Positions 1 to 64,000 of a DNA stretch of 64,000 bases are shown here, one piece after another. The first letter of the stretch is position 1, and each line of letters opens with the position of its first letter. The notes below the pieces were generated by a model. The model was given only the letters and a program-made list of their open reading frames with translations, did no database searches and was not told the origin of the DNA. This stretch comes from Shimia aestuarii (GTDB lineage Bacteria > Pseudomonadota > Alphaproteobacteria > Rhodobacterales > Rhodobacteraceae): positions 1,054,001-1,118,000 of the forward strand of contig NZ_FOTQ01000001.1 in NCBI RefSeq assembly GCF_900114635.1. Reading direction: 5' to 3'. A program made the position numbers and the translations under genes.

Positions 1-1
1 A

Positions 2-1012
2 CTGATCGTCGACGAAGACAACCTGCACATGTTCGAGTTTCTGCTGGAAGAAGGCGTGCGGCCCGGTGAATTTCTCCCCATTCAAGAGGATGAACGCGGC
101 AGTTATATCCTGAATTCCAAGGACTTGTGCTTGATGCCCAAGCTTGACGACTATCTGCGGATTGGCGTGGATAGTCTCAAGGTCGAGGGGCGTGGCAAGT
201 CGGAATACTATGCCGCCATCGTCGCCCGCGCTTATCGCATGGCGATTGATGACTATTACGCGGACCCCGAAAACTGGAACGCGGCCGACTATATGGAAGA
301 GCTCGAAACGGTTGGAAACCGCGGCTATACGCTCGCCTTCCACAAGGGCCGACTGACCAACCTCGCCCACGGCTATGAGCAGACACAGGCCATTGCCCAG
401 TGGGAATATGCCGGGTTCGTCACCGAGGTGAAGGACGATGCCTTCTTTGTCGAAGTGAAGAACAAACTAGAGCCGGGCGACGTGATCGAGATTGTCTCGC
501 CGGTGGCCCGCAACACGATTCTTCTGCGCGGTTACGAATACGAAGTGGCTGAGACCGGTGAGAAAAAAGAGGTTATCCACGGCTCGACAAAAACCGTGAT
601 CCGCCTGCCGTTTTCTCTTTTTGAACAAGAAGATATGGACGATCTGCGGCACAACTTCCCGCCGATGACCGTGCTGCGCAAGGAGCGCGCGCTGACTGAG
701 GAACAGTGGAAACGGCTGCAACTCGACAAGACGGCGCTGGCGATGGAGGTCAAGGATTCCACGAACGAAACCGCCTATAAACGCCGCCGCGATGCGCTGG
801 TCGAGGCAATCGAGGCCGACACCAATACGCGCCGTTTCAAGACCAACCGCAAAGGCACCGAAGGCTGTTGCGGCAAGGGGTGCAACGGCTGTCTGATCTT
901 CTGGCAGGACGACATGTACGCCCACGCCCGCGAAGTGCTCAAAGAGCGCAAGCAAGGCGCGATGTTGACCAAGGCCGAAGCCGCCGCGTTCAAGCTGCCG
1001 GCGGCGGAATGA
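2..1012 (+). CDS. trhP: Peptidase U32 family protein, probable tRNA uridine hydroxylase TrhP (5'-truncated)
   Basis: The reading frame is already open at base 2 and reads through the first ATG (29), so this is the 3' part of a gene that begins before the window. The protein shows U32-family blocks: an ERGSYILNSKDLC stretch, then a basic VEGRGKSEYY region, and a C-terminal cysteine group (CCGKGCNGC) near the end. The family includes YegQ/TrhP, which hydroxylates U34 of tRNA with prephenate, and the related RlhA. I favour TrhP because the C-terminal beta-barrel extension is present, but without the N-terminal part the subgroup is not settled. It is followed by 33 bases and then by the convergent end of the glycan operon. 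Confidence 0.72.
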   Translation: MIVDEDNLHMFEFLLEEGVRPGEFLPIQEDERGSYILNSKDLCLMPKLDDYLRIGVDSLKVEGRGKSEYYAAIVARAYRMAIDDYYADPENWNAADYMEELETVGNRGYTLAFHKGRLTNLAHGYEQTQAIAQWEYAGFVTEVKDDAFFVEVKNKLEPGDVIEIVSPVARNTILLRGYEYEVAETGEKKEVIHGSTKTVIRLPFSLFEQEDMDDLRHNFPPMTVLRKERALTEEQWKRLQLDKTALAMEVKDSTNETAYKRRRDALVEAIEADTNTRRFKTNRKGTEGCCGKGCNGCLIFWQDDMYAHAREVLKERKQGAMLTKAEAAAFKLPAAE

Positions 1013-1045
1013 TCTGCACGGAAAGCGTTTTTCAACGCCTTTGGG

Positions 1046-1522
1046 TCAGGTTCTGTAGAAACAGTAGCGGTCCGGCGCGACGGTTTCCGGGCCACGCACC
1101 TGCTCAAAACCGACCAGCGGCTGGCCTGAAATCAGAACGCCGCCCGGCGCCATGATATCGGCAATCATGGGCGACAGACGCGCGGCTTCGGCCACGTCCT
1201 TGTCTTTCTCGCCAAAGCCAAAGTCATAATGCGCCAACACGATCTTGGCGCCGCTCGCGGCCAGTTTCCTGAGCATGTCTTCGGCTTCGCCTTGCAGGAA
1301 GTCCTGCTCGGGTGGAATGCAGGAAGGATGACATTGCAATACACGGTCGATGACCCATATCCGGCGATCGGGCGCGATCTCGCGCAGGTGGTCATAGGTG
1401 CGGCCATTGCCAAGCCCCATATCCACGTAATCGCCTTCGACCCCAGCCACACAGGCGTGCCCCCATTCCAGCCCGTCCCGCTGGGCGGCCAGCCGCCGCA
1501 TCATGCTGTCCAAACGGCTCAT
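1046..1522 (-). CDS. Small class I SAM-dependent methyltransferase
   Basis: A 158-residue protein with a DMGLGNGRTYDHLRE block that fits the SAM-binding loop of the small Methyltransf_17-type family. It is the last gene of the glycan operon. The start is taken at the ATG at 1522 because this gives the ATGA overlap with the deacetylase gene; a longer frame starts at 1570 but would overlap 52 bases. A clear paralogue lies at 16861-17352: both begin MSRLD, share GLGNGRT.DH.RE, and end in a CF.YR motif. The acceptor substrate is unknown; by context it could be a glycan or lipid group. Confidence 0.7.
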   Translation of the reverse strand: MSRLDSMMRRLAAQRDGLEWGHACVAGVEGDYVDMGLGNGRTYDHLREIAPDRRIWVIDRVLQCHPSCIPPEQDFLQGEAEDMLRKLAASGAKIVLAHYDFGFGEKDKDVAEAARLSPMIADIMAPGGVLISGQPLVGFEQVRGPETVAPDRYCFYRT

Positions 1523-2274
1523 GTCCTGTCCTTTCCGTTCTGCCGAAAGAGCGTCACGGGCCCCTCGCAAAGTTCCAAAATGAATTGACGCGAGAACTCC
1601 CAGATATCCGCGTCATGTACAAGGTGATGTGTCAGATACCCCAAGGGCTCGGCATTGTCTGACCGCCCCTCCCGCCTGTCACGCAACAGGGCAACCGTCT
1701 GTTCCAAAATAGCTTCTGGCGGTACAAGCCCACGTGTGCCGCGCCAGAAGATCGGGTCGATATGGGTGTTGATCTGTTCCAGCCCCGGCACAGCATCGAC
1801 CGACTTGCGCGGCAAATAGGTCGAAACCGACTCGTATCCCAGCGACTGCAACAAAGGCAACGCACCATTGTCCAACCGGTTCCAAGGCGGCACGAACATC
1901 CGCGCCAAACGCGCGCCGAACAGGTCTTCCATCCTTGCCAGACCCGCCTTCAAATCGGCCTCGATCTCGGCCTTTGGACGGCCCGGTCCGAACTCGGCTT
2001 TCTTCTGCCCTTCCGGCGCGTTGTTGGCATGGGCCCAGCCATGCACGACCGGCACAAAGCTGTCGTCAAGGGCCCGCGCCAGATCCGGCGTCGCCTCGCT
2101 TGGGATGATCGCCAGATGCACCGGGACGCCGGTCTCGTGGCTGAGCACGGCAAGACGGTCCAGTGCGGCGGTCGGCGCCACCGCGTCGTCGTCCCGCCAC
2201 CAGAGCGGAAAGGATTTCCCCTGCGCGCGCCACAAAGTCAACTCGGCACGCAAACTGGCAAAATCGACCCTCAT
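1519..2274 (-). CDS. Polysaccharide deacetylase family protein
   Basis: A 251-residue cytoplasmic protein of the NodB/CE4-like fold. Visible motifs are WRDDDA (26-31, metal/catalytic Asp pair), HGWAH (78-82), PPWNR (129-133) and THHLVHD (215-221), the last being the usual catalytic-His end block. The family removes N-acetyl groups from amino sugars. It overlaps its upstream neighbour (2271-2274) and downstream neighbour (1519-1522) by ATGA. There is no signal peptide, so it would act on a cytoplasmic or lipid-linked sugar, for instance a GlcNAc placed by one of the glycosyltransferases of the operon. Confidence 0.75.
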   Translation of the reverse strand: MRVDFASLRAELTLWRAQGKSFPLWWRDDDAVAPTAALDRLAVLSHETGVPVHLAIIPSEATPDLARALDDSFVPVVHGWAHANNAPEGQKKAEFGPGRPKAEIEADLKAGLARMEDLFGARLARMFVPPWNRLDNGALPLLQSLGYESVSTYLPRKSVDAVPGLEQINTHIDPIFWRGTRGLVPPEAILEQTVALLRDRREGRSDNAEPLGYLTHHLVHDADIWEFSRQFILELCEGPVTLFRQNGKDRT

Positions 2275-3413
2275 TTGCGCATCTTCCCGAGAAGGTCTTC
2301 CACAATCTCTACGGTTTCTTGTGCGCCCCGCATGGCAAGGCCATCGCCGCTGCGCCGCCCCTCTGCCATCACGGAGTCGACTGCTGCCGCCATGGCTTCG
2401 GGTGTCAACTCAACGGTCGGAATCACATCCACCGCCGGAAGCGCGGCGAGCGCGCAGGCGCGCAGGCTCTGTTCGACTTCACCGCCGTCATCAAATGGCA
2501 CCAGAACAGCGGGAAGCCCGGTCTGCAACAGATCCAGCGCCGTATTGTATCCACACATGCTCACCGAAGCCGCCGCACCGGTCAGCATCTCGCGAAAATC
2601 CGGGCGCACGGGTTCGATGGTGATCTCAAGATCTCCCGCTCGCGCCGCAAGTTCAGCGATCCGGTCGTTGCGCTCTGCGCCGCCCACCAGCAGGCGCCAA
2701 GGCAATGGAGATTGCCGCGCCGCCTCGACTGCACATTCAAACAAAGCCTGCCCCACAGCCCCTCCACCCGCGCTGACGATGATCTCGTCCTGCCCCACTC
2801 CGGACGGATGCGGCGCGGCGGGTGGCGGCGCGACATACCCGGTATAATGCAGCAAAGGTTGGATCACTTCGGCCACCGGCCAACTGTCTTCCAGCCTGGT
2901 GATTTTCGGGTCGGAATGCACGAGCACCCCGTCATAGTGTTCCAGCAGGATTTCCCGTGCGCGGTCAGCCTTGGACGGCTTGGAAGGCGGCGCAAGTATG
3001 TCTCGGATCGAGGCCAGCACCAGCGGTTCGGGGCGCATCTGGCCTGCCGCCTGCAACAGCGCGAGAAACTCGGCCGACAGTGCACGGCGGCCAAAGGGAA
3101 AAAGCTCGGTGATGAGCACATCAGGGGACAGGGCGCGCAGCGTTTTCACCATGCCCTCCGTCCGCTTCGCAAGATAGGTTTCATCCACCACCTGCCCATC
3201 TTCATCCAGAAGACGGGTGAAATTGGTGCCGTCCGAGGTGAGCGGCGGTAACTGGACGAGGTTCAGGCCATCCATGTCAAGATGCGGTGCCGCGCGACCA
3301 CCCGAGAGCACCGTCACCTCATGGCCTGCATCGGAAAATGCCCGCGCCAGTGTCACCGCGCGCGACAGGTGGCCTGCCCCAAGCAGGTGCGTGACCGCGA
3401 TCAGAACTTTCAT
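2271..3413 (-). CDS. GT28/COG4671-type glycosyltransferase
   Basis: A 380-residue MurG-like GT-B enzyme. The N-terminal lobe has GAGHLSRA (13-20), the usual glycine/His loop. The C-terminal lobe has SAGGGAVGQ (about 214-222) and MCGYNTALDLL (about 286-296), which form the nucleotide-sugar pocket in COG4671 proteins. It has no transmembrane segment. It sits between the histidine phosphatase and the deacetylase genes, with four-base overlaps on both sides. It is the second COG4671-type transferase of the operon; the other is at 6308-7531. Donor and acceptor cannot be read from the sequence. Confidence 0.75.
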   Translation of the reverse strand: MKVLIAVTHLLGAGHLSRAVTLARAFSDAGHEVTVLSGGRAAPHLDMDGLNLVQLPPLTSDGTNFTRLLDEDGQVVDETYLAKRTEGMVKTLRALSPDVLITELFPFGRRALSAEFLALLQAAGQMRPEPLVLASIRDILAPPSKPSKADRAREILLEHYDGVLVHSDPKITRLEDSWPVAEVIQPLLHYTGYVAPPPAAPHPSGVGQDEIIVSAGGGAVGQALFECAVEAARQSPLPWRLLVGGAERNDRIAELAARAGDLEITIEPVRPDFREMLTGAAASVSMCGYNTALDLLQTGLPAVLVPFDDGGEVEQSLRACALAALPAVDVIPTVELTPEAMAAAVDSVMAEGRRSGDGLAMRGAQETVEIVEDLLGKMRK

Positions 3414-3997
3414 GACTGGCGCGTCTCCAATCGCACGATATCCGGGTCCGCCACACGTACACCCGCGTCCGAAATCTCGACCACGAACAGGCGATTTCGT
3501 TTGATGCGATATGGCGCAGGGCCGTCAAAATCCCACCCATAGGCCCGTGCAAGAACGATACGCATCGTGCCGATATGGCACACCGCGATACTGTCGCGTT
3601 CAAGCGACATCAACCACGGCTCAAGCCGCGCCCAGACGTCGCGGGGGCTTTCCCCTCCGGGAGGGCGATAATCCCAGCCCCAATGTTCAATATCGCGAAA
3701 ACCAGAGGACGGGTCCGCCTTGAGATCGACGCCCCTGAGCCCTTCCCATGTCCCCCAGTCCATCTCGATCAGTTCAGGTACCAGCGTTGGTGTGTGCCCG
3801 GCCACGATCCGGGCCGTGTCACAAGCACGGGTCAGGGGGCTCGCATAAACGTCGGCGTCGCGCCAGCCATCCGGCAGCGTGTATCCCGCCAAATCCGCGC
3901 GCGCCATGTCGTCCAGCGGTATATCTGTGCGGCCCTGAATCCGGCCCGCGCGGTTCCAGTCAGTGTGTCCGTGGCGCATCATGGCAAAGCGGATCAT
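3410..3997 (-). CDS. Histidine phosphatase family protein
   Basis: A 195-residue phosphoglycerate-mutase-like phosphatase. The catalytic RHGHTDWN motif is at residues 8-15, the SPLTRACDTA block supplies the second arginine, and VCHIGTMR carries the second histidine. I use the ATG at 3997 because it overlaps the stop of the upstream glycosyltransferase as ATGA; an extension to 4033 lacks family similarity. Its place in a glycan operon suggests it dephosphorylates a sugar phosphate or a lipid-phosphate intermediate, but this is inference. Confidence 0.78.
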   Translation of the reverse strand: MIRFAMMRHGHTDWNRAGRIQGRTDIPLDDMARADLAGYTLPDGWRDADVYASPLTRACDTARIVAGHTPTLVPELIEMDWGTWEGLRGVDLKADPSSGFRDIEHWGWDYRPPGGESPRDVWARLEPWLMSLERDSIAVCHIGTMRIVLARAYGWDFDGPAPYRIKRNRLFVVEISDAGVRVADPDIVRLETRQS

Positions 3998-5070
3998 TCG
4001 GCCTCCGGTATCATCGGGGCAAGTGTGCCCCAAAGCGTGTCACGCGCCGCGCCGATCAGGTGGTGCGCCGCGATCCTTGTGCGCGCCTCTTTTGCACGGC
4101 GTGCGTGATAGGTGGTGTCATTCAACAGGTGATGCAACTCGGCGGCAAGGGCTTCTTCCGCCTGCGCGGGCACAAGGCCACCGGGGGCGACAACATCGCG
4201 AACCCCCTCGCGGTTTTCGGCAACCACCGGCACCCCGGCGGCCTGGGCTTCGAGATACACCATACCAAAGGCCTCGTTCACCCCCGGCCAGAAAAAGGCC
4301 CGCGCCCGGCGATAGGCTGCAGCCATGCCGTCGCTGTCCAACTGCCCGAGGAATGCAACCTTCCGGCTCAACGGCGCGAACATCGCGGCGACCTCGTCCT
4401 TCATTGGACCGTCCCCGGCAATCTCGGCCCGCCATGGACCATCGGGCAGTTTCGCCAAGGTTCTGGCAGCAATGTCGTAGGAGGCAAGCTTGTCTCCGGG
4501 CCGCATCATGCCGGCAAGCAGGATGATCGGGGGATCGCATGGCGCGGCGATGTCCGGCAAGGCCACTTGCCCAAGAAACGGGGCCAAATGCACAAGGCGC
4601 TGACCGCGCCGCAGGAACGGGCGCAACCCATCTGCGTCGCGGGCGGTGAAATGGAACAGCACGTCGGCGCGGTCACAGGCTGCGGCGGCTCTTTCTTCGA
4701 ACATCGCCCATGGCCCGGACAATCGCTTGGCCGCGCGGGTTGCCTCGATGGTGAGATAGGGAATGCCAAGCGCGTCACAGACAGCCGGGCCAAGCAGGTC
4801 GGGCGCCTTGTAGTAACTGTGATACGTCACCCAGGCCTGCCAAGGAGCTTTCGCCACAAGTCGGTGCACCTCGGCTTCGGCCTGCGTGATCAGCACCGCC
4901 TGCCGGGCCGGATCCCCCTGCTTGTCTAGGCTGCGAAACTCGGAGACCCGTTCAACTTGGTGACCATCGCGGGCAAGTGCCTTGAGCAGGTTGCGCGCCA
5001 CTTCACGCTCGCCAGAGGGCACCGGATGATCGGGCGATTTCAAAGGGGCGTAAAAGGCGATCCGCGACAT
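3994..5070 (-). CDS. GT4 family glycosyltransferase
   Basis: A 358-residue GT-B enzyme. The C-terminal lobe carries the typical GT4 block: FWPGVNEAFGMVYLEAQAAG, with the EAFGMVYLE catalytic/nucleotide-binding glutamate. The N-terminal lobe has SGEREVARNLL, a glycine/serine loop after the first strand. The start overlaps the previous stop by one base (TGATG at 5070). It is one of two neighbouring GT4 enzymes, which fits stepwise building of an oligosaccharide. Donor sugar unknown. Confidence 0.78.
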   Translation of the reverse strand: MSRIAFYAPLKSPDHPVPSGEREVARNLLKALARDGHQVERVSEFRSLDKQGDPARQAVLITQAEAEVHRLVAKAPWQAWVTYHSYYKAPDLLGPAVCDALGIPYLTIEATRAAKRLSGPWAMFEERAAAACDRADVLFHFTARDADGLRPFLRRGQRLVHLAPFLGQVALPDIAAPCDPPIILLAGMMRPGDKLASYDIAARTLAKLPDGPWRAEIAGDGPMKDEVAAMFAPLSRKVAFLGQLDSDGMAAAYRRARAFFWPGVNEAFGMVYLEAQAAGVPVVAENREGVRDVVAPGGLVPAQAEEALAAELHHLLNDTTYHARRAKEARTRIAAHHLIGAARDTLWGTLAPMIPEAE

Positions 5071-6311
5071 CAGCAGGCCGCCGCAAACAGGCTTTGCAAC
5101 CGCCTGTCCAGTTGCGCAATCCCCGGTGCCATCAGGAAATGGGCGTTAAGACGATCATAGGCTGCCTCTGCCAGTGCCTCGCGGCGTGCCGGGGCGCGGG
5201 CCAGGTGTTCCAGCGCAGCGGCAAGGTCCGAAGGTGCATCGCTTGACAGAACGCCATGTTCCCCGTCGGTGATGAATTCGGGAATGGCCGAAACCGGCGT
5301 GGACAGAAGGCACAGTTTTTGCGAGGCCGCTTCCATGAGCACATTGGGCAAACCATCACGGTCGCCATCGTCGGCGATCCGGCTGGGCAGCACGAAAATG
5401 TCGGACCGGCGCATGGCCTCGATTACCTCGGGCTGATCACACGCACCGCGCCAAGTGATCCGATCCGCCAACCCCAGCCGGTCGGCCTGCGTCTTGAGAG
5501 CATTGCTCAACCCACCGCCGCCAATATGCTCCCAGTGCCATTCCAGATCATCCGGCAGGCGTGCGAACGCTTCGAGAAGACGATCAAACCCCTTTTTCTC
5601 AACCAGACGTCCAACCGACAGAAACCGAGTGGCGTCGGCATCCAGGCGGTTTTCGGGCGGCGGCGGAAACCGGGCGATGTCGAGCCCGTGATACACCAGT
5701 TCAACCCGGTCGGGCCGGTCTGCCAGGTCTTGCAAATGTGTCGCCCCTACGCCGGTGCAGGTGGCCAGGAAAGTCGCGCCAAACGTGTCGTCCTGCAGCT
5801 TCTCGCGCTTTTCCCACTCGGGCGAAGTCCAGATGTCCTTGGCATGGGCCGAAACGGCCCAGGGCATACCTCGCAGGATCGCCGCATAGCGGGCGACCGA
5901 AGCCGGTGTATGCATGAAATGGGCATAGATTGCCGCTGTCTCTGACGGCATTTCCGCGGCCATCACGCAAGCCTGTCCGAAACGGCGTACGCGGTTGCGG
6001 GTCCGATCCCGCCGCAGGTCGCGCCACCAAGCCCCAAATGCCCGAGCAAAACCATCGCGGAACACGCATTTCACAACGCCGCGCAGCACCCGGAACGGTT
6101 CCTGATGCAGGTATTCAGGCAGATACCGCACCTCGGCCTGAAGGCGGTCATGCAAGGGGTGGCGCTTCTTGTCGGTGGGAAAGCGCAGGGACCACAGATC
6201 GAGCGCGTAACCGGCCTCTTCCAGAGCGACCAGTTCCTGCGCGATGAAGGTTTCGGAAAGCCGCGGCCAGCCCTTGACGACCACCGCCAGCTTGCGTTTT
6301 GCAGACGTCAT
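5070..6311 (-). CDS. GT4 family glycosyltransferase
   Basis: A 413-residue glycosyltransferase. WPRLSETFI near the N terminus is a common opening of colanic-acid-type GT4 enzymes, and FLSVGRLVEKKGFDRLLEAF starts the nucleotide-binding lobe. DGLPNVLMEAASQ supplies the catalytic glutamate region. It is translationally coupled to the genes before (6308-6311, ATGA) and after (one-base overlap). The similarity to WcaL/AmsK-like enzymes suggests action on a lipid-linked or cell-surface oligosaccharide; the sugar is not identifiable. Confidence 0.8.
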   Translation of the reverse strand: MTSAKRKLAVVVKGWPRLSETFIAQELVALEEAGYALDLWSLRFPTDKKRHPLHDRLQAEVRYLPEYLHQEPFRVLRGVVKCVFRDGFARAFGAWWRDLRRDRTRNRVRRFGQACVMAAEMPSETAAIYAHFMHTPASVARYAAILRGMPWAVSAHAKDIWTSPEWEKREKLQDDTFGATFLATCTGVGATHLQDLADRPDRVELVYHGLDIARFPPPPENRLDADATRFLSVGRLVEKKGFDRLLEAFARLPDDLEWHWEHIGGGGLSNALKTQADRLGLADRITWRGACDQPEVIEAMRRSDIFVLPSRIADDGDRDGLPNVLMEAASQKLCLLSTPVSAIPEFITDGEHGVLSSDAPSDLAAALEHLARAPARREALAEAAYDRLNAHFLMAPGIAQLDRRLQSLFAAAC

Positions 6312-7531
6312 GCGACCCCTTGGGACTTCTGCAGGCCGAGCATCTGCAGGACACGGCCGGACACGAAATCCAGCCCGTCCAGAAGCCCGGGGACAAATGC
6401 AGAGCTGGGCTTGGGCTGCGACGGCAAGGCACGAATGGCGGCGATCATCGCATCCGCCGTCAGCCCGTCACGGTATTCATCCAGCACTCGGACAAGCCCC
6501 AATCCTTCGGCCCGGCTGGCGCGGATATATTGTTCGAGACGCGGCTTGGTCCGTGGCACGATCACGGCGGGTTTGTCAAAGGACAGAACCTCGCAGAACG
6601 TGTTGTATCCCCCCATGCACACAATGCCCTGCGCCCCGGCAAACAGGTTCTCCATCCGACTTTCAAAGCCCACCGCCCGCACCCGTCCGTTCAGCGCGGC
6701 GACACGCATTTCGAACTCGGCCCGCTGAACACCCGACAGGAAGGGCCCATAGACCAAAAGCGCGTTTGGCCCGAGATCCGGCGCGCGCTCATAGGCCGAC
6801 AGGACAAGGTCCACCATGCTGGCCCCATCACCACCGCCGCCGGGCGTGATCAGCACATAGGGTTCCAGCGGGATTTCTCCTTCGGTCAGTTCGTCCCGGC
6901 GCAGATAGCCGGTGAATTTCATGCGCGACCGGAACGAGGTCGACAGGCTCAACCCCTCGGTCGGGTCGCAAATCGAGCGCAGGCCATAGACCCAGGTCTC
7001 ATCATAGTACTTTTCCGCCGCGGCGAGCGCCTCCTTGCGGTTCCATTCGGCGGCCAGCACCTCTGGGTCGTCCAGCACATCCCGCAAACCAAGAACGATC
7101 TGGGCCTTGCGCTTTTCTTTCAGCCAGTCCAGCGCGGGCAACAACTCGCCCCGGAACCCGGTCGGCTCCTTGTCGACGATCAGGATGTCGGGATCGAAAT
7201 GCTCTACCGTCGACTTGATCAACCCGGCCCGCAACGCCGTGGTTTCGTCGATATGCAATCCAAGCCGCTCTGACTTGTAGTCCCCATCCGGCGTTTTGGT
7301 CACACCGGGCAAACGGATATGATCAACGCGCTCGGGAAAGGTAAACCTCCCGGCCACCGGCGAACCGGTCAGGATCAGTGCAGAAATCCGTTCGTCCGCC
7401 TGCGTGATCGCGCTGGCCAGCGCACGCGACCGGCGCAGATGCCCCAAGCCATAGGTATCATGGCTGTAGAACAGCACGCGCGGCGAGTCTCCTGCCCCGT
7501 TTTCGCAGTTTATGGAAATCGCGTCAGACAC
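6308..7531 (-). CDS. GT28/COG4671-type glycosyltransferase, first gene of the glycan operon
   Basis: A 407-residue protein related to the 2271-3413 enzyme. It shows GLGHLRRSRALA (28-39), TPGGGGDGASM and CMGGYNTFCEVLSFDKP, the characteristic blocks of COG4671 predicted glycosyltransferases. Translation starts at GTG 7531 behind a purine-rich GGAGAGCGGGGCGAGGG stretch. It heads a seven-gene string on the minus strand in which every junction is a one- or four-base overlap, so all seven are probably co-translated. Confidence 0.76.
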   Translation of the reverse strand: MSDAISINCENGAGDSPRVLFYSHDTYGLGHLRRSRALASAITQADERISALILTGSPVAGRFTFPERVDHIRLPGVTKTPDGDYKSERLGLHIDETTALRAGLIKSTVEHFDPDILIVDKEPTGFRGELLPALDWLKEKRKAQIVLGLRDVLDDPEVLAAEWNRKEALAAAEKYYDETWVYGLRSICDPTEGLSLSTSFRSRMKFTGYLRRDELTEGEIPLEPYVLITPGGGGDGASMVDLVLSAYERAPDLGPNALLVYGPFLSGVQRAEFEMRVAALNGRVRAVGFESRMENLFAGAQGIVCMGGYNTFCEVLSFDKPAVIVPRTKPRLEQYIRASRAEGLGLVRVLDEYRDGLTADAMIAAIRALPSQPKPSSAFVPGLLDGLDFVSGRVLQMLGLQKSQGVA

Positions 7532-7563
7532 GCCCTCGCCCCGCTCTCCACCTTGTTACAACC

Positions 7564-7956
7564 TCAAATCCGACTCGGATTTTGCCAAAAACCCTCAATA
7601 TCGTAAAGCAAAGCGCCCGGCTTTCCGAGTGCCCTGATTGCTGCTCCGCAAATGCTTGCGAACACGCCATGGGCCGCCGCGATGACGATCCCATCATATG
7701 TACCCGCGTCTGCCTCCGAAACCGGAGATATTCCATACTCATGTCGGATGTCATCTGCATGAACATGTGGGTCCCGGACATGAACCTCTGTCGAGTAGCT
7801 TTCCAGCTCGTCTACAATATCGGATGCGCGCGTTTTGCGGGTGTCGGGATCAAAGCCGATCACCTCGAACCCCGGCCGTCCACGGGACTGCGACAAAGGC
7901 AGGCCCACATAGTCCAGCCCCAAAACGGCGATCTTGTCCTGTTTCGCTTGGCTCAC
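7564..7956 (-). pseudogene. Internally deleted nucleotide-sugar dehydrogenase (TviB/WbpO-like)
   Basis: The 130-codon frame joins two ends of a family normally about 420 residues long. Residues 1-38 are the NAD-binding start (KIAVLGLDYVGLPLSQ, FEVIGFDPD). Residues from about 44 are the far C-terminal domain (VDELESY, VRDPH, HEYGISP, YDGIVIAAAH, LLYDIEGF). The roughly 300 residues with the catalytic cysteine are missing. The normal GLGYVG motif also reads GLDYVG. It keeps an RBS (AAGGAAC) and a GTG start, so it may still be translated, but it cannot be an active dehydrogenase. It lies 32 bases upstream of the glycan operon in the same direction and may be a relic of uronic-acid supply for that glycan. 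Confidence 0.8.
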
Positions 7957-8188
7957 GAGTTCCTTGCCTCACAGTATCCGATTGTCTGACAGGTTCAGTG
8001 CTGCGCTATAGAAAATGGCACCTGTTGTCACGCCCAAAGCGGGAAAAACTCCCGCAAGGGAAACAAAGGTGGGACACCAATGCCAAAGTGCGTTTGTGTT
8101 GCGCGGCAAACAGCACGGCATTGCGATTTGCCCGCACCTGCAAGTCGCGCTAGAGATTGGACGTGTAGAAGAGGATCGCGAAACCACC

Positions 8189-10552
8189 ATGCGCCAGTTA
8201 CTCACCTCGATTATTGTGACTCTTTGTCTGGCTTTGCTGCTCCCGCTGCACATGGCTGATGCCCAGGAAACAGTGGATGCGCCACAGAATCCGGCAATTG
8301 CAAGCATCGTGGAGGAAGCGGCGCGCAACGGGATGAGCGTGATCATACTCGACGCCAGCGGGCAGCCCGTCGGTCCCGATGCTGCCCCGTCCAGCGGCGA
8401 CGTGGAAGACGCATCCGAGGATCAGGGCAAGGGTGCGCTGATGCAGGTGCAATCCGAGGTCGACGATTTCCGCTCTGTGCTGAACAGCCGTCTGGATGCG
8501 CTCCCGGCCGCTATCAACGAAGTTCTGTTCATTCTGCGCGCGTCCAGCCCGGACGGAACGATCATGGCCTTCGTTCGCACGTTATTGTGGATGCTGAGCT
8601 TTTTCTTCGTCGGCATACTGTTTGAACGCTTTGTTTATGGGCCGAAACTGGCTGCGCGGTTTGTCATTCCCATGATCAAGGAAAACCCGCAGGGCTATTC
8701 AGAGAAGCTGCCATTCCTCGTCGTGCGTTTTGTTGCGGGTGTGATCGGCGTGGCCATTTCGATGTTCATCGCTTTCCTGCTGGGGCTGATCATTCACGGC
8801 CCGGCAGATGACACCGCGATCCGGTTCACCATTGTCTCGATCAATGCGGCCTATGCCCTGTGCCGGGTCGTGTCGCTGGTATGGCGCATGATCCTGTCAC
8901 CCTACCTTGCGCAATACCGTATCCCCGCGCTGACCACGAAGGATTCCAAACGCCTGCATCACTGGGCGTTTTCGCTTGCCATTCTGGACATCTGCGCGAC
9001 GGTGTTCGGCGCCTGGCTCAAGGAACTGGGCCTGAACTACGACGTCTACGCGGTGATGCTGCTTGCACTGACTGTGGTGATCGCAGTGGCCAACATCTCG
9101 ATGGTTCTCGTCAACAAGAGGGCAATTTCGACCGCGATGCGCAATGGGCGTGCGCCGGAAAACGTGACGCTGCTGACCCGTTGGGCCAGCATTCTCTGGG
9201 CCCCGATTTTCATACTCTACATTCTCTACGGCTCGGCCGAGCTGGCCTTCGACCTCGTGCTGGGACAGCCGACCTCGATCCCGCTGATCGCCGGGGCGTA
9301 TTTCATCTTCACTTCGATCATGGTGGTCTATGCCACGATCAACTTTGCCATCGAGCGCTATTTCGCCCGGTCCCGAAACCTGCAGGAAATGAACGAGGCG
9401 GCGGACGCACTGCGCGAAAGTGCGGAAGACGGCGCACCGCTTGACGCGCAGCAGGAAGACGAACTCGAGAAAATCCAACGGTTTCTCGACCACCGCCGGA
9501 TCAGCACATTCGAGGACCTTGCGCGGCGGGTTTCGGGGATTCTGGCCGTGGTGGCGGGGCTTTATGCAGCCCTGCGCATCTTTGGCGCACAGGATCTCAT
9601 GTCGTCGCAAAGCTCGCTTTCGGATCGTTTCCTCGACGTCGCGGTCATCGTGTTCATCGGCTATATCGTGTTCCATGTCTTCCGGATCTGGATCGACACA
9701 AAAATTCAGGAAGAACAGGGCGATGAATCCGAGGAGGCGGAGCTTGGCGACGAGGGCGGCGCCAACAGTGCGAGCCGCCTTGCGACCCTGCTTCCGCTGT
9801 TCCGAAGCGTGATCCTGCTGGTGATCATCGTCACGATTGCGCTGATCGTGTTGATGGAACTGGGCGTGAATGTCAGCCCGCTCTTTGCCGGTGCCGGTGT
9901 GGTTGGCCTGGCCATCGGGTTCGGGGCGCAGTCGCTTGTGCGGGACATCTTTTCCGGCGCGTTCTTCTTGTTCGACGATGCGTTCCGCAAGGGCGAGTAT
10001 ATCGACATCGGCAGCGTCAAAGGCACGGTCGAGAAGATCTCGGTCCGCTCGTTTCAGCTGCGCCACCACCTTGGGCCGCTGCACACCATTCCCTTCGGCG
10101 AAATTCAGCACCTGACCAATTTCTCAAGGGATTGGGTGATCATGAAACTCAAGCTGCGCGTGACGTATGACACGGATGTCGAGAAGGTGCGCAAGCTGGT
10201 CAAGAAGCTTGGGATCGAGCTGCTGGATGACCCGGTGATCGGGCATAATTTCATCCAACCCCTGAAGTCTCAGGGCGTGGTCGAGATGCAGGACAGCGCG
10301 ATGATCATCCGCGTCAAGTTCATGACCAAGCCGGGCGACCAATGGCTGGTGCGCAAGAAAGTCTATCAGGACATCCGCGAGCTGTTCGAGCGCGAAGGCA
10401 TCAAGTTTGCCCACCGCGAAGTGACGGTCAGAATTGCGGATGAGGATGCGCAGGGCCTGACGCCCAAGCAGCGCGAGGCGGTTGTCGGCGCGGTGGAGGC
10501 CGCGATGGACGATGACGACGGACCGGACGCCGGGGGCGGTGACGACCGCTAG
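8189..10552 (+). CDS. Large mechanosensitive ion channel of the MscS family
   Basis: A 787-residue inner-membrane protein. It has an N-terminal signal peptide (MRQLLTSIIVTLCLALLLPL), a short periplasmic part, a series of hydrophobic segments, and the MscS core near residues 565-590 (GAGVVGLAIGFGAQSLVRD), followed by the beta domain (YIDIGSVKGTVEKI) and an alpha/beta C-terminal domain. The ATG at 8189 is chosen over the longer frame from 8015 because it opens the signal peptide and follows a GAGG. The length puts it with the large MscK/YbiO-like channels that release osmolytes after osmotic downshock. An acidic tail (DDDDGPDAGGGDD) ends the protein. Confidence 0.85.
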   Translation: MRQLLTSIIVTLCLALLLPLHMADAQETVDAPQNPAIASIVEEAARNGMSVIILDASGQPVGPDAAPSSGDVEDASEDQGKGALMQVQSEVDDFRSVLNSRLDALPAAINEVLFILRASSPDGTIMAFVRTLLWMLSFFFVGILFERFVYGPKLAARFVIPMIKENPQGYSEKLPFLVVRFVAGVIGVAISMFIAFLLGLIIHGPADDTAIRFTIVSINAAYALCRVVSLVWRMILSPYLAQYRIPALTTKDSKRLHHWAFSLAILDICATVFGAWLKELGLNYDVYAVMLLALTVVIAVANISMVLVNKRAISTAMRNGRAPENVTLLTRWASILWAPIFILYILYGSAELAFDLVLGQPTSIPLIAGAYFIFTSIMVVYATINFAIERYFARSRNLQEMNEAADALRESAEDGAPLDAQQEDELEKIQRFLDHRRISTFEDLARRVSGILAVVAGLYAALRIFGAQDLMSSQSSLSDRFLDVAVIVFIGYIVFHVFRIWIDTKIQEEQGDESEEAELGDEGGANSASRLATLLPLFRSVILLVIIVTIALIVLMELGVNVSPLFAGAGVVGLAIGFGAQSLVRDIFSGAFFLFDDAFRKGEYIDIGSVKGTVEKISVRSFQLRHHLGPLHTIPFGEIQHLTNFSRDWVIMKLKLRVTYDTDVEKVRKLVKKLGIELLDDPVIGHNFIQPLKSQGVVEMQDSAMIIRVKFMTKPGDQWLVRKKVYQDIRELFEREGIKFAHREVTVRIADEDAQGLTPKQREAVVGAVEAAMDDDDGPDAGGGDDR

Positions 10553-10604
10553 GGGGCGACTCGGGGGTTGACGCCTTTGTTTGTTGGCAAAACCGGCTTC
10601 GGCG

Positions 10605-10640
10605 TTGCGTCGGTATCACGTCGGTATTGCGTCGGTATCA
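10605..10640 (+). repeat. Short direct repeat TTGCGTCGGTATCA
   Basis: TTGCGTCGGTATCA occurs exactly at 10605-10618 and 10627-10640, with a partial CGTCGGTAT copy (10619-10627) between them. It lies in the 3' region between the MscS gene and the convergent ABC operon. No protein-coding signal overlaps it. Confidence 0.7.
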
Positions 10641-10684
10641 GATCGGTCGACACCGGGATTAACGCGGCGGGCGTTGCGTTGTTA

Positions 10685-10748
10685 GGGGGGCCAGCCCCCC
10701 GCCGCCTTTGGCGGCGCCCCCCGGAGGTATTTTGGGCAAAATGAAGAG
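10685..10748. repeat. Two-hairpin intergenic repeat, copy 1 (divergent)
   Basis: Two adjacent hairpins (GGGGGG/CCCCCC at 10685-10700, then GCCGCC/GGCGGC at 10701-10716) are followed by CCCCCCGGAGGTATTTTGGG and a purine-rich AAAATGAAGAG tail. Related copies are at 50922-50993 and 57309-57378. This copy sits between two convergent 3' ends, which fits a bidirectional transcription terminator or 3'-end element. Confidence 0.65.
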
Positions 10749-10781
10749 TGGGCGCCTTTTGGGGAGCGCGCCCGACTTGAC

Positions 10782-11933
10782 CTAGCTTCGGTTGGGATCG
10801 AGCGCGTCGCGCAGACCGTCCCCAAAGAAGTTGAAGGCCAGCACCACCACCACGATGGGCAGCATCGGGATCGCGGTCCACGGATAGATCTCGATCGAGG
10901 CGAGGTTCTGGGCATCATTCAGCATGACTCCCCAACTGACCGCCGGCGCGCGCAGGCCGAGGCCGAGGAACGAAAGCGCGGTTTCACCAAGAATCATGGC
11001 CGGGATCGAGAGTGTTGCCGAGGCAATCAGGTGACTGAGGAAGTTGGGCAGCAAGTGACGGCGGATCACGCGGCTTGGTTTGGCCCCCATCATCTCGGCG
11101 GCGCGCACAAATTCTTCTTCGCGCAGCGACAGGAATTTACTTCGCACCGCGCGCGCCAATCCCGGCCAGTCAAGTATCCCGAGGATGATCGAGATGATGA
11201 AGAACACTGCAACCGGGCCCCAGTGCGAGGGCACCGCTGCAGAAAGCGCAAGCCAGAGCGGCAATTCCGGCAGGGAACGCAGGATTTCGATCACGCGGTT
11301 GATGATCCAGTCTAGGAAGCCCCCGAAATACCCCGCGATCGACCCCAGCACGATGCCGATCACGAAAGACACGGTGATGCCCACGAGACCCACGGTGAGC
11401 GACAGTTGCGCGCCGTACATGATGCGACTGAACACGTCGCGCCCCAATCGGTCGGATCCCCAGAGGAAGACGGTGGCGCCTTCTGGGGCGCAGAACAGGT
11501 GTGTGTCGGTCTTGATCAGCCCGGCGAGGCGGTATTGCCCGCCTTTGCAGAAGAATTCGAGCCTGGCGGGTTTGCTTTCATCGGCCACGTATTCCCACGC
11601 GAATTCTTCAAGGTTCATCTGGGCTGTTGTCTCGTAGACATGCGGTCCGATGAACTTGCCTTCATGAAAGAAGTGAATCCATTGCGGCGGGTGGTAGAGG
11701 TAGTCTTCCTGCCGCTCGTTGGGCGTGTAGGGCGAGATGAAGCCCGCCACAGGCAGCATCAGGTAGCTGAGCAGAAGGAACAGGGCCGAAATAAGCCCCA
11801 GCTTGTGCTGCTTGAAGCGCAACCACAAAAGCCGCGTATTGGACATGTCGAGATCGGCATGGCGCGCCTCTGCGCCAATGTCGCGCTCATAGGGCTGGTC
11901 GTCAACATAGCGTCCGTCGGGGGTCATGGTCAT
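10782..11933 (-). CDS. Peptide-type ABC transporter permease (OppC/YejE-like)
   Basis: A 383-residue inner-membrane permease. The first membrane span is near residues 43-65, followed by a long periplasmic insert (about 70-155) typical of YejE-like proteins. Then come GSDRLGRDVFSRIMYGAQLS, the usual OppC-type opening of the transport domain, and the EAA loop EEEFVRAAEMMGAKPSRVI that contacts the ATPase. It overlaps the preceding permease gene by ATGA (11930-11933); an alternative ATG lies two codons later. It is the last gene of a four-gene importer operon. Confidence 0.87.
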   Translation of the reverse strand: MTMTPDGRYVDDQPYERDIGAEARHADLDMSNTRLLWLRFKQHKLGLISALFLLLSYLMLPVAGFISPYTPNERQEDYLYHPPQWIHFFHEGKFIGPHVYETTAQMNLEEFAWEYVADESKPARLEFFCKGGQYRLAGLIKTDTHLFCAPEGATVFLWGSDRLGRDVFSRIMYGAQLSLTVGLVGITVSFVIGIVLGSIAGYFGGFLDWIINRVIEILRSLPELPLWLALSAAVPSHWGPVAVFFIISIILGILDWPGLARAVRSKFLSLREEEFVRAAEMMGAKPSRVIRRHLLPNFLSHLIASATLSIPAMILGETALSFLGLGLRAPAVSWGVMLNDAQNLASIEIYPWTAIPMLPIVVVVLAFNFFGDGLRDALDPNRS

Positions 11934-12958
11934 TTCTCACGCCCTCCAAAGCGGATACGGGGATCAAGCAGCGCCAGCAGGATGTCAGACACCAGCGTGC
12001 CGATCAGGGTCAGAAGCGCCACGAACATCAGCACGAAGGCCGACAGGAACAGGTCCTGTGATTTCAGCGCGGTGAGCAGCACGGGGCCGATGGTTTGCAG
12101 GCCCAGCACCACCGAGACCAGAACCGAGCCGGAGACCAGCGAAGGCAGCAGCGTGCCGATGTCGGCCACGAAGGGGTTGAAGGCAACGCGCAGCGGGTAT
12201 TTGACCAACATCGCGCTTTCGCGCATCCCCTTGGCACGGGCGGTTTCCACATAGGGTTTACCCAGCTCGTCCAAGAGGTTGGCGCGCAGGCGCTGCATCA
12301 TGGCCGCCGCACCGGAGGTGCCGATCACGAAGGTCGGAATGATCAGGTGGATCAGCACCGATTTCATCTTCTCAAACGACATCGGTTCGCCTTCGAATTT
12401 CGGGTCCATCAGCCCGCCGATGGGCAGGTTGAGATAGCGGTTTCCGTAATAGAACAGGATCAGCGCCAAGAGGAAGTTGGGCGTGGCAAGGCCAAGATAG
12501 CCGACAAAGGCCGAGGTATAGTCGATCCAAGTCTTGGAACGCGCTGCCGCGATCACGCCCAGCGGCAGGGCGATGGCATAGATGAAGAGCACGGCGGCAA
12601 GGTTGACCAGCACGGTCATCCAGAGCGCGCCGCCAACAAGATCGGCCACGGGTTTGTCAAACTCGAAGGACCAGCCAAACTCGCCCTGAATAATGCCCAA
12701 AAACCCGTGCGGGCCGGGCATGAAGCCCATCCAGATCATGTATTGCTTCCACAAGGGTTGATCGAGCGAATACTCGGTGCGCAGGAATTCCGCCTTGGCG
12801 ATGCCGTTGGATTGCCCGGTGGCGCGCAGTTCGTTGATCTGGTTGGAGAGGTAATCCCCCGGCGGCAGGTTGATGATGATGAAGATCATCACCGACACCA
12901 CCAGCAACGTGGCCAGCATCGTGAAGAACCGGAAGATGGCAAAGCGCAGGATGGCCAT
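11930..12958 (-). CDS. Peptide-type ABC transporter permease (OppB/YejB-like)
   Basis: A 342-residue permease with an N-terminal span (FFTMLATLLVVSVMIFIII), an extracytoplasmic loop with LRTEYSLDQPLWKQY, then the transport domain with several spans. The EAA loop is PYVETARAKGMRESAMLVKY. It pairs with the 10782-11933 permease to form the channel. It starts nine bases after the stop of the binding-protein gene, so expression is likely coupled. Confidence 0.88.
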   Translation of the reverse strand: MAILRFAIFRFFTMLATLLVVSVMIFIIINLPPGDYLSNQINELRATGQSNGIAKAEFLRTEYSLDQPLWKQYMIWMGFMPGPHGFLGIIQGEFGWSFEFDKPVADLVGGALWMTVLVNLAAVLFIYAIALPLGVIAAARSKTWIDYTSAFVGYLGLATPNFLLALILFYYGNRYLNLPIGGLMDPKFEGEPMSFEKMKSVLIHLIIPTFVIGTSGAAAMMQRLRANLLDELGKPYVETARAKGMRESAMLVKYPLRVAFNPFVADIGTLLPSLVSGSVLVSVVLGLQTIGPVLLTALKSQDLFLSAFVLMFVALLTLIGTLVSDILLALLDPRIRFGGREK

Positions 12959-12967
12959 TATTCGTTC

Positions 12968-14860
12968 CTAGTCCTCAAAATAGAATTCGTCGGGGCGGTG
13001 CATGCCGAAATGGGCGCCGGGCGACCACGCCCAGATTGCCTTTTCCGGCACGTTTTTCAGGCGGTTTGAGACAACAACCGGCTGGGGCGCGGAGTTCAGG
13101 ATACCGATGGCAAAGAGCTGATCGGCGTGGATGTTGATCATCTCCTGCCATGCCTGCCCGCGTTCGACGGCGGTATAGGCGCGGTTCCACGCTTCAGCCA
13201 GTTCGTTCAGCCGGATCGCAGCGGGCATGTCGGGCGGCTCTCCCGCATCACCGTTGGTCTGGTGGTACTGCCCCCATTTCGGCCAGGCAAAGAACTCCTG
13301 GTGATGCGGGGCGACGTAGGAGGGCGATGTGTAGGTCTGGGGGATGCCGTTGTCCCAGCCGAACCAGACCGCCGCCATGGTGTTCCCCGAATAGACACGG
13401 TTGCGCAGAATATCGCGTTCCAGCGGGCGCATGATCAGCTTGATCCCGATGTCTTTCCAGTTGTCGATAATGATCTGGAGCGCGTTTTCGACCTCTTGCC
13501 GCTCACCGGCAGTTTCGACCACGATCCACATCGGGCGCCCGTCAGGCAGCTTGCGATAACCGTCCTTGTCCCGTTCAGTCAGGCCCATTTCGTCGAGGAT
13601 CGCGTTGGCCTGATCGACATCGTAATCTGCCCATGCCTTGCGGTTTTCTTCCTTGTAGAAGGGGCTGATCGGAAGCACGGTCATCGCGCCTTCCTTGGCG
13701 AGGCCGAAATACAGCCCCTTGTTGATGATCTTGCGGTTGATCGCCAGCGACAGGGCACGGCGCAGGCGCACATCGCGCATCATCTCGCGCCAGCCGTCAT
13801 CGTTGTAGTTCAGGTTGAGGTAGATCGCGATTTGCGAGGCGGTGCCGTTGCCCCAGAGATGGGTGGTGTAATTTCCGTTGGCCTCGCCCTTCTTGAGGAT
13901 CGCGGTATCCTTGAAGTCAAGCCCGCGCGCCTGAAGGTCCACTTCGCCTGCGTTGGCCTTGGCGGCAACCAGTCCCGGCGCGACGACCTGCATTTCCACG
14001 ACATCGACATAGGGCAGGTGAACGCCGTTGGTGTCGACCCGGTGATAATAGGGGTTACGCACGAAAAGAAAGCGGCTCTTGCCGTCCTTGGTGGCCAGCA
14101 TCCACGGTTGCAGTGTGGGCAGATCCGGGTTGTCGAACTTGTACATGTTGTCGCTGCGATTGTGCAGCGCGGGCCAGCTGCGCACGCGTGCCTCGTAGAG
14201 CAGCTCGTCAAGCTCTTCCTCGTTGGCGTATTTGGCGTGCAGCTTCTTGAGAAAATGCGCCGGGCGATAGATGAAGGGCGGGCGCGCCTCGGCCAGGGAT
14301 TGCAGGAATTGCGGGTTCGGCTTGGACCATTCATAGATGATGGTGGTTTCGTCGGGGAAGGTCACGGTGGGCAATTCGCCCTCAACCCGCAGGAAATCGA
14401 CCGGGCCGGAGGGCGACAGGAGTTCGTTGTTGGCGACATCCTCCCACCAGTAGCGGAAATCCTCGGAGGTGAACGGGTGGCCGTCCGACCAGCGATGACC
14501 CGCGCGCAGGTGCATGGTGAACTTGCGGTCATCCTCGATGTCGATGGCCCGGAGAATATCTGGTACGATCTCGTAGCGGGCATCATAACCCACGAGGCGG
14601 GCATAACCGTAGACGACCATCTGGCGCACATCCTTGGCCCGCGTGACCATGGTGCGCAGGGTGCCGCCCTGCTGGCCAAAACTGCGCCCCTTGCGCTCAA
14701 GATCGACCATGAGCGGTTCAGACGGAACGCGGTCCGCGACGGGTGGCAGATTGCCAAGATCGACCTCGGCTTTCCAGAAGGCGCTTTCCTGCACCTCGGT
14801 CGCCCCGGCCAGCGTGGCGGACAGCGACATGGCAATGGCAAAGAGATGTTTCTTAAACAT
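12968..14860 (-). CDS. ABC transporter substrate-binding protein, family 5
   Basis: A 630-residue periplasmic binding protein. The start at 14860 is chosen because it opens a signal peptide (MFKKHLFAIAMSLSATLAGA) and overlaps the ATPase stop by eight bases; the frame extends further upstream without a signal. FTMHLRAGHRWSDGHPFTSED is the family 5 (SBP_bac_5) hallmark. At about 610 mature residues it belongs to the larger YejA-like type seen with peptide, opine or microcin-type importers. The ligand cannot be told from sequence. Confidence 0.86.
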   Translation of the reverse strand: MFKKHLFAIAMSLSATLAGATEVQESAFWKAEVDLGNLPPVADRVPSEPLMVDLERKGRSFGQQGGTLRTMVTRAKDVRQMVVYGYARLVGYDARYEIVPDILRAIDIEDDRKFTMHLRAGHRWSDGHPFTSEDFRYWWEDVANNELLSPSGPVDFLRVEGELPTVTFPDETTIIYEWSKPNPQFLQSLAEARPPFIYRPAHFLKKLHAKYANEEELDELLYEARVRSWPALHNRSDNMYKFDNPDLPTLQPWMLATKDGKSRFLFVRNPYYHRVDTNGVHLPYVDVVEMQVVAPGLVAAKANAGEVDLQARGLDFKDTAILKKGEANGNYTTHLWGNGTASQIAIYLNLNYNDDGWREMMRDVRLRRALSLAINRKIINKGLYFGLAKEGAMTVLPISPFYKEENRKAWADYDVDQANAILDEMGLTERDKDGYRKLPDGRPMWIVVETAGERQEVENALQIIIDNWKDIGIKLIMRPLERDILRNRVYSGNTMAAVWFGWDNGIPQTYTSPSYVAPHHQEFFAWPKWGQYHQTNGDAGEPPDMPAAIRLNELAEAWNRAYTAVERGQAWQEMINIHADQLFAIGILNSAPQPVVVSNRLKNVPEKAIWAWSPGAHFGMHRPDEFYFED

Positions 14861-16631
14861 GGCAACGTACCTTGTGCCCTGGCCCCGTCTCGGTAAGCGG
14901 CGGCGCGTCAAGACCGTCGAAGCGGAACGCGTCCGGCCAGGTTGAGGGTTCCCCGGCACCCTGCGCCACGATCCTGAGGTTGATCGGGCGATTGATGTCC
15001 GGCTCTGGTTGAGCCGCGATCAGCGCCTTGGTGTAGGGGTGTTGGGGGTTATAGAACAATTGATCCGGCGGCCCCTGCTCGACCACCAACCCCGAACGCA
15101 TCACCGCAACTTCGTCGGCGATCCGCGCCACGACGGCAAGGTCGTGGGAAATGAACAGGTAGCTGAGGTTGAGCCGGTCGCGGATTTCTTCGAGCAGGGT
15201 CAGCACCTGTTCCTGCACCGACACATCGAGCGCCGAAGTGGGTTCGTCACAAACAAGGAACGTCGGCCCCAGCATCAGGGCGCGCGCGATCGAAAGACGT
15301 TGTCGCTGGCCGCCGGAAAAGGCGTGCGGATAGCGGGTCAGCATGTTCTGGGACAGCCCGACCCAGCGCAGCATTTCGGCGGCGCGATCCATGCGTTCGG
15401 ACGTGTTGCCGATGCCGTGGATCTCCATCGGCTCCATCAGCGCATCCTTGACCCGCATCCGGGGATTGAGCGTGGAATAGGGATCCTGAAACACCATCTG
15501 CGCCTTGCGCTGGAACGCAAGCCGTTCGACATTGTTCAGCTTTTGCAGGTCCACAGGTTCGGCGCCTTTTTCCGAGCGGAACAGGATCGACGCGCCGGGA
15601 TCGGCACGTTCCGCGCCCAGCGCCATACGGGCGCATGTGGTTTTGCCCGAGCCGGATTCACCGACGACTGCAAGGGTCTTGCCGCGCTCGACACCGAATT
15701 CGATGCCACGCACCGCGTGAACAACTGTCTTGGGCTTCCACGGCGACGACCCCTTGAGCGTGAAGGTCTTGGAAACATCGCGCATTTCGAGGATGTAGTC
15801 GCGCTCGGTCTCCTTGCCCTTGTCGACCGGGGTTGCCGGGATCTCGGGCGCGGCGGCCATCAGATCGCGGGTATAGCCATGCTTGGGATCACTCAACACC
15901 AACGGCGCGGGGCCGGATTCCATCACGCGGCCCCGGTTCATCACCACCACGCTGTCGGCCATGTTCGCCACAACCCCGAGGTCATGAGTCACGAGGATCA
16001 CGGCCATGCCGTATTCCTGCTGAAGGTCCTTGATCAGACCCAGCACCTGCGCCTGCGTGGTCACATCCAGCGCGGTTGTCGGTTCGTCGGCGATCACCAG
16101 TTCGGGTCGGCCCACCATGGCCATTGCGATCATGGCCCGCTGACGCATCCCGCCAGACAACTCGAAAGGATAGCTGTTGTACACACGCTCCGGGTCTTTG
16201 AAGCCGACCCGTTCGAACATGGCCAGTACGCGCTTGAGCTGTTCGCCCTTGCCCATGTGCTTGTGCAGGCGCAGCACCTCGGTCACCTGATTGCCGATCT
16301 TGTGCAGTGGCGAAAGGGAGCGCATCGGCTCTTGAAAGATCATCGAGATGCGTTCGCCGCGCACCCGGCACATCTGCCGTTCGCTACGCTGCATCAGGTC
16401 GATGGGGGTCGCGCCCTCGGGTCCGGCAAACAACACCTTGCCCGACCGCACCTGGGCCGCCGCAGGCAGGATGCGCAGCGCCGCGCGACAACTCAACGTC
16501 TTGCCCGAGCCGCTTTCCCCAACCAGCGCGAGCGTCTCGCCGGGTTTCACCGAAAAACTGACATCGTCCACGACAGGTGCGGCGTTATCAAAGCCGATGG
16601 TCAGGTTTTCAACAGTCAATAATGCGGTCAC
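14853..16631 (-). CDS. Fused dipeptide-type ABC transporter ATP-binding protein (two nucleotide-binding domains)
   Basis: A 592-residue protein with two complete ATPase domains in one chain. Domain 1 has Walker A GESGSGKT (38-45), signature LSGGMRQR and Walker B VIADEPTTALD. Domain 2 (from about residue 285) has GESGSGKTT, FSGGQRQRLS and LVCDEPTSALD. This fuses the roles of OppD and OppF, as in YejF/GsiA. It is the first gene of the importer operon, unusual only in that the ATPase precedes the binding protein. About 230 bases separate it from the divergent methyltransferase gene. Confidence 0.9.
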   Translation of the reverse strand: MTALLTVENLTIGFDNAAPVVDDVSFSVKPGETLALVGESGSGKTLSCRAALRILPAAAQVRSGKVLFAGPEGATPIDLMQRSERQMCRVRGERISMIFQEPMRSLSPLHKIGNQVTEVLRLHKHMGKGEQLKRVLAMFERVGFKDPERVYNSYPFELSGGMRQRAMIAMAMVGRPELVIADEPTTALDVTTQAQVLGLIKDLQQEYGMAVILVTHDLGVVANMADSVVVMNRGRVMESGPAPLVLSDPKHGYTRDLMAAAPEIPATPVDKGKETERDYILEMRDVSKTFTLKGSSPWKPKTVVHAVRGIEFGVERGKTLAVVGESGSGKTTCARMALGAERADPGASILFRSEKGAEPVDLQKLNNVERLAFQRKAQMVFQDPYSTLNPRMRVKDALMEPMEIHGIGNTSERMDRAAEMLRWVGLSQNMLTRYPHAFSGGQRQRLSIARALMLGPTFLVCDEPTSALDVSVQEQVLTLLEEIRDRLNLSYLFISHDLAVVARIADEVAVMRSGLVVEQGPPDQLFYNPQHPYTKALIAAQPEPDINRPINLRIVAQGAGEPSTWPDAFRFDGLDAPPLTETGPGHKVRCHV

Positions 16632-16860
16632 ACCAATTTCCCCTGACGCGCCCGGATATTCGCCCTGACAAGCAGGTGGACGCTTTTTTGCGAGTGAACA
16701 TGATTATCCGCTTTGTCGCAAGCTTCTAGCACCCGGATGGACGCAAGGGCGCGACAGTTTGATGACTTTTGATCAGAGGTGATTTGTCGGACCCACGTAG
16801 GGGTGACATCCGGTCGGGAACTGGTCTAGGAGATTGAAGACCGCAAATCAGGAGACCCGC

Positions 16861-17352
16861 ATGAGCCGTCTGGACGTTTTTATCAACAGAATGGTGTCAC
16901 AGCGCGCCTGCCTAAACTATGCCGCTGAACAGACAGGGGACATGGACGGCCCGGTTTTCGAGCTTGGCCTTGGCAACGGGCGCACCTTTGATCACATGCG
17001 CGAAATCATGTCGGGGCGACCGATTTACGTGTTCGAGCGCAAGGTTGAATCCAACCCGGCCTCGACACCAGAACCAGAGATGACCATTCTTGGCGACGTG
17101 CGTGAAACGCTTCCGGCGGCGCTGGAGCGGTTTGGCGCGACGGCCAGCCTGATCCACGCCGATCTTGGCGGCCACAACCTTGAGAAAAACGACCGCTTCG
17201 CGCGCGAAATCTCACCACTCATCGAACCGATGCTGGCCGTGGGCGGGCTCATGGTGTCGTCGGACCGGATGTACTTTGACACCCTGACCGAGTTGCCAAC
17301 CCCGCCGGGCGCGGTTGAAGGGCGGTGTTTCGTCTATCGCAAAGATAAGTGA
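16861..17352 (+). CDS. Small class I SAM-dependent methyltransferase (paralogue of 1046-1522)
   Basis: A 163-residue protein with ELGLGNGRTFDHMRE as its SAM loop. The start at 16861 is supported by AGGAG eight bases upstream; an earlier ATG at 16834 lacks an RBS. It aligns along its whole length with the glycan-operon methyltransferase (MSRLD start, GLGNGRT, P.GA...CF.YR end). It is the first gene on the plus strand of the lipid locus, 190 bases before the Spt-like gene. The substrate is unknown. Confidence 0.7.
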   Translation: MSRLDVFINRMVSQRACLNYAAEQTGDMDGPVFELGLGNGRTFDHMREIMSGRPIYVFERKVESNPASTPEPEMTILGDVRETLPAALERFGATASLIHADLGGHNLEKNDRFAREISPLIEPMLAVGGLMVSSDRMYFDTLTELPTPPGAVEGRCFVYRKDK

Positions 17353-17449
17353 CTTTGTGGGAAAACGGGTGTTTTTGCCCCTGACGCCGATGAATTTTAT
17401 GGCCTCCCGCCACTTGGGACTTCATATTCGCGCGGCAACGGATTAGGGA

Positions 17450-17472
17450 TTGCCGCAATTAGCGGGTTTTTT
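17450..17472 (+). terminator. Possible weak Rho-independent terminator
   Basis: A CCGC/GCGG stem (17453-17456 and 17462-17465) is followed by GTTTTTT. A larger dyad GCGGCAA/TTGCCGC (17432-17438 and 17450-17456) overlaps and could be an alternative fold. It would separate the methyltransferase transcript from the Spt-like gene. The short stem makes this a tentative call. Confidence 0.35.
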
Positions 17473-17542
17473 GGCAGTTCGATTGAGCGCGAACCAGATC
17501 ACGCGCACCAGATTGATTGAATACTCCGGAACGGGGACGTAC

Positions 17543-18769
17543 ATGGAAAGCAAGACCTCAAGCTTCTTGAAATTCACCGAGCGGTTTTTTCGCCTTGGCG
17601 GTGGCTTCCTGATCGAAGAGGACAACCCGTATTTCGTTGCCACGGACATGCTCGAGGACATGAGCGACCAGTGGCCCGACGGTTATCTGTCGATGGCCCA
17701 TTACGACTATCTTGGCCTGATGCACCACCCGGAGACCACCGAGGCCGCCAAGGCCGCCATCGATCGGCACGGCACCGGCGCGGGCGCGTCGCGTCTGGTG
17801 GGGGGCGAACGCATGGCGCACCGCGCCTTTGAAGAGGAAATGGCCGAGTTCCTTGGCGTGGGCGGGGTCATGACGATGATCTCGGGCTATCTGACCAATG
17901 TGAGCGTCATTGGGCTTTTCATGCACCACAAGGACCTGATCGTGGTGGACGAGTTGGCGCATAACTCGATCATGGTGGGTGCACAGGGGGTTCGGGCGGA
18001 TGTCGTATCCTATCCGCATAACGACCTTGATGCACTTGATGCGCTGCTGCAGGAAAAGCGCGGCAACTATACGCGGGTGATGATCTGTACCGAGGGGCTG
18101 TTCTCGATGGACGGGGACATCACCGACCTGCCGAAGCTTCTGGAGATCAAGGAACGCCACGACGCCTGGCTTCTTCTGGACGAGGCACATTCCTATGGTG
18201 TGCTGGGCGCGACGGGGCGCGGTTCGTGCGAGCATTTCGGTGTTGACCCCGAGCGGATCGAATTGTCGGTGGGCACGCTTTCCAAGAGCTTTGCCTCGGC
18301 TGGCGGGTTTGTCGCGGGCAACAAGGCGGCGATCGACGTCATGCGTTTCGGCGTGCAGGGCTTTATCTATTCGGTCGGCCTTCAACCGGCGACGGTGGCC
18401 AGCTCGCACCAGGCGCTGCGCATTCTGCGCCGCGAACCCGAGCGGGTCACACGCCTGCGCGAAAACTCCGTCATGTTCCTGAACAAGGCGCGCGAGGCCG
18501 GGTTGAACACAGGAACAGCCGTGGGTGAAGCGGTTGTGCCGATCATGTTCGATACGCCGATGGAATGCCTGCAAGTTGCCAAGAAGCTGATGGATCAGGG
18601 GATATATGCCCCGCCCGTCATCCAGATCGGCGTTCCCAAGGATCTGCCGCGTATCCGGTTCTTCATTTCCGCAAGCCACACCGAGGCCGACATCGACCGG
18701 GTGATCAACGCCGTGATCGAGGCCTCTGGCGGCGCCCATGCGGCGCGGGCTCGCCTGAGCGCGGAGTAA
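17543..18769 (+). CDS. spt: Alpha-oxoamine synthase, serine palmitoyltransferase-like
   Basis: A 408-residue PLP enzyme of the alpha-oxoamine synthase family, which decarboxylatively condenses an amino acid with an acyl-CoA or acyl-ACP. The PLP lysine is K248 in GTLSK; DEAH (213-216) and H140 in AHNSI line the cofactor. MAHYDYLGL (51-59), YPHNDL (157-162) and TEGLFSMDGD match bacterial serine palmitoyltransferases closely, more so than glycine C-acetyltransferase or BioF. It has an N-terminal extension of some 45 residues. The start at 17543 follows GGGGA; an upstream ATG at 17450 would lie in the hairpin. With the KDSR-like gene at 20524 it would make the sphingoid base. Other oxoamine products are possible. 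Confidence 0.78.
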   Translation: MESKTSSFLKFTERFFRLGGGFLIEEDNPYFVATDMLEDMSDQWPDGYLSMAHYDYLGLMHHPETTEAAKAAIDRHGTGAGASRLVGGERMAHRAFEEEMAEFLGVGGVMTMISGYLTNVSVIGLFMHHKDLIVVDELAHNSIMVGAQGVRADVVSYPHNDLDALDALLQEKRGNYTRVMICTEGLFSMDGDITDLPKLLEIKERHDAWLLLDEAHSYGVLGATGRGSCEHFGVDPERIELSVGTLSKSFASAGGFVAGNKAAIDVMRFGVQGFIYSVGLQPATVASSHQALRILRREPERVTRLRENSVMFLNKAREAGLNTGTAVGEAVVPIMFDTPMECLQVAKKLMDQGIYAPPVIQIGVPKDLPRIRFFISASHTEADIDRVINAVIEASGGAHAARARLSAE

Positions 18770-18773
18770 CGGC

Positions 18774-19406
18774 ATGCCCCGGTTGCGTCACCTCTCATTG
18801 TCATTGGCCCTGTTTCTGGGCCTGACATGGGTGTTGAGCGCGCTGGTGCCGCAAGAGGTCGAGGCAAAGCCTCGCCTGATCTGGGGCGAAAGCAAGACGA
18901 CAAGCCAGCTGCCGGTCGCAAAAAAGGGATTTCCGCACCCCAAGGACCGCTACCAGCTGTTTTTTGTTCAACGCACGATGAACGCCAATACCGTAGTCTA
19001 TGCCGCGAAGTTCGATGCCGACGGCATGCTGAACGCGCGCCGACCGATTGTCGGCTATTGGCGCCGCTACGAGGAACAGGGGCAAACCATGGCCCTGCGC
19101 TGGTATGAACGTGTCTTCGGATACGGCGTCCGCACGCGGCGCCATGCCAACGGGCGGGACTTTGTCGTTTCCTTTAACGCGATGCGCAACGAGACGCTCG
19201 AGCTGCGCCAGACCGGACCTTTTCAGGCCACGCTATGGACACGGCGCAACAATCGTGATTTTGAGCTGATCTATGGGTTTCTCGATCTTGATGAAGGCGG
19301 TGTTCTGCCCCGGGTCGAGCGCCTGCGCCTTTATACGACGGATCCGGCAACGGGCCGTTATGTCACACACTTGATTGCCGTTTCCGGTGGAGAATACCAC
19401 GAATGA
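18774..19406 (+). CDS. Exported protein of unknown function, possible DUF4833
   Basis: A 210-residue protein with a signal peptide or N-terminal anchor (LSLSLALFLGLTWVLSALV). The mature part is rich in aromatic and basic residues: RYQLFFVQRTMNANTVVY, GYWRRYEE, and a LYTTDPATGRYVTHL end. I think it resembles DUF4833 proteins but cannot confirm it. It starts four bases after the Spt-like stop and overlaps the inositol-phosphate synthase start by ATGA, so it is embedded in the lipid operon. It could be a periplasmic lipid-handling factor; this is only context. Confidence 0.55.
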   Translation: MPRLRHLSLSLALFLGLTWVLSALVPQEVEAKPRLIWGESKTTSQLPVAKKGFPHPKDRYQLFFVQRTMNANTVVYAAKFDADGMLNARRPIVGYWRRYEEQGQTMALRWYERVFGYGVRTRRHANGRDFVVSFNAMRNETLELRQTGPFQATLWTRRNNRDFELIYGFLDLDEGGVLPRVERLRLYTTDPATGRYVTHLIAVSGGEYHE

Positions 19407-20524
19407 CTTCTCAGACGACGCCTACGCCCATCCGCACCGTGATCGTGGGTGTTGGCAACTGTGCCAGCTCGCTGATTCAAGGCGTATCCTACTGCAAGGC
19501 CATGGGCGATGACGCTGTTGGTGTAAGCTTTCCCGATCTGGGCGGTTATCGCCCGCAGGATATCGAACTGGTCGGGGGCTTTGATGTTGACCTGCGCAAG
19601 GTCGGCAAGCCGCTTGGCGAGGCCGCCTTTGCCCAGCCCAACTGCACCGAGAAATTCTATACCAAGCTCGATGATCAGACCGCGCAAATCTATCGCGGGC
19701 CAGATCTCGACGGGGTTGCTTGGCACATGCTGCAGAACCCCGAGGACCGGTCGTTCCGCCTGTCGCCGGAACCGGCGATGAGCCAGGCCGAGGTGGTCGA
19801 CACGCTGCGCAACCTCAAGGCGGAAGTGATGATCATCTTCCTTCCCGTCGGGTCGCAGAAAGCCGTGGAATTCTATGTCGAATGCGCGCTGGAAGCGGGC
19901 GTGGCCGTTGTGAACGGCATTCCGGTCTTCATCGCCTCGCACCCGGTCTGGGCCGAGAAATTCCGCGCCGCGGGCGTGCCGATCCTTGGCGACGATTTCA
20001 AGGCGCAGTTCGGCGCGACCATCGTGCACCGCACGCTTGCCAACCTGGCCAAGATGCGCGGCGTCGAGATCGACCGCACCTATCAGCTTAACGTCGGGGG
20101 CAACACCGACTTCCTGAACATGACCGAACAGGAGCGCCTGACCAACAAGCGAGAGAGCAAGACCGAAGCGGTGCAGGCCGTGCTCAACAATCGCCTGCAG
20201 GACGATGATATCCGCATTGGTCCCTCCGATTACGTGCCGTGGCTCAATGACCGCAAGGTCGCCTATGTCCGCATGGAAGGCCGCCTGTTCGGCGGGGCGC
20301 GCACCAATATCGAAGTACGTCTCGATGTCGAGGACAGCCCGAACGCGGCCGCCGAGGCGCTGGTCGCGATCAGACTGGCCAAGATTGCGCAGGATCGCGC
20401 CATGGCCGGCCCCATCGCCGACGCAAGCGCGTTTCTGTTCAAGCATCCGCCCGAACAGATCGAAGACACCGACGCCCATGACGTGATCCTGAATTTCGCC
20501 CAAGGGGGCGAGGCGGGCGCCTGA
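19403..20524 (+). CDS. ino1: Inositol-3-phosphate synthase
   Basis: A 373-residue NAD-dependent isomerase that turns glucose 6-phosphate into 1L-myo-inositol 3-phosphate. The NAD loop VGVGNCASSL is at 15-24. Family blocks seen are GDDFKAQFGATIVHR, LNVGGNTDFLN, KRESKT (catalytic lysine region) and YVPWLNDRKVAYVRMEG. The length and short form match the actinobacterial/archaeal type rather than the longer eukaryotic one. It overlaps the exported-protein gene by ATGA and the reductase gene by one base (TGATG). It supplies the only plausible inositol head group for the lipid enzymes around it. Confidence 0.9.
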   Translation: MTSQTTPTPIRTVIVGVGNCASSLIQGVSYCKAMGDDAVGVSFPDLGGYRPQDIELVGGFDVDLRKVGKPLGEAAFAQPNCTEKFYTKLDDQTAQIYRGPDLDGVAWHMLQNPEDRSFRLSPEPAMSQAEVVDTLRNLKAEVMIIFLPVGSQKAVEFYVECALEAGVAVVNGIPVFIASHPVWAEKFRAAGVPILGDDFKAQFGATIVHRTLANLAKMRGVEIDRTYQLNVGGNTDFLNMTEQERLTNKRESKTEAVQAVLNNRLQDDDIRIGPSDYVPWLNDRKVAYVRMEGRLFGGARTNIEVRLDVEDSPNAAAEALVAIRLAKIAQDRAMAGPIADASAFLFKHPPEQIEDTDAHDVILNFAQGGEAGA

Positions 20525-21318
20525 TGCGCCCGGCCTTTATCACCGGCGGGTCCAGCGGCATTGGTTTGGCCGCTGCGATCCGGTTGGCGCAAAAAGGCCA
20601 CGACATCGCGCTGTTTGCACGCGACCCGAGCAAGCTTTCGGCGGCGCGTTTGGCCATTCTGAACGTCGCGCCAACCTGCGATGTGCGCGAATTTCCTGTT
20701 GATGTCAGCGACCGCGCCGCGATCACGGCGGCGGTGGGTGAAGCCGTCGCGGCACTTGGCGCGCCCGAGGTGGCGATTGCCAGCGCCGGGATCGCGCAGC
20801 CGGGGTTGTTCAGCGACCAGAGCCTCGACGTGCATGAACGGCAGATGGCCGTGAACTATTTCGGTGCGCTCTATTTCGTGCGCGCCCTGACCGAGCCCAT
20901 GGCCGCCGCCGGTGGGGGCCAGATCGGGCTGGTCTCGTCGGGGGCGGCGTTTTTCGGGATCTACGGCTATGGCGCCTATGCGCCGTCCAAATTCGCGCTA
21001 CGCGCTTTGGCGGAAATCCTGCACCTCGAACTTGAGGCGCAGAAGATCGGCGTCACGATCTGTTATCCACCCGATACGGACACGCCGATGCTCGAAGAGG
21101 AAATGAAAACCAAGCCCGCCGCCACCGTGAAAATCTCGGAAGGGGGCGGATTGTGGACCGCTGACGCCGTGGCCGTTCGCATGCTCAAGGGCATGGCCCG
21201 CCGCCGTCCGGTCGTCGCGCCCGGTTTCCAGATGGCGGGGCTGCACTGGTTCACGAGCCTGATCGCGCCTCTCCTGCGCTGGCATCAGCGGCGCATCATC
21301 CGCAAGTACGGCCCATGA
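20524..21318 (+). CDS. Short-chain dehydrogenase, 3-ketosphinganine reductase-like
   Basis: A 264-residue SDR. GGSSGIG (8-14) binds NADPH, and the catalytic set is S138/S139, Y152 and K156 (YAPSK). The block YPPDTDTP (181-188) followed by EEEMKTKP is the signature region of eukaryotic KDSR/Tsc10, which reduces 3-ketodihydrosphingosine. The C-terminal 40 residues are hydrophobic and basic, as in KDSR, and may bind the membrane. Its neighbours (Spt-like 17543, inositol-phosphate synthase 19403) support the lipid role. A general SDR acting on another ketone cannot be excluded. Confidence 0.75.
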   Translation: MRPAFITGGSSGIGLAAAIRLAQKGHDIALFARDPSKLSAARLAILNVAPTCDVREFPVDVSDRAAITAAVGEAVAALGAPEVAIASAGIAQPGLFSDQSLDVHERQMAVNYFGALYFVRALTEPMAAAGGGQIGLVSSGAAFFGIYGYGAYAPSKFALRALAEILHLELEAQKIGVTICYPPDTDTPMLEEEMKTKPAATVKISEGGGLWTADAVAVRMLKGMARRRPVVAPGFQMAGLHWFTSLIAPLLRWHQRRIIRKYGP

Positions 21319-22199
21319 GCGGTTTGTCGATTGAACAGGTGGCGCTGGCGGCGGCTGGGCTTTTGGTCATGGGCTATGTCCTGCTTGGCCTTGTCTGGCT
21401 GTTTCCCGGAACCCGTGCCACGGGGGCCGAGCTTCTCAAGGTGTTCACCAGCGCGACGCTGATCGCAGCGATCCTGATCGGTGCCGCCCTTGCTGGCACT
21501 GTGGGGGTCGTGGTGCTGATGGTGCTGGTCGCGTTGCGGGCCGGGTATGAGGCGGGCACGGTACGGCTTGGCGCGGGGATGGCCGCAAAAGGCATGGCCG
21601 TTCTGGCGCTCGGGCTTTGCCTTGCAGCCATGGTCGAGCCCTGGGCCGCCGTGGCGATGGCGGGTTTGTGGCCGCTGCTGCTGCTGCGCCTGCTGATGGC
21701 GCAGGGCGCGGACAGCGCCGCGCGCCGGATCGTGGACCTCATGGTCTTCCCGGTTCTGCCAATGACGCTTCTGGCGTATGGCACAGTACAGCCCGAGCTG
21801 CGGGTGACGATGTTTGCCGCCTATGCCATGGTCGAGATTTTCGACAGTTTTGCGCTCTTGTCGGGCAAGCTTTTTGGCCGGCGCAAGGCGTTTCCGGTGC
21901 TTTCACCCAACAAGACGGTCGAGGGTCTCATCGGCGGGGCAGTGAGCCTGTGCCTGATCACCGCGCTGGTCGCGCCGATGCTGTCGCTGCCGCTGACCCT
22001 GTCTGTTGGGGCCGCCGCCATGGTGGCCGTTCTGGCCATCGCGGGGGATCTGGCCGCGTCGCGGCTCAAGCGGATGGCCGGGGTCAAGGATTACCCGGTG
22101 GTGCTGCGCCGCCAAGGCGGCGTTCTGGACTCGCTGGACAGCTGGATCGCCGCGGGCGGCGGGCTGGTGGCGCTGCATTTCGTCCTGACCCTGCTGTAA
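21315..22199 (+). CDS. CdsA-like phosphatidate cytidylyltransferase, variant active site
   Basis: A 294-residue polytopic membrane protein. The C-terminal CdsA signature is recognisable at about 249-276 (SRLKRMAGVKD, then QGGVLDSLDS). Canonical enzymes have HGGxxDRxD there; in this protein the histidine is Q and the arginine is S, while the GG and both Asp are kept. LSPNKTVEGLIGG is the other family block. CdsA makes CDP-diacylglycerol from CTP and phosphatidate; the changes may mean a different lipid phosphate substrate. It overlaps the reductase stop by ATGA. Confidence 0.78.
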   Translation: MSGLSIEQVALAAAGLLVMGYVLLGLVWLFPGTRATGAELLKVFTSATLIAAILIGAALAGTVGVVVLMVLVALRAGYEAGTVRLGAGMAAKGMAVLALGLCLAAMVEPWAAVAMAGLWPLLLLRLLMAQGADSAARRIVDLMVFPVLPMTLLAYGTVQPELRVTMFAAYAMVEIFDSFALLSGKLFGRRKAFPVLSPNKTVEGLIGGAVSLCLITALVAPMLSLPLTLSVGAAAMVAVLAIAGDLAASRLKRMAGVKDYPVVLRRQGGVLDSLDSWIAAGGGLVALHFVLTLL

Positions 22200-22238
22200 C
22201 GGGTTGTCTGGGATGGCTGCAACGGGGACACTCGCGCC

Positions 22239-23354
22239 ATGAGACTGTTCGCATCGCTCTTTCACATTCTGGGTCTGCCGATCTTGATCCGCCTGTTGCT
22301 GATCCTTGCGGCGGTGGAGGCCATTTTTCTGGCCGAGAGTTTCACGACCCTGATGGAAGAGGCCCTTCGCAATGACGCGATGGCGGCGGATGTCGGGGTG
22401 CTGCTGGTATTGCGGATGCCCCGGATTGCCGATCTTGCATTGGCGATCGGCGTGTTGATCGCAGTCTATTTCGTGGTGTCGGATGCCCGGAGCCGTGGTG
22501 AGCTGGTAATCCTCGCCTCGGCCGGCGTGCGTTGGAGCCGGATCGTGCAACTGGTTCTGATCCTGGGCCTTCTGGGCGGCGCGGTCAGCTTTGCCACCGC
22601 CGGCTTTCTGTCGCCCATGGCGCGCTATGCCAGCCGGATCAAGATGGCTGAACTGCGCCGTGATCATATCGTATCGCGAATTGAACACGCCGGCCCTCTG
22701 GAAAGCCTGCAAACCATCCGCGACGTGACCTTCATCGCCACCCCGCCGCCCGACAGCCTGACCCGGCATGGTCAGCTGTTCATCTTTCAGCCGGATGTGG
22801 ACGGACGGTGGCGGGCCATGCAAGCGCGCAACTGGGTCGTGACCGACCCGGACGACACAGGTCAGCGCAAGATCGAGCTCGAGGATCTGTCCGCCTATGA
22901 AGGCGCCTATCCCGCCCCGGCACGCCCGATGCGGTCGATCAGTACCTTTGCCGTCCGCTCCGCCGATTTTGCCTTTGGCATGTCCGATGTGACCTCACCG
23001 CCCAAACGCGAACGCAGCCGGGCGGAACGCATACTTGACATCTCGACCGAGGAAACGCCGCGCCTTGCGCGGGTCATGGCGCGGGCATTGATGGTGCCGA
23101 CGGCCGCTTTGCTGGCGCTTGCGGCGGTGGTGGCCGGAGGGGGCGGTCTGGCACGATTCGTGGCCCTGCCGCTGGCGGCGGTCCTGCTGATGAGCGGGGA
23201 TGTCATGGCGCGCGCGGTTGTGGTTGGCATCAGCGCGGATATCGGGCTTGCGCTCACGGCGCTGTTGTCCTTTGTCGTCTATCTCGCACCGCCGCTGGCC
23301 TATCTCGCCTATCGCGGGGAAACTCTGATGATCCCGCAGGGGCGCGGCGCATGA
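22239..23354 (+). CDS. LptF/LptG family permease (LptF-like position)
   Basis: A 371-residue inner-membrane protein with six expected spans: three in residues 10-130, a periplasmic jellyroll-like domain (about 140-265), and three more in 285-360. The ATPase-contact loop RSRGELVILASAGVRW is typical of LptF/G. It overlaps the next gene by ATGA. LptF/G normally extract LPS for the Lpt bridge. A pair inside a lipid-synthesis locus, with no lptB, lptC or lptA beside it, could be a dedicated exporter for the product or simply the house copy; the window cannot decide. Confidence 0.8.
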   Translation: MRLFASLFHILGLPILIRLLLILAAVEAIFLAESFTTLMEEALRNDAMAADVGVLLVLRMPRIADLALAIGVLIAVYFVVSDARSRGELVILASAGVRWSRIVQLVLILGLLGGAVSFATAGFLSPMARYASRIKMAELRRDHIVSRIEHAGPLESLQTIRDVTFIATPPPDSLTRHGQLFIFQPDVDGRWRAMQARNWVVTDPDDTGQRKIELEDLSAYEGAYPAPARPMRSISTFAVRSADFAFGMSDVTSPPKRERSRAERILDISTEETPRLARVMARALMVPTAALLALAAVVAGGGGLARFVALPLAAVLLMSGDVMARAVVVGISADIGLALTALLSFVVYLAPPLAYLAYRGETLMIPQGRGA

Positions 23355-24481
23355 ACTGGCGGGCACATACCGGGCTGGCCGTGCGGGCGATGGTGCGCGC
23401 CTATCTCGTGGCGATCGGGTTTGTCCTCTTTACGCTGCTGATCATCGCGCTGACCATCGACCTGACCGATACGCTGGAACAGATCCGCACGCGAGCCGAT
23501 GACACCGACACACCGCTTTGGCGTCTGCTGTTTCCCTATGCGGGCTACCGCGCCGCGGATATCATCACCCGGCTTCTGGGCATGGCGGCCCTGATCGGTG
23601 CGGGCGTGGCGACAGTGCTGCGCCATCAGCGCATGGAGGATGTTGTCCTCTCAGCCGCAGGGTCGGGGCCGTCGCTGACATTGGGGGCACTGCTGATCAC
23701 CGGGCTGTTGACCGGCGCCGTGCAGGGCACGTTTCAGACCTGGCTGCGTCCCTGGGCGGTCCAGCAACAAGTCGCGCTTGAGCTGGGCAGCTATGGCGCA
23801 CGCTTTTCCAAGACGCACCTCAGCCACCGCTGGTTCGTGGACGGCGGACGCGCGCTCCGCGCCGAAGTGACGCGCGGCGGCGAACCGGGGCTGCGCGACC
23901 TGCACCTGTTCGAAGGCATTGATCAACCCGCGCTGACGCGAGTGATGACTGCCGAGGCCGCAGAGCCAACGGCGCGGGATGGCATCTGGGTCCTGCAGGG
24001 AGTGACACTGTGGGATCGGGCGGCGGGAATCGGCAATGCCACAACCGTGCTGGACGAGATGGAATTGGCCTTTCCGCTCAATCAGGAGCGAGTGAAGTGG
24101 TACGGGGTTGGCGCGCATTACGTTCCGGTCAGCGCGCTCAAACAGGTGGCCCGGCTCAAAGGCACAGATGCGGCGGATGACGCCGCGACCGAACTGGCCA
24201 TTCGCTACACGGCGTTTTTCCTGCCCGGTGTGTTTGCACTTTTGGGGATGTCGCTTGCGATGGCCGCGCGACAGGTCCGGCGGCTGGCACCGTTCCGGCT
24301 CTTGCTGGTGGCGACGCTGGGCTATGTCACGCTGGTGTCGGTCAAGGTGTTCTGGGCCTTGGGCAGTTTCGGACGCCTGCCGCCCTATCCGGCGGCGCTT
24401 GGTCCGATGGTGGTCGCCGTGCTTCTCGCCGTGCTGCTGCAATTGCGGCAGGCAGGCTATCTGCAGATCCGGCGACGATAG
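23351..24481 (+). CDS. LptF/LptG family permease (LptG-like position)
   Basis: A 376-residue partner of the 22239 protein with the same six-span layout: an N-terminal pair, RHQRMEDVVLSAAGSG as the coupling loop, a periplasmic domain around 140-265, and three C-terminal spans. The conserved pairing and four-base overlap argue for a heterodimer. It ends five bases before the convergent nucleotidyltransferase gene, so it is the last gene of the plus-strand run that begins with the Spt-like gene. Confidence 0.8.
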   Translation: MNWRAHTGLAVRAMVRAYLVAIGFVLFTLLIIALTIDLTDTLEQIRTRADDTDTPLWRLLFPYAGYRAADIITRLLGMAALIGAGVATVLRHQRMEDVVLSAAGSGPSLTLGALLITGLLTGAVQGTFQTWLRPWAVQQQVALELGSYGARFSKTHLSHRWFVDGGRALRAEVTRGGEPGLRDLHLFEGIDQPALTRVMTAEAAEPTARDGIWVLQGVTLWDRAAGIGNATTVLDEMELAFPLNQERVKWYGVGAHYVPVSALKQVARLKGTDAADDAATELAIRYTAFFLPGVFALLGMSLAMAARQVRRLAPFRLLLVATLGYVTLVSVKVFWALGSFGRLPPYPAALGPMVVAVLLAVLLQLRQAGYLQIRRR

Positions 24482-24485
24482 AGGG

Positions 24486-25238
24486 TCAGCCGCCCTGTCC
24501 GTCCCGTTCAAGGATAATGGGCCAAACGGTATTCATCGCGCGGGCGAACATGGTCTCGTTGTCGATCTCGGTCCATGCCAGATCGTCGAGAAGGACCGCC
24601 TCGATGTCCGTTTCCCGCGCAAGTTCGATCACCGCTTCTTCGTAATCCGCCTTGGGGTCCTGCGCCAGCACCGCCTTCCCCGCGTCGCGCAGGCGCGCAA
24701 CCTCGGGCGCGGCGAAACAGGTGATGCCCATCAGCTCGCCAAAATGCGGCTGGGGCTGGGCGTTGATGTTCTTGGACATTGTGTCAAAGGCCGGAGTTCC
24801 GTTCACACCGGGACGCGACCAGACATAGACCTCGTCCGTGGCGTTGGTCTCGCCCGACACGATCAGGCGTGTTTCCCCGGCGGCCACGGGTGACAGGGCG
24901 CGCGCTTCGTAGATCACATCCGATTCAAGCAGCACCACATGCCCGTCCAGTCCTTCAAGCCCGGTCATCAGCGATTGCAGGCTGCCGGTCTGATCATAAA
25001 GCGGGTTGTGGATCAGCTCGACCCCGGCATGGCCGTCAAACGCGGCGCGATACTGGTCTTCGAGATGCCCGGTAACGATCCGCACGGACTTAATCCCGCG
25101 CCCCTGCAAGAGCGCAACCGAGCGCGCCACCAACGGCACGCCGTCAATTGCCAACAACCCCTTGGGGGTCAGGCGGCCCCGCGGTCCCATGCGAACACCG
25201 CGCCCAGCGGCAAGGATAAGTGCGCTCAAATCAGCCAT
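24486..25238 (-). CDS. NTP transferase domain protein, possible inositol- or alcohol-phosphate cytidylyltransferase
   Basis: A 250-residue single-domain nucleotidyltransferase. ALILAAGRGVRMGP with PKGLLAIDG is the NTP-binding loop, and LLESDVIYE has the metal-binding Asp. The start at 25238 is an ATG; an in-frame TTG lies at 25253. Such enzymes activate sugar or alcohol phosphates. It is divergent to a CDP-alcohol phosphotransferase (88 bases), and in archaeal di-myo-inositol-phosphate synthesis these two domains are fused as inositol-1-phosphate cytidylyltransferase plus synthase. That makes CDP-inositol an attractive product here; phosphocholine- or aminoethylphosphonate-type substrates are alternatives. 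Confidence 0.72.
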   Translation of the reverse strand: MADLSALILAAGRGVRMGPRGRLTPKGLLAIDGVPLVARSVALLQGRGIKSVRIVTGHLEDQYRAAFDGHAGVELIHNPLYDQTGSLQSLMTGLEGLDGHVVLLESDVIYEARALSPVAAGETRLIVSGETNATDEVYVWSRPGVNGTPAFDTMSKNINAQPQPHFGELMGITCFAAPEVARLRDAGKAVLAQDPKADYEEAVIELARETDIEAVLLDDLAWTEIDNETMFARAMNTVWPIILERDGQGG

Positions 25239-25326
25239 GTTGTCCGCTTTCAAAACCCTCTAAGAACGGGGCGGACCCTAAGTGAGGTCCGCCCCAACCG
25301 CAAGAAGGCAAAAGAGCACCCGTCCT

Positions 25327-25989
25327 ATGCGCTATTCCCTGCGACATGTGTTTGAAAGCAACCGTGAAACAACGCGCGAAGAGCGGCACACCAACTGGTC
25401 CGTGTTCCTGCTCTACCGCTGGCCCGGCATGATCATGGCCTGGCTGTTTCTCTTGATCCCGCTGACCCCGACCCGCGTCACGAGCCTGATGTTGATCCCG
25501 GTGGCACTGTTGCCGCTGAGCGCGCTGTTCCTGCCGTTGTCCGTGGCCGGGATCGTGGCCTGCGCGCTGGCGCTTCTGATCTTCGCGCTGGACTGTGCGG
25601 ACGGAGCCATGGCGCGGGCCAGTGGCCAGAGTTCCGCCGCCGGGGCGCGGTACGACTTCCTGCTCGACATGTTCACCTGGGGCGTTCTTTACGCCTCCAT
25701 GGGGATTCTGGCGGACCGGATGGCCGAGGGCGGCACCTTCTGGACCATGATCGGTTTCGCCGCGGCCTGGCTGCGCCTGTTTGCCCGCGTCTGCAACGAC
25801 CGCGCCCCCGAGACCGATGCGCCCTCCGCGCTACCGCGTTTCTGGAGCGCCACTTGGTTTCTTGACGGGTTGAGCGGGCTTATCCCCTTGTGTCTGCTGT
25901 CCGGTTCCCTGATGCCGGCCGCGGTCATCGCGGTCCTGATTTACAGCATCGGGGACGTGGTATTTGCGCTGAAGCGGGTCATCGAATGA
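25327..25989 (+). CDS. CDP-alcohol phosphatidyltransferase family protein (first of two)
   Basis: A 220-residue membrane enzyme. The full CDP-OH-P motif D-x2-DG-x2-AR-x8-G-x3-D-x3-D is present at 89-114 (DCADGAMAR, then G106, D110, D114). Start at ATG 25327; an upstream frame from 25282 has no RBS. The family moves a phospho-alcohol from CDP to a second alcohol or the reverse. Next to the nucleotidyltransferase and a glycosyltransferase (ATGA overlap, 25986-25989), it is the best local candidate for transferring phosphoinositol to a lipid. Confidence 0.83.
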   Translation: MRYSLRHVFESNRETTREERHTNWSVFLLYRWPGMIMAWLFLLIPLTPTRVTSLMLIPVALLPLSALFLPLSVAGIVACALALLIFALDCADGAMARASGQSSAAGARYDFLLDMFTWGVLYASMGILADRMAEGGTFWTMIGFAAAWLRLFARVCNDRAPETDAPSALPRFWSATWFLDGLSGLIPLCLLSGSLMPAAVIAVLIYSIGDVVFALKRVIE

Positions 25990-27095
25990 AAATTGTCCAG
26001 ATCACACCTTATGCCATGAACCGGCCCGGCGGGGTCCAGAGCCATATCCGTGACCTGAGCACATGGTTGCGAGAACAGGGGCACGAGGTCCGAATCGTGG
26101 CACCCCCGGGTCATGCCGACCTGCCCGGTCTGAAGACCCTTGGCAATTTCCGCAATATCGCGGTGCACGGCACCCGCTTCGAGATCAGCCGCGCGCGGCG
26201 CGACGAGGTGGCGACCTGCGCTCAGGAGCTGCGCAACTGGGGCGCCGAGGTCGTGCACCTGCACACCCCATGGACTCCCATGATGCCCTGGCAGGTCTGG
26301 AAGGCACTGGATCTCCCGGCAATTGCTACTTTTCACGCCACCTTGCCCGCCAAACCCGGGCTTGACCCGCTGGCATGGTTCCTGCGCCGCAGCGCGCATT
26401 ACTTCAACAAGCGGCTTAAGACGGTGATCGTGCCGTCAAAAGCGCCGCAGGACCAGTGGGCGGCAAACAAGGTCGCCCCCCTGCCCCGCATCCTGCCACC
26501 CGCGGTGGATCTATCGGCATGGCGCGCCGCAGGAGAGGCAGCGCCGCTGGCACAGGGTCTGCGCGCGGTCTACATGGGGCGGCTTGAAGAGCGTAAGGGC
26601 GTGGCGGTACTGCTTGAAGCCTGGAAGCGCGTGCATGAGGAGCGCCCCGACGCAGAGCTGATCGTGGCCGGAGCCGGTCCCGAAGAGGGGTTGTTGCGCA
26701 ACCAGATCAAGCATTCCAACATTGGCGGCGTCACCTTTTGCCCACCTCCCGATCAGGCGGGCGCGCACGCGCTTGTGGCGGGGGCCGACCTGTTCATTGC
26801 ACCCGCCCTGCATGGCGAGAGTTTCGGCCTAGTTCTGGCCGAGGCGATGGCGGCGGGGACCGTGCCGATTGCAGCGGCAAATGCGGGCTACGCCACTGTG
26901 CTAAGCGGCCCCGGACAAGAGTTGCTGGTGCCTCCGGGAGAGACCTGGGCACTGTCCCGCAAGATACTGGACATGGCCGAAAACCCTGCGCGCCTTGCCC
27001 AGATGCGCCGCTGGGCGCTCAGCCAGGCACAGCGATTCGACGTGCGCACGGTCGGACCGGCCTATGAGCAGCTTTTGGCAGAGGCGCTCGGTTAA
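25986..27095 (+). CDS. GT4 family glycosyltransferase
   Basis: A 369-residue GT-B enzyme. The N-terminal loop is MNRPGGVQSHIRDL, the nucleotide-binding lobe opens with VYMGRLEERKGVAVLLEAWK, and ESFGLVLAEAMAAG holds the catalytic glutamate. This arrangement is common among PimA/PimB-like mannosyltransferases acting on phosphatidylinositol, though also among many others. It is translationally coupled to the CDP-alcohol phosphotransferase before it, so it may glycosylate that enzyme's product. It ends in a convergent two-stop overlap (TTAA) with the Stealth gene. Confidence 0.8.
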   Translation: MKIVQITPYAMNRPGGVQSHIRDLSTWLREQGHEVRIVAPPGHADLPGLKTLGNFRNIAVHGTRFEISRARRDEVATCAQELRNWGAEVVHLHTPWTPMMPWQVWKALDLPAIATFHATLPAKPGLDPLAWFLRRSAHYFNKRLKTVIVPSKAPQDQWAANKVAPLPRILPPAVDLSAWRAAGEAAPLAQGLRAVYMGRLEERKGVAVLLEAWKRVHEERPDAELIVAGAGPEEGLLRNQIKHSNIGGVTFCPPPDQAGAHALVAGADLFIAPALHGESFGLVLAEAMAAGTVPIAAANAGYATVLSGPGQELLVPPGETWALSRKILDMAENPARLAQMRRWALSQAQRFDVRTVGPAYEQLLAEALG

Positions 27096-28069
27096 CGCTC
27101 GAACCGTGAAGGTGCCGGGAACTCGCGCTCCAGCCAGCGCCGCACCAATCGTTCCACCCGCTTGTTGGGACGAGGACCAAAGCTGTCGTTCAGCGTGTAG
27201 CAGAACGGCGCGCGGCGCTTCATGTTCCAGAGCTGGAACCATGTCCATGGCAGCACGTTTTCCAGCGAGGCATACCCTTCCATCGCCGCCGATTCCTCGG
27301 GCGTGCAGGGCACGGCCGCGCCCTGTTCGACCATGGCGTGCGGATAGAAATACTCCAGCGGCAGGTTTGATCCGTCGCGAAAGCGGGTGGCGCGGGTCTT
27401 GGCGAAATCTTCGGAAAACTGCTCGACCAACCCGGCAACGGCGGATTTGTCGAACAGGCGCGGACCATGAATCGCATAGGCGCGCGGCTTGTCTCCCCAC
27501 GTGTCGTTGAGCACCCGGTTGGCATTGGCAAGCGCATGGTTCCACGGTCCATCCTTGACCGGATCAAGCGCATCGGCGTTCTTTGTCGTCTTCTGCTTGA
27601 AAAACGAGATCGGCATGCCGTCGCGCTGCATGGCCTGCATCAGGCCGGGACGCGCCAGCATCATGTCATCTTCGAAAAACAGGTACTGGTCACTCAATCC
27701 GGGCAAAAGATGCACATGGGACATGATCGAAAAGGAATTGAAGGTCGGCTGAATGGCCGGGTCCATGACCGCGTCATGATGCACCAGCCGCAGATCCGGG
27801 TGCTCGGCGTTCAGCCATGGGGGCACCTGCGGGCGCTGCGTGAAAAGGTAGAGATGGCGCATCTCGGGCAGGTGCGCATCCAGCGACCGCAGGCAATAGC
27901 GCAGCAGTTCGAGATTGTCGCGGGTGCGGTTGGGGTTGGTGTCATGCGTGGTGCGCGCATATTGCGCCAATTGCGCCTGATAGCCATCGAACTGGTCATC
28001 GACCCACATGATCACCACGTCGGTTTTTTCGCCCGGATTTGAGGGAGATTGAGGGGTCGTACCAGTCAT
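27092..28069 (-). CDS. Stealth family phosphosugar transferase
   Basis: A 325-residue protein with Stealth conserved regions: CR1 TDVVIMWVDD (16-25), CR2 with ELLRYCLRSL, PPWLN and PTFNSFSIMSHVH, and YLFFEDDMM with the metal-binding Asp pair. CR3 (PRAYAIHGP) is also visible. Stealth proteins are sugar-1-phosphate transferases, such as the capsule polymerases of Neisseria and the human GlcNAc-1-phosphotransferase. The ATG at 28069 is preferred; the frame extends to a TTG at 28120. It suggests that the final product carries a hexose-phosphate diester. Confidence 0.85.
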   Translation of the reverse strand: MTGTTPQSPSNPGEKTDVVIMWVDDQFDGYQAQLAQYARTTHDTNPNRTRDNLELLRYCLRSLDAHLPEMRHLYLFTQRPQVPPWLNAEHPDLRLVHHDAVMDPAIQPTFNSFSIMSHVHLLPGLSDQYLFFEDDMMLARPGLMQAMQRDGMPISFFKQKTTKNADALDPVKDGPWNHALANANRVLNDTWGDKPRAYAIHGPRLFDKSAVAGLVEQFSEDFAKTRATRFRDGSNLPLEYFYPHAMVEQGAAVPCTPEESAAMEGYASLENVLPWTWFQLWNMKRRAPFCYTLNDSFGPRPNKRVERLVRRWLEREFPAPSRFER

Positions 28070-28147
28070 TTCTGCATATTTGCGCCCATCCGCCGCCGGG
28101 GCAAGCGAATAACACCGCAATGTCCCGTTGCAATGGCAGGGAGAACC

Positions 28148-29782
28148 ATGCCAGACCGGACAGCACCGCCAAGGACCTTTTTCGGCGGTGGGCAGGCATC
28201 AATTGGGAACGACATCTTGGCCAATGGCGATCTGGTGATTTCGGCGGATTTCGGCACTTCGGGCGTCAAGGTCGGGGTGGTCGACAGCGATCTGAACATT
28301 CTTGCGCGCGTGACCGAAACCTATCCACTTGCGCTGGGAGGCAACGGGTTTGCCGAACAGAACCCCGAGGATTGGTGGGCCGGGTTTACCCGCGCGGTCG
28401 CTGCGCTTCACAGGGAATTGCCTGATCTCAGGAAACGCGTCGGCGCCATCGTTTTCTGCAGCCAGGTCTGCAGCGTGATCTGTGCAGATGAGAACGGCAC
28501 GCCCCTGCGCCCCTGCCTGACCTGGATGGACAAGCGCGGCGCGGCGGTCGGCAACAAGTTGATTGGAGGATTTCCAAGCGTTCATGGGTATCGCGCCGAC
28601 AAGGGGTTGATCTGGCTTGCATTGGCCAACGGCGCCCCGGCCAAGAATGGCATGGACCCGACAGCCAAATTTGTCTGGGTGCGCGAGAACGAACCCGAGA
28701 TCTGGGCACGGACACGCTGGCTGTTGGATGCGCGTGACTGGCTGGTGGCGCGGGCGACAGGGGAAATCACCTCCTGCGCTGAATCCGCCAACCTGACATG
28801 GGTGATGGACACCCGGCGCGGGCGCGAAGGCTGGTCCGAACGCCTGTGCAAGATGGTGGGTGTGCCGATCGAGCGGATGCCGCCCATCGTACAGGGCGAG
28901 GCATGCGTTGGTGGCCTGACCAAAAAAGCGGCGGGCGAACTTGGGCTGGACCGCGATGTGGATGTTCTTGGCGGCACGATTGACGTCACCGCGGCCGCGC
29001 TGGGGGCGGGCGAAGTCGAAGACGGCGCGCTGCATATCAGCGTGGCGACAAGCGCATGGATCGCCGGGTTCTTTCCGGGCCGACGGCTCAGCGTGCCACA
29101 TGCCTTTGCCACGATCACCTCGGGGCTTGATTATCGCCCGCTGCTGATCGCTTCACAGGAAAACGCCGGATCGGCCATGCAATGGGTGGTCGAAAACACC
29201 GGGGGCGACATGCAGGACGCGCTGCAAACGATGGGCCCGCTCATGGCGGATGACCCGATGTTCCTGCCCTGGATGACAGGGGAACGGGTCCCGGTGGATG
29301 ATCGCCGCCTGCGCGGCACGTTTCACGGGCTCGGGCTGCATCACGATACGGATGCCCTGCGCCGCGCCGCCGTGGAGGGCGTCGTGCAAAACCTGCGCTG
29401 GGCCTTTGGCCTTGTGTCGCGCCAGCGAGGCGCAGACCGGCGGGGGCCGGTTTCGCTGGTCGGGGGGGCGGCGGCCACGCCGGCCTTTGCTCAGATGCTC
29501 GCCGATGCGCTTGACCGCGAGGTGCGCGTGGGCGAGGCGCGCCATGCCGGGATGCTGGGGGCCGCCACACTGGCCGCGCCGGTCATGGGCTGGGCCGACA
29601 GCGCCACGCAGGCCGCGGCCCGCCTTGGCCAGCGCGCCAACGCGATCTATACACCCGACCCGGTCCGGGTCGACCTGATGGCACTCCGCGCGGAGCGGCT
29701 GAACCGGATACGCCCGGACATCGTGCGCAGCTATCGGCGCAACGGTGGGCACGGGGATGAACAAGGGACGTTTGAGCCATGA
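28148..29782 (+). CDS. FGGY-family carbohydrate kinase
   Basis: A 544-residue kinase of the xylulokinase/glycerol kinase fold. SADFGTSGVKVGVVD (32-46) is the phosphate-1 loop, LTWMDKRG the substrate region, and GGTIDVTAA with LVGGAAATPAFAQMLAD the ATP site of the second domain. Start at ATG 28148, eight bases after AGGGAG. It overlaps the next CDP-alcohol phosphotransferase gene by ATGA. Its substrate could be a sugar alcohol or inositol-like polyol whose phosphate is later activated; sequence alone does not give it. Confidence 0.82.
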   Translation: MPDRTAPPRTFFGGGQASIGNDILANGDLVISADFGTSGVKVGVVDSDLNILARVTETYPLALGGNGFAEQNPEDWWAGFTRAVAALHRELPDLRKRVGAIVFCSQVCSVICADENGTPLRPCLTWMDKRGAAVGNKLIGGFPSVHGYRADKGLIWLALANGAPAKNGMDPTAKFVWVRENEPEIWARTRWLLDARDWLVARATGEITSCAESANLTWVMDTRRGREGWSERLCKMVGVPIERMPPIVQGEACVGGLTKKAAGELGLDRDVDVLGGTIDVTAAALGAGEVEDGALHISVATSAWIAGFFPGRRLSVPHAFATITSGLDYRPLLIASQENAGSAMQWVVENTGGDMQDALQTMGPLMADDPMFLPWMTGERVPVDDRRLRGTFHGLGLHHDTDALRRAAVEGVVQNLRWAFGLVSRQRGADRRGPVSLVGGAAATPAFAQMLADALDREVRVGEARHAGMLGAATLAAPVMGWADSATQAAARLGQRANAIYTPDPVRVDLMALRAERLNRIRPDIVRSYRRNGGHGDEQGTFEP

Positions 29783-30387
29783 TTGACGGGCTGTTGAAAG
29801 CAAAGATCGACCCGATCTGGGAATCCATGTCGACACCGCTGGTCAAGGCAGGAATGACCCCGAACCAGGTGACATTCGCCGGGCTGGTCCTGATCCTGCT
29901 TGCGTCGGGTGCGTTCCTGCTGCATGGCTCACCACTGATCTACGGGCTGAGCCTTGCCGTCGCCTTTGCCTTTGACGCGCTGGACGGGGCCGTGGCACGG
30001 CGGCGCGACATGCGCTCGATGGCGGGGGGCTATTTCGACGCCATGGTCGACCGCTACCAGGAACTCGCCGTGCTGGCGACGATTGCACATGTTTATGACC
30101 AATGGCCGCTGGCGCTGGCCTGTTTCTCGGGCAGCGTGATCACCTCTTATGCCAAGGCGCGCACCGCCATCGAGATCAAGATCAGCAACGAGGACTGGCC
30201 CGATTTCTTCGAACGGCTGGAGCGGGTGATTTACCTCTGCGCGATGCTGATCCTTGCCGGGGTTCTGGGCGCTTGGGTGATCTGGGTCGGCCTTGCCGGG
30301 TTCGCAATCCTGTCCCATGTCACGGCGTTGCAACGCGCGCGGCGCGCGACCGGGTTGTTGCGACAGGTGGATCAGGACGGGCGGTAA
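29779..30387 (+). CDS. CDP-alcohol phosphatidyltransferase family protein (second of two)
   Basis: A 202-residue membrane enzyme with a perfect CDP-OH-P motif at 66-91 (DALDGAVAR, G83, D87, D91) and an opening MTPNQVTF typical of phosphatidylinositol(-phosphate) and archaetidylinositol-phosphate synthases. This resembles the class that joins CDP-lipid with inositol 3-phosphate more than the first copy at 25327 does. It is coupled to the FGGY kinase. Its 3' end runs 16 bases into the convergent membrane-protein gene. Confidence 0.84.
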   Translation: MIDGLLKAKIDPIWESMSTPLVKAGMTPNQVTFAGLVLILLASGAFLLHGSPLIYGLSLAVAFAFDALDGAVARRRDMRSMAGGYFDAMVDRYQELAVLATIAHVYDQWPLALACFSGSVITSYAKARTAIEIKISNEDWPDFFERLERVIYLCAMLILAGVLGAWVIWVGLAGFAILSHVTALQRARRATGLLRQVDQDGR

Positions 30388-31130
30388 CCGCGCAGCGTCG
30401 CCAGGCAATCCGATACCCAGCTCAACAAAAAGAACAGGAACGACGAGATCAGGATCAGCTCAGTCGTGACATAGGCGTGATAAAGCAGGTCATTCCACGG
30501 CGAAAGGTCGATCCCCTTAACGATGAACAGCCCCAGATACAGCACCGACAGGGTATAAGGCACCAGCACGTAATATCGCCGGAAACGGCAACTCGAACGT
30601 GGAAGAACCCGCTGCGCGTCGTCCACTCTGTCATGCAGGTTCGACAGGTGCGAGCCGACAAACACCACCCCTGCCTGTGAAAAGAAGAACAGGTAGCTGC
30701 CCACCATGTGCATTTCATGGTGATCGGGAAAGCGGAACTGGCTAAGCATGATCATGCCCGTCGAGGCCAGTGCCTGAAGGCCGACAATCGCGACGGAAAA
30801 AACCGTGATCCATTTCAGCTGGCGCGGATCGACACCGGGCTGTCGTGCAAGGCGGTTGCGGAAATAGCTGGTGAACAAAAGGATGGACAGGAACAGCGCC
30901 GGGGCGCAGATCAGCATCCAGATCGCAAACGGATCGCCGACGGACGGCTCTTCAAGCGCGCGGCTGATCGTGGGGGGCGAATGCGCGATATAGTCAGGGC
31001 GCAGCTCGGCAAAGGCCCAGCGCGAGGTATAGATCTGTTGGTTCACCATGGTCACGACCAGCAGATTGCAGGTGATGGCCACCCAGAGAAGCAGACTGTC
31101 TCGGCGCGCGGGCAGCGGCAGGGACGTCAT
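30372..31130 (-). CDS. Six-span membrane protein, possible Frag1/DRAM-like
   Basis: A 252-residue protein with about six hydrophobic segments (near 14-30, 70-88, 105-128, 145-160, 188-205, 215-238). EPSVGDPFAIWML after the first loop and HMVGSYLFFFSQAGVVF in the middle look like the Frag1/DRAM/Sfk1 pattern, where a conserved His-x-x-Gly opens a helix. In eukaryotes this group includes PGAP2 and the N-terminal part of Cwh43, which remodel GPI lipids. The assignment is by eye and weak. It is coupled to the ABC exporter (ATGA overlap 31127-31130). Confidence 0.5.
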   Translation of the reverse strand: MTSLPLPARRDSLLLWVAITCNLLVVTMVNQQIYTSRWAFAELRPDYIAHSPPTISRALEEPSVGDPFAIWMLICAPALFLSILLFTSYFRNRLARQPGVDPRQLKWITVFSVAIVGLQALASTGMIMLSQFRFPDHHEMHMVGSYLFFFSQAGVVFVGSHLSNLHDRVDDAQRVLPRSSCRFRRYYVLVPYTLSVLYLGLFIVKGIDLSPWNDLLYHAYVTTELILISSFLFFLLSWVSDCLATLRGYRPS

Positions 31131-32884
31131 GATGCGGCCTTTCGGGTCTGACGTTCATCCGACACCACACGCCCGCCTTCCATCTTGATCAGGCGGTCAC
31201 ACTTGCCGAACTGGTGGTCATCATGGGTGATGGCCAGAACAAGCTGTCCGGTGGCCGCCAGTTCCGGCACCAGCACATCGTAAAAGAACGCCCGGTTGGC
31301 CGGGTCCTGATCGGCGGCGAATTCATCCAGCACAATGATCGGGCGCTGTTCCGCCAATGCCACGGCCAAGGCAAGACGACGGCTTTGCCCGGCCGACAAC
31401 GAGGTCGAGGAAAAGCGGTCTTCGCGAAGCTTGACCCGCTCGGACAGGCCCAGCTGCGTAATCCGTCGGTCAAGTTCCGCCAACTCCCCTTCATCCATGC
31501 CATAGGCTCGGTCAAACAGGTGAAATCCGCTGAACACACCGCAGAACAACTCGCGATAGCCTGACGTGGTCTCGTCATCAAGCGCCTGCCCATCGAGCAG
31601 GATTTCGCCCTTGTCCGGGTGCCGCAACCCGGTGATCAGAGAGAGAAGCGTGGTCTTGCCTGAACCGTTACCACCGCAGATGAACACGGTTTCACCGGGT
31701 TCAAAGGCAAGGTTGACCGGCCCGAGATGAAAGGGTTCGGCATCCGGTTTCCCGGGTTCACGGATCGTGGCCTGCACATCACGCAGTTCGATCCGTTCAA
31801 AACGGTCCGGCACTGCTCCGCCCCCGAACAGAACGTTGGACTGGGCTGCGGACAGCCGTTCCTCGACATTCTGGATCTTGTAATAGGCGTTCTCGGCGCG
31901 TGACAGGCGGGGCATCATGTTGAACATCTGTTCGATGGGACCGTTTGTCAGGAACACGATGGTCAGCACCTGGAACATCGTGGTCGTGTCCCCACCCTGA
32001 AGCAGCGGAATGGCGATCACCACGAAACACAGCAACAGCACGATGGCGGATTGCCCCACCAGCGTGCTTGCGGAATAAAGCGTTTCCGACTTCCGATGGC
32101 TGTCCACATTGTCCGAAATCGCCTGCATCGTGACGCCTTCAATCGCTTCACGGCGGGTCTGGCGCTGGCGCAATTCGCGCCAGCCCGAAAGCATGTCCCC
32201 GATGCGGTCGCAGTAATTGGCAAAGGTCTGGGACGCGCTGGCGTTGTGGCGCCGCGCCGGCAGGTCAAGAAGGAGATACCCTGCGATGCCGATCACGACG
32301 GCGAAAACCGCTGCAAGACCGGCCGCCCAGGACACATAGAACAGGTAGGGCACGGCAATGAGCAGGACAACCACGGCCTCGATCGCCTCAATCACGTTGA
32401 TCACGGCGCCGGAAAGTTCCCCGACCTCGCGGGTGGCCGCGGAATAGACTTCGCCCCGCGGGCTGGAACTCAGGAAATCGACATTGGCCCGCAGCAGTTG
32501 ATGCGCCATGCGCATCCGCAGCCGGGCCATGATCCGGGTAATGATGCCAAAGGCGCGCAGTCGTTGGTAATAGCTGGCGACGAGCATCGTCAGCGCCGAC
32601 ACGATCAAAAGCCAGATGCTCCAGCCAAATCCCTCGTCGAAATTCTGGGCGGTTTCATTGATGGCAAAGATCATGCCCGAGCGGCTGATACTGGCAAGCA
32701 GGGTCAGAAGCACGATCGGGTCGCGGGCCACGCCGCTGGTGACTGTCAGGAACCGGATCACGGTCATGCGGCGCCGGAACAGGGCTTTGAGGCCGCGCTC
32801 TTCCGGTCCGGGAATTTTCCTGAGTTCGATCGACACGTTACCCTCGGACGTCATGGCCGGAACGCTATCGGGTTTGCCTGCCAT
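31127..32884 (-). CDS. ABC exporter, cyclic-peptide-transporter type (PvdE/SyrD-like), fused permease and ATPase
   Basis: A 585-residue half-transporter. The N-terminal 320 residues hold six membrane spans, and the ATPase has GGNGSGKTTL, LSAGQSRRLALAVALA and LDEFAADQDP. The DE-x-AADQDP Walker B and the ITHDDHQF switch region are characteristic of the TIGR01194 (PvdE/SyrD/cyclic peptide) group rather than MsbA. The start at 32884 follows AAAGGTGA, seven bases after the upstream gene's stop. No peptide synthetase is nearby, so the cargo is more likely the lipid or glycan made here. Confidence 0.82.
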   Translation of the reverse strand: MAGKPDSVPAMTSEGNVSIELRKIPGPEERGLKALFRRRMTVIRFLTVTSGVARDPIVLLTLLASISRSGMIFAINETAQNFDEGFGWSIWLLIVSALTMLVASYYQRLRAFGIITRIMARLRMRMAHQLLRANVDFLSSSPRGEVYSAATREVGELSGAVINVIEAIEAVVVLLIAVPYLFYVSWAAGLAAVFAVVIGIAGYLLLDLPARRHNASASQTFANYCDRIGDMLSGWRELRQRQTRREAIEGVTMQAISDNVDSHRKSETLYSASTLVGQSAIVLLLCFVVIAIPLLQGGDTTTMFQVLTIVFLTNGPIEQMFNMMPRLSRAENAYYKIQNVEERLSAAQSNVLFGGGAVPDRFERIELRDVQATIREPGKPDAEPFHLGPVNLAFEPGETVFICGGNGSGKTTLLSLITGLRHPDKGEILLDGQALDDETTSGYRELFCGVFSGFHLFDRAYGMDEGELAELDRRITQLGLSERVKLREDRFSSTSLSAGQSRRLALAVALAEQRPIIVLDEFAADQDPANRAFFYDVLVPELAATGQLVLAITHDDHQFGKCDRLIKMEGGRVVSDERQTRKAAS

Positions 32885-32891
32885 GTGCCAG

Positions 32892-33896
32892 TCACCTTTT
32901 GGCCGGGCCGCCGACCTGCCAACGGTCGGCATAGTGGCGGATGGCCTTGGAATTGTTGCGATCCTCGAGCGCGCCGTTGCCCCGGTTCAGGTTGCCCAGC
33001 GCGGTGGCCTTGTAATGCACCGCATCGGCCTTGGGCAGAAAGCTCAGCCCCTTGCAAGGCAGCACCCGGCGCGGCGCGTGGCACAGGGCGCTGGAGCGCA
33101 CGTCATCCGCCAGAAACGCGGCGCGCGGCGTGTCCGAGAAATCGGTCAGCTCCTCGAGGTCAAAGAACCGGGGCTGCACCGCATAGCCGAAAACGCCCAT
33201 GAACACGTCAACGGGAAACAAACGACGCTGGCGATGGCCGCGCACCGGGGCGGAAGGCTTCTGCAGGATGTTGCTCAGGATGGTGGTCGGACGGTCCAGA
33301 TAGTCCTCGGGCACCACCCAACCGGCCATGGTCAGCGCCGTGTTGGGATGATCCGCCATGCCTTTTTCGAACGTCTCCAGAAAGTCGCGCGGATAGATGC
33401 GATCATCATCCACCACCACGATCACCTGATCGGGCGCGGCATCCAGAAGGGTCGGGATCAGCTTTGTCGCCGGCCCCCAGTCACGTCCCCTGCGAATTTC
33501 GAGAAAGGCCAGACCGCTCAGCGCCTCGGGGATTACATAAGGTTCGTCCTCGCGCAGAGATTCATCCGGCACGTTCAGCACGATCTTTTTTGGCGGGCGC
33601 GACTGGTCGATCAGCCCCTTGAGCACCGTTTCCAACCGAGAGATTCGGCTGGGGATGGTGGTCAGCGACACGATGAGGTCCGACGTCTCGTTCGCCTGCC
33701 AGCGCAGGTCCAGTTCCTGCAGTGACAGGCGCGAAAGGCGGCGTTCGCGCAGAAGGTCGGGCAACAAACGCTCCCCTTCAAAGAGGTGATGCAGCCAATA
33801 GGCCAGTCCCAGCGCCACCACGATTGCCGCGATAAAAATCAATACCTTGCCCCTTGTCGCCCCGGCTTGCTCTGACCCGGAATGAAATCTGGTCAT
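32892..33896 (-). CDS. Membrane-anchored glycosyltransferase-like protein
   Basis: A 334-residue protein with one N-terminal membrane span (VLIFIAAIVVALGLAYWL, about 18-35). The soluble part has SDLIVSLTTIPSRISRLETV and IVVVDDDRIYP, the latter being a DxD-type donor site, so a GT-A fold is likely. The start at 33896 is used because the upstream extension to 33998 overlaps the divergent gene. It begins the minus-strand trio with the ABC exporter and the Frag1-like protein. The sugar and acceptor are unknown. Confidence 0.68.
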   Translation of the reverse strand: MTRFHSGSEQAGATRGKVLIFIAAIVVALGLAYWLHHLFEGERLLPDLLRERRLSRLSLQELDLRWQANETSDLIVSLTTIPSRISRLETVLKGLIDQSRPPKKIVLNVPDESLREDEPYVIPEALSGLAFLEIRRGRDWGPATKLIPTLLDAAPDQVIVVVDDDRIYPRDFLETFEKGMADHPNTALTMAGWVVPEDYLDRPTTILSNILQKPSAPVRGHRQRRLFPVDVFMGVFGYAVQPRFFDLEELTDFSDTPRAAFLADDVRSSALCHAPRRVLPCKGLSFLPKADAVHYKATALGNLNRGNGALEDRNNSKAIRHYADRWQVGGPAKR

Positions 33897-33952
33897 TCCC
33901 GGTCCGGCCCGGTTAAATGCTTGTACGTGCAAATAACCCCGGGTGCGCCGTG

Positions 33953-35596
33953 ATGCAAAGGTCGAATGATGCAATTTTTGTGACGGGCGCGGATGCAACC
34001 TATGCCCGGACCTTGTATCAGCTTTTGCGAGCGGTGGCGCGCAAGGGCTGGAACCGCGGCATGACGTGGATCGCCTACGACCTTGGTATGCGCGCCGAGC
34101 AGCGCGAAATGCTTGAAACGCAGTTTGACTGGGTCACGTTCCGCACGCTCGATCTTGCCGCCCTGCCCGGCCATTACGTGCCAGCCGAGGGCAGCTATGC
34201 GTGGAAACCGCAGATCATGTGGGAGGTGGTCGAGGCCGCAGACGGCCCGGTGATCTGGATGGACAGCGCCAACCTGCCCCATCGGGCGCCCGACGGGATG
34301 CTGGCCCATATCCGCGCGCATGGGCTTTATCTTTTGCGCGGACAGGCCCCGTTGCAGGAACGGTGCGATCCCAAGGTTCTTGAGGCTCTGAATGTGCCGC
34401 GCTGGACATGGGGGACGCGGGAATGCGTTTCGGGGCTGGTTGGCGTGGATGCAGGCAATCCCGAGATGCGCGAGATCATGCAACGCTGGTGCGCGCTGGC
34501 CGAGCAGCCCGAGATCATGCGCCCGAAAGAGTCCATCGAGCGGCACATGCACGATCAGGCGGTGCTGAACGCGCTGGTTGCTGATCGGGTTTGCAAGGGC
34601 GAGATCGTGCTCCCAGAGGAGGACGTCGATATCTCCTCTGGCCGCCCGGTGCGGTTCCTGTCAACGCGCAACAAGGTCAAACCGGATGCACCGCTTTGGC
34701 AGGACCCGTGGATCAGGGCGCGTTATCGTATTTCCAAGATCGTGGACCAGTTCCTGCACCGGCTGGATGCGTTCCATCTTGATCACGATCCCTTCTGGCG
34801 CATGTGGGGGGAGAAATTCGTGGTCATGACGCGGGATGGTGCGGGCGCGCCAGAGGAACTCCCCTGCCCGTTTGGCCACTATTATGCCGACCCGTTTCCG
34901 ATCGAAGACAACGGCGAGACGTGGGTGTTTGTCGAAGACCTGAACTATTGGAAGGATCGCGCCACGCTGGCCGCGATCCCGCTACACGGTAATCGCAAGG
35001 CGGTCCCGATCCTTGATCCGGGGGTGCATGCATCCTTTCCCTTCCTGTTCCGCTATGACGGGCGGCTATGGATGCTGCCCGAGACCTGCAAGAATGGGCG
35101 GCTGGACCTTTATGAATGCACCTCCTTCCCGGATGGTTGGCGATTGCACCGCTCGATCCTGACCGGCGTGAACGCTGCGGACAGCGTGATTTTCGAACAT
35201 GGTGGGCGCTGGTGGTTGATCACGTCGATGGAATCGCCGTTTTCGGGCGGGGCTTACCGCGCGCTGGCGATTTTCCACACGGATGACCCGATTGACGGCG
35301 ATTGGAAGGCGCATCCTGTCAACGCAAAGGGGCGCGAAATCACGGCGCGCCATGGTACTGGGCGCAATGCCGGGGCCGTGTTCGAATGGCAAGGCAAGTT
35401 GATAAGACCCGTGCAATCGAGCCGCGAGTATTATGGTCAGGGCATGGAACTGCGCGCGATGACGCTGACGCCCGAGCATTTCGAAGAAGAGGTGATCGAG
35501 ACCCCGCCCCACCTTGAGATGACGCGTGGCGAAGGCGTGCATCACATGGCACAGCTCGGCACGCGGATCGTCTGGGACCGGCGCACACGCCACTGA
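33953..35596 (+). CDS. Two-domain glycosyltransferase with a GINT1-like C-terminal domain
   Basis: A 547-residue protein. The N-terminal half (about 1-250) looks like a capsule-type GT-A region: YAWKP (82-86) and VIWMDSAN (100-107). The C-terminal half (about 288-545) repeats a propeller-like pattern: YYADPFPIEDNGETWVFVED, SFPFLFRYDGRLWMLPETC, and SVIFEHGGRWWLITS. This matches the domain named after plant glucosamine inositolphosphorylceramide transferase 1 (GINT1). Bacterial proteins with the domain also occur in capsule loci. The start may instead be 33917; neither ATG has a strong RBS. It is divergent to 32892-33896. Confidence 0.68.
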   Translation: MQRSNDAIFVTGADATYARTLYQLLRAVARKGWNRGMTWIAYDLGMRAEQREMLETQFDWVTFRTLDLAALPGHYVPAEGSYAWKPQIMWEVVEAADGPVIWMDSANLPHRAPDGMLAHIRAHGLYLLRGQAPLQERCDPKVLEALNVPRWTWGTRECVSGLVGVDAGNPEMREIMQRWCALAEQPEIMRPKESIERHMHDQAVLNALVADRVCKGEIVLPEEDVDISSGRPVRFLSTRNKVKPDAPLWQDPWIRARYRISKIVDQFLHRLDAFHLDHDPFWRMWGEKFVVMTRDGAGAPEELPCPFGHYYADPFPIEDNGETWVFVEDLNYWKDRATLAAIPLHGNRKAVPILDPGVHASFPFLFRYDGRLWMLPETCKNGRLDLYECTSFPDGWRLHRSILTGVNAADSVIFEHGGRWWLITSMESPFSGGAYRALAIFHTDDPIDGDWKAHPVNAKGREITARHGTGRNAGAVFEWQGKLIRPVQSSREYYGQGMELRAMTLTPEHFEEEVIETPPHLEMTRGEGVHHMAQLGTRIVWDRRTRH

Positions 35597-35696
35597 CAGC
35601 GGCGTCGTTTCCTGCAAACCCAGTTCGGTTTCCGGTCAGTAAAGCGGCGAAACACCGATCTAAGCTGAAGGCGTTCCATTCAACGGGAGATGCCTC

Positions 35697-37244
35697 ATGG
35701 CTCTTGATTCCCGCCGCCGTTCCGGCGGCCGCTCCGCCCGTCGTGCTGCGCGTTCGGCCTATGATTTTACGATGCTGCCTGGTCTGACCAATACCCTGCC
35801 GCTCTGCGAAATCATGGACGGTGCGCAGGTCGAATGGATCGACGCGGCCTCGATGGATATTCTGGAAAATGTCGGCGTGGTGTTTCGCGATGACATCGCG
35901 CTGGCCGATTGGCGCAAGGCCGGGGCACGGGTCGAGGGTGAGACCGTTTTCCTTGATCGTGGACTGGTGCGCGAGCTGATCGCGACGATCCCGTCGGATT
36001 TCACCTATCAAGCGCGCAACCCGGCCAACAATGTGCGGCTTGGCGGGCGGCATGCGATGTTCGTGCCGATGACCGGCGCGCCGTTCCTGCGCGATCTGGA
36101 CGATGTGCGCCGCAACCCGACGCTGGACGATCTGGCGATGTTCCACAAGCTGAGCCACATGATGCCCGCCCTGCATTCCAGCGCCCATCACATTGTCGAG
36201 CCATATGATCACCCGATCAGCCAGCGACACCTGCGCATTACCTATTCTTCGATGAAGTATTCGGACAAGACCTTCATGGGCATGACCACCAGCCCGAAGA
36301 ACGCCGAAGATGTTCTGGACATGTGCGCTATCCTGTTCGGCGAAGAGTTTATGGAAGAGCACCCCGTCACCACCGGAAACTGCAACGGCAACAGTCCCCT
36401 TGTCTGGGATGAGACCATGCTCGGGGCGATGCGTGCCTTTTGCCGCCGCAACCAGCCGGTGCTGTGCTCGCCTTTCGTGCTTGGCGGCGCCAATACGCCT
36501 GCCTCTGTCGCCGCCTCGGTGGCACAGCTCAATGCCGAAGCGCTGAGCGCGCTGGCCTATACACAGGTGATCCGCAGGGGCGCGCCTGCGATTTACGGGC
36601 ATTACCTGTCGACCGTTAGCATGAAGTCGGGTGCGCCGATGGCCGGGACGCCCGAGATCTCCCTCATGAATTTCATGATCGGCCAGATGGCGCGGCATTA
36701 CGGCGTGCCGTGGCGCACGTCGAACACGCTGGGCGGGGCCAAGACCTTTGACGCGCAGGCCGGATACGAAAGCGCCACCACGCTTTCGGCGGTGATGCAT
36801 GCAGGCGCCAATTACATCTGGCATTCCGCCGGGTGGAACGAAGCGGGCATGCATTGCTCGGTCGCCAAGTTCATCGTCGATGCCGAGCAATGCGCGATGG
36901 CCTATCGCATGGCCGAGGGCGTGAACTGGGCCGATTTTGAAGAAGCGCTTGCCGCGGTGCCGGATGTCGGGCCGGGCGGGCATTACCTTGGCCATCCGCA
37001 CACACAAGAGAATTTCCAAACCGCGTTCTTCATGCCCGAGATGTTCGACAACAATTCGATCGAGCAATGGATCGCGGAAGGGTCGGTCGAAATCACCGAA
37101 CGGGCGCTGACCCATGCGCGCAATCTGCTCAACGCCTACGAAGAGCCTCTGCTGGATCCTGCCAGGGACGAGGCGCTCCGGGACTACATTGCGCGGCGCG
37201 AACGGGAAATCCCGGCGGCAGACGCCCTGAACCAGGACTTTTGA
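35697..37244 (+). CDS. Trimethylamine methyltransferase family protein (MttB superfamily, non-pyrrolysine)
   Basis: A 515-residue protein of the MttB/MtgB family. Blocks seen include GAPFLRDLDDVRR, GMTTSPKNAEDVLDM, TTGNCNGNSPL and MAGTPEISLMN. The frame is continuous with no internal amber codon at the site where true TMA enzymes read pyrrolysine, so it belongs to the group that includes glycine betaine:corrinoid methyltransferase. The N terminus is very basic (SRRRSGGRSARRAARS). No corrinoid protein gene is in the window. The AraC-type regulator follows at 37331. Confidence 0.85.
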   Translation: MALDSRRRSGGRSARRAARSAYDFTMLPGLTNTLPLCEIMDGAQVEWIDAASMDILENVGVVFRDDIALADWRKAGARVEGETVFLDRGLVRELIATIPSDFTYQARNPANNVRLGGRHAMFVPMTGAPFLRDLDDVRRNPTLDDLAMFHKLSHMMPALHSSAHHIVEPYDHPISQRHLRITYSSMKYSDKTFMGMTTSPKNAEDVLDMCAILFGEEFMEEHPVTTGNCNGNSPLVWDETMLGAMRAFCRRNQPVLCSPFVLGGANTPASVAASVAQLNAEALSALAYTQVIRRGAPAIYGHYLSTVSMKSGAPMAGTPEISLMNFMIGQMARHYGVPWRTSNTLGGAKTFDAQAGYESATTLSAVMHAGANYIWHSAGWNEAGMHCSVAKFIVDAEQCAMAYRMAEGVNWADFEEALAAVPDVGPGGHYLGHPHTQENFQTAFFMPEMFDNNSIEQWIAEGSVEITERALTHARNLLNAYEEPLLDPARDEALRDYIARREREIPAADALNQDF

Positions 37245-37330
37245 AGCGGACGCAAGCAGCGATTGCCAAATCAGATTCGGGCGCGCAAAGTCGCCAGACA
37301 CGCTGCGCCTGATCACGAGACCCGCCGCCC

Positions 37331-38281
37331 ATGGACCGTCCCGAACGCTTTGCCTTTCTCCTGGTGCCCGAATTCACGCACATCGCGTTTTCCTGCGCGA
37401 TCGAACCGTTGCGCATTGCCAACCTCATCGCCGGAAAGACGCTTTATGAATGGGTTCTGGCAAGCAAGGAAGGCGGAAGCGCCACGGCATCGAACGGGAT
37501 CGTGACGCTGGTGGATTGCACCTTTCGCGACCTGCCGGCCTGTGACCGGGTGTTCGCCCTGTCCGGCATCCATGTGCACAAACACGTGGACGCGGAACTC
37601 CTTAACACGATGCGCCGCGAACGGGCGCGCGGGGCCAAACTGGGCGCCTTGTGTTCCGCCGCCTATCTTCTGGCCAAGGCCGGGATGCTGGAGGGCATGC
37701 GCGCAGCGATCCACTGGGATTTCCATGACGGGTTCATGGAAGACTTTCCGGGGGTGAACCTTGTCAGCAGCGTGTTTGTCGCCGATGAAGCGATCACAAC
37801 CGCGTCGGGAGGAACGGCGACAGCGGATCTGATGCTTCACCTGATCGAGGAAACCCATGGCGCGGACCTTGCCATCGCCGTGGCGGACCAGATGGTCTAC
37901 AACGCCGTGCGCGAGGGATCAGCTGAACAGCGTGTTTCCCTGCAATCACGCCACGGGATGCGCAACCCACATCTCGTGAAGGCGATCCAGATCATGACTG
38001 ACTGTATCGAACGTCCGAAATCTCCATCGTTCATCGCCGAAGAGATCGGCATCTCCGCACGTCAACTGGAACGCCTGTTCGGGCGACATCTGAACTGCTC
38101 GCCCAAGAAATACCTGATGGACCTGCGCCTGCAACGGGCCCGCAACCTGCTGGTGCAAACGGATCAAAGCGTGACCGAAGTAGCGCTGGCCTGCGGCTTT
38201 GAAAGCCCCGGACATTTCGCGCGTGTCTATCGAACGAAGTTCGGCATCACGCCCACCGCGCAGCAGGCCAAGCTGAGCTGA
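37331..38281 (+). CDS. GlxA family AraC-type transcriptional regulator
   Basis: A 316-residue regulator. The N-terminal 180 residues form a DJ-1/PfpI amidotransferase-like sensor domain, with LCSAAYLLAKAGM in the nucleophile-elbow position. The C-terminal 100 residues hold the AraC double helix-turn-helix (ISARQLERLFGRH and DQSVTEVALACGFESPGHF). This layout is that of GbdR and CdhR, which control glycine betaine and carnitine use. Being 86 bases downstream of the MttB-family gene, it may regulate methylated-amine catabolism. Confidence 0.85.
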   Translation: MDRPERFAFLLVPEFTHIAFSCAIEPLRIANLIAGKTLYEWVLASKEGGSATASNGIVTLVDCTFRDLPACDRVFALSGIHVHKHVDAELLNTMRRERARGAKLGALCSAAYLLAKAGMLEGMRAAIHWDFHDGFMEDFPGVNLVSSVFVADEAITTASGGTATADLMLHLIEETHGADLAIAVADQMVYNAVREGSAEQRVSLQSRHGMRNPHLVKAIQIMTDCIERPKSPSFIAEEIGISARQLERLFGRHLNCSPKKYLMDLRLQRARNLLVQTDQSVTEVALACGFESPGHFARVYRTKFGITPTAQQAKLS

Positions 38282-38284
38282 CTT

Positions 38285-39661
38285 TCAGGTCACGCGGAAC
38301 CATGTTTTCATGCCCGCCGTCTGATGCGACAGCATGTGACAATGGATCAGCCATTTGCCAGGATTGTCCGCGACAAAGGCAAAATCCCGCGCCTCGCCGG
38401 GATTGACGAGCACCGTATCCTTGTGCGGCCCGAACGTGCCATCCTCCAGAACTTCCTGAAAATGGGTGCCATGCATATGCATCGCGTGGGGAAAAGCCGT
38501 ATCGTTGCCCATCGACAACACAACGGTTTCGCCGCGTGAAACCTCGATCAACGGTGTTTCGGGCAACCCGGCCTCACCGTTCAGGGTCCAGAGCTGCCCC
38601 TCGGCCACAAGCTCGCGCATCGAGAGGGTCTTGCCCTTGTAGCGCCCCTCTTGAAGCCCCCCCATGGCCCCGCCCTGCATCAAGAGCGGCACTTTGCGTG
38701 CATCATCTGTGGAGGTCAGGTTGGCAATCGGGTTGGGTGGCAATGGCTGGAGCATGGGGCGGCGCGACTCTGTCCCCGGGCCCGTGACCGGGTATTCGTT
38801 GAGAACGTAACCCGTGTCGCGTTGATGAAACACGACCAATACCTCGCCGCCGGTTTCGGCCGTCACATCAACGATGAGGTCCACCCGCTCCGCCGGACCG
38901 AGCACCACCATCTCGAGCGGCTCAGGCGTGCGCAGCGGCATCCCGTCACGCGCAACAATCCAGCCTTCGACGCCGCGCAATGAAACGGGCATGATCCGGT
39001 CCGTCGCCACGTTGATCAGCCGCAGCCGCAGCCTTTCGTTGGGGGCAAATTCGGTTGGAGCGGGATCAATCACGGCCTGGATAAAGTTGCCCATGCGCCC
39101 GGCATGGCTCAGATCATGCATGTTGTCGAAATCATCCGACACCTGCGCCTCGGATGTGAGCCGCCAGTCCTCCAGAACCACCGTCAGATCGCGGTCCACC
39201 TCGGGCGCTTCGGGTTCGTCTACCACCATGACGCCATACAACCCGCGCGCCACCTGCTCCATGGAGCGGTTGTGGGAATGATACCAATACGTGCCCGCAT
39301 CGCGCAGGGTCAGATCATAAAGGAATTCTCCGCCCCTTGGCACCGCGTCCTGCGTCATGCCCGGCACCCCGTCCATGGCATTGTCGATCCGCAGCCCGTG
39401 CCAGTGCACCGCCGTCGCCTGGTCGAGATCGTTGCGCAAACGCAGGAGGGTCTGCGCACCTTGCGGGGCGCGGATCGTCGGTCCGGGCACCGAGTCGTTG
39501 AACCCCCAGACCTGCGTTGCGGGGTATTCTGCCTCGACAAGCTGCACATTGGCGGCTCCCGCCCGAAGCAGGGTTTCCCCGGGATTGGCCCGCAGCATGG
39601 CGGGGAGGAGTGCCGTTGCGGCAGCGCCCTTGAGAATGGTCCGGCGAGTGAGTGTAGTCAT
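38285..39661 (-). CDS. Tat-exported multicopper oxidase
   Basis: A 458-residue periplasmic copper enzyme. The start at 39661 (RBS GAGGG) gives a Tat signal TRRTILKG followed by an Ala-rich hydrophobic stretch; an ATG two codons earlier is possible. All four copper-ligand blocks are present: HWHGLRIDN, YWYHSHN, HAMHMHGTHF and HCHMLSHQTAGM, so the type 1 site and trinuclear cluster look intact. The layout fits the CueO/SufI/laccase group. It may detoxify Cu(I) or oxidise phenols, but no copper-regulon gene is adjacent. Confidence 0.87.
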   Translation of the reverse strand: MTTLTRRTILKGAAATALLPAMLRANPGETLLRAGAANVQLVEAEYPATQVWGFNDSVPGPTIRAPQGAQTLLRLRNDLDQATAVHWHGLRIDNAMDGVPGMTQDAVPRGGEFLYDLTLRDAGTYWYHSHNRSMEQVARGLYGVMVVDEPEAPEVDRDLTVVLEDWRLTSEAQVSDDFDNMHDLSHAGRMGNFIQAVIDPAPTEFAPNERLRLRLINVATDRIMPVSLRGVEGWIVARDGMPLRTPEPLEMVVLGPAERVDLIVDVTAETGGEVLVVFHQRDTGYVLNEYPVTGPGTESRRPMLQPLPPNPIANLTSTDDARKVPLLMQGGAMGGLQEGRYKGKTLSMRELVAEGQLWTLNGEAGLPETPLIEVSRGETVVLSMGNDTAFPHAMHMHGTHFQEVLEDGTFGPHKDTVLVNPGEARDFAFVADNPGKWLIHCHMLSHQTAGMKTWFRVT

Positions 39662-40382
39662 TGGCATCCCTCGAGAAATCAACACATCCAAGCGCGAAGG
39701 TAGCCGCACATGGACCGGGGAACCATACAACAATCCGTGTCAGGAGCCGTGGCGGGGTCGTTTCGGAACAAAATCGACAGGGCGGCCTTTGATTCGATTC
39801 TTTTGACAACAGTGTCAGAGACCAAAGCGGTGATTCTGCCTCGGGATCCTTGCCCGACCACAGGCGGTTTGTCGCACCGAAGAGGCCGTGCACCCGCCGG
39901 ATCCCGCCGATGCCAACCGCATGCTGGCACCGCTGGCTCGAGCCGATGGCCCACCGGCGGCACAGTCCCGACGACCGTGCACGATAATGCGCAGGCTCAA
40001 GCCGGAACATGGTTTGGACGATGTGTTGCAATGCAGCGCAATGCACCGGAGAGCACGCCGGAAAACGGGGGGCGGCAGGCAATGTGGCCGCCCCAAAATT
40101 GGCAATGGTGCAAAATGTTACTGATTCCTGCACATTTAGCCCTTGATGGTTACATTTTGCTGGTTTGAAAAAGTCTGGCAACAATGATGCGCGAACATCT
40201 AATACGGAGCACGAATACTACCGATTTCCACGGAAAAGTTTCCACTTGGAAGCCCCCCTGTTCATTGAATTTGCGTTCAGGGGATTGGAATGCTGCACAA
40301 CCCGTTTGCAGAATTCAGAAAAAGGCTAAGGTGGACATCCTTGAAATGGGGATCGGCACGGTGTCGCTCGGTAAAATAGTTC
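39662..40382. other. Gene-poor region upstream of dctP
   Basis: About 720 bases without a convincing gene. Open frames on both strands lack RBS and family-like sequence. It holds two structures: a GGGGCGGC/GCCGCCCC hairpin (40069-40076, 40087-40094) and a long dyad GCAAAATGTTAC (40110-40121) with GTTACATTTTGC (40149-40160). The second half is AT-richer than the genes around it. It may include regulatory DNA for the multicopper oxidase and the TRAP gene. Confidence 0.5.
40110..40160. repeat. Inverted repeat, 12-base arms
   Basis: GCAAAATGTTAC at 40110-40121 pairs with GTTACATTTTGC at 40149-40160 at 11 of 12 positions across a 27-base spacer. It lies in the non-coding stretch between the multicopper oxidase and dctP genes. 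It could be two half-sites for a regulator or a long hairpin. Confidence 0.5.
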
Positions 40383-40410
40383 TTGGCATTGTGACGCTAG
40401 GCATTATTAT
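40383..40410 (+). promoter_or_regulatory. Probable promoter of dctP
   Basis: TTGGCA (40383-40388) and TATTAT (40405-40410) are separated by 16 bases and precede the dctP start by about 56 bases. The first TGCA dyad (40400-40413) covers the -10 element, which is the position expected for a repressor site. Confidence 0.5.
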
Positions 40411-40413
40411 GCA
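40400..40413. promoter_or_regulatory. BoxR-type operator-like dyad, dctP site 1
   Basis: GGCA-TTATTA-TGCA. One of ten (T/G/C)GCA-N6-TGCA-like dyads found only in the intergenic regions of the benzoate cluster. It overlaps the predicted -10 element of dctP. Confidence 0.6.
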
Positions 40414-40429
40414 CACCATGCAATAATTT

Positions 40430-40443
40430 GGCATTATAGTGCC
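40430..40443. promoter_or_regulatory. BoxR-type operator-like dyad, dctP site 2
   Basis: GGCA-TTATAG-TGCC, within TGGCA...TGCCA arms. It starts exactly 30 bases after site 1, which places both on the same face of the helix. Confidence 0.6.
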
Positions 40444-40465
40444 AAAGGTCATTTGGGAGGTAGAC

Positions 40466-41509
40466 ATGACCACTCGCAGAACAATTCTCAATCTCATCGG
40501 CGGCGTGGCTGCCGCGGCGCTGACCGCTGGCGCGGCCATGGCACAGGACGTGACCCTGCGCATGCACCAGTTCCTGCCGCCGCAGGCAAACGTACCGAAG
40601 CTGGTGCTGGACGTCTGGGCTGACGCTGTCGAAAAGGACTCGGGTGGCAAGATCAAGATCGAACGCTACCCCTCGATGCAGCTTGGCGGCAAACCGCCAG
40701 AGCTGATGGATCAGGCGATTGACGGCGTGGCTGACATCGTTTGGACGGTTGTGGGCTACACCCCCGGTCGTTACCCGTCGACCGAAGTTTTCGAACTGCC
40801 CTTCATGGTGGAAGATGCGCGCGCCGCGTCCTATGCCTATTGGAAGATGTTCGATGCGAACATGAAGGACACCGAGTTCAAGAACGTGCACATCCTGGGA
40901 ACCTGGGTACACGGTCCGGGCATGTTCCACACCAACAAGCCGGTTGCCAAACCGTCTGATCTGGAAGGCATGAAAATCCGTGGCGGTTCGCGCCTCGTGA
41001 ACGAACTGCTGACTCTGACCGGGGCAACCCCGGTGGGCATGCCGGTTCCGGCCGTGCCGGAAGGTCTCTCCAAGGGCGTGATCGACGGCACCACCATTCC
41101 GTGGGAAGTGACCGCCGCTCTGAAAGTGCCGGAACTGGTGGACAACCACACCGAGTTTGAAGGCCCAGCGCTCTACAACCTGACCTTCGTTCTGGCGATG
41201 AACAAGCCCCGCTACGATTCGCTGCCTGACGATCTGAAAGCAGCAATCGACAAGAACTCGGGTCTGGACTTCTCGGTCTTCGCCGGTGGCACCCAGGCCG
41301 ACTCGGACGGCCCGGCGCGTGAAGCGGCTGTTGCCCGCGGCAACAACATCATCACCGTCTCCGAAGCCGATGCGCAGGAGTGGAAAACCGTTGTTCAGCC
41401 GATCTATGACACCTGGATCGCCGACATGGCGAAGCGCGGTCTTGACGGTCAGGCCATGATCGACGAAGCGCGCGCGCTGATGGAAGAGTACAAGAAGAAC
41501 AACATGTAA
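40466..41509 (+). CDS. dctP: TRAP transporter solute-binding protein DctP
   Basis: A 347-residue periplasmic binding protein. The start at 40466 follows GGGAGG and gives a signal peptide ending AAAALTAGAAMA before QDV. Typical DctP features are QLGGKPPELMDQAIDGVAD, PSDLEGMKIRGGSR (ligand-carboxylate arginine region) and VPEGLSKGVIDGTT. No dctQ or dctM gene is in the window, so it is either an orphan binding protein or works with membrane subunits elsewhere. Two operator-like dyads in front of it suggest it is part of the benzoate regulon and binds an aromatic acid. Confidence 0.88.
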   Translation: MTTRRTILNLIGGVAAAALTAGAAMAQDVTLRMHQFLPPQANVPKLVLDVWADAVEKDSGGKIKIERYPSMQLGGKPPELMDQAIDGVADIVWTVVGYTPGRYPSTEVFELPFMVEDARAASYAYWKMFDANMKDTEFKNVHILGTWVHGPGMFHTNKPVAKPSDLEGMKIRGGSRLVNELLTLTGATPVGMPVPAVPEGLSKGVIDGTTIPWEVTAALKVPELVDNHTEFEGPALYNLTFVLAMNKPRYDSLPDDLKAAIDKNSGLDFSVFAGGTQADSDGPAREAAVARGNNIITVSEADAQEWKTVVQPIYDTWIADMAKRGLDGQAMIDEARALMEEYKKNNM

Positions 41510-41531
41510 TCCGAATACGGATCACCTGTTG

Positions 41532-41563
41532 AAGGGGCCGCAGCATCTGCTGCGGCCCTTTTT
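41532..41563 (+). terminator. Rho-independent terminator after dctP
   Basis: GGGCCGCAG (41535-41543) pairs with CTGCGGCCC (41550-41558) around a six-base loop and runs into TTTTT. It lies 25 bases after the dctP stop and separates that transcript from the benzoate-CoA ligase operon. Confidence 0.85.
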
Positions 41564-41594
41564 CGTGTTCGCTCAAGACACCTGAAAACACCCG

Positions 41595-41620
41595 GCCCCG
41601 CGAATTCCAATTCGCGGGGC
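41595..41620. repeat. Perfect 12-base inverted repeat with 2-base centre
   Basis: GCCCCGCGAATT (41595-41606) and AATTCGCGGGGC (41609-41620) are exact complements separated by CC. It lies between the dctP terminator and the first ligase operator. It could be a dimer binding site or an extra hairpin; a run of T is not present on either side. Confidence 0.7.
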
Positions 41621-41676
41621 AAGCCCACTCGCACAGGCCTTTTCCCGGCCTCAATCGACCACTCAACGCCATTTGA

Positions 41677-41690
41677 TGCATTATTTTGCC
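41677..41690. promoter_or_regulatory. BoxR-type operator-like dyad, ligase site 1
   Basis: TGCA-TTATTT-TGCC, 128 bases upstream of the benzoate-CoA ligase start codon. First of three dyads in this upstream region. Confidence 0.6.
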
Positions 41691-41696
41691 TATCTT

Positions 41697-41710
41697 GGCA
41701 AAATTTTGCT
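41697..41710. promoter_or_regulatory. BoxR-type operator-like dyad, ligase site 2
   Basis: GGCA-AAATTT-TGCT. Its first base is 20 bases after that of site 1, about two helix turns. Confidence 0.5.
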
Positions 41711-41729
41711 ACAAATCCGCGATCATTTG

Positions 41730-41743
41730 TGCACTATTAAGCA
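41730..41743. promoter_or_regulatory. BoxR-type operator-like dyad, ligase site 3
   Basis: TGCA-CTATTA-AGCA. The central CTATTA could itself serve as a -10 element, as in the boxC upstream region where CTATTG occupies the same place. Confidence 0.6.
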
Positions 41744-41750
41744 TAGGCGA

Positions 41751-41781
41751 GTCGGCGCACCGAGGAGGACGGTGCGCCGAC
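41751..41781 (+). promoter_or_regulatory. 5' leader hairpin with a Shine-Dalgarno-like loop
   Basis: GTCGGCGCACC (41751-41761) and GGTGCGCCGAC (41771-41781) form a perfect 11-base stem. The nine-base loop reads GAGGAGGAC, a near-perfect ribosome binding sequence, yet the ligase has its own AGGGAGG just before its ATG at 41805. It may protect the mRNA, act as a ribosome stand-by site or regulate translation. Confidence 0.6.
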
Positions 41782-41804
41782 CCAAGCGCGAGGGAGGACA
41801 GGAC

Positions 41805-43343
41805 ATGTCAGGAAACGAGAACGCGGCGGTCTATTTCGTCGACCGCCATATCAGCGAGGGACGCGCGGACAAGGTTGCCTTTCGCGAAGCGGACGGGGCA
41901 CGGCGCAGCCTGACCTATGGACAATTGGCAGAAGAAACCGCGCGGTTTGGCGGGGCGCTGCTCCGTCATGGCGTACGGCGCGAAGAGCGTATCGCGATGA
42001 TCGTGCGCGACCAGATCGAATTCCCGGTAGTCTTCTGGGGCGCGATGAAAGCCGGGGCTATTCCGGTGCCGCTCAATACCCTGTTGTCGGCCCCGGTCTA
42101 CGAAGCCATCCTGAGCGACAGCCGTGCCTCGATCCTCGTGGTGTCGGAACAACTCTGGGAAACCGTGAAGCCGGCCATCGCCGACAACACCGCGTTGCGC
42201 GCGGTTCTGGTGATCGGCGACGCCCCCGAAGGGACTGAAAGCTACACCACCTTCACCAAGGGCGCGGAACCCATCGAAACGGTCGACGCACATGGCGATG
42301 AGTTGGCGTTCTGGCTGTACTCCTCCGGCTCCACCGGCACGCCCAAGGGGGTGCGCCACGTGCATTCCAGCCTCAAGGCCACCGCCGATACATTTGGCGC
42401 GCAGGTGCTTGGCATCCGCGAAGACGACACCGTGTTTTCGGTCGCCAAGATGTTTTTTGCCTACGGGCTGGGCAACGCCATGTCCTTTCCGATGTCCGTC
42501 GGCGCCACCACGGTCATCTTTGGGGGCCGCCCTACGCCGGACGGGGTGTTCGAGATCATGGCCCGTGAAAAACCCTCGGTTTTCTGTGGCGTTCCGACGC
42601 TATTCGCGGCGGTGGTCGCCGAACAGGAGGCCAAGGGTGATGCACCGGATCACGCCATCCGCATCAGCACCAGCGCGGGCGAAGCCCTGCCCCGCGAGAT
42701 CGGCGAGCGCTGGGAAAAACTCTGGGGTTGCGAGATCATCGACGGCGTCGGTTCGACCGAAATGCTGCATATCTTCCTCTCCAACCGTCCCGGCGACATT
42801 GCCTATGGCACTTCGGGGCGCGCTGTGCCGGGCTATGAGGTCCGCCTTGTGGACGAGCATGACGAAGACGTGCCCGAGGGCGAAGTTGGCGAACTTCTCG
42901 TGCGCGGCCCGTCCAGCGCCGAGGGTTACTGGAACCGCCGCCACAAAAGCCAGTCGACCTTCGAAGGCCACTGGACCCGCACCGGGGACAAGTACGAACG
43001 CGACGCCGAGGGGCGGTATATTTATTGCGGGCGAACGGATGACATGTTCAAGGTCTCGGGCATCTGGGTCAGCCCGTTCGAAGTGGAACAGGCGCTGATC
43101 GAGTTTCCGGGTGTACTGGAAGCCGCGGTGGTGGCACGCCGGGACGATGAGGACCTTGTCAAACCCGCAGCTTTCATCGTGATGAAGGAAGGCGCCACCG
43201 CCCCGGATGGGCAGGCGCTCAAGGATTTCGTCAAGGACAAGATCGGCATGTGGAAATACCCGCGCTGGGTCTCCTTTGTCGAAGAGCTTCCCAAGACAGC
43301 CACGGGCAAGATCCAGCGTTTCAAACTGCGGGACAGCGCATGA
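41805..43343 (+). CDS. bclA: Benzoate-CoA ligase
   Basis: A 512-residue ANL-family acyl-CoA synthetase that activates benzoate with ATP and CoA. Motifs seen: YSSGSTGTPKGV (ATP loop), GVGSTEMLHIF (adenine/carboxylate pocket), TGDKYERD, GRTDDMFKVSG (hinge) and the C-terminal PKTATGKIQR with the catalytic lysine. The pocket sequence KMFFAYGLGNAM is typical of benzoate- and hydroxybenzoate-CoA ligases. Start at 41805 behind AGGGAGG. It is the first step of the box pathway and heads an operon with the hydrolase and DUF309 genes (ATGA overlaps). A close aryl substrate such as hydroxybenzoate cannot be excluded. Confidence 0.88.
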   Translation: MSGNENAAVYFVDRHISEGRADKVAFREADGARRSLTYGQLAEETARFGGALLRHGVRREERIAMIVRDQIEFPVVFWGAMKAGAIPVPLNTLLSAPVYEAILSDSRASILVVSEQLWETVKPAIADNTALRAVLVIGDAPEGTESYTTFTKGAEPIETVDAHGDELAFWLYSSGSTGTPKGVRHVHSSLKATADTFGAQVLGIREDDTVFSVAKMFFAYGLGNAMSFPMSVGATTVIFGGRPTPDGVFEIMAREKPSVFCGVPTLFAAVVAEQEAKGDAPDHAIRISTSAGEALPREIGERWEKLWGCEIIDGVGSTEMLHIFLSNRPGDIAYGTSGRAVPGYEVRLVDEHDEDVPEGEVGELLVRGPSSAEGYWNRRHKSQSTFEGHWTRTGDKYERDAEGRYIYCGRTDDMFKVSGIWVSPFEVEQALIEFPGVLEAAVVARRDDEDLVKPAAFIVMKEGATAPDGQALKDFVKDKIGMWKYPRWVSFVEELPKTATGKIQRFKLRDSA

Positions 43344-44164
43344 CCGCGCTGGACTGGAAGACCGGCTCGGGGCGCTTGACGGCGGGCGGCAAAACGCTGG
43401 AGTGGGCGGCATGGGGACCAGAGCCCAAGGACGGCCCGGTGATCGTGATGCTGCATGAAGGGCTGGGCTGCGTCGCACTTTGGCGCAACTTTCCCGAAGC
43501 GCTAAGCAAGGCAACCGGCCTGCCGGTCTTTGCCTTTTCGCGCGCGGGTTATGGCCAGTCGGACCCCGCAGACCTCCCCCGGCCGGTCGATTACATGAGC
43601 CGCGAAGCAACCGGGGTTCTGCCAGAAGTATTGAACGCAATCGGTGCAGGGCAGTTCATCCTGCTGGGCCACTCGGACGGGGCGACTATTGCCGCCGAAT
43701 ACGCCGGGCGGGTCGAGGATTTCCGCGTGCGCGGCCTGATTTTGATGGCCCCGCATTTCTTTACCGAACCCATGGGGCTGGCCGAAATTGCCGATGCCAA
43801 GGTCGCCTATGAAAGCACCGACTTGCGCACCAAGATGGGCAAGTATCACGCCAACCCGGACAACGCGTTTCGCGGGTGGAATGATGCGTGGCTGAACCCC
43901 GCGTTTCAGGATTGGGACGTGAGCGAGGTAATCGACTACCTGCGCATTCCGACACTCGTCATTCAGGGTGAGATGGATCAATACGGAACGCTAGCGCAGG
44001 TGGAAGAGGTCGAGACCCGCTCCTATGCGCCGGTGGACACGCTGGTTCTCGCGGAGTGTCGCCACGCCCCCCACCAAGATCAGCCGGAACAGGTGATGGC
44101 CGCGGTCGCCGAGTTCGTGGCACGGTTGGTGCGGATCGAAGCGGCAGAGGTGGAAACCGCATGA
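43340..44164 (+). CDS. Alpha/beta hydrolase
   Basis: A 274-residue alpha/beta-fold hydrolase. The nucleophile elbow is GHSDGATIA, the oxyanion region LHEGLGCVALW, and ECRHAPHQDQP carries the catalytic histidine. It overlaps the ligase stop by ATGA. Hydrolases of this kind often accompany box genes and may hydrolyse a CoA ester or a lactone by-product, but no specific substrate is evident. Confidence 0.8.
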   Translation: MTALDWKTGSGRLTAGGKTLEWAAWGPEPKDGPVIVMLHEGLGCVALWRNFPEALSKATGLPVFAFSRAGYGQSDPADLPRPVDYMSREATGVLPEVLNAIGAGQFILLGHSDGATIAAEYAGRVEDFRVRGLILMAPHFFTEPMGLAEIADAKVAYESTDLRTKMGKYHANPDNAFRGWNDAWLNPAFQDWDVSEVIDYLRIPTLVIQGEMDQYGTLAQVEEVETRSYAPVDTLVLAECRHAPHQDQPEQVMAAVAEFVARLVRIEAAEVETA

Positions 44165-44595
44165 CGCCCCCGCCGGCCTGGCGCCCGCCCCATGCCTATG
44201 TGCCGGGGCAAACACCGCGCCACGCGGACGGGCTTTTTGACAGGTTCGGCTTCGATATCGACGACATAAAAGGGTCAGACCGGTGGGGTCTGGCCCTTGC
44301 CTTCATCAGAGACGGGTATTTTTGGGAAGCCCATGAACTGCTTGAACCGATCTGGATCGCCTTGCCTGAGGAAAGCGCGGAACGGCGGATTGTGCAGGGT
44401 CTGATCCAAATGGCCAATGCCGGTTTGAAGCGGCGGATGAAGCGCGACAAGGCCGTGGCGCGGCTCGAAGCCATTGCACAGGATTTGCTGGCCGGGGCGC
44501 GCGGCCACCCGGGCAAAGCGATTCTCGGATTGAACGACTCGGAGATCGAAGCACTGTGGCGTTCGGCACTGCACAGGCTCCCCCAAGCAATATGA
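44161..44595 (+). CDS. DUF309 domain protein
   Basis: A 144-residue protein. The stretch FIRDGYFWEAHELLEPIW followed by RRIVQGLIQMANAGLKR is the DUF309 helical bundle. It overlaps the hydrolase stop by ATGA and ends inside the first base of the boxC operator dyad. The family's role is not known; coupling to benzoate-CoA ligase suggests a part in CoA-ester metabolism only by association. Confidence 0.78.
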   Translation: MTPPPAWRPPHAYVPGQTPRHADGLFDRFGFDIDDIKGSDRWGLALAFIRDGYFWEAHELLEPIWIALPEESAERRIVQGLIQMANAGLKRRMKRDKAVARLEAIAQDLLAGARGHPGKAILGLNDSEIEALWRSALHRLPQAI

Positions 44596-44609
44596 TGCAC
44601 TATAGTGCA
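44596..44609. promoter_or_regulatory. BoxR-type operator-like dyad, boxC site 1
   Basis: TGCA-CTATAG-TGCA. This is the best copy in the window: 44595-44610 is a perfect 16-base palindrome, beginning at the last base of the DUF309 stop codon. Confidence 0.7.
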
Positions 44610-44669
44610 TATTATTCGCTGATTTTGACCAATACTCACGAAAATGTAGGTTGAAATCCGCCAAATTGG

Positions 44670-44683
44670 CGCACTATTGTGCA
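44670..44683. promoter_or_regulatory. BoxR-type operator-like dyad, boxC site 2, over a predicted -10
   Basis: CGCA-CTATTG-TGCA. TTGAAA (44651-44656) lies 17 bases before CTATTG (44674-44679), so the site would cover the -10 element of a boxC promoter. Confidence 0.65.
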
Positions 44684-44710
44684 CTAACGGGGTTTACCAA
44701 CAGCAAAATA

Positions 44711-44724
44711 GGCATTATCGTGCA
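44711..44724. promoter_or_regulatory. BoxR-type operator-like dyad, boxC site 3
   Basis: GGCA-TTATCG-TGCA, 29 bases before the boxC start codon, within the expected 5' leader. Confidence 0.65.
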
Positions 44725-44752
44725 TACATCAAAAGGCACGAGGAAACGCGAC

Positions 44753-46414
44753 ATGACCAAGCTGATCGACTTTCAGACGGACCCCTCCAAGTATCGCCAC
44801 TGGCGGGTTGAATATGACGGCCCCGTGGCCAACCTGATCATGGATGTGGATGAAAACGCCGGTCTGTTCGACGGGTACCAGCTCAAGCTCAACTCCTACG
44901 ATCTGGGCGTGGATATTGAACTTGCCGATGTCGTGCAGCGGATGCGGTTCGAACACCCCGAGGTCAAGGTCGTGGTGATGAAGTCCGGCAAGGAAAAGGT
45001 GTTCTGTGCTGGCGCGAACATCCGTATGCTGGGCGGCGCGGCACACAGCCACAAGGTCAACTTCTGCAAGTTCACCAACGAAACCCGCAATACCTTTGAG
45101 GCCGCCGAAGCGGACTCGGGCCAGAAATACGTGGCCGCCGTCAAGGGCGCCTGCGCCGGGGGCGGGTACGAGCTGGCGCTGGCCTGCAACCACATCATGC
45201 TGACCGATGACAGCGCGTCCTCGGTGGCGCTGCCAGAGGTGCCGCTCCTGGCGGTGCTGCCGGGCACCGGCGGGCTGACCCGTGTGACCGACAAGCGCAA
45301 GGTGCGCCGGGACCGCGCGGATATCTTCTGCACCATCGAAGAAGGAGTGCGCGGCAAGCGCGCCCAGGACTGGCGCCTTGTGGACGAGGTAATCTCGAAC
45401 GCCAAGTTCGACGCCGCCGTCGAAGAGCGCGCCAAGGAATTTGCCGCGGCATCGACCAAGGCCGACGTTGAAAAAGGTATCGAGCTGACCCCCCTGCAGC
45501 GCGAGATTGGCGCAGACGGAAGCGTCACCTATTCGCTGGTAGAGGTGGCCGTCGACCGCGACGCGCGCACGGCAACGATCACCCTGCATGGCCCCGAAGA
45601 GGATGCCCCGGCGGACATGGCCGCCTTCACCGAGCAAGGCGCACAGGCCTACATGCTGCGTCTGGCGCGCGAGCTGGATGATGCCTTCCTGCACCTGCGG
45701 CTCAATGAAATGGAACTCGGCCTGCTGGTGCTGCGCACGCAGGGCGATCCCGAGAAATTCCTCGCACACGAAGCCCTGCTGCTGAACAATGCCGATCACT
45801 GGCTGGCCAACGAAGTCCTACATTACTGGAAGCGCATACTGAAGCGGGTCGATGTGACCTCACGCTCGATGGTGGCGCTGGTCGAGCACGGGTCGTGCTT
45901 TGCCGGTATCCTCGCGGAACTGCTGTTCTCGGTGGACCGCTCCTACATGATGGAAGACGAGTTCGAGGGTGATAATCGCCCGCTGGCGACCGTCACGCTG
46001 AGCGAGGCCAACTTTGGCCGCATGCCGATGGGCAATGACCTGACCCGGCTGGAAACCCGCTTCCTTGGCGAACCCGAAAGTGTGGAAAAGGCAAAAGCAG
46101 CGATCGGCGAGGCTTTGGAAGCCGAAGACGCCGACGAACTGGGGCTGGTGACCGAAATCCTCGACGATATCGACTGGGAAGACGAGATCCGCATCTTCAT
46201 GGAAGAACGCGCCAGCTTCAGCCCGGACGCGATGACCGGCATGGAGGCCAACCTGCGCTTTGCCGGGCCGGAAACCATGGAAACCCGTATCTTTGGCCGC
46301 CTGACCGCTTGGCAGAACTGGATCTTCAACCGTCCGAACGCCGTCGGGGCTGAAGGCGCGCTGCAGCGCTATGGCACGGGGGTGCGCGGCAAATACAACA
46401 TGGAACGTGTATAA
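44753..46414 (+). CDS. boxC: 2,3-epoxybenzoyl-CoA dihydrolase BoxC
   Basis: A 553-residue member of the crotonase superfamily. It opens the epoxide ring of 2,3-epoxybenzoyl-CoA with two waters to give 3,4-dehydroadipyl-CoA semialdehyde and formate. The crotonase oxyanion regions are VFCAGANIRMLG and GACAGGGYELALACNH. The protein is twice the length of simple hydratases, as expected for BoxC, with a second crotonase-like half around residues 280-500. Start at 44753 behind GAGGAAA. It heads the operon boxC-boxB-small ORF-boxA-thioesterase. Confidence 0.93.
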   Translation: MTKLIDFQTDPSKYRHWRVEYDGPVANLIMDVDENAGLFDGYQLKLNSYDLGVDIELADVVQRMRFEHPEVKVVVMKSGKEKVFCAGANIRMLGGAAHSHKVNFCKFTNETRNTFEAAEADSGQKYVAAVKGACAGGGYELALACNHIMLTDDSASSVALPEVPLLAVLPGTGGLTRVTDKRKVRRDRADIFCTIEEGVRGKRAQDWRLVDEVISNAKFDAAVEERAKEFAAASTKADVEKGIELTPLQREIGADGSVTYSLVEVAVDRDARTATITLHGPEEDAPADMAAFTEQGAQAYMLRLARELDDAFLHLRLNEMELGLLVLRTQGDPEKFLAHEALLLNNADHWLANEVLHYWKRILKRVDVTSRSMVALVEHGSCFAGILAELLFSVDRSYMMEDEFEGDNRPLATVTLSEANFGRMPMGNDLTRLETRFLGEPESVEKAKAAIGEALEAEDADELGLVTEILDDIDWEDEIRIFMEERASFSPDAMTGMEANLRFAGPETMETRIFGRLTAWQNWIFNRPNAVGAEGALQRYGTGVRGKYNMERV

Positions 46415-46426
46415 CGTGACGCAGAT

Positions 46427-46444
46427 GCCGGGCTAAGGCCCGGC
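46427..46444 (+). repeat. REP-like hairpin between boxC and boxB
   Basis: GCCGGGC (46427-46433) and GCCCGGC (46438-46444) form a stem with a four-base loop in the 106-base gap between boxC and boxB. It has no T run, so an mRNA-stabilising or REP-type element is more likely than a terminator. Confidence 0.5.
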
Positions 46445-46520
46445 CTACGGACCCCGGCGAATGTCGGTACCGATGACAAGACGCAGGCCGCGCGGATGCC
46501 GGCACAACGGAGGAAACCCA

Positions 46521-47972
46521 ATGCTTGATTTGATCAACGTAAGCTACGACACGCAGATCCCGAACAATGTCGGCCTGTCGTCGGACAAGAAAGTGCTGAA
46601 GGCGCTTGAGAAATGGCACCCCGGTTACATCAACTGGTGGAATGACCTGATCCCGCAGAAATTCCAGGAATCCATGGTCTACCTGCGCACCGCCGTGAGC
46701 GTGGACCCTAAAGGCTGGGCCAAGTTCGACTATGTGAAGATGCCCGAATACCGCTGGGGCGTCCTTCTGGCGCCGCAAGTCGACGGGCGCACCATTCCCT
46801 GTGGCGAACACAAGGGTCAGCCCGCGTGGCAGGAAGTGCCGGGTGAATACCGCAACCTGATGAAACGCCTGATCGTCATTCAGGGCGACACCGAGCCGGG
46901 TTCGGTCGAACAGCAGCGTTTCCTGGGCCTGACCGCCCCGTCGCTTTATGACATGCGCAACCTCTTCCAGGTGAACGTGGAAGAGGGCCGTCACCTCTGG
47001 GCGATGGTTTACCTGCTGCAGAAGTACTTTGGCCGCGATGGCCGTGAAGAAGCCGACGACATGCTGCGCCGCTCATCGGGTTCCGAAGAAGCCCCGCGCA
47101 TGCTGGGTGCCTTCAACGAAGAGACCCCCGATTGGCTGTCGTTCTTCATGTTCACCTATTTCACCGACCGCGACGGCAAAATGCAGCTGGAATCGCTGGC
47201 ACAGTCGGGCTTTGACCCGCTCAGCCGCACCTGCCGCTTCATGCTGACCGAGGAAGCGCACCACATGTTCGTGGGCGAAACCGGCGTGGGCCGCACCATC
47301 GAGCGCACCTGTCAGGTGATGAACGAAAACGGCATCACCGACCCCTACGACACCAACAAGATCCGCGATCTGGGTGTCATCGACCTGCCGACCATCCAGA
47401 AGAAGCTCAACCTGCACTACACGCTGAGCCTCGACCTGTTTGGTCAGGAAGTTTCGACCAACGCTGCCAACGCGTTCAACGCCGGGATCAAGGGCCGTTA
47501 TCAGGAAAACCGCATCGACGACGACCACATGCTGACCAACGACACCTATGTCGTCTGGGACATGGTCGATGGCCAGGCGGTACAGCGCGAAGTGCCTGCC
47601 CTGACCGCGATCAACATGCGTCTGCGCGACGATTATACCCGTGACGCGGCGGGTGGCGTGGGCCGTTGGAACAAGATCATCGCCAAGGCGGGGATCGAGT
47701 TCGAACTCAAGCTTCCGCACGAAAGCTTCAACCGCAAGATCGGCGTCTTCGCCGGGCACAATTTCGACCCGGATGGCAAGGTTGTCAGCGGCGCGGAATA
47801 TGATGCGGGCCTGCCCAAGTGGCTGCCCACCCACGCGGATGGCGATTTCATCCAGTCGCTGATGAAACCCGTGACCGAGCCGGGCAAATATGCCGGCTGG
47901 ATCAACCCGCCCAAAGTCGGCATCGACAACAAGCCGGGTGATTTCGAATACGTCAAACTGCACATGGCGTAA
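46521..47972 (+). CDS. boxB: Benzoyl-CoA 2,3-epoxidase subunit BoxB
   Basis: A 483-residue di-iron oxygenase component that epoxidises benzoyl-CoA using O2 and electrons from BoxA. Two Glu/His iron-ligand segments are visible: VNVEEGRHLWAM (151-162) and LTEEAHHMFVGE (242-253), the usual E-x-x-H pair of ferritin-like di-iron enzymes. Length matches characterised BoxB proteins (about 475). Start at 46521 behind CGGAGGAAA. A strong hairpin follows its stop and then the small cysteine-rich gene. Confidence 0.94.
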   Translation: MLDLINVSYDTQIPNNVGLSSDKKVLKALEKWHPGYINWWNDLIPQKFQESMVYLRTAVSVDPKGWAKFDYVKMPEYRWGVLLAPQVDGRTIPCGEHKGQPAWQEVPGEYRNLMKRLIVIQGDTEPGSVEQQRFLGLTAPSLYDMRNLFQVNVEEGRHLWAMVYLLQKYFGRDGREEADDMLRRSSGSEEAPRMLGAFNEETPDWLSFFMFTYFTDRDGKMQLESLAQSGFDPLSRTCRFMLTEEAHHMFVGETGVGRTIERTCQVMNENGITDPYDTNKIRDLGVIDLPTIQKKLNLHYTLSLDLFGQEVSTNAANAFNAGIKGRYQENRIDDDHMLTNDTYVVWDMVDGQAVQREVPALTAINMRLRDDYTRDAAGGVGRWNKIIAKAGIEFELKLPHESFNRKIGVFAGHNFDPDGKVVSGAEYDAGLPKWLPTHADGDFIQSLMKPVTEPGKYAGWINPPKVGIDNKPGDFEYVKLHMA

Positions 47973-47981
47973 TGTCCCGAC

Positions 47982-48003
47982 CGGGCGGGGCTATCCCCGC
48001 CCG
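47982..48003 (+). promoter_or_regulatory. Strong hairpin after boxB
   Basis: CGGGCGGGG (47982-47990) pairs perfectly with CCCCGCCCG (47995-48003) around a CTAT loop. Only CCTTTCC follows, so it may be a leaky terminator or a 3'-end stabiliser that makes boxB mRNA more abundant than boxA. Confidence 0.6.
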
Positions 48004-48026
48004 CCTTTCCGATGTAGGGTGACAAC

Positions 48027-48197
48027 ATGAGAATCGATCGCAATATCGGACACGCCCCGCGCGTCGAAGCCATCGGACAAAAGCTGATGGAAAGCCCGAT
48101 GCGCTGCGTGGACTGCACGGAATGCAAGGGGCTTTGCCAGGAACTGATCGAAGTTCTGGTCTTGCCCGACATGGTGCTCAAAGGCAGGGATGGCTGA
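48027..48197 (+). CDS. 56-residue four-cysteine protein between boxB and boxA
   Basis: A short gene: ATG at 48027, TGA at 48195-48197. It reads MRIDRNIGHAPRVEAIG at the N terminus and has CVDCTECKGLC in the middle, so cysteines 27, 30, 33 and 37 form C-x2-C-x2-C-x3-C, the spacing of a ferredoxin [4Fe-4S] or zinc site but without the usual following proline. The C-terminal part is a short hydrophobic helix (ELIEVLVLPDMVLK). It lies in the same direction between the two epoxidase components and its codon use looks like its neighbours. A role in electron transfer to BoxB or in iron delivery is inferred from position; I do not recognise a named family. Confidence 0.7.
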   Translation: MRIDRNIGHAPRVEAIGQKLMESPMRCVDCTECKGLCQELIEVLVLPDMVLKGRDG

Positions 48198-48264
48198 TCG
48201 CTTCGGCGCCCCTTTCCCGCCTTTCACCTCAAATGACACTTTCCTTTGAACTGGAGCGCCTCTC

Positions 48265-49452
48265 GTGAACCAGCCTCTCAAACAACATCTGATCGACCCG
48301 GAAATCTGCATCCGCTGTTACACCTGCGAGATGACATGCCCCGTCGGCGCCATCCAGCATGACGACAACAATGTCGTGGTGGATCCGGACAGCTGCGAAT
48401 TCTGCCTGGATTGCATCCCCGTCTGCCCGACCGGCTCGATCGACGAATGGCGCGTCGTGGAGACGCCCTATTCCCTTGAGGACCAGTATGGCTGGGACGA
48501 ACTGCCCGAACAGGCCGAGATCGGCGAAGGCGCCGATGGCGGTGCCGAGGCGCTGGACCCGGCGATTGCCGCTTTGCTCGACGACGCGCACAAGGGCGCA
48601 GGCGGCAAGGCGCGCGCACCCGAAAGCGCCGCCAAACCGACCATCAACATGTACACGATCGGCAAGCCCGCCACCGCGACCGTTCAGGGCAATTTCCGCC
48701 TGACCGCATCCGGGGCCGAAACCGATATCCGGCTGGTGATCCTGAATGTCGATGGCCAAACCTTTCCGGTACTTGAGGGTCAGACCATCGGCGTCATCCC
48801 CCCCGGCACGGACGAGAACGGCAACCCACACCTGCCCCGCCTCTATTCCGTGTCGAGCCCGCGTGATGGCGAACGCCCAAACTACGGCAACGTTTCCCTG
48901 ACCGTGAAACGCGAAGAACATGGGGTCGCGTCGAATTTCATCTGCGACCTCAAACCGGGCGACGAAGTGCAAGTCACGGGTCCCTTCGGCTCGACCTTCC
49001 TGATGCCGGACGATCCCGAGGCACGCCTGCTCATGGTGTGCACCGGCACCGGCTCGGCCCCGATGCGCGCCTTTACCCAACGGCGCGCGCGCACCGTGGG
49101 CAACAAATCGGGCGGCATGACCATGTTCTTTGGTGCCCGCTCGCCCGAGGAACTGCCCTATTTCGGCCCGCTCAAGAAGCTGCCCGAGTCGCTGCTGAAA
49201 ACGCACATGGTATTTTCCCGCCTGCCCGACCAGCCCAAGGAATACGTGCAGGACCGGATGATGGCCGAGGAGGAATCCGTGGCCGAGCTTCTGGCCGACC
49301 CCAAGACACACATCTACATCTGCGGCTTGCGCGGCATGGAGGAAGGGGTCGAGAAGGCGCTGACCAACATCGCCGAGAGCATCGGCACGCCATGGGCGGC
49401 CTTGCGCGACGTGATGCGCAACGAAGGCCGCTATCACGTGGAGACTTACTGA
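48265..49452 (+). CDS. boxA: Benzoyl-CoA 2,3-epoxidase reductase subunit BoxA
   Basis: A 395-residue NADPH-dependent reductase. The N terminus carries two [4Fe-4S] ferredoxin motifs, C15/C18/C21/C25 with CPVGAI and C44/C47/C50/C54 with CPTGSI. After a linker (about 75-135) comes a ferredoxin-NADP reductase module: LYSVSSPR binds FAD, and VCTGTGSAPMRAF and ICGLRGMEEGV bind NADPH. Translation starts at GTG 48265 behind GGAG. It passes electrons to BoxB. Confidence 0.93.
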   Translation: MNQPLKQHLIDPEICIRCYTCEMTCPVGAIQHDDNNVVVDPDSCEFCLDCIPVCPTGSIDEWRVVETPYSLEDQYGWDELPEQAEIGEGADGGAEALDPAIAALLDDAHKGAGGKARAPESAAKPTINMYTIGKPATATVQGNFRLTASGAETDIRLVILNVDGQTFPVLEGQTIGVIPPGTDENGNPHLPRLYSVSSPRDGERPNYGNVSLTVKREEHGVASNFICDLKPGDEVQVTGPFGSTFLMPDDPEARLLMVCTGTGSAPMRAFTQRRARTVGNKSGGMTMFFGARSPEELPYFGPLKKLPESLLKTHMVFSRLPDQPKEYVQDRMMAEEESVAELLADPKTHIYICGLRGMEEGVEKALTNIAESIGTPWAALRDVMRNEGRYHVETY

Positions 49453-49454
49453 GC

Positions 49455-49901
49455 ATGGACGGAACGACGGGCGGGCATCCGCATTTCGAACACGAAATCC
49501 GGGTGACATGGGGCGATTGCGATCCCGCAAAGATCGCCTATACAGCGCGCATCCCCTGGTTTGCGCTGGATGCGATCAACGCCTGGTGGGAGACCCACCT
49601 TGGCGGCGATGGCTGGTTCCAGATGGAGCTGGACCGCAATGTCGGCACCCCCTTCGTTCACATGTCGCTGGATTTCAGCGCCCCGATCACCCCGCGCCAT
49701 CGGCTGATATGCCAGGTCGATCCGATCGATCTCGGCAACAGCTCCATCCGCTTTCGCGTGTTGGGGCGGCAGGATGGCGTCTTGTGTTTCTCCGGAGAGT
49801 TTGTATGTGTGTTCATCGTGGCGGACAGCTTCTCCAAGCAACCCGTCCCAAGCGATATTCGCACAATTGTCGAACCGCTCCTGCGTCCGGTCGGAGCATG
49901 A
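49455..49901 (+). CDS. Hotdog-fold acyl-CoA thioesterase (4HBT-like)
   Basis: A 148-residue thioesterase of the 4-hydroxybenzoyl-CoA type. TWGDCDPAKIAYTARIPWF (18-36) contains the catalytic Asp of the family. It begins two bases after the boxA stop, so it is the last gene of the box operon. It could release CoA from excess benzoyl-CoA or from dead-end epoxide products, preventing CoA depletion. No signal or membrane segment. Confidence 0.83.
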   Translation: MDGTTGGHPHFEHEIRVTWGDCDPAKIAYTARIPWFALDAINAWWETHLGGDGWFQMELDRNVGTPFVHMSLDFSAPITPRHRLICQVDPIDLGNSSIRFRVLGRQDGVLCFSGEFVCVFIVADSFSKQPVPSDIRTIVEPLLRPVGA

Positions 49902-49937
49902 TATTGCAGCTTTTGCAGCTGGTTCACGCTTAAACAA

Positions 49938-49966
49938 TTGATCACTCGTCCAATCCGCGCTAATTT
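49938..49966 (+). promoter_or_regulatory. Probable boxR promoter
   Basis: TTGATC (49938-49943) and TAATTT (49961-49966) are 17 bases apart. The operator-like dyad 49968-49981 follows immediately and would cover the transcription start, consistent with self-repression. Confidence 0.5.
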
Positions 49967-49967
49967 T

Positions 49968-49981
49968 TGCATTAAAATACA
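49968..49981. promoter_or_regulatory. BoxR-type operator-like dyad upstream of boxR
   Basis: TGCA-TTAAAA-TACA. It shares the ten-base core TGCATTAAAA with the site at 51830-51843 and ends 16 bases before the boxR start codon. Confidence 0.55.
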
Positions 49982-49997
49982 CAACAGGCGTGGTCCG

Positions 49998-50915
49998 ATG
50001 GCGGAAATCACGAATTTCAGGGGCGATACGCAACCCGTCGAGCAATTGTCCTCGATTGACCGGGCCGTGCAGCAGCTGATTGTCCGTGTCGGCGACCGTG
50101 TACGCAAGGCGCGGGAACGCAAGGGCATTCCGCGCCGCGTGCTCTCGGAACGCTCAGGCGTCAGCCCGCGCTACCTTGCACAGCTCGAGGCCGGGGCCGG
50201 GAATATCTCGATTGGCCTTCTGGAACGCGTTGCGATTGCGCTCGACCACCGGATCGAATGGTTTGTCGGAGAGGAAGATCCCTGGACTTCGGATTCGGTA
50301 AAGGTTGCCACCCTGTTTCAATCCGCCGACCGGGCGACGCAGCAGGCGGTGCTGGGCATGCTTGGCCCCTCGGAACCGGGATTGCAAAAGGCGCATCGCA
50401 TCTGCCTGCTGGGATTGCGCGGGGCGGGCAAATCTACGCTTGGTCGGGCGGCGGGTGAAAAGCTGGACCTGCCGTTCCTCGAACTCAACCGCGAGATCGA
50501 GGATCACAGCGGCATGCCCGTGTCCGAGGTGATGGCGCTTTATGGTCAGGAAGGCTATCGCAAGCTCGAAAGCCAAGCGTTGCAGCGGGTGATCGCCACA
50601 CATGACTCGGTCATCCTTGCCGTGGCGGGCGGCATCGTGGCCGAGCCGATGACCTACAACACGCTCCTGAGCAATTTCCACACTGTCTGGGTCAAGGCGA
50701 GCCCCGAAGAACATATGAACCGGGTGCAGGCGCAGGGCGATGATCGGCCCATGGCCGGGAATCCCGAAGCCATGGAGCAATTGCGGTCCCTGCTTGTCAG
50801 CCGCGAGGCGCTGTATGACCGGGCCGAAGCGCGGCTGGATACCACGGGGCGCAATTTCGAACAGTCGCTGGGCGACCTCTTGGCCCTGATCGAGAGCGAA
50901 GGGTTCCTGGGATAG
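49998..50915 (+). CDS. boxR: BoxR/BzdR-type benzoyl-CoA-responsive transcriptional regulator
   Basis: A 305-residue two-part regulator. Residues about 30-95 form an XRE-type helix-turn-helix (RRVLSERSGVSPRYLAQLEAG). Residues about 133-300 form a shikimate-kinase-like domain with an intact Walker A (GLRGAGKST, 139-147). This fusion is the hallmark of BzdR and BoxR, repressors released by benzoyl-CoA. The start at 49998 is the ATG that puts the MAEITNFRG opening first; a longer frame begins at 49938 inside the promoter. It ends 89 bases before the convergent hydratase gene. Confidence 0.92.
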   Translation: MAEITNFRGDTQPVEQLSSIDRAVQQLIVRVGDRVRKARERKGIPRRVLSERSGVSPRYLAQLEAGAGNISIGLLERVAIALDHRIEWFVGEEDPWTSDSVKVATLFQSADRATQQAVLGMLGPSEPGLQKAHRICLLGLRGAGKSTLGRAAGEKLDLPFLELNREIEDHSGMPVSEVMALYGQEGYRKLESQALQRVIATHDSVILAVAGGIVAEPMTYNTLLSNFHTVWVKASPEEHMNRVQAQGDDRPMAGNPEAMEQLRSLLVSREALYDRAEARLDTTGRNFEQSLGDLLALIESEGFLG

Positions 50916-50921
50916 GATGCA

Positions 50922-50993
50922 AGGGGGCGTTGCCCCCTCTTGGTCCTGCGGCCCAATTCACCCCCAGGGTATTTCCGGAAAAAGAAAGAGGGG
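50922..50993. repeat. Two-hairpin intergenic repeat, copy 2
   Basis: AGGGGGC/GCCCCCT (50922-50938, three-base loop), then TTGGTCC/GGCCCAA, then CACCCCCAGGGTATTTCCGG and AAAAAGAAAGAG. It fills the gap between the convergent ends of boxR and the enoyl-CoA hydratase gene. Compared with copy 3 (57309-57378) the second stem shows a compensated C-G to G-C change. Confidence 0.7.
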
Positions 50994-51004
50994 GCCGGAG
51001 CGCC

Positions 51005-51790
51005 TTATTCGAAGTTCGGTTTGCGCTTTTCGAGGAAGGACAGAACGCCTTCGCCGTAGTCGGGATGTGACCCGGCGATCCCCTGCAGGGCGGCTTCCTG
51101 TTTGAGATAATCCCCGAGACCGGGCGCCGTGGCGGCGGCGGCCATCGCCTGTTTGATGCAGGCCAGCGCCGTGCGGGGGGTGGAAGCGAGTTTTCTCACG
51201 ACAACTTCGGTTTCGGCCTGAAGCGCCTCATCCGGCACCGATTTCCAGATCATGCCCAGATCGGCGGCATCGTCTGCCGGGATCGCTTCGGCCAGCATCA
51301 GCGCCGCCTTGGCGCGGGGCATTCCGAGACTGCGCAGCAGCGCGAGGCCACCTCCGGCATCTACCGACAGGCCGACCTTGGAAAAAGACTGGATGAACTT
51401 GGCCGATTGCCCTGCGATCACGATATCACAGGCCAGCGCCAGCCCCGACCCGGCCCCCGCCGCGACCCCGTTCACGCTGGCCACCACGGGCTTGGGCATA
51501 TTGGCAATCGCCCGCACGATGGGGTGATAAAGTTCGGCCTGAATGGCTTCGAGGTCGAAAGGTTCGCTGCGTCCGCGCGGGTCGCGTTCCGAGAGATCCT
51601 GCCCCGCGCAAAAGCCCCGCCCCGCCCCGGTCAGGCAGACCACCCGCACCGAATCATCCGCCGCTGCCGTGTCGATCTTGTCCCGCAGCATCAGGATCAG
51701 GTCGCGCGTGATCGCGTTCAGGCGCTCCGGGCGGTTCAGGGTGATGGTTGCGATTCCGTCACTTAAGGACATCAGCACGGGGTCAGTCAT
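51005..51790 (-). CDS. Enoyl-CoA hydratase/isomerase (PaaG-like)
   Basis: A 261-residue crotonase-family enzyme. FCAGQDLSERDPRG and VNGVAAGAGSGLALACDIVI are the oxyanion-hole regions, and the GQDLSERD segment resembles PaaG. The start at 51790 follows GGAGA. In a box pathway such an enzyme would isomerise 3,4-dehydroadipyl-CoA to the 2,3-isomer or hydrate it. It is divergent to the hydratase-dehydrogenase fusion gene and shares a single operator-like dyad with it. Confidence 0.85.
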   Translation of the reverse strand: MTDPVLMSLSDGIATITLNRPERLNAITRDLILMLRDKIDTAAADDSVRVVCLTGAGRGFCAGQDLSERDPRGRSEPFDLEAIQAELYHPIVRAIANMPKPVVASVNGVAAGAGSGLALACDIVIAGQSAKFIQSFSKVGLSVDAGGGLALLRSLGMPRAKAALMLAEAIPADDAADLGMIWKSVPDEALQAETEVVVRKLASTPRTALACIKQAMAAAATAPGLGDYLKQEAALQGIAGSHPDYGEGVLSFLEKRKPNFE

Positions 51791-51829
51791 GGGCGTCTCC
51801 TTTTGGTGATTGCGATATAGCACGTTTTG

Positions 51830-51843
51830 TGCATTAAAAAGCA
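51830..51843. promoter_or_regulatory. BoxR-type operator-like dyad in the divergent hydratase/dehydrogenase region
   Basis: TGCA-TTAAAA-AGCA. It is preceded by AGCA at 51819-51822, giving a second, overlapping dyad GCAC-GTTTT-GTGC. The 81-base divergent gap has no other structure, so one site could control both genes. Confidence 0.6.
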
Positions 51844-51871
51844 CAAATTACAGAAATCCACAGGAGCGCGC

Positions 51872-53935
51872 ATGTCTGTAACATTTCGCCGCGAAGGCCC
51901 GGTTGCCTATGTCGAGCTGGACAACCCCCCGGTCAATGCCATTGGTCTGAGCATTCGGCAGGGGTTGATGGATGCCCTTGATTGGATCGCCGAAGAGGCG
52001 CATCTGGACCGGGTGATCCTGAGCGGCAAGGGCCGCGCATTCGCCGCCGGCGCGGATGCACGTGAATTCGATGCCGCACCCATGCCGCCGCACCTGCCCG
52101 ACGTGATCCGCCGCATGGAGCAATGCGACGTGCCGTGGATTGCCGCCGTGGATGGCGTGGCACTTGGCGGGGGATGCGAGCTGGTGCTGGGCTGCCATTA
52201 CCGGATCGCGGCCCCCGGCGCGCTGATCGGTCTGCCCGAAGTGACGCTGGGTGTGATCCCCGGCGCGGGCGGCACCCAGCGCCTGCCGCGTCTTGTGGGA
52301 TTGGACACCGCGTTGCAGATGATTTCGACGGGCAAACCGGTGAACGCGGCACGCGCCCTTGAAATTGGCCTTGTGCACGAAGTCGCCGAAGACGTGAACT
52401 TTGCCGCAGAAGAGGTAAATGCCGAGCTGCTCACCACCCTGCCCGCGCTGGCTGATCTTCCGGGGCCGGAGATGGACGCGAACGCAGTGAATGCCGCGCG
52501 TGTCAACGCCTCGAAAAAGACCGCGCAGCAGATCGCACCGCAGCGGGCGATTGACCTGATCGCCGCGAGTTGCTCGGAACCGTTCGAGACCGCCATGCTC
52601 AAGGAACGGGCCACGTTCCTCGACCTGCGCCAGGGCGATCAGGCACGCGCCCTGCGCCACGCGTTCTTTGCCGAACGCGCCGCCAAGGCGCCTGAGCGTC
52701 TCAAGGCCGTTCCCACACCGGAACTGACGCATGTCGCGGTTGTCGGTGGCGGCACGATGGGCGCGGGCATCGCCTATGCGCTCCTGAACGCCGGGCTGCG
52801 GGTCACGGTTCTGGAGACCAGCGCCGAAGGGGTGGAACGCGCGCAGGCCAATGTGAAAAAGATCATCGCCGCCAGCCTCAAGCGCGGGCTGATCAACGAC
52901 GCCAACGCCGAAGACCGCCGCGCGCGGCTGGTCTGCAGCGATGATTACGGACAGGCAGCGGATGCCCAACTGGCCATCGAGGCGGCGTTTGAAAGTATGG
53001 AGGTCAAGAAAGACGTCTTTACCAAGCTGCAGGCGGTGATGGCCCCCGACGCGGTGCTGGCGACCAACACATCGTATCTTGATGTCGACGAAATCGCCGC
53101 CGTTCTTGAAGACCCGACGCGCATGGTCGGCCTGCATTTCTTTGCCCCGGCGCATATCATGAAGCTGCTGGAGATCGTGAATGGCAAGGCCACGTCCGAC
53201 GCTGCTCTGGCGCTGGGGTTTGATCTCGCCAAGCGGTTGCGCAAAGTGCCGGTGCTGGCCGGAGTCTGTGACGGGTTTATCGGCAACCGCATTCTCGCCC
53301 GCTATCGCGAGGCGGCGGATTCGCTGCTGCTGGATGGCGCGCTGCCTCAGGACGTGGACGCCGCGATGCGCGGGTTCGGCTATGCCATGGGCCCTTACGA
53401 GGCTCAGGACCTGTCGGGTCTGGACATCGCCTTTGCCAACCGCCGCCGCCAGGACGCGACCCGCGATCCCAACCGGCGCTATGTGGCGATTGGCGACAAG
53501 ATGGTCGAGGCCGGGCGGCTGGGGCGCAAGACCGGCAGCGGTTGGTATGACTATTCCGATGGTCAGACGGTCGATCCCAAGGTGGCCGAGATCATCGCGG
53601 CAGAGTCGGCAGTGGCGGGCGTGAAACGGCGCGAGATCGGCGCAGAAGAAATCAGCCGCACGCTGGTTCTGGCGATGATCAACGAAGCAGCCGACATCAT
53701 CCACGAGGGCGTTGCCCAATCGGCGCGCGATGTCGATCTGGTGACGCTGTTTGGCTATGGCTTCCCGCGCTGGCGCGGCGGGCTGATGCATTACGCGGAT
53801 GTGTTGGGGCCAAAAACGGTTCTGCAAGGCATCGAAGCCCTGTCTGCAAATGACCCCGTGGCATGGACAGTCAGTCCGCTGATCCGCGACTGTGTCGAGC
53901 GCGGCATCTCCTTTGCCGAGGCAAGCTCAGCCTAG
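51872..53935 (+). CDS. Fused enoyl-CoA hydratase / 3-hydroxyacyl-CoA dehydrogenase (FadJ/PaaH-type)
   Basis: A 687-residue bifunctional enzyme. The N-terminal crotonase domain (about 1-190) has [11 protein letters not shown] and [16 protein letters not shown]. The NAD-binding domain begins with [17 protein letters not shown] (about 287-303) and includes [13 protein letters not shown] and [16 protein letters not shown] with the catalytic histidine. Two 3HCDH C-terminal domains follow. Start at 51872 behind AGGAG. Here it would turn 2,3-dehydroadipyl-CoA into 3-ketoadipyl-CoA. It overlaps the convergent thiQ by nine bases. Confidence 0.88.
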
Positions 53936-54619
53936 ATACGCCTTGAGCGCGGGGGGCGGATTATCAAGCAGTGGTGCGGTGTCTTGCGGAGCAAGCGCCG
54001 CGCCGTCGGCCACAAGAATGGTCCGTTGCGCCACGCGCCGCGCATCCTCGGGGTCATGGCTGACCATGAGGAGTGTGGCGCCCGTCTCGTCGAGAAGCTC
54101 GGCCAAAAGGTCGAGCATTTCTGCCTTGAGTGCCGGGCCAAGCGCCGAGAACGGCTCATCCAGCAACACCAACGGGCGGTCCTGCACCAGCACGCGTGCC
54201 AATGCGACCCGGCTTTGTTGACCTCCTGACAAAGCAGAGGGTTTGCGTGCGCCATACCCCGCCAGCCCAACACGGGCGAGCGCCTCTTCCACCCGCCGGG
54301 TGTCTTCACCGCTCAGCCGCAGATCGGGGCGCAGGCCAAGCCCGACATTCTGCGCCGCTGAGAGGTGCGGAAACAGGTTGTTGTCCTGAAACAGCATCGC
54401 CGCCGGGCGCGCGCCCGGGGCCGTTGCCGTGATGTCCTCATCGTTCCAAAGCACTCGTCCAGCGACCGGCTCCAAAAAACCGGCGATCAGCGACAACAGC
54501 GTCGACTTGCCTGCCCCGGATGGTCCGATCACGGCCACGCGGGTGCTGTCTTCTACCGAAAAATCGGCGGACAGGCGGAAGTCACCCTGAACGATGGAAA
54601 TCCCCTCAAGCGTCAGCAT
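53927..54619 (-). CDS. thiQ: Thiamine ABC transporter ATP-binding protein ThiQ
   Basis: A 230-residue ATPase with Walker A GPSGAGKST, signature LSGGQQSRVALARVL and Walker B LVLLDEPFSALG. The start at 54619 overlaps the thiP stop by 14 bases; a frame to 54658 lacks support. Short length and the AAMLFQDNNLFPHL Q-loop are typical of ThiQ. It is the third gene of the thiBPQ operon and powers import of thiamine or thiamine diphosphate. Confidence 0.88.
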   Translation of the reverse strand: MLTLEGISIVQGDFRLSADFSVEDSTRVAVIGPSGAGKSTLLSLIAGFLEPVAGRVLWNDEDITATAPGARPAAMLFQDNNLFPHLSAAQNVGLGLRPDLRLSGEDTRRVEEALARVGLAGYGARKPSALSGGQQSRVALARVLVQDRPLVLLDEPFSALGPALKAEMLDLLAELLDETGATLLMVSHDPEDARRVAQRTILVADGAALAPQDTAPLLDNPPPALKAYLG

Positions 54620-56159
54620 GGCCGCGCCCTCCCTTGTCAAACAGCCAAAACAGGCCAAAGCTCAGAGCAAGCAACAAAACCGCCGCGCCTGCCGCCGCTT
54701 CGATCCGGTAGGCCCCCATCAGGCGATACATCTGCAGCGGCAGAGTGGCGGTCTCGGGATCGGCAAAAAGCGCGATCACGCCAAGGTCCCCCATCGACAT
54801 CGCCGCCGTCAGACCACAGGCAAAGCCAAGACTGCCCCGGATACGGGGCAAAAGCACGATCCGCACCCATGGCACCCCGCGCAGGTTCAGCGTCGCGCTC
54901 AACCGCCCATACCCCTGCACCACGTCGCGCACGGGCGGCACCATGATCCGCAACGCAAAGGGCAGCGCCATTACCGCGTTCACCACCGCCGTGACCGGAA
55001 AGGCAAGACGGAACGGATCGGCAATCGGGTAGATCACGATGAACAGCCCGGTGCCAATGACCAGAGGCGAGGCGGCAATTCCCAGCAAGCCCACCGCTTC
55101 AAGCCGCCCCCGGCCAGAAGCGGCGGCGAGGCAGATCGGTAGGGCAAGACACAGCATCAGCGCCGTCGAGCCAAGCGCCACGATCAGCGATACCCCGGCC
55201 GCGCGCCAGACCGACAGCGGCAGTTGGGCCAGCCCCGGCAATCCATCGAGCAACACAAGCGCGATCGGTAACACAAGAAACAATGCGGCCAGCGCGATCC
55301 ACAGCGTATCGACAATACGAAGCGCACGGGTTTCCGCATCCCAACGGCGCAAGGCGCGATCCATGCCCGCCCCGAAACTGTCGCGCCCCGACAGGCGCAG
55401 CGCCAATACCGCCGCCATGCCGACCAGCACGATCTGAACACAGGCCAAAAGCGCGGCCCGCCCCAGATCGAAATCAAACCGGAAGGCCTGATAGATGGCG
55501 AGTTCCACGGTGGTCGCCTTGGGGCCACCGCCAAGAGTCAGCGCCACGGCAAAGCTCGACAGGCAGATTGCAAAGATCACCGCCGCCGCGCCGGGAAGCA
55601 CGCGGGCCAGCATGGGTCGTTCCAGCGTGCGAAACACATCACGCGGTCCAAAGCCCAGTTGCGCGGCCAACCGGAAGCGTTCGGCAGGGATATCCTGCCA
55701 GCCCTGCAGGATCAGCCGCGTGGCCAGCGGCAGGTTGAAGAACACATGCGCCAGCACCACGCCATGCAGGCCATAGACGCTGACTTCGGGCCAGCCCAGC
55801 CAGCGCAGGACGACGTTCACCAGTCCCGAGCGGCCAAAAACCGCGATCAGCCCCATGACCGCAACGATCACCGGCAGGATGAAGGGCGCGCCCAGGAGCG
55901 TGATCAACAGGCGCCGCCCGAAAAACCGCCGCCGCGCCAGCGCGCGGGCCACGGGAATGGCAAGCCCGGCGCTGATCAGGGCGGAGAGCGTGGCCTGCAA
56001 CAGCGTGAAGCGGATCGCAGACCATTCGGCGGGGCCAAGCCCGCGCCCGGCCTCGGCCCGCAAGGCCACGGCCAGCAGCGTGCCCAGCACGAGCACGGCG
56101 ACCAAAGCCGCCGCGATCCTGCCGGGCCAGCACGTTACTGCGTCAGCGCGCTCAGCCAT
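54606..56159 (-). CDS. thiP: Thiamine ABC transporter permease ThiP
   Basis: A 517-residue permease made of two homologous halves, each with about six spans and an EAA loop (IPAERFRLAAQLGFGPRDVF in the first; SATLNLRGVPWVRIVLLPRI in the second). The duplicated, single-chain layout matches ThiP and the iron permease FbpB; the thiB/thiQ neighbours and riboswitch decide for ThiP. It overlaps thiB by 25 bases. Confidence 0.9.
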   Translation of the reverse strand: MAERADAVTCWPGRIAAALVAVLVLGTLLAVALRAEAGRGLGPAEWSAIRFTLLQATLSALISAGLAIPVARALARRRFFGRRLLITLLGAPFILPVIVAVMGLIAVFGRSGLVNVVLRWLGWPEVSVYGLHGVVLAHVFFNLPLATRLILQGWQDIPAERFRLAAQLGFGPRDVFRTLERPMLARVLPGAAAVIFAICLSSFAVALTLGGGPKATTVELAIYQAFRFDFDLGRAALLACVQIVLVGMAAVLALRLSGRDSFGAGMDRALRRWDAETRALRIVDTLWIALAALFLVLPIALVLLDGLPGLAQLPLSVWRAAGVSLIVALGSTALMLCLALPICLAAASGRGRLEAVGLLGIAASPLVIGTGLFIVIYPIADPFRLAFPVTAVVNAVMALPFALRIMVPPVRDVVQGYGRLSATLNLRGVPWVRIVLLPRIRGSLGFACGLTAAMSMGDLGVIALFADPETATLPLQMYRLMGAYRIEAAAGAAVLLLALSFGLFWLFDKGGRGHADA

Positions 56160-57112
56160 TCTGCCAGCGCTTCTTCGCGGATGTCCTGCACCTTGTCAGA
56201 GGCCACGAGCAGACCCTTGTCCGGGACAACAAGCGTTTCAAACCCTTTGGGCAGCCCCTCGGCCGGGGTTACGGCCGGGTACATCCAGTTCGTGGTCGGA
56301 ATGATCGACTGGAACGCGTCCGACACCATGAAGGCCAGAAACTGATCCGCCAGTTCCGGCTGATCGGTATTGGCCAGCTTGCCGGCCACTTCGATCTGCA
56401 TGTAATGGCCTTCGTCGAACTTCACCGCATCCTTGGAGGCGTCTTCCTCGGCAATCAGATGATAGGCGGGCGAGGTGGTGTAAGACAGCACCATGTCGGC
56501 TTCGCCTTCGATGAACATGCCATAGGATTCCGACCAGCCCTTGGTCACGGTGACGATATTGTCCGCCAGCCCTTCCCAGATCGCCGGAGCCTCGTCGCCA
56601 TAGGCGGTTTTCACCCACATCAGGAGGCCCAGACCCGGCGTCGAAGAGCGCGGATCCTGAATGACGATCTTGAGATCCGACGCGCCGAGATCACGGAAGT
56701 TGGTCGGCGCATCGAGATCAGCGTTCTTGACGAAGGCAAAGACGCCCCAGTCAAAGGGCACGAACTGCGCATCGTTCCAGCCCATCGGGAAGGCGTACTC
56801 TGCCGTGACGCTGTGATCGGCAAACAGGCCGGTTTCACGTGCAGCAGCGGTCAGGTTGGTGTCGAGACCCAGCACGATGTCAGCCTCGGTGCGCGCACCT
56901 TCCAGCTTCACGCGTGCCAGAAGCGCGGCGCCGTCACCCGCACCAACGAATTTGAGGTCGCAGCCACAGGTTTCCTCGAAGGCTTTTTCCACCGCCGGGC
57001 CGGGGCCCCAGTCGGAAACGAAGCTGTCATAGGTGTAGATGGTGAGAACTGGAGTGTCGGCCACAGCAGATGTGGCAGCAAACAGTCCCGCGGCAATGCT
57101 CAGATACTTCAT
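56135..57112 (-). CDS. thiB: Thiamine ABC transporter substrate-binding protein ThiB
   Basis: A 325-residue periplasmic binding protein. The start at 57112 follows a strong AGGAGG and gives a signal peptide ending TSAVA before DTPVL. TIYTYDSFVSDWGPGP is the ThiB opening, and QDPRSSTPGLGLLMWVK and WSESYGMFIEGEADMVLSYT are ligand-binding blocks. It is the first gene behind the TPP riboswitch. Confidence 0.92.
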   Translation of the reverse strand: MKYLSIAAGLFAATSAVADTPVLTIYTYDSFVSDWGPGPAVEKAFEETCGCDLKFVGAGDGAALLARVKLEGARTEADIVLGLDTNLTAAARETGLFADHSVTAEYAFPMGWNDAQFVPFDWGVFAFVKNADLDAPTNFRDLGASDLKIVIQDPRSSTPGLGLLMWVKTAYGDEAPAIWEGLADNIVTVTKGWSESYGMFIEGEADMVLSYTTSPAYHLIAEEDASKDAVKFDEGHYMQIEVAGKLANTDQPELADQFLAFMVSDAFQSIIPTTNWMYPAVTPAEGLPKGFETLVVPDKGLLVASDKVQDIREEALAEWLSALTQ

Positions 57113-57159
57113 TGCATCCTCCTTATTGCGACGGGCGGAGCAAGTCGGAGCCATTGTCC

Positions 57160-57250
57160 GTACCTTCCCTCCGCCGGTCTTAACCGGTTCAGGTTCAACG
57201 GGTTCGCATCATGCATCTCAGCCGCCGCATCGCGCGGAGGCACCCCGAGG
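57160..57250 (-). ncRNA. TPP riboswitch (THI element)
   Basis: Read on the minus strand, the segment contains CTCGGGGTG, then GCGGCTGAGATGCATGATGC, then ACCCGTTGAACCTGAACCGG and TTAAGACCGGCGGAGGGAA, the conserved core of the thiamine diphosphate aptamer in order. It ends about 50 bases before the thiB start, so it likely controls thiBPQ by hiding the AGGAGG or by early termination when TPP is high. Confidence 0.93.
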
Positions 57251-57308
57251 TAAGGCGTTATTTAGGCGTGGGCGGGACTTGTGGCAAGCGGTTTTGCTTT
57301 GAAGGGGA

Positions 57309-57378
57309 AGGGGGCGCTGCCCCCTCTTGCGCCATCGGCGCAATTCACCCCCGGGGTATTTTGGGAAAAAGAAAGAAC
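57309..57378. repeat. Two-hairpin intergenic repeat, copy 3
   Basis: AGGGGGC/GCCCCCT (57309-57325), TTGCGCC/GGCGCAA (57327-57343), then CACCCCCGGGGTATTTTGGG and AAAAAGAAAGAAC. It lies between the 3' end of the COQ9 gene and the upstream region of the TPP riboswitch, and would be read as a terminator of the COQ9 transcript on the minus strand. Confidence 0.7.
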
Positions 57379-57382
57379 AGGC

Positions 57383-58075
57383 TCAGGAGGCGGGGTCGCG
57401 CCATTGGCCAGGCATGTCGTGGTTTGTGCCCGGTGCGCGAATCCGGCCGAGCGCCTCCAGCGGCGCGGCCATGAGCTTGCCCAGCGGTCCCTTGCGCACC
57501 TTTGCCTTGAATTTCTCGAACTGCATCACGTTTTCGATGCGCCGGTCGAGAAAGGCCCATGTCGCCTCGTGGCCTTCGCTGTCATCACCCAGCCAATAGA
57601 GCACGGTGGCACTGTAGACACCGGAAAGCGTGGCGCGCTTGGTGTACCAGTTCACATCTTCGGACGTGTCCCCGATTGCGGTCCAGATCGCGTCGCAGCT
57701 GCCCCAGATCAGCTCGGCCCCGGTGGGTGCGTATTGCGGCAGCGAAAACAGCGCCGTCCCGCGCCGGACGACTTCCTTGTCGTGACAGATCTCGAGCCGG
57801 GTTCGTACCGCATGGGTAATTTTTTCGCGAATCTTCATGTCCGACAGGTCTTCAGCAGCCAGTTTCGCCACCATCTGTGCGTCACCCTTCTTGTGAAAGG
57901 CCACCGCCAGATCCACCGCCCCGCGCGGGAAAAGCGCCTTGGCCACAACCGGGTCGATGCCGGTATCCATCACGGCCGCATCGAAGGTTTCCCGGGACCA
58001 GCCATCGAACGGCACATGCATCTCGGCGGCCTCCAGCAGGCGGGATTTCAGGTCATCATCGGGGGCGTGGGTCAT
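57383..58075 (-). CDS. COQ9 family protein
   Basis: A 230-residue member of the COQ9 family, a lipid-binding TetR-fold protein that supports ubiquinone synthesis. The start at 58075 follows AAGGAG; an extension to 58108 is unlikely. HVPFDGWSRETFDAA is the typical opening helix, and DINWYTKR-type sequence (DVNWYTKRATLSGVY) with FLDRRIENVMQFEKFK forms the family's C-terminal part. It is transcribed away from rpsU. Confidence 0.87.
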   Translation of the reverse strand: MTHAPDDDLKSRLLEAAEMHVPFDGWSRETFDAAVMDTGIDPVVAKALFPRGAVDLAVAFHKKGDAQMVAKLAAEDLSDMKIREKITHAVRTRLEICHDKEVVRRGTALFSLPQYAPTGAELIWGSCDAIWTAIGDTSEDVNWYTKRATLSGVYSATVLYWLGDDSEGHEATWAFLDRRIENVMQFEKFKAKVRKGPLGKLMAAPLEALGRIRAPGTNHDMPGQWRDPAS

Positions 58076-58101
58076 GACGGGCTCCTTTGCGAGCGACATA
58101 C

Positions 58102-58130
58102 TAGACATAGTTGGCAGGCTTTGCTATAGC
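58102..58130 (+). promoter_or_regulatory. Probable rpsU promoter
   Basis: TAGACA (58102-58107) and TATAGC (58125-58130) are separated by 17 bases and lie about 54 bases before the rpsU start. Confidence 0.55.
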
Positions 58131-58183
58131 GCGGGCTCCTGCAATTCCTTGCAACTCAAACTTAGAAAGGTGGTGAAAACCAC

Positions 58184-58390
58184 ATGCAGGTTAGTGTTCG
58201 CGACAACAACGTCGATCAGGCGCTTCGTGCCCTGAAGAAGAAGCTGCAGCGTGAGGGTGTCTTCCGCGAGATGAAGCTCAAGCAACATTTCGAGAAGCCG
58301 TCCGAGAAAAAAGCGCGCGAGAAAGCTGAAGCGATCCGCCGTGCCCGTAAACTGGCACGCAAGAAAGCCCAGCGCGAAGGTTTGCTCTAA
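58184..58390 (+). CDS. rpsU: 30S ribosomal protein S21
   Basis: A 68-residue basic protein. [20 protein letters not shown] is the S21 opening, and the C-terminal half is the usual long Lys/Arg helix ([20 protein letters not shown]). AGAAAGGTGG precedes the ATG. It stands as a single-gene transcript with its own promoter and terminator, as in many alphaproteobacteria. Confidence 0.96.
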
Positions 58391-58427
58391 GCGCCTTTGT
58401 TCCAGCTTTGGACACATGGAATGGACG

Positions 58428-58462
58428 ACCCCCGTGGCCCCGCCTCGGGGGTTTGTCTTTTG
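58428..58462 (+). terminator. Rho-independent terminator after rpsU
   Basis: ACCCCCG (58428-58434) pairs with CGGGGGT (58446-58452) around an 11-base loop, followed by TTGTCTTTTG. It lies 38 bases after the rpsU stop. Confidence 0.65.
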
Positions 58463-58501
58463 TGGGGAGGGAAAAAGACGCTAAGCTGGCCGCATTCACC
58501 A

Positions 58502-59779
58502 ATGGAGACGCCCAATTTGGCGATGGACCCGCCCGATATCCTGTCCCGACTGCCACGCTGGTTGGCGTGGTATCTGAGCTATGGGTTGGGAGGTAAGAAT
58601 ACGCGCCAACGACGCAGGCTTTTTGCCCTTAACATCATTTCGATTTTCGCTGTTATCACCTCCCTGACATATGCAGCGGTTTATTTTCTCTTCGACTCAA
58701 GCCTCTGGCCCGGCGCAATAGGGGCAACTTCCAACGCCATCATCTTTGGCAGCCTGCCATTCATCTATCGGAAACACGAGATTTTCGGCTTCTTTGTCGG
58801 CGCCATTCTTAGCTGCATCAGCTTTCTGTTGCTCACATACCTGATGGGGATAGGGTCCGGCATTCACTTGTTGATGTTTGTCGCCCCCGCCGCAGTTCTG
58901 GTCATTTTCGGCCCTCTGCGCTGGCACCTTTTGCTCGCGTCTTTGCTTGTCTCAACCCTCACGGTTTCCTTGGCCGTTGTTTTGATAGGCGACCCTGCTC
59001 TACCTGCGGCCAACGATCCCGTGCTACAGACAGGTCTAATGTTGGTGTCGACTACATCCGCTCTCTGGCTGGTCATAATCCCCGGATATGTCGGCTTTCT
59101 ACGCGCCGAACGCGCCGAAGACGCCCTCGAAGCGGAACACGCCCGCTCCGAGGCGCTGCTCTACAATCTCCTGCCCACCGAAATTGCCACCCGGCTCAAG
59201 GAAGCCCCCGGCAAGACCATCGCGGATAACCTTGATCACACCGCGATCCTGTTTGCCGATATTGTCGGCTTCACGCCCCGCTCTGCCCGGATGACGCCAG
59301 AAGAGTTGGTCAAGTTTCTCAACCGCATCTTCTCAACCTTCGACATGCTGGCCGAGAAACACGGGCTGGAAAAAATCAAGACCATCGGCGACGCCTACAT
59401 GGTCGCCGCCGGATTGCCCCAGCCCGTCGACCAGCCCGTGCAGCGCGTGGCAGAGATGGCCTTTGACATGCTCACCGCCATGCAAGACTTCTCAGACGAG
59501 ATCGGCGACACGGTCGAAGTCCGAATCGGCATCCATGCCGGGCCGGTCGTGGCCGGGGTGATCGGACATCAGAAACTGTTCTACGACGTCTGGGGCGACA
59601 CGGTGAACACTGCCAGCCGCATGGAGAGCCACGGCGAACCGGGTCGCATTCAGGTGACTGCCGCGGCGCGCGACGCCCTGATGGGCGACTACGCCTTCAC
59701 GCCCCGTGGCTTGGTGGAGATCAAGGGGATCGGAGCGCTGGAGACTTGGTGGTTGAAAGCTGCCCGCAAAACTGATTGA
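58502..59779 (+). CDS. Membrane-anchored class III adenylate cyclase
   Basis: A 425-residue protein. Residues about 40-200 hold six hydrophobic segments; after a short coiled linker (RAERAEDALEAEHARSEALL) comes the class III catalytic domain. D253 in FADIVGFT and D297 in KTIGDAYM bind the metals, and K293 specifies adenine. YDVWGDTVNTASRM supplies the second specificity Asp and the transition-state Asn/Arg. It should make cAMP. Start 58502 is used; 58523 is possible. It lies 111 bases after rpsU. Confidence 0.87.
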   Translation: METPNLAMDPPDILSRLPRWLAWYLSYGLGGKNTRQRRRLFALNIISIFAVITSLTYAAVYFLFDSSLWPGAIGATSNAIIFGSLPFIYRKHEIFGFFVGAILSCISFLLLTYLMGIGSGIHLLMFVAPAAVLVIFGPLRWHLLLASLLVSTLTVSLAVVLIGDPALPAANDPVLQTGLMLVSTTSALWLVIIPGYVGFLRAERAEDALEAEHARSEALLYNLLPTEIATRLKEAPGKTIADNLDHTAILFADIVGFTPRSARMTPEELVKFLNRIFSTFDMLAEKHGLEKIKTIGDAYMVAAGLPQPVDQPVQRVAEMAFDMLTAMQDFSDEIGDTVEVRIGIHAGPVVAGVIGHQKLFYDVWGDTVNTASRMESHGEPGRIQVTAAARDALMGDYAFTPRGLVEIKGIGALETWWLKAARKTD

Positions 59780-59846
59780 GAAAAGGCGCCCGCACGACGG
59801 GAAATACGTCATGCGACGTATCATTGTCGCAACGGGAGGCACACCC

Positions 59847-60893
59847 ATGAGCCGCATTACCAGCACCATTCTGATCGTGATTGTCCTCGGGGGCGTGATG
59901 GGCGCGCTTTATGGTGTGTTCATCGACCAGTTACAGGATCACGGTTATGGCGCGTTGGCCTTGGTCCGGGGCGGTATCCGGGGCGTTGCCGTGGCATCCG
60001 TCGCCGTTGCTCTGGAACTCTGGGTGAGCACCGGGATCGTGGGCCGATGGTTGCGCCGCCTGTCTTTTGCGCCGTCTCTGGCCATGCGGATCGTGGTTAC
60101 CACGGTGATCCTGTTCACGGCCCTGTCCGGATCGCACCTCGTGTTGATTCGCGACCCCGACGTATATGCCAACTGGTTGAAACACGGGTTGCCCCGCGAC
60201 TTTCTGATCGTGATGGGCGTGGCAATGCTGATCCAGGTTCTGCTGACCGCGCGCCGCCTGATCGGCGGGCGCACGCTACGCAATTTTGTGCTGGGCCGTT
60301 ACAAGCGGCCTACCCATGAACAGCGCATTTTCGTGCTGGCCGACATGGTCGGGTCCACTGGCATGGCCGAACAGCTGGGCGATGAAAGCGCCCTTGCGCT
60401 GATTGCACGGTTCTTTCTGGATATCGACCCGAGCATTCACCGCCATGGCGGCGAGATTCATGCCTATGTCGGGGACGAGGTGGTCATCAGCTGGCCGCGC
60501 GACAGCGCAGAGCGCAATGGGCGGGTGCTGGCCTGTGTTGCCGAGATCCTGGACATCGCGCAAACACGGGGCGCGCATTACCAGGAGCGCTACGGGGTGG
60601 CGCCAAATCTGCGTATCGGGATTTCAGGCGGGCATGTCGCGGTGGGCGAATGCGGCTGGGAAAAGCCGCAAGTGATCTATATCGGCGACACGATCAACCG
60701 CGCCAAGCGCCTGCAGGAGGCTTGCAAGGTCTATGGCACGGCGGTTCTGATCGATGATCAGACCGCCGGGCTCATGACCGTGCCAAAGCCGCTGGCCTTG
60801 TCAGAGATCGGCGAGGAAACCCTGCGCGGCCACAGCCACACCACGCGCCTCCTGACGCTCCGGCCCAGCGCACAGGTGGAGAGCGCCGCCTAG
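59847..60893 (+). CDS. Membrane-anchored class III nucleotide cyclase, variant specificity site
   Basis: A 348-residue protein with four likely spans in residues 5-140 and a catalytic domain from about 160. D166 (LADMVGST) and D210 (AYVGDEVVISW) are the two metal Asp. The position held by the adenine-selecting lysine in the neighbour (K293) is A206 here. IYIGDTINRAKRLQEA keeps the Asn and Arg of the transition state. It may still be an adenylate cyclase with an altered base pocket. Start at 59847 behind GGGAGG. It overlaps the convergent helicase gene by four bases. Confidence 0.8.
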   Translation: MSRITSTILIVIVLGGVMGALYGVFIDQLQDHGYGALALVRGGIRGVAVASVAVALELWVSTGIVGRWLRRLSFAPSLAMRIVVTTVILFTALSGSHLVLIRDPDVYANWLKHGLPRDFLIVMGVAMLIQVLLTARRLIGGRTLRNFVLGRYKRPTHEQRIFVLADMVGSTGMAEQLGDESALALIARFFLDIDPSIHRHGGEIHAYVGDEVVISWPRDSAERNGRVLACVAEILDIAQTRGAHYQERYGVAPNLRIGISGGHVAVGECGWEKPQVIYIGDTINRAKRLQEACKVYGTAVLIDDQTAGLMTVPKPLALSEIGEETLRGHSHTTRLLTLRPSAQVESAA

Positions 60894-62860
60894 CGTTTGC
60901 TCCCGCCTTTGCGGGCGGCCTTGGCGGCCGCGGCACGCGCCTTGTTCTTCTTGCTGTTGGGTTTGCCCTTGGGCGGGGGCGGGCCCTTGGGCTTGTCGCT
61001 GGGTTTGCGCCGTTTGGCGGGACCGTAGCCGCCATCATTCTTGCGCTTGGTCTCGTCGCCGTGACGCGGCTTTTTGCCTTGCGTCTTGTCCGAGGATTTC
61101 GGCTTCTTCTGGCGCGGGACCGGATCGTCGTTCCAGTCAATCGGCGCGGAAGAAGGTTTCTTCGGGGCAGGCGCCTTGGGGGCGGGCTTGTCGAAAGACG
61201 GCTTTTCCGGGCGTTTTCCGCGATGATGCGGCTTGCCCGGAGCCTTGCCACCGGGGCGCGGCGCATGATCAAACGTCGGGGCCTCGGCCAGTTTCGAAAC
61301 AACCGCGTTGCCTTCGACCGTCATGTCCGACCCAAGCGCCTTGAGGAAGCGATCCACGCTGCCTTCCCGTATCTGGAAAAAGGACTCGGTTTGCTGAATG
61401 CGGATGGCGCCGATGTCGTCCTTGGAGAGATCCCCCGCCTTGCATAGCATCGGCAGGATACGGCGCGGTTCGGCATTCGCCGCGCGCCCGCCCGTCAGCG
61501 AGAACCAGACCGACGGCCCGAACTCCTTGCGCGGCATCGGCTTGGCATCCATGCTGCTCAGCTCTTCGGGCGCGGTGTGGGCGGCACGATAGAGACTGAC
61601 ATAAGCGGTCGCAATCTGCTCGGGTGAAAACTGCGCCACCAGCTTTTCGATGGTGGGAACATCGCTGTCCTGCGCCGGCTCCTGCCAGACAGGATCGGCC
61701 AGCATGCGCTCTTCGTCCCGTGCCAGAACCTGTTCCGCCGAGGGCGCGCCGGTCCATTCCGCGTTCAATTTGGCCCAGCGCAGAACGCGCTCGGCTTTCT
61801 TGCGCGACTTGTTGGTCACGATCAGCGCACTCACACCCTTGCGGCCCGCACGCCCCGTGCGGCCCGAACGGTGCAGCAGGGTCTCGTGGTTCGACGGCAG
61901 TTCGGCATGGACCACCAGATCAAGGTTGGGCAGATCGATCCCGCGCGCGGCCACGTCGGTCGCCACGCAGACCTGTGCGCGGCCATCCCGCATCGCCTGA
62001 AGCGCATGGGTGCGCTCGGCCTGCGACAGTTCCCCCGACAGGGCCACAACCTGAAAGCCCCGGTTCGAAAGCCGCGTTGTCAGGCGGTTCACCATCGCGC
62101 GGGTGTTGGCAAAGACGATAGCGTTGGGCGCCTCGTAAAAGCGCAAAGTGTTGATCACCGCGTTGTCGGCATCGCGTTCGGCCACCAGCATGGCGCGGTA
62201 TTCGATATCCGCGTGCTGGCCCTCTTCGGATTTCGTGACGACGCGAATGGCGTCGCGCTGATAGCTCTTGGCAAGATGGGTGATCGTGTTCGGCACCGTG
62301 GCGGAAAACAGAAGGGTCTGACGGTCTTCGGGCGCTTCGCTCAGGATGAACTCAAGATCCTCGCGGAACCCGAGGTCAAGCATTTCATCCGCCTCGTCCA
62401 GCACCACCGCGCGCAACTGGCCAAGGTCGATCGACCCGCGCGTGATGTGATCGCGCAAACGCCCCGGCGTGGCCACAACGATGTGCGCTCCACGCTCCAA
62501 TGCGCGGCGTTCATCCCGCATGTCCATGCCACCCACGCAAGACGCCATCCGCGCGCCCGCTGCCGCATAAAGCCACTGAAGCTCGCGCTTCACCTGCAAC
62601 GCAAGTTCACGCGTCGGCGCGATGACCAACGCAAGCGGTGCGCCCGCCTCTCCAAATGCCTCGTCGTCGCCCAACAGGGTCGGCGCGATGCTCAGGCCAA
62701 AGCCCACGGTCTTGCCCGATCCGGTCTGGGCCGACACCAGAAGGTCCTTGCCCTCATAATCGGGGTTCAGAACTGCTTCTTGAACGGGGGTCAGTTTGTC
62801 ATATCCACGCGCATCGAGCGCGTCACGAAGAGCTTGTTTCACGGCTGGGTCTCTTTTCAA
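60890..62860 (-). CDS. DEAD-box RNA helicase, DeaD/DbpA-like
   Basis: A 656-residue helicase. Motifs in order: AQTGSGKT (44-51), APTRELALQ, TPGRL, DEAD (155-158), SAT (186-188), ARGIDLP and HRSGRTGRAGRKG. A DbpA-type RNA-binding domain follows at about 455-530 (GGRAANAEPRRILPMLCK). The last 110 residues are a low-complexity Lys/Pro/Arg tail (KKPKSSDKTQGKKPR), probably a disordered RNA-binding extension. It is likely a ribosome-assembly or RNA-decay helicase. Confidence 0.9.
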   Translation of the reverse strand: MKRDPAVKQALRDALDARGYDKLTPVQEAVLNPDYEGKDLLVSAQTGSGKTVGFGLSIAPTLLGDDEAFGEAGAPLALVIAPTRELALQVKRELQWLYAAAGARMASCVGGMDMRDERRALERGAHIVVATPGRLRDHITRGSIDLGQLRAVVLDEADEMLDLGFREDLEFILSEAPEDRQTLLFSATVPNTITHLAKSYQRDAIRVVTKSEEGQHADIEYRAMLVAERDADNAVINTLRFYEAPNAIVFANTRAMVNRLTTRLSNRGFQVVALSGELSQAERTHALQAMRDGRAQVCVATDVAARGIDLPNLDLVVHAELPSNHETLLHRSGRTGRAGRKGVSALIVTNKSRKKAERVLRWAKLNAEWTGAPSAEQVLARDEERMLADPVWQEPAQDSDVPTIEKLVAQFSPEQIATAYVSLYRAAHTAPEELSSMDAKPMPRKEFGPSVWFSLTGGRAANAEPRRILPMLCKAGDLSKDDIGAIRIQQTESFFQIREGSVDRFLKALGSDMTVEGNAVVSKLAEAPTFDHAPRPGGKAPGKPHHRGKRPEKPSFDKPAPKAPAPKKPSSAPIDWNDDPVPRQKKPKSSDKTQGKKPRHGDETKRKNDGGYGPAKRRKPSDKPKGPPPPKGKPNSKKNKARAAAAKAARKGGSKR

Positions 62861-63110
62861 AGGGTATGCCCCTTTTCAACGCACCCTTCGAACCCGGCCT
62901 TTCGCCGTTGTTCACCCTTCGCGTCATTTCAGAGCAATGAAGACGCGCGTGTAGGGCATTTGTTCGTGTTTGTATAGCACTGCAAAACGCATGGCTGCCT
63001 TGCGCAGGCCCGGAGCCGGAAATTTGCCCTGATTTTATGTGCCCCCCTGCACATTCGCGCAACAAAGCTTAAGTTGGCCCGAATGACATGACAAACAGGG
63101 CGCGAGATAC

Positions 63111-63986
63111 ATGACCGATACCTATACCCCCCCGAAAGTCTGGACCTGGGATCAGGAAAGCGGCGGCCGCTTTGCCAGCATCAACCGTCCCATCGCCGGC
63201 CCCACCCATGACAAGGAATTGCCCGTCGGCAAACACCCGTTCCAGCTTTACTCGCTGGCCACACCCAACGGCGTCAAAGTCACTGTGATGTTCGAGGAAT
63301 TGCTGGCCGCTGGACACAAGGATGCCGACTATGACGCGTGGCTGATCAACATCGGCGAAGGCGAACAGTTCGGCTCGGGCTTTGTGGACGTGAACCCCAA
63401 CTCGAAAATCCCGGCCCTGATGGACCATAGCGGCGACAAGCCTGTCCGCGTGTTTGAATCGGCGGCCATCCTCATGCATCTGGCGGAAAAGTTCGACGCC
63501 TTCCTTGGGCCACAGGAAAATCGCTCGGAAATGCTGAGCTGGCTGTTCTGGCAGATGGGCAGCGCGCCCTATCTTGGCGGCGGCTTTGGCCATTTCTATG
63601 CCTACGCCCCCGAAAAGTGGCAATACCCGATCGACCGCTTTGCCATGGAGACCAAACGTCAGCTTGACGTGCTGGATCGCCAGCTTGCCGACAACGCCTT
63701 CATTTCAGGCGACACCTACACAATTGCCGACATGGCAATCTGGGCATGGTACGGGCAGCTTGTGCTGGGCCGGCTCTATGACGCTGCCGAGTTCCTTGAC
63801 GTGGAGAGCTACAAGAACGTGCTGCGCTGGGCCAAAGAGATCGACGCCCGCCCCGCGGTTCAGCGTGGCCGCATGGTGAACCGTGCCTTTGGCGATCCGG
63901 CGAGCCAGCTGCGCGAACGCCACGACGCGGGTGATTTCGACACCCAGACATGGGACAAGATCGGCCCCAAGGACGAGGAAAGCTGA
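63111..63986 (+). CDS. yghU: Glutathione-dependent disulfide-bond oxidoreductase YghU
   Basis: A 291-residue glutathione-transferase-like protein. The N-terminal thioredoxin fold contains HPFQLYSLATPNGVKVTVM and NPNSKIPAL, and FESAAILMHLAEKF binds glutathione (Glu-Ser). The C-terminal helical domain includes GDTYTIADMAIWAWYG. The extended N terminus (YTPPKVWTWDQESGGRFASI) and full length match YghU, which binds two glutathiones and reduces disulfides. It is preceded by about 250 bases without other genes. Confidence 0.92.
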   Translation: MTDTYTPPKVWTWDQESGGRFASINRPIAGPTHDKELPVGKHPFQLYSLATPNGVKVTVMFEELLAAGHKDADYDAWLINIGEGEQFGSGFVDVNPNSKIPALMDHSGDKPVRVFESAAILMHLAEKFDAFLGPQENRSEMLSWLFWQMGSAPYLGGGFGHFYAYAPEKWQYPIDRFAMETKRQLDVLDRQLADNAFISGDTYTIADMAIWAWYGQLVLGRLYDAAEFLDVESYKNVLRWAKEIDARPAVQRGRMVNRAFGDPASQLRERHDAGDFDTQTWDKIGPKDEES

Positions 63987-64000
63987 TCCGCTTTTCGACA

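Follow-up and report, generated by a model that had tools for sequence, protein, structure and literature searches.

Fungi, plants and protozoa have inositol sphingolipids as central components of their membranes, and a PI-to-ceramide transferase step is used by Bacteroides, fungi and plants. In bacteria the genes for such lipids have been worked out in Bacteroidetes (excerpts of PMC9246714). A related system is the CPG/CPG2 locus of Caulobacter crescentus (CC_1152–CC_1168), which according to excerpts of PMC11324152 carries LptF2/G2 copies, a flippase, a CDP-alcohol phosphotransferase and a nucleotidyltransferase, with CC_1161 as the CdsA-like member of this phosphosphingolipid locus.

We compared these systems with a locus of Shimia aestuarii at positions 17543–35596 of the window, the whole 64,000-nucleotide stretch analysed. 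Profile searches with Pfam and NCBIfam found all the families named in the original prediction, which had proposed a complete route to a glycosylated inositol phosphosphingolipid; some gene starts were picked by eye. The first seven genes form an uninterrupted run on the + strand with overlaps or gaps of at most 39 bases: an alpha-oxoamine synthase resembling serine palmitoyltransferase, SPT (AOS, 17543–18769), a DUF4833 protein (18774–19406), inositol-3-phosphate synthase (MIPS, 19403–20524), a 3-ketosphinganine-reductase-like SDR (20524–21318), a second CdsA-like CTP:lipid-phosphate cytidylyltransferase (CdsA2, 21315–22199) and the LptF- and LptG-like permeases LptF2 (22239–23354) and LptG2 (23351–24481). 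Two CDP-alcohol phosphotransferases (CDPOH1 and CDPOH2), an NTP transferase, glycosyltransferases and an ABC exporter follow. The DUF4833 protein, a Stealth-family protein, an FGGY-family kinase and a flanking methyltransferase (16834–17352) had been missed earlier. Like the Caulobacter locus, as far as the excerpts describe it, this one clusters sphingolipid-type synthesis genes with a second LptF/LptG pair, a CdsA-like enzyme, a flippase, a CDP-alcohol phosphotransferase and a nucleotidyltransferase; unlike it, Shimia has MIPS, a PIP-synthase-like enzyme and the FGGY kinase, where Caulobacter has phosphoglycerate chemistry.

The gene cluster is confirmed as real, conserved and co-inherited. 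Among 390 genomes of the order Rhodobacterales, the host's own included, AOS and MIPS orthologues occurred in an identical set of 14 genomes from 6 genera, and all 14, split clusters included, also hold SDR, CdsA-like, LptF/G-like, DUF4833, GT4, FGGY and CDPOH2 genes. CDPOH2 thus accompanied AOS in 14/14 genomes and was found in 0/3 genomes having only a distant MIPS. Where AOS is split off it is not absent: it lies on another contig in G377 and ~180 kb away in G087. The module was also found, partly or wholly, in a second sample of 69 named alphaproteobacterial loci; in L257, AOS-SDR-CdsA-MIPS-GT4-desaturase-FGGY-CDPOH2 lie within ~9 kb. Since the core recurs in every AOS genome and in these loci, the cluster is not a chance one. 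The spt, ino1 and KDSR-like genes co-occur in all AOS genomes, so the neighbourhood survey did not refute their proposed linkage across Rhodobacterales, and the clustered sphingoid-base and phosphoinositol genes are co-inherited with Lpt-like export genes in all 14. The patchy distribution outside Shimia (14/390 genomes) could also reflect unrelated neighbours travelling together in a genomic island, but the core is kept in 14/14 genomes despite changes of order and strand and splits across contigs, a pattern that speaks for a link through function and not through position; the survey largely refutes this explanation, and we consider it scarcely credible.

Our main reading, to which we assign a probability of roughly 0.6, is that the product of the cluster is a phosphoinositol lipid that has a sphingoid-type backbone, is glycosylated and is sent to the outer membrane. 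Its direct basis is gene content, co-inheritance, enzyme families and conserved binding residues; all substrates, the reaction order, the kinase assignment and the location are what we infer.

The backbone would be started by AOS (408 aa, ATG start; PF00155, 168 bits), in a condensation of a long acyl thioester with an amino acid that is probably serine, and the SDR would reduce the ketone of the product. The best PDB match of AOS is SPT (3a2b, E 5e-64), and alignment to 3a2b showed the PLP lysine, stacking His, Asp/His and Arg motifs all present; we assume their usual catalytic roles, and they are common to the whole AOS superfamily rather than SPT-specific. In trees AOS falls outside the characterised SPT clade as sister to RkpG-like enzymes, the two together being split from the SPT, KBL, BioF and ALAS rows at 100/100, and against three NCBIfam SPT models it scored 200.7, 275.2 and 273.1 bits (cut-offs 670, 500 and 640), although the SPT alpha cut-off is strict enough that the Caulobacter control and 4/5 strong matches fall below it too. 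Use of serine and a palmitoyl chain is for these reasons a presumption, and given the position outside the SPT clade the enzyme may use a different amino acid or chain. In the two loci with the clearest sphingolipid companions, L257 and L261, AOS falls on the RkpG side and not in the Shimia clade. For the SDR, the predicted KDSR-like identity agrees with its best PDB match, yeast TSC10 (8jat, E 3e-21).

The sister enzyme beside rhizobial capsule-type PKS genes is presumably RkpG, and we take the corresponding Sinorhizobium genes to be rkpA-rkpG-rkpH, names that the record does not use. Beside the RkpG-like gene of S. meliloti lies an SDR with 39% identity to that of Shimia, and the two AOS/SDR pairs plausibly make similar long-chain amino-alcohols. 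Unlike in Shimia, the Sinorhizobium relatives follow a 2502-aa fatty-acid/polyketide synthase, and no MIPS, CdsA or CDP-alcohol phosphotransferase is among the 12 features shown for that neighbourhood in an incomplete gene table. For the rhizobial rkpGH genes, a role in making a special lipid that anchors or carries a surface glycan has reportedly been proposed. AOS and SDR might do the same here, inositol phosphate then being a glycan linker rather than a bulk head group; this would fit the sister clade and the related SDR, the capsule genes adjoining the S. meliloti relatives, and the GT4, Stealth and other sugar genes at our locus. We nevertheless regard it as quite unlikely: no polymerase or capsule-exporter family was found among the locus ORFs scanned, LptF/G-like permeases point to export of a lipid and not a polymer, and the small locus L257 shows a single GT4 as its only glycosyltransferase.

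To build the phosphoinositol head group of our main reading, MIPS (PF01658, 123 bits; TIGR03450, 372 bits, below the cut-off of 638) would provide inositol-3-phosphate and CdsA2 (PF01148, 112 bits) would convert a lipid phosphate to a CDP-lipid, to which CDPOH2 (29779–30387, + strand; PF01066, 50 bits) would join the inositol-3-phosphate. The host has one other PF01148 (CdsA) match, on contig C13, and a second CdsA was present in 6/6 genomes checked. The three top NCBIfam models for CDPOH2 were archaetidylinositol-phosphate synthase (119.6 bits, cut-off 180), PIPS (81.6, cut-off 170) and BT1523-type PIPS (65.5, cut-off 350), compared with 22.7 bits for the PgsA model. Its signature DxxDGxxAR...GxxxDxxxD is invariant in 14/14 genomes, as are S123, K126, R149 and R186, which align to S132, K135, R155 and R195 of MtPIPS (numbering counted by hand, and the comparison made with MtPIPS). 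Judged by its sequence, CDPOH2 resembles PIP synthases and retains four residues of the MtPIPS inositol-phosphate site. It thus shares family motif and site residues with mycobacterial and archaeal PIP/AIP synthases; unlike them, it lies below all equivalog cut-offs, is partnered by FGGY and has a lipid donor predicted to be sphingoid.

CDPOH2 could instead make ordinary phosphatidylinositol (phosphate) from CDP-DAG, with AOS and SDR serving a separate sphingoid lipid and the export system being shared. PIP synthases use CDP-DAG (excerpts of PMC4634129), and four Mesorhizobium loci (L235, L240, L243 and L244) carry CDPOH2 with neither AOS nor other module genes nearby. This alternative seems unlikely to us: the core holds a second CdsA though the host already has one, AOS lies immediately 5' of FGGY-CDPOH2 in L247, L248, L250 and L251, and Pfam scanning gave no PAP2-type match (Aur1-like IPC synthase) among the locus ORFs scanned. 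The last point also separates Shimia from Bacteroides thetaiotaomicron (BT_1522–BT_1526 with SPT BT_0870), where BT_1522 is the Aur1-like IPC synthase. The two share MIPS with a PIP-synthase-type enzyme, but the Shimia cluster itself includes AOS, SDR, the second CdsA and Lpt-like and ABC export genes. The presence of AOS, SDR and the second CdsA within the cluster suggests that an activated sphingoid lipid receives the inositol phosphate, with no transfer from PI. A PgpA-type phosphatase would then strip the extra phosphate; PgpA-family genes adjoin 20/69 sister loci, a further likeness to B. thetaiotaomicron, but the family is absent from the Shimia window and the host's sole copy is on contig C13.

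The lipid phosphate would come from a kinase acting on the primary hydroxyl of the sphingoid lipid. The conserved core has one kinase, FGGY (~28133–29782, start uncertain, + strand; PF00370/PF02782, 119 bits), of the carbohydrate-kinase fold, which is hence the sole core candidate. It was present in 14/14 genomes and directly upstream of CDPOH2 in 63/69 named loci, the two alignments lying -4 to 136 bases apart; in L261, which has AOS, SDR and CDPOH2, none was found within the locus DNA examined. We know of no FGGY kinase acting on a lipid. An LCB5/DAGK-type kinase (PF00781, CpgB family) was not found in the host genome at E 1e-8, nor in 8/14 of the genomes. More tentatively, and with the odds against it, this could be a third, independent bacterial phosphosphingolipid route, in which FGGY phosphorylates a sphingoid base or ceramide, CdsA2 makes the CDP-sphingolipid and the PIP-synthase homologue adds inositol-3-phosphate directly. 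Such a route would bypass phosphatidylinositol and the PI-to-ceramide transferase, and FGGY would be, to present knowledge, the first member of its superfamily to act as a lipid kinase.

Both CDP-alcohol phosphotransferases and the nucleotidyltransferase of the original prediction are present, but whereas CDPOH2 is core, the NTP transferase (24486–25238, - strand, start by eye; PF12804, 59 bits) and CDPOH1 (25327–25989, + strand; PF01066, 28 bits) are optional: they occur in 9/14 and 7/14 genomes, every one of the latter with the NTP transferase, and CDPOH1 is in 30/69 named loci, 28 of these with the NTP transferase. The NTP transferase might make CDP-inositol for CDPOH1 to transfer to ceramide, as in an alternative Bacteroides cluster in which an NTP transferase, a CDP-alcohol phosphotransferase and a HAD protein lie beside MIPS (excerpts of PMC9246714). 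Shimia has two of these three genes and a weak match to the inositol-phosphate cytidylyltransferase model (46 bits, cut-off 580), but no HAD match was found among the locus ORFs scanned, and 5/14 genomes lack both genes while retaining MIPS and the rest. Furthermore, the NTP transferase matches Treponema PntC (6pd1) nearly full length (residues 11–251 of 255, 97.6 bits), with both amine-contact glutamates kept in 44/44 alignments. The pair, an optional PntC-like module by sequence, is thus probably not the inositol step, and we consider the CDP-inositol scheme very improbable. Unlike in PntC-type 2-aminoethylphosphonate activation, the PEP-mutase motif EDKxxxxxNS is missing from both of the host's PF13714 matches, and some other phospho-amine may therefore be the substrate.

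As had been noted from the sequence, no ceramide synthase is visible: no bCerS homologue was found in the host at E 1e-5, nor in 12/14 genomes (host included), the query being the GNAT of L261, whose own identity as bCerS is assumed from its position. This ceramide-synthase-like GNAT, seen once only among sister loci, lies between SDR and CDPOH2; GNATs with 40–51% identity to it lie no further than 10 kb from canonical SPT genes in 6/6 such loci examined. Shimia differs from Caulobacter in its AOS clade and in that neither a bCerS homologue nor an LCB5-type kinase was found in the host, and the locus ORFs scanned (ACP-size ORFs left out) gave no match of the acyl-ACP-synthetase type. With no ceramide-synthase homologue found in the host, no clustered PIP phosphatase and only a candidate for the lipid kinase, calling the route complete was too strong. 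A desaturase, some of whose relatives are named sphingolipid delta-4 desaturase by automatic annotation, occurs in 13/69 sister loci (Lipid_DES below cut-off in L254 and L257, unseen in nine other desaturase loci scanned) and is absent from the 64-kb window. This desaturase and the L261 GNAT are independent pointers to sphingoid chemistry in the sister loci and support our main reading.

Finally, GT4 (25986–27095, + strand; PF00534, 92 bits), core in 14/14 genomes, would add a sugar to the lipid, optionally joined by the sugar-phosphate transferase-like Stealth protein (27092–28069, - strand, start by eye; PF11380, 83 bits; 30/69 named loci) and by the peripheral GT2-like (32892–33998, - strand; PF00535, 17.9 bits, below the cut-off of 23.3; 4/14 genomes) and GINT1_N-domain proteins (33917–35596, + strand). 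The last had been taken as a pointer to a glycosyl-inositol-phosphosphingolipid, but since it lies near the cluster in only 4/14 genomes and its match covers just part of a model for an N-terminal domain (PF24793, 95 bits, residues 365–526 only), it cannot serve as good evidence that the product is a plant-type GIPC. The ABC exporter (31127–32932, - strand, start uncertain; PF00005, PF00664 and, above cut-off, TIGR01194), a candidate flippase with homologues (32–71% identity) near the module in 14/14 genomes, would flip the glycolipid. LptF2 and LptG2 (PF03739, 65 and 96 bits for the pair; TIGR04407, 81 bits, cut-off 230, and TIGR04408, 105 bits, cut-off 240) would carry it outward, with the DUF4833 protein (PF16117, 83 bits) as exported helper. 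This beta-rich protein is found in 14/14 genomes and is likely exported, with an N-terminal hydrophobic helix; structure comparison of its AlphaFold model (mean pLDDT 84) gave no clear match in the PDB. A Frag1/DRAM/Sfk1-family membrane protein (30372–31130, - strand; PF10277, 47 bits) lies near the module in 12/14 genomes.

Altogether, Shimia and its relatives appear to build a sphingolipid-like membrane lipid whose inositol-phosphate head bears sugar, of a type known mainly from fungi and plants, with an enzyme set unlike the ones characterised in other bacteria. If Shimia, Stappia and other marine alphaproteobacteria share a conserved route of this kind, inositol sphingolipids would be more widely distributed than known so far, and evolution would have arrived at such a lipid in a second way. 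The cluster would also provide a dedicated Lpt-like exporter, as well as candidates for a lipid kinase and an exported helper.

All gene families that the original prediction had named in calling window positions 17543..35596 a candidate glycosyl-inositol-phosphosphingolipid locus were verified with Pfam and NCBIfam, although the GT2-like match fell short of its cut-off. The same analysis added a DUF4833 protein, a Stealth-family protein and an FGGY-family kinase. From the alpha-oxoamine synthase (AOS, SPT-like; 17543..18769) to the LptF/G-like permease LptG2 the genes lie on the same strand and almost abut; those for the NTP transferase, Stealth, Frag1, ABC and GT2 proteins lie on the opposite strand. 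The host genome (G000; Rhodobacteraceae, 4.23 Mb) is rated 100% complete, and its AOS is 99% identical to that of Shimia sp. W99. Elsewhere in the window, positions 54001-56000 show an AT skew of 0.32, strong relative to the remainder.

To map the cluster's distribution, we searched 390 genomes of the order, host included, for AOS (E 1e-60) and for inositol-3-phosphate synthase (MIPS, 19403..20524; E 1e-20). Matches to AOS occurred in 24 genomes: 14 orthologues (at least 57% identity; one divided between two contigs), 8 of an RkpG-like type (41-47%) and 2 ALAS-like (36-37%). MIPS matched in 17, namely the 14 AOS-orthologue genomes at 67% or more and three others at 55-56%. By genus, all 6 AOS genera fall within the 8 MIPS genera out of 139, with a random-draw probability of 3e-9, a figure calculated on related genomes with identity cuts picked after the search. 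Across the class, a sample of 289 genomes showed the close AOS orthologue in the window's own genus only. All 14 AOS-orthologue genomes carry DUF4833, MIPS, SDR, CdsA, LptF2, LptG2, GT4, FGGY and the second CDP-alcohol phosphotransferase (CDPOH2, PIP-synthase-like; 29779..30387), while Frag1 (12/14), the NTP transferase (9/14), CDPOH1 (7/14), GT2 (4/14) and GINT1 (4/14) vary. The core genes are all kept even where the module is dispersed, with AOS on a separate contig (G377), AOS ~180 kb from the rest (G087) or the module split among three contigs (G298). CDPOH2 was not found in any of the three searched genomes having only the distant MIPS (55-56%; loci L140, L141 and L142). In L141 and L142 this MIPS lies within a sugar cluster with a glycosyltransferase, an epimerase and a pyruvyl transferase, perhaps for an inositol-containing polysaccharide.

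A profile search of the genome contigs with the CDPOH2 alignment gave 80 loci, of which we kept 69, leaving out the 11 weakest (L262-L272, partial matches at 30-45%). The 69 are alphaproteobacterial by title (Shimia, Stappia, Pseudooceanicola, Salinihabitans, Psychromarinibacter, Maritimibacter, Mesorhizobium and others). Within flanks of at most 10 kb per side, whose cut-offs partly account for the low counts of far-end genes, homologues near CDPOH2 were FGGY in 63, GT4 in 58, CdsA in 53, LptF2 and LptG2 in 52 each, ABC in 46, SDR and Frag1 in 45 each, NTP transferase in 36, MIPS in 32, CDPOH1 and Stealth in 30 each, DUF4833 in 25, AOS in 23, GT2 in 9 and GINT1 in 7. FGGY directly precedes CDPOH2 in 63 of the 69 (gap -4 to 136 bases), and AOS directly precedes that pair in L247, L248, L250 and L251. 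The smallest version, L257, holds AOS, SDR, CdsA, MIPS, GT4, a desaturase, FGGY and CDPOH2 within ~9 kb; Lpt genes were not found within its flanks of at most 10 kb.

The three best models for CDPOH2 all describe inositol-phosphate users (archaetidylinositol-phosphate synthase, 119.6 bits; PIPS, 81.6; BT1523-type, 65.5), each match falling short of its cut-off, and the PgsA model gave 22.7 bits. In MtPIPS, R155 and R195 are described as binding the phosphate of inositol phosphate, as inferred from structure and mutants, with an additional contribution from S132 and K135 (PMC4634129). When CDPOH2 orthologues were compared with MtPIPS, these four residues were invariant across 14/14 proteins. 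Together, the models and the four kept site residues suggest that the acceptor is most likely inositol-3-phosphate, the product of MIPS. A phosphatase would then be needed to act on the CDPOH2 product, a role described for a PgpA-family enzyme in Bacteroides (PMC9246714). A PgpA-family gene lies within 20 of the 69 sister loci, and since each of 21 genomes searched has a single copy, PgpA may be housekeeping. In four Mesorhizobium loci (L235, L240, L243, L244) the CDPOH2 homologue (54-57%) adjoins a pgpA-family gene; MIPS, AOS and FGGY were not found near it.

We rejected the NTP transferase and CDPOH1 (25327..25989) as an inositol-adding pair on the main route, both being missing in 5/14 genomes. 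The match of the NTP transferase to Treponema PntC spans almost the whole protein. In 44/44 alignments (some loci being the same genome repeated) the transferase keeps both glutamates described near the AEP amine of PntC (PMC6697681). A part for it in making phosphonate in the host was weakened, as the PEP-mutase motif is in neither of the two PF13714 matches of G000. The motif check of the 25 PF13714 matches included that on G000:C15 (L092), left out G071:C5:63419, G041:C8:78845, G377:C201 and G255:C12, and found the motif in G298, G087 and G306. In G298 (L055, L087) AOS is directly preceded by PhnW (2-aminoethylphosphonate transaminase), and ~3 kb away lies a PEP mutase bearing the diagnostic EDKxxxxxNS motif; in G087 (L057, L089) a same-cluster class-V aminotransferase takes that position and a PEP mutase with the motif lies elsewhere in the genome. 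These two species may carry a phosphonate on the lipid or its glycan. The GINT1-domain protein, whose match covers part of an N-terminal domain model, was likewise set aside as evidence for a plant-like GIPC, being peripheral (4/14 genomes, 7/69 named loci). DUF4833 (18774-19406), for which a literature search under its name gave no paper and comparison with PDB folds no clear match, is a candidate exported lipid-handling protein.

AOS keeps the catalytic motifs of its superfamily and its top PDB match is a serine palmitoyltransferase (SPT); it scores under every NCBIfam SPT cut-off, of which the alpha one is strict, a Caulobacter control likewise falling under it. Two maximum-likelihood trees were built (57 and 53 rows; 11 near-duplicate or surplus rows were removed before the second, and the split AOS of G328 was excluded from both). 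In both, AOS falls outside the clade holding canonical alpha-type, beta-type and Bacteroidetes SPTs. Its sister clade comprises enzymes adjoining PKS-like proteins of ~2500 aa. One of these is the S. meliloti enzyme encoded next to the capsule genes, which we take to be RkpG, its neighbouring SDR presumably being RkpH. Because the cut-offs are missed and AOS lies outside the SPT clade, we infer its SPT role from context rather than from family membership. Assignment as BioF, KBL or ALAS was rejected: the host has its own two ALAS and KBL, and AOS groups with none of these families. Its BioF-model score is 337 bits, below the cut-off of 426, and no separate BioF was found among the four AOS-family matches of G000. 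The window SDR shares 39% identity with the S. meliloti SDR beside the RkpG-like gene, and its nearest solved relative is yeast 3-ketosphinganine reductase, TSC10. CDPOH2-type loci work with no fewer than two AOS lineages, since the AOS of L257 and of L261 fall on the RkpG side of the split. A ketosynthase lies near AOS in L247, L248 and L250, with acyl-carrier-type domains in L247. In the six RkpG-like loci examined (L061-L066; four from the order's eight and two from the class-wide sample), as in S. meliloti, the sister AOS adjoins a large PKS/FAS-like protein. In G546 (L033) a sister-clade AOS is directly upstream of a GNAT resembling bacterial ceramide synthase (bCerS), and G110 and G141 have bCerS-like genes too, elsewhere in the genome. 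Loci L061-L066, L033 and L174 suggest PKS-fed sphingoid lipids in other alphaproteobacteria.

Fatty-acid-desaturase genes occur in 13 of the 69 loci (L257:7124-8455, L254:3832-4938 and 11 more). Of the 13, 11 were scanned and matched PF00487 at 73-93 bits. The gene mostly has GT4 on one side and Stealth or FGGY on the other; in L254 it is near Lpt-like genes. Among 120 relatives listed, many bear the JGI names sphingolipid delta-4 desaturase or 4-desaturase/C4-monooxygenase, and one NCBI name, from Salinihabitans flavidus, is of the same kind; others are named simply as fatty acid desaturases or are unnamed. For the Lipid_DES domain, L254 and L257 scored under the cut-off, and the nine other desaturases scanned showed no match. 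In L261 a GNAT protein sits between SDR and CDPOH2. Six loci with canonical SPT genes were examined (L105, L166, L167, L170, L172, L173), and in each a GNAT encoded at most 10 kb from the SPT gene shares 40-51% identity with the L261 protein, which, judged by position, is taken to be a bCerS. A search found no such GNAT in 12 of the 14 locus genomes, G000 included, and 30-32% matches away from the locus in G071 and G255. The eukaryotic relatives of Frag1, PGAP2 and Cwh43, remodel GPI lipids, and by analogy Frag1 is a possible candidate to substitute for the missing bCerS-like protein.

The cluster's own CdsA-like enzyme (CdsA2, 21315..22199) is a core member, yet another CdsA is present in 6/6 genomes checked. 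A CdsA-like protein of the Caulobacter phosphosphingolipid locus is described as required for ceramide phosphoglycerate (PMC11324152), and from this parallel and the extra CdsA in the core we propose a sphingoid donor. Whereas the Caulobacter ceramide kinase is described as LCB5-type (PMC10331486), FGGY (~28133..29782) is the sole core kinase here; a search for the LCB5-type family found none in 8 of the 14 locus genomes, G000 among them. FGGY aligns over its full length with xylulokinases and has SQVCS in place of their GQMHG motif (SQICG, SQLCG, AQMCG and similar in orthologues). In 14/14 rows the conserved Asp of its DN motif is followed by Val. Our boldest inference is that FGGY would phosphorylate the lipid. 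It possibly acts instead on a sugar or cyclitol. In L261 no FGGY was found within flanks of at most 10 kb. The full route through FGGY phosphorylation and a CDP-sphingolipid is a tentative and rather unlikely one in our estimation.

Heaver 2022 (PMC9246714), the only paper found in a first search, describes the Bacteroides inositol lipid cluster and a PI-DHC-like lipid made by Novosphingobium without homologues of that cluster. We found no paper joining inositol sphingolipids with Rhodobacteraceae in a search that left most subscription journals outside, and none of the best 20 of 9,746 literature matches named Shimia or Stappia; the Shimia cluster was not found described in the literature searched. 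It is a real and conserved lipid cluster, which we judge, at a probability of about 0.6, to make a phosphoinositol lipid whose backbone derives from AOS, and it would be a variant of bacterial phosphosphingolipid synthesis.
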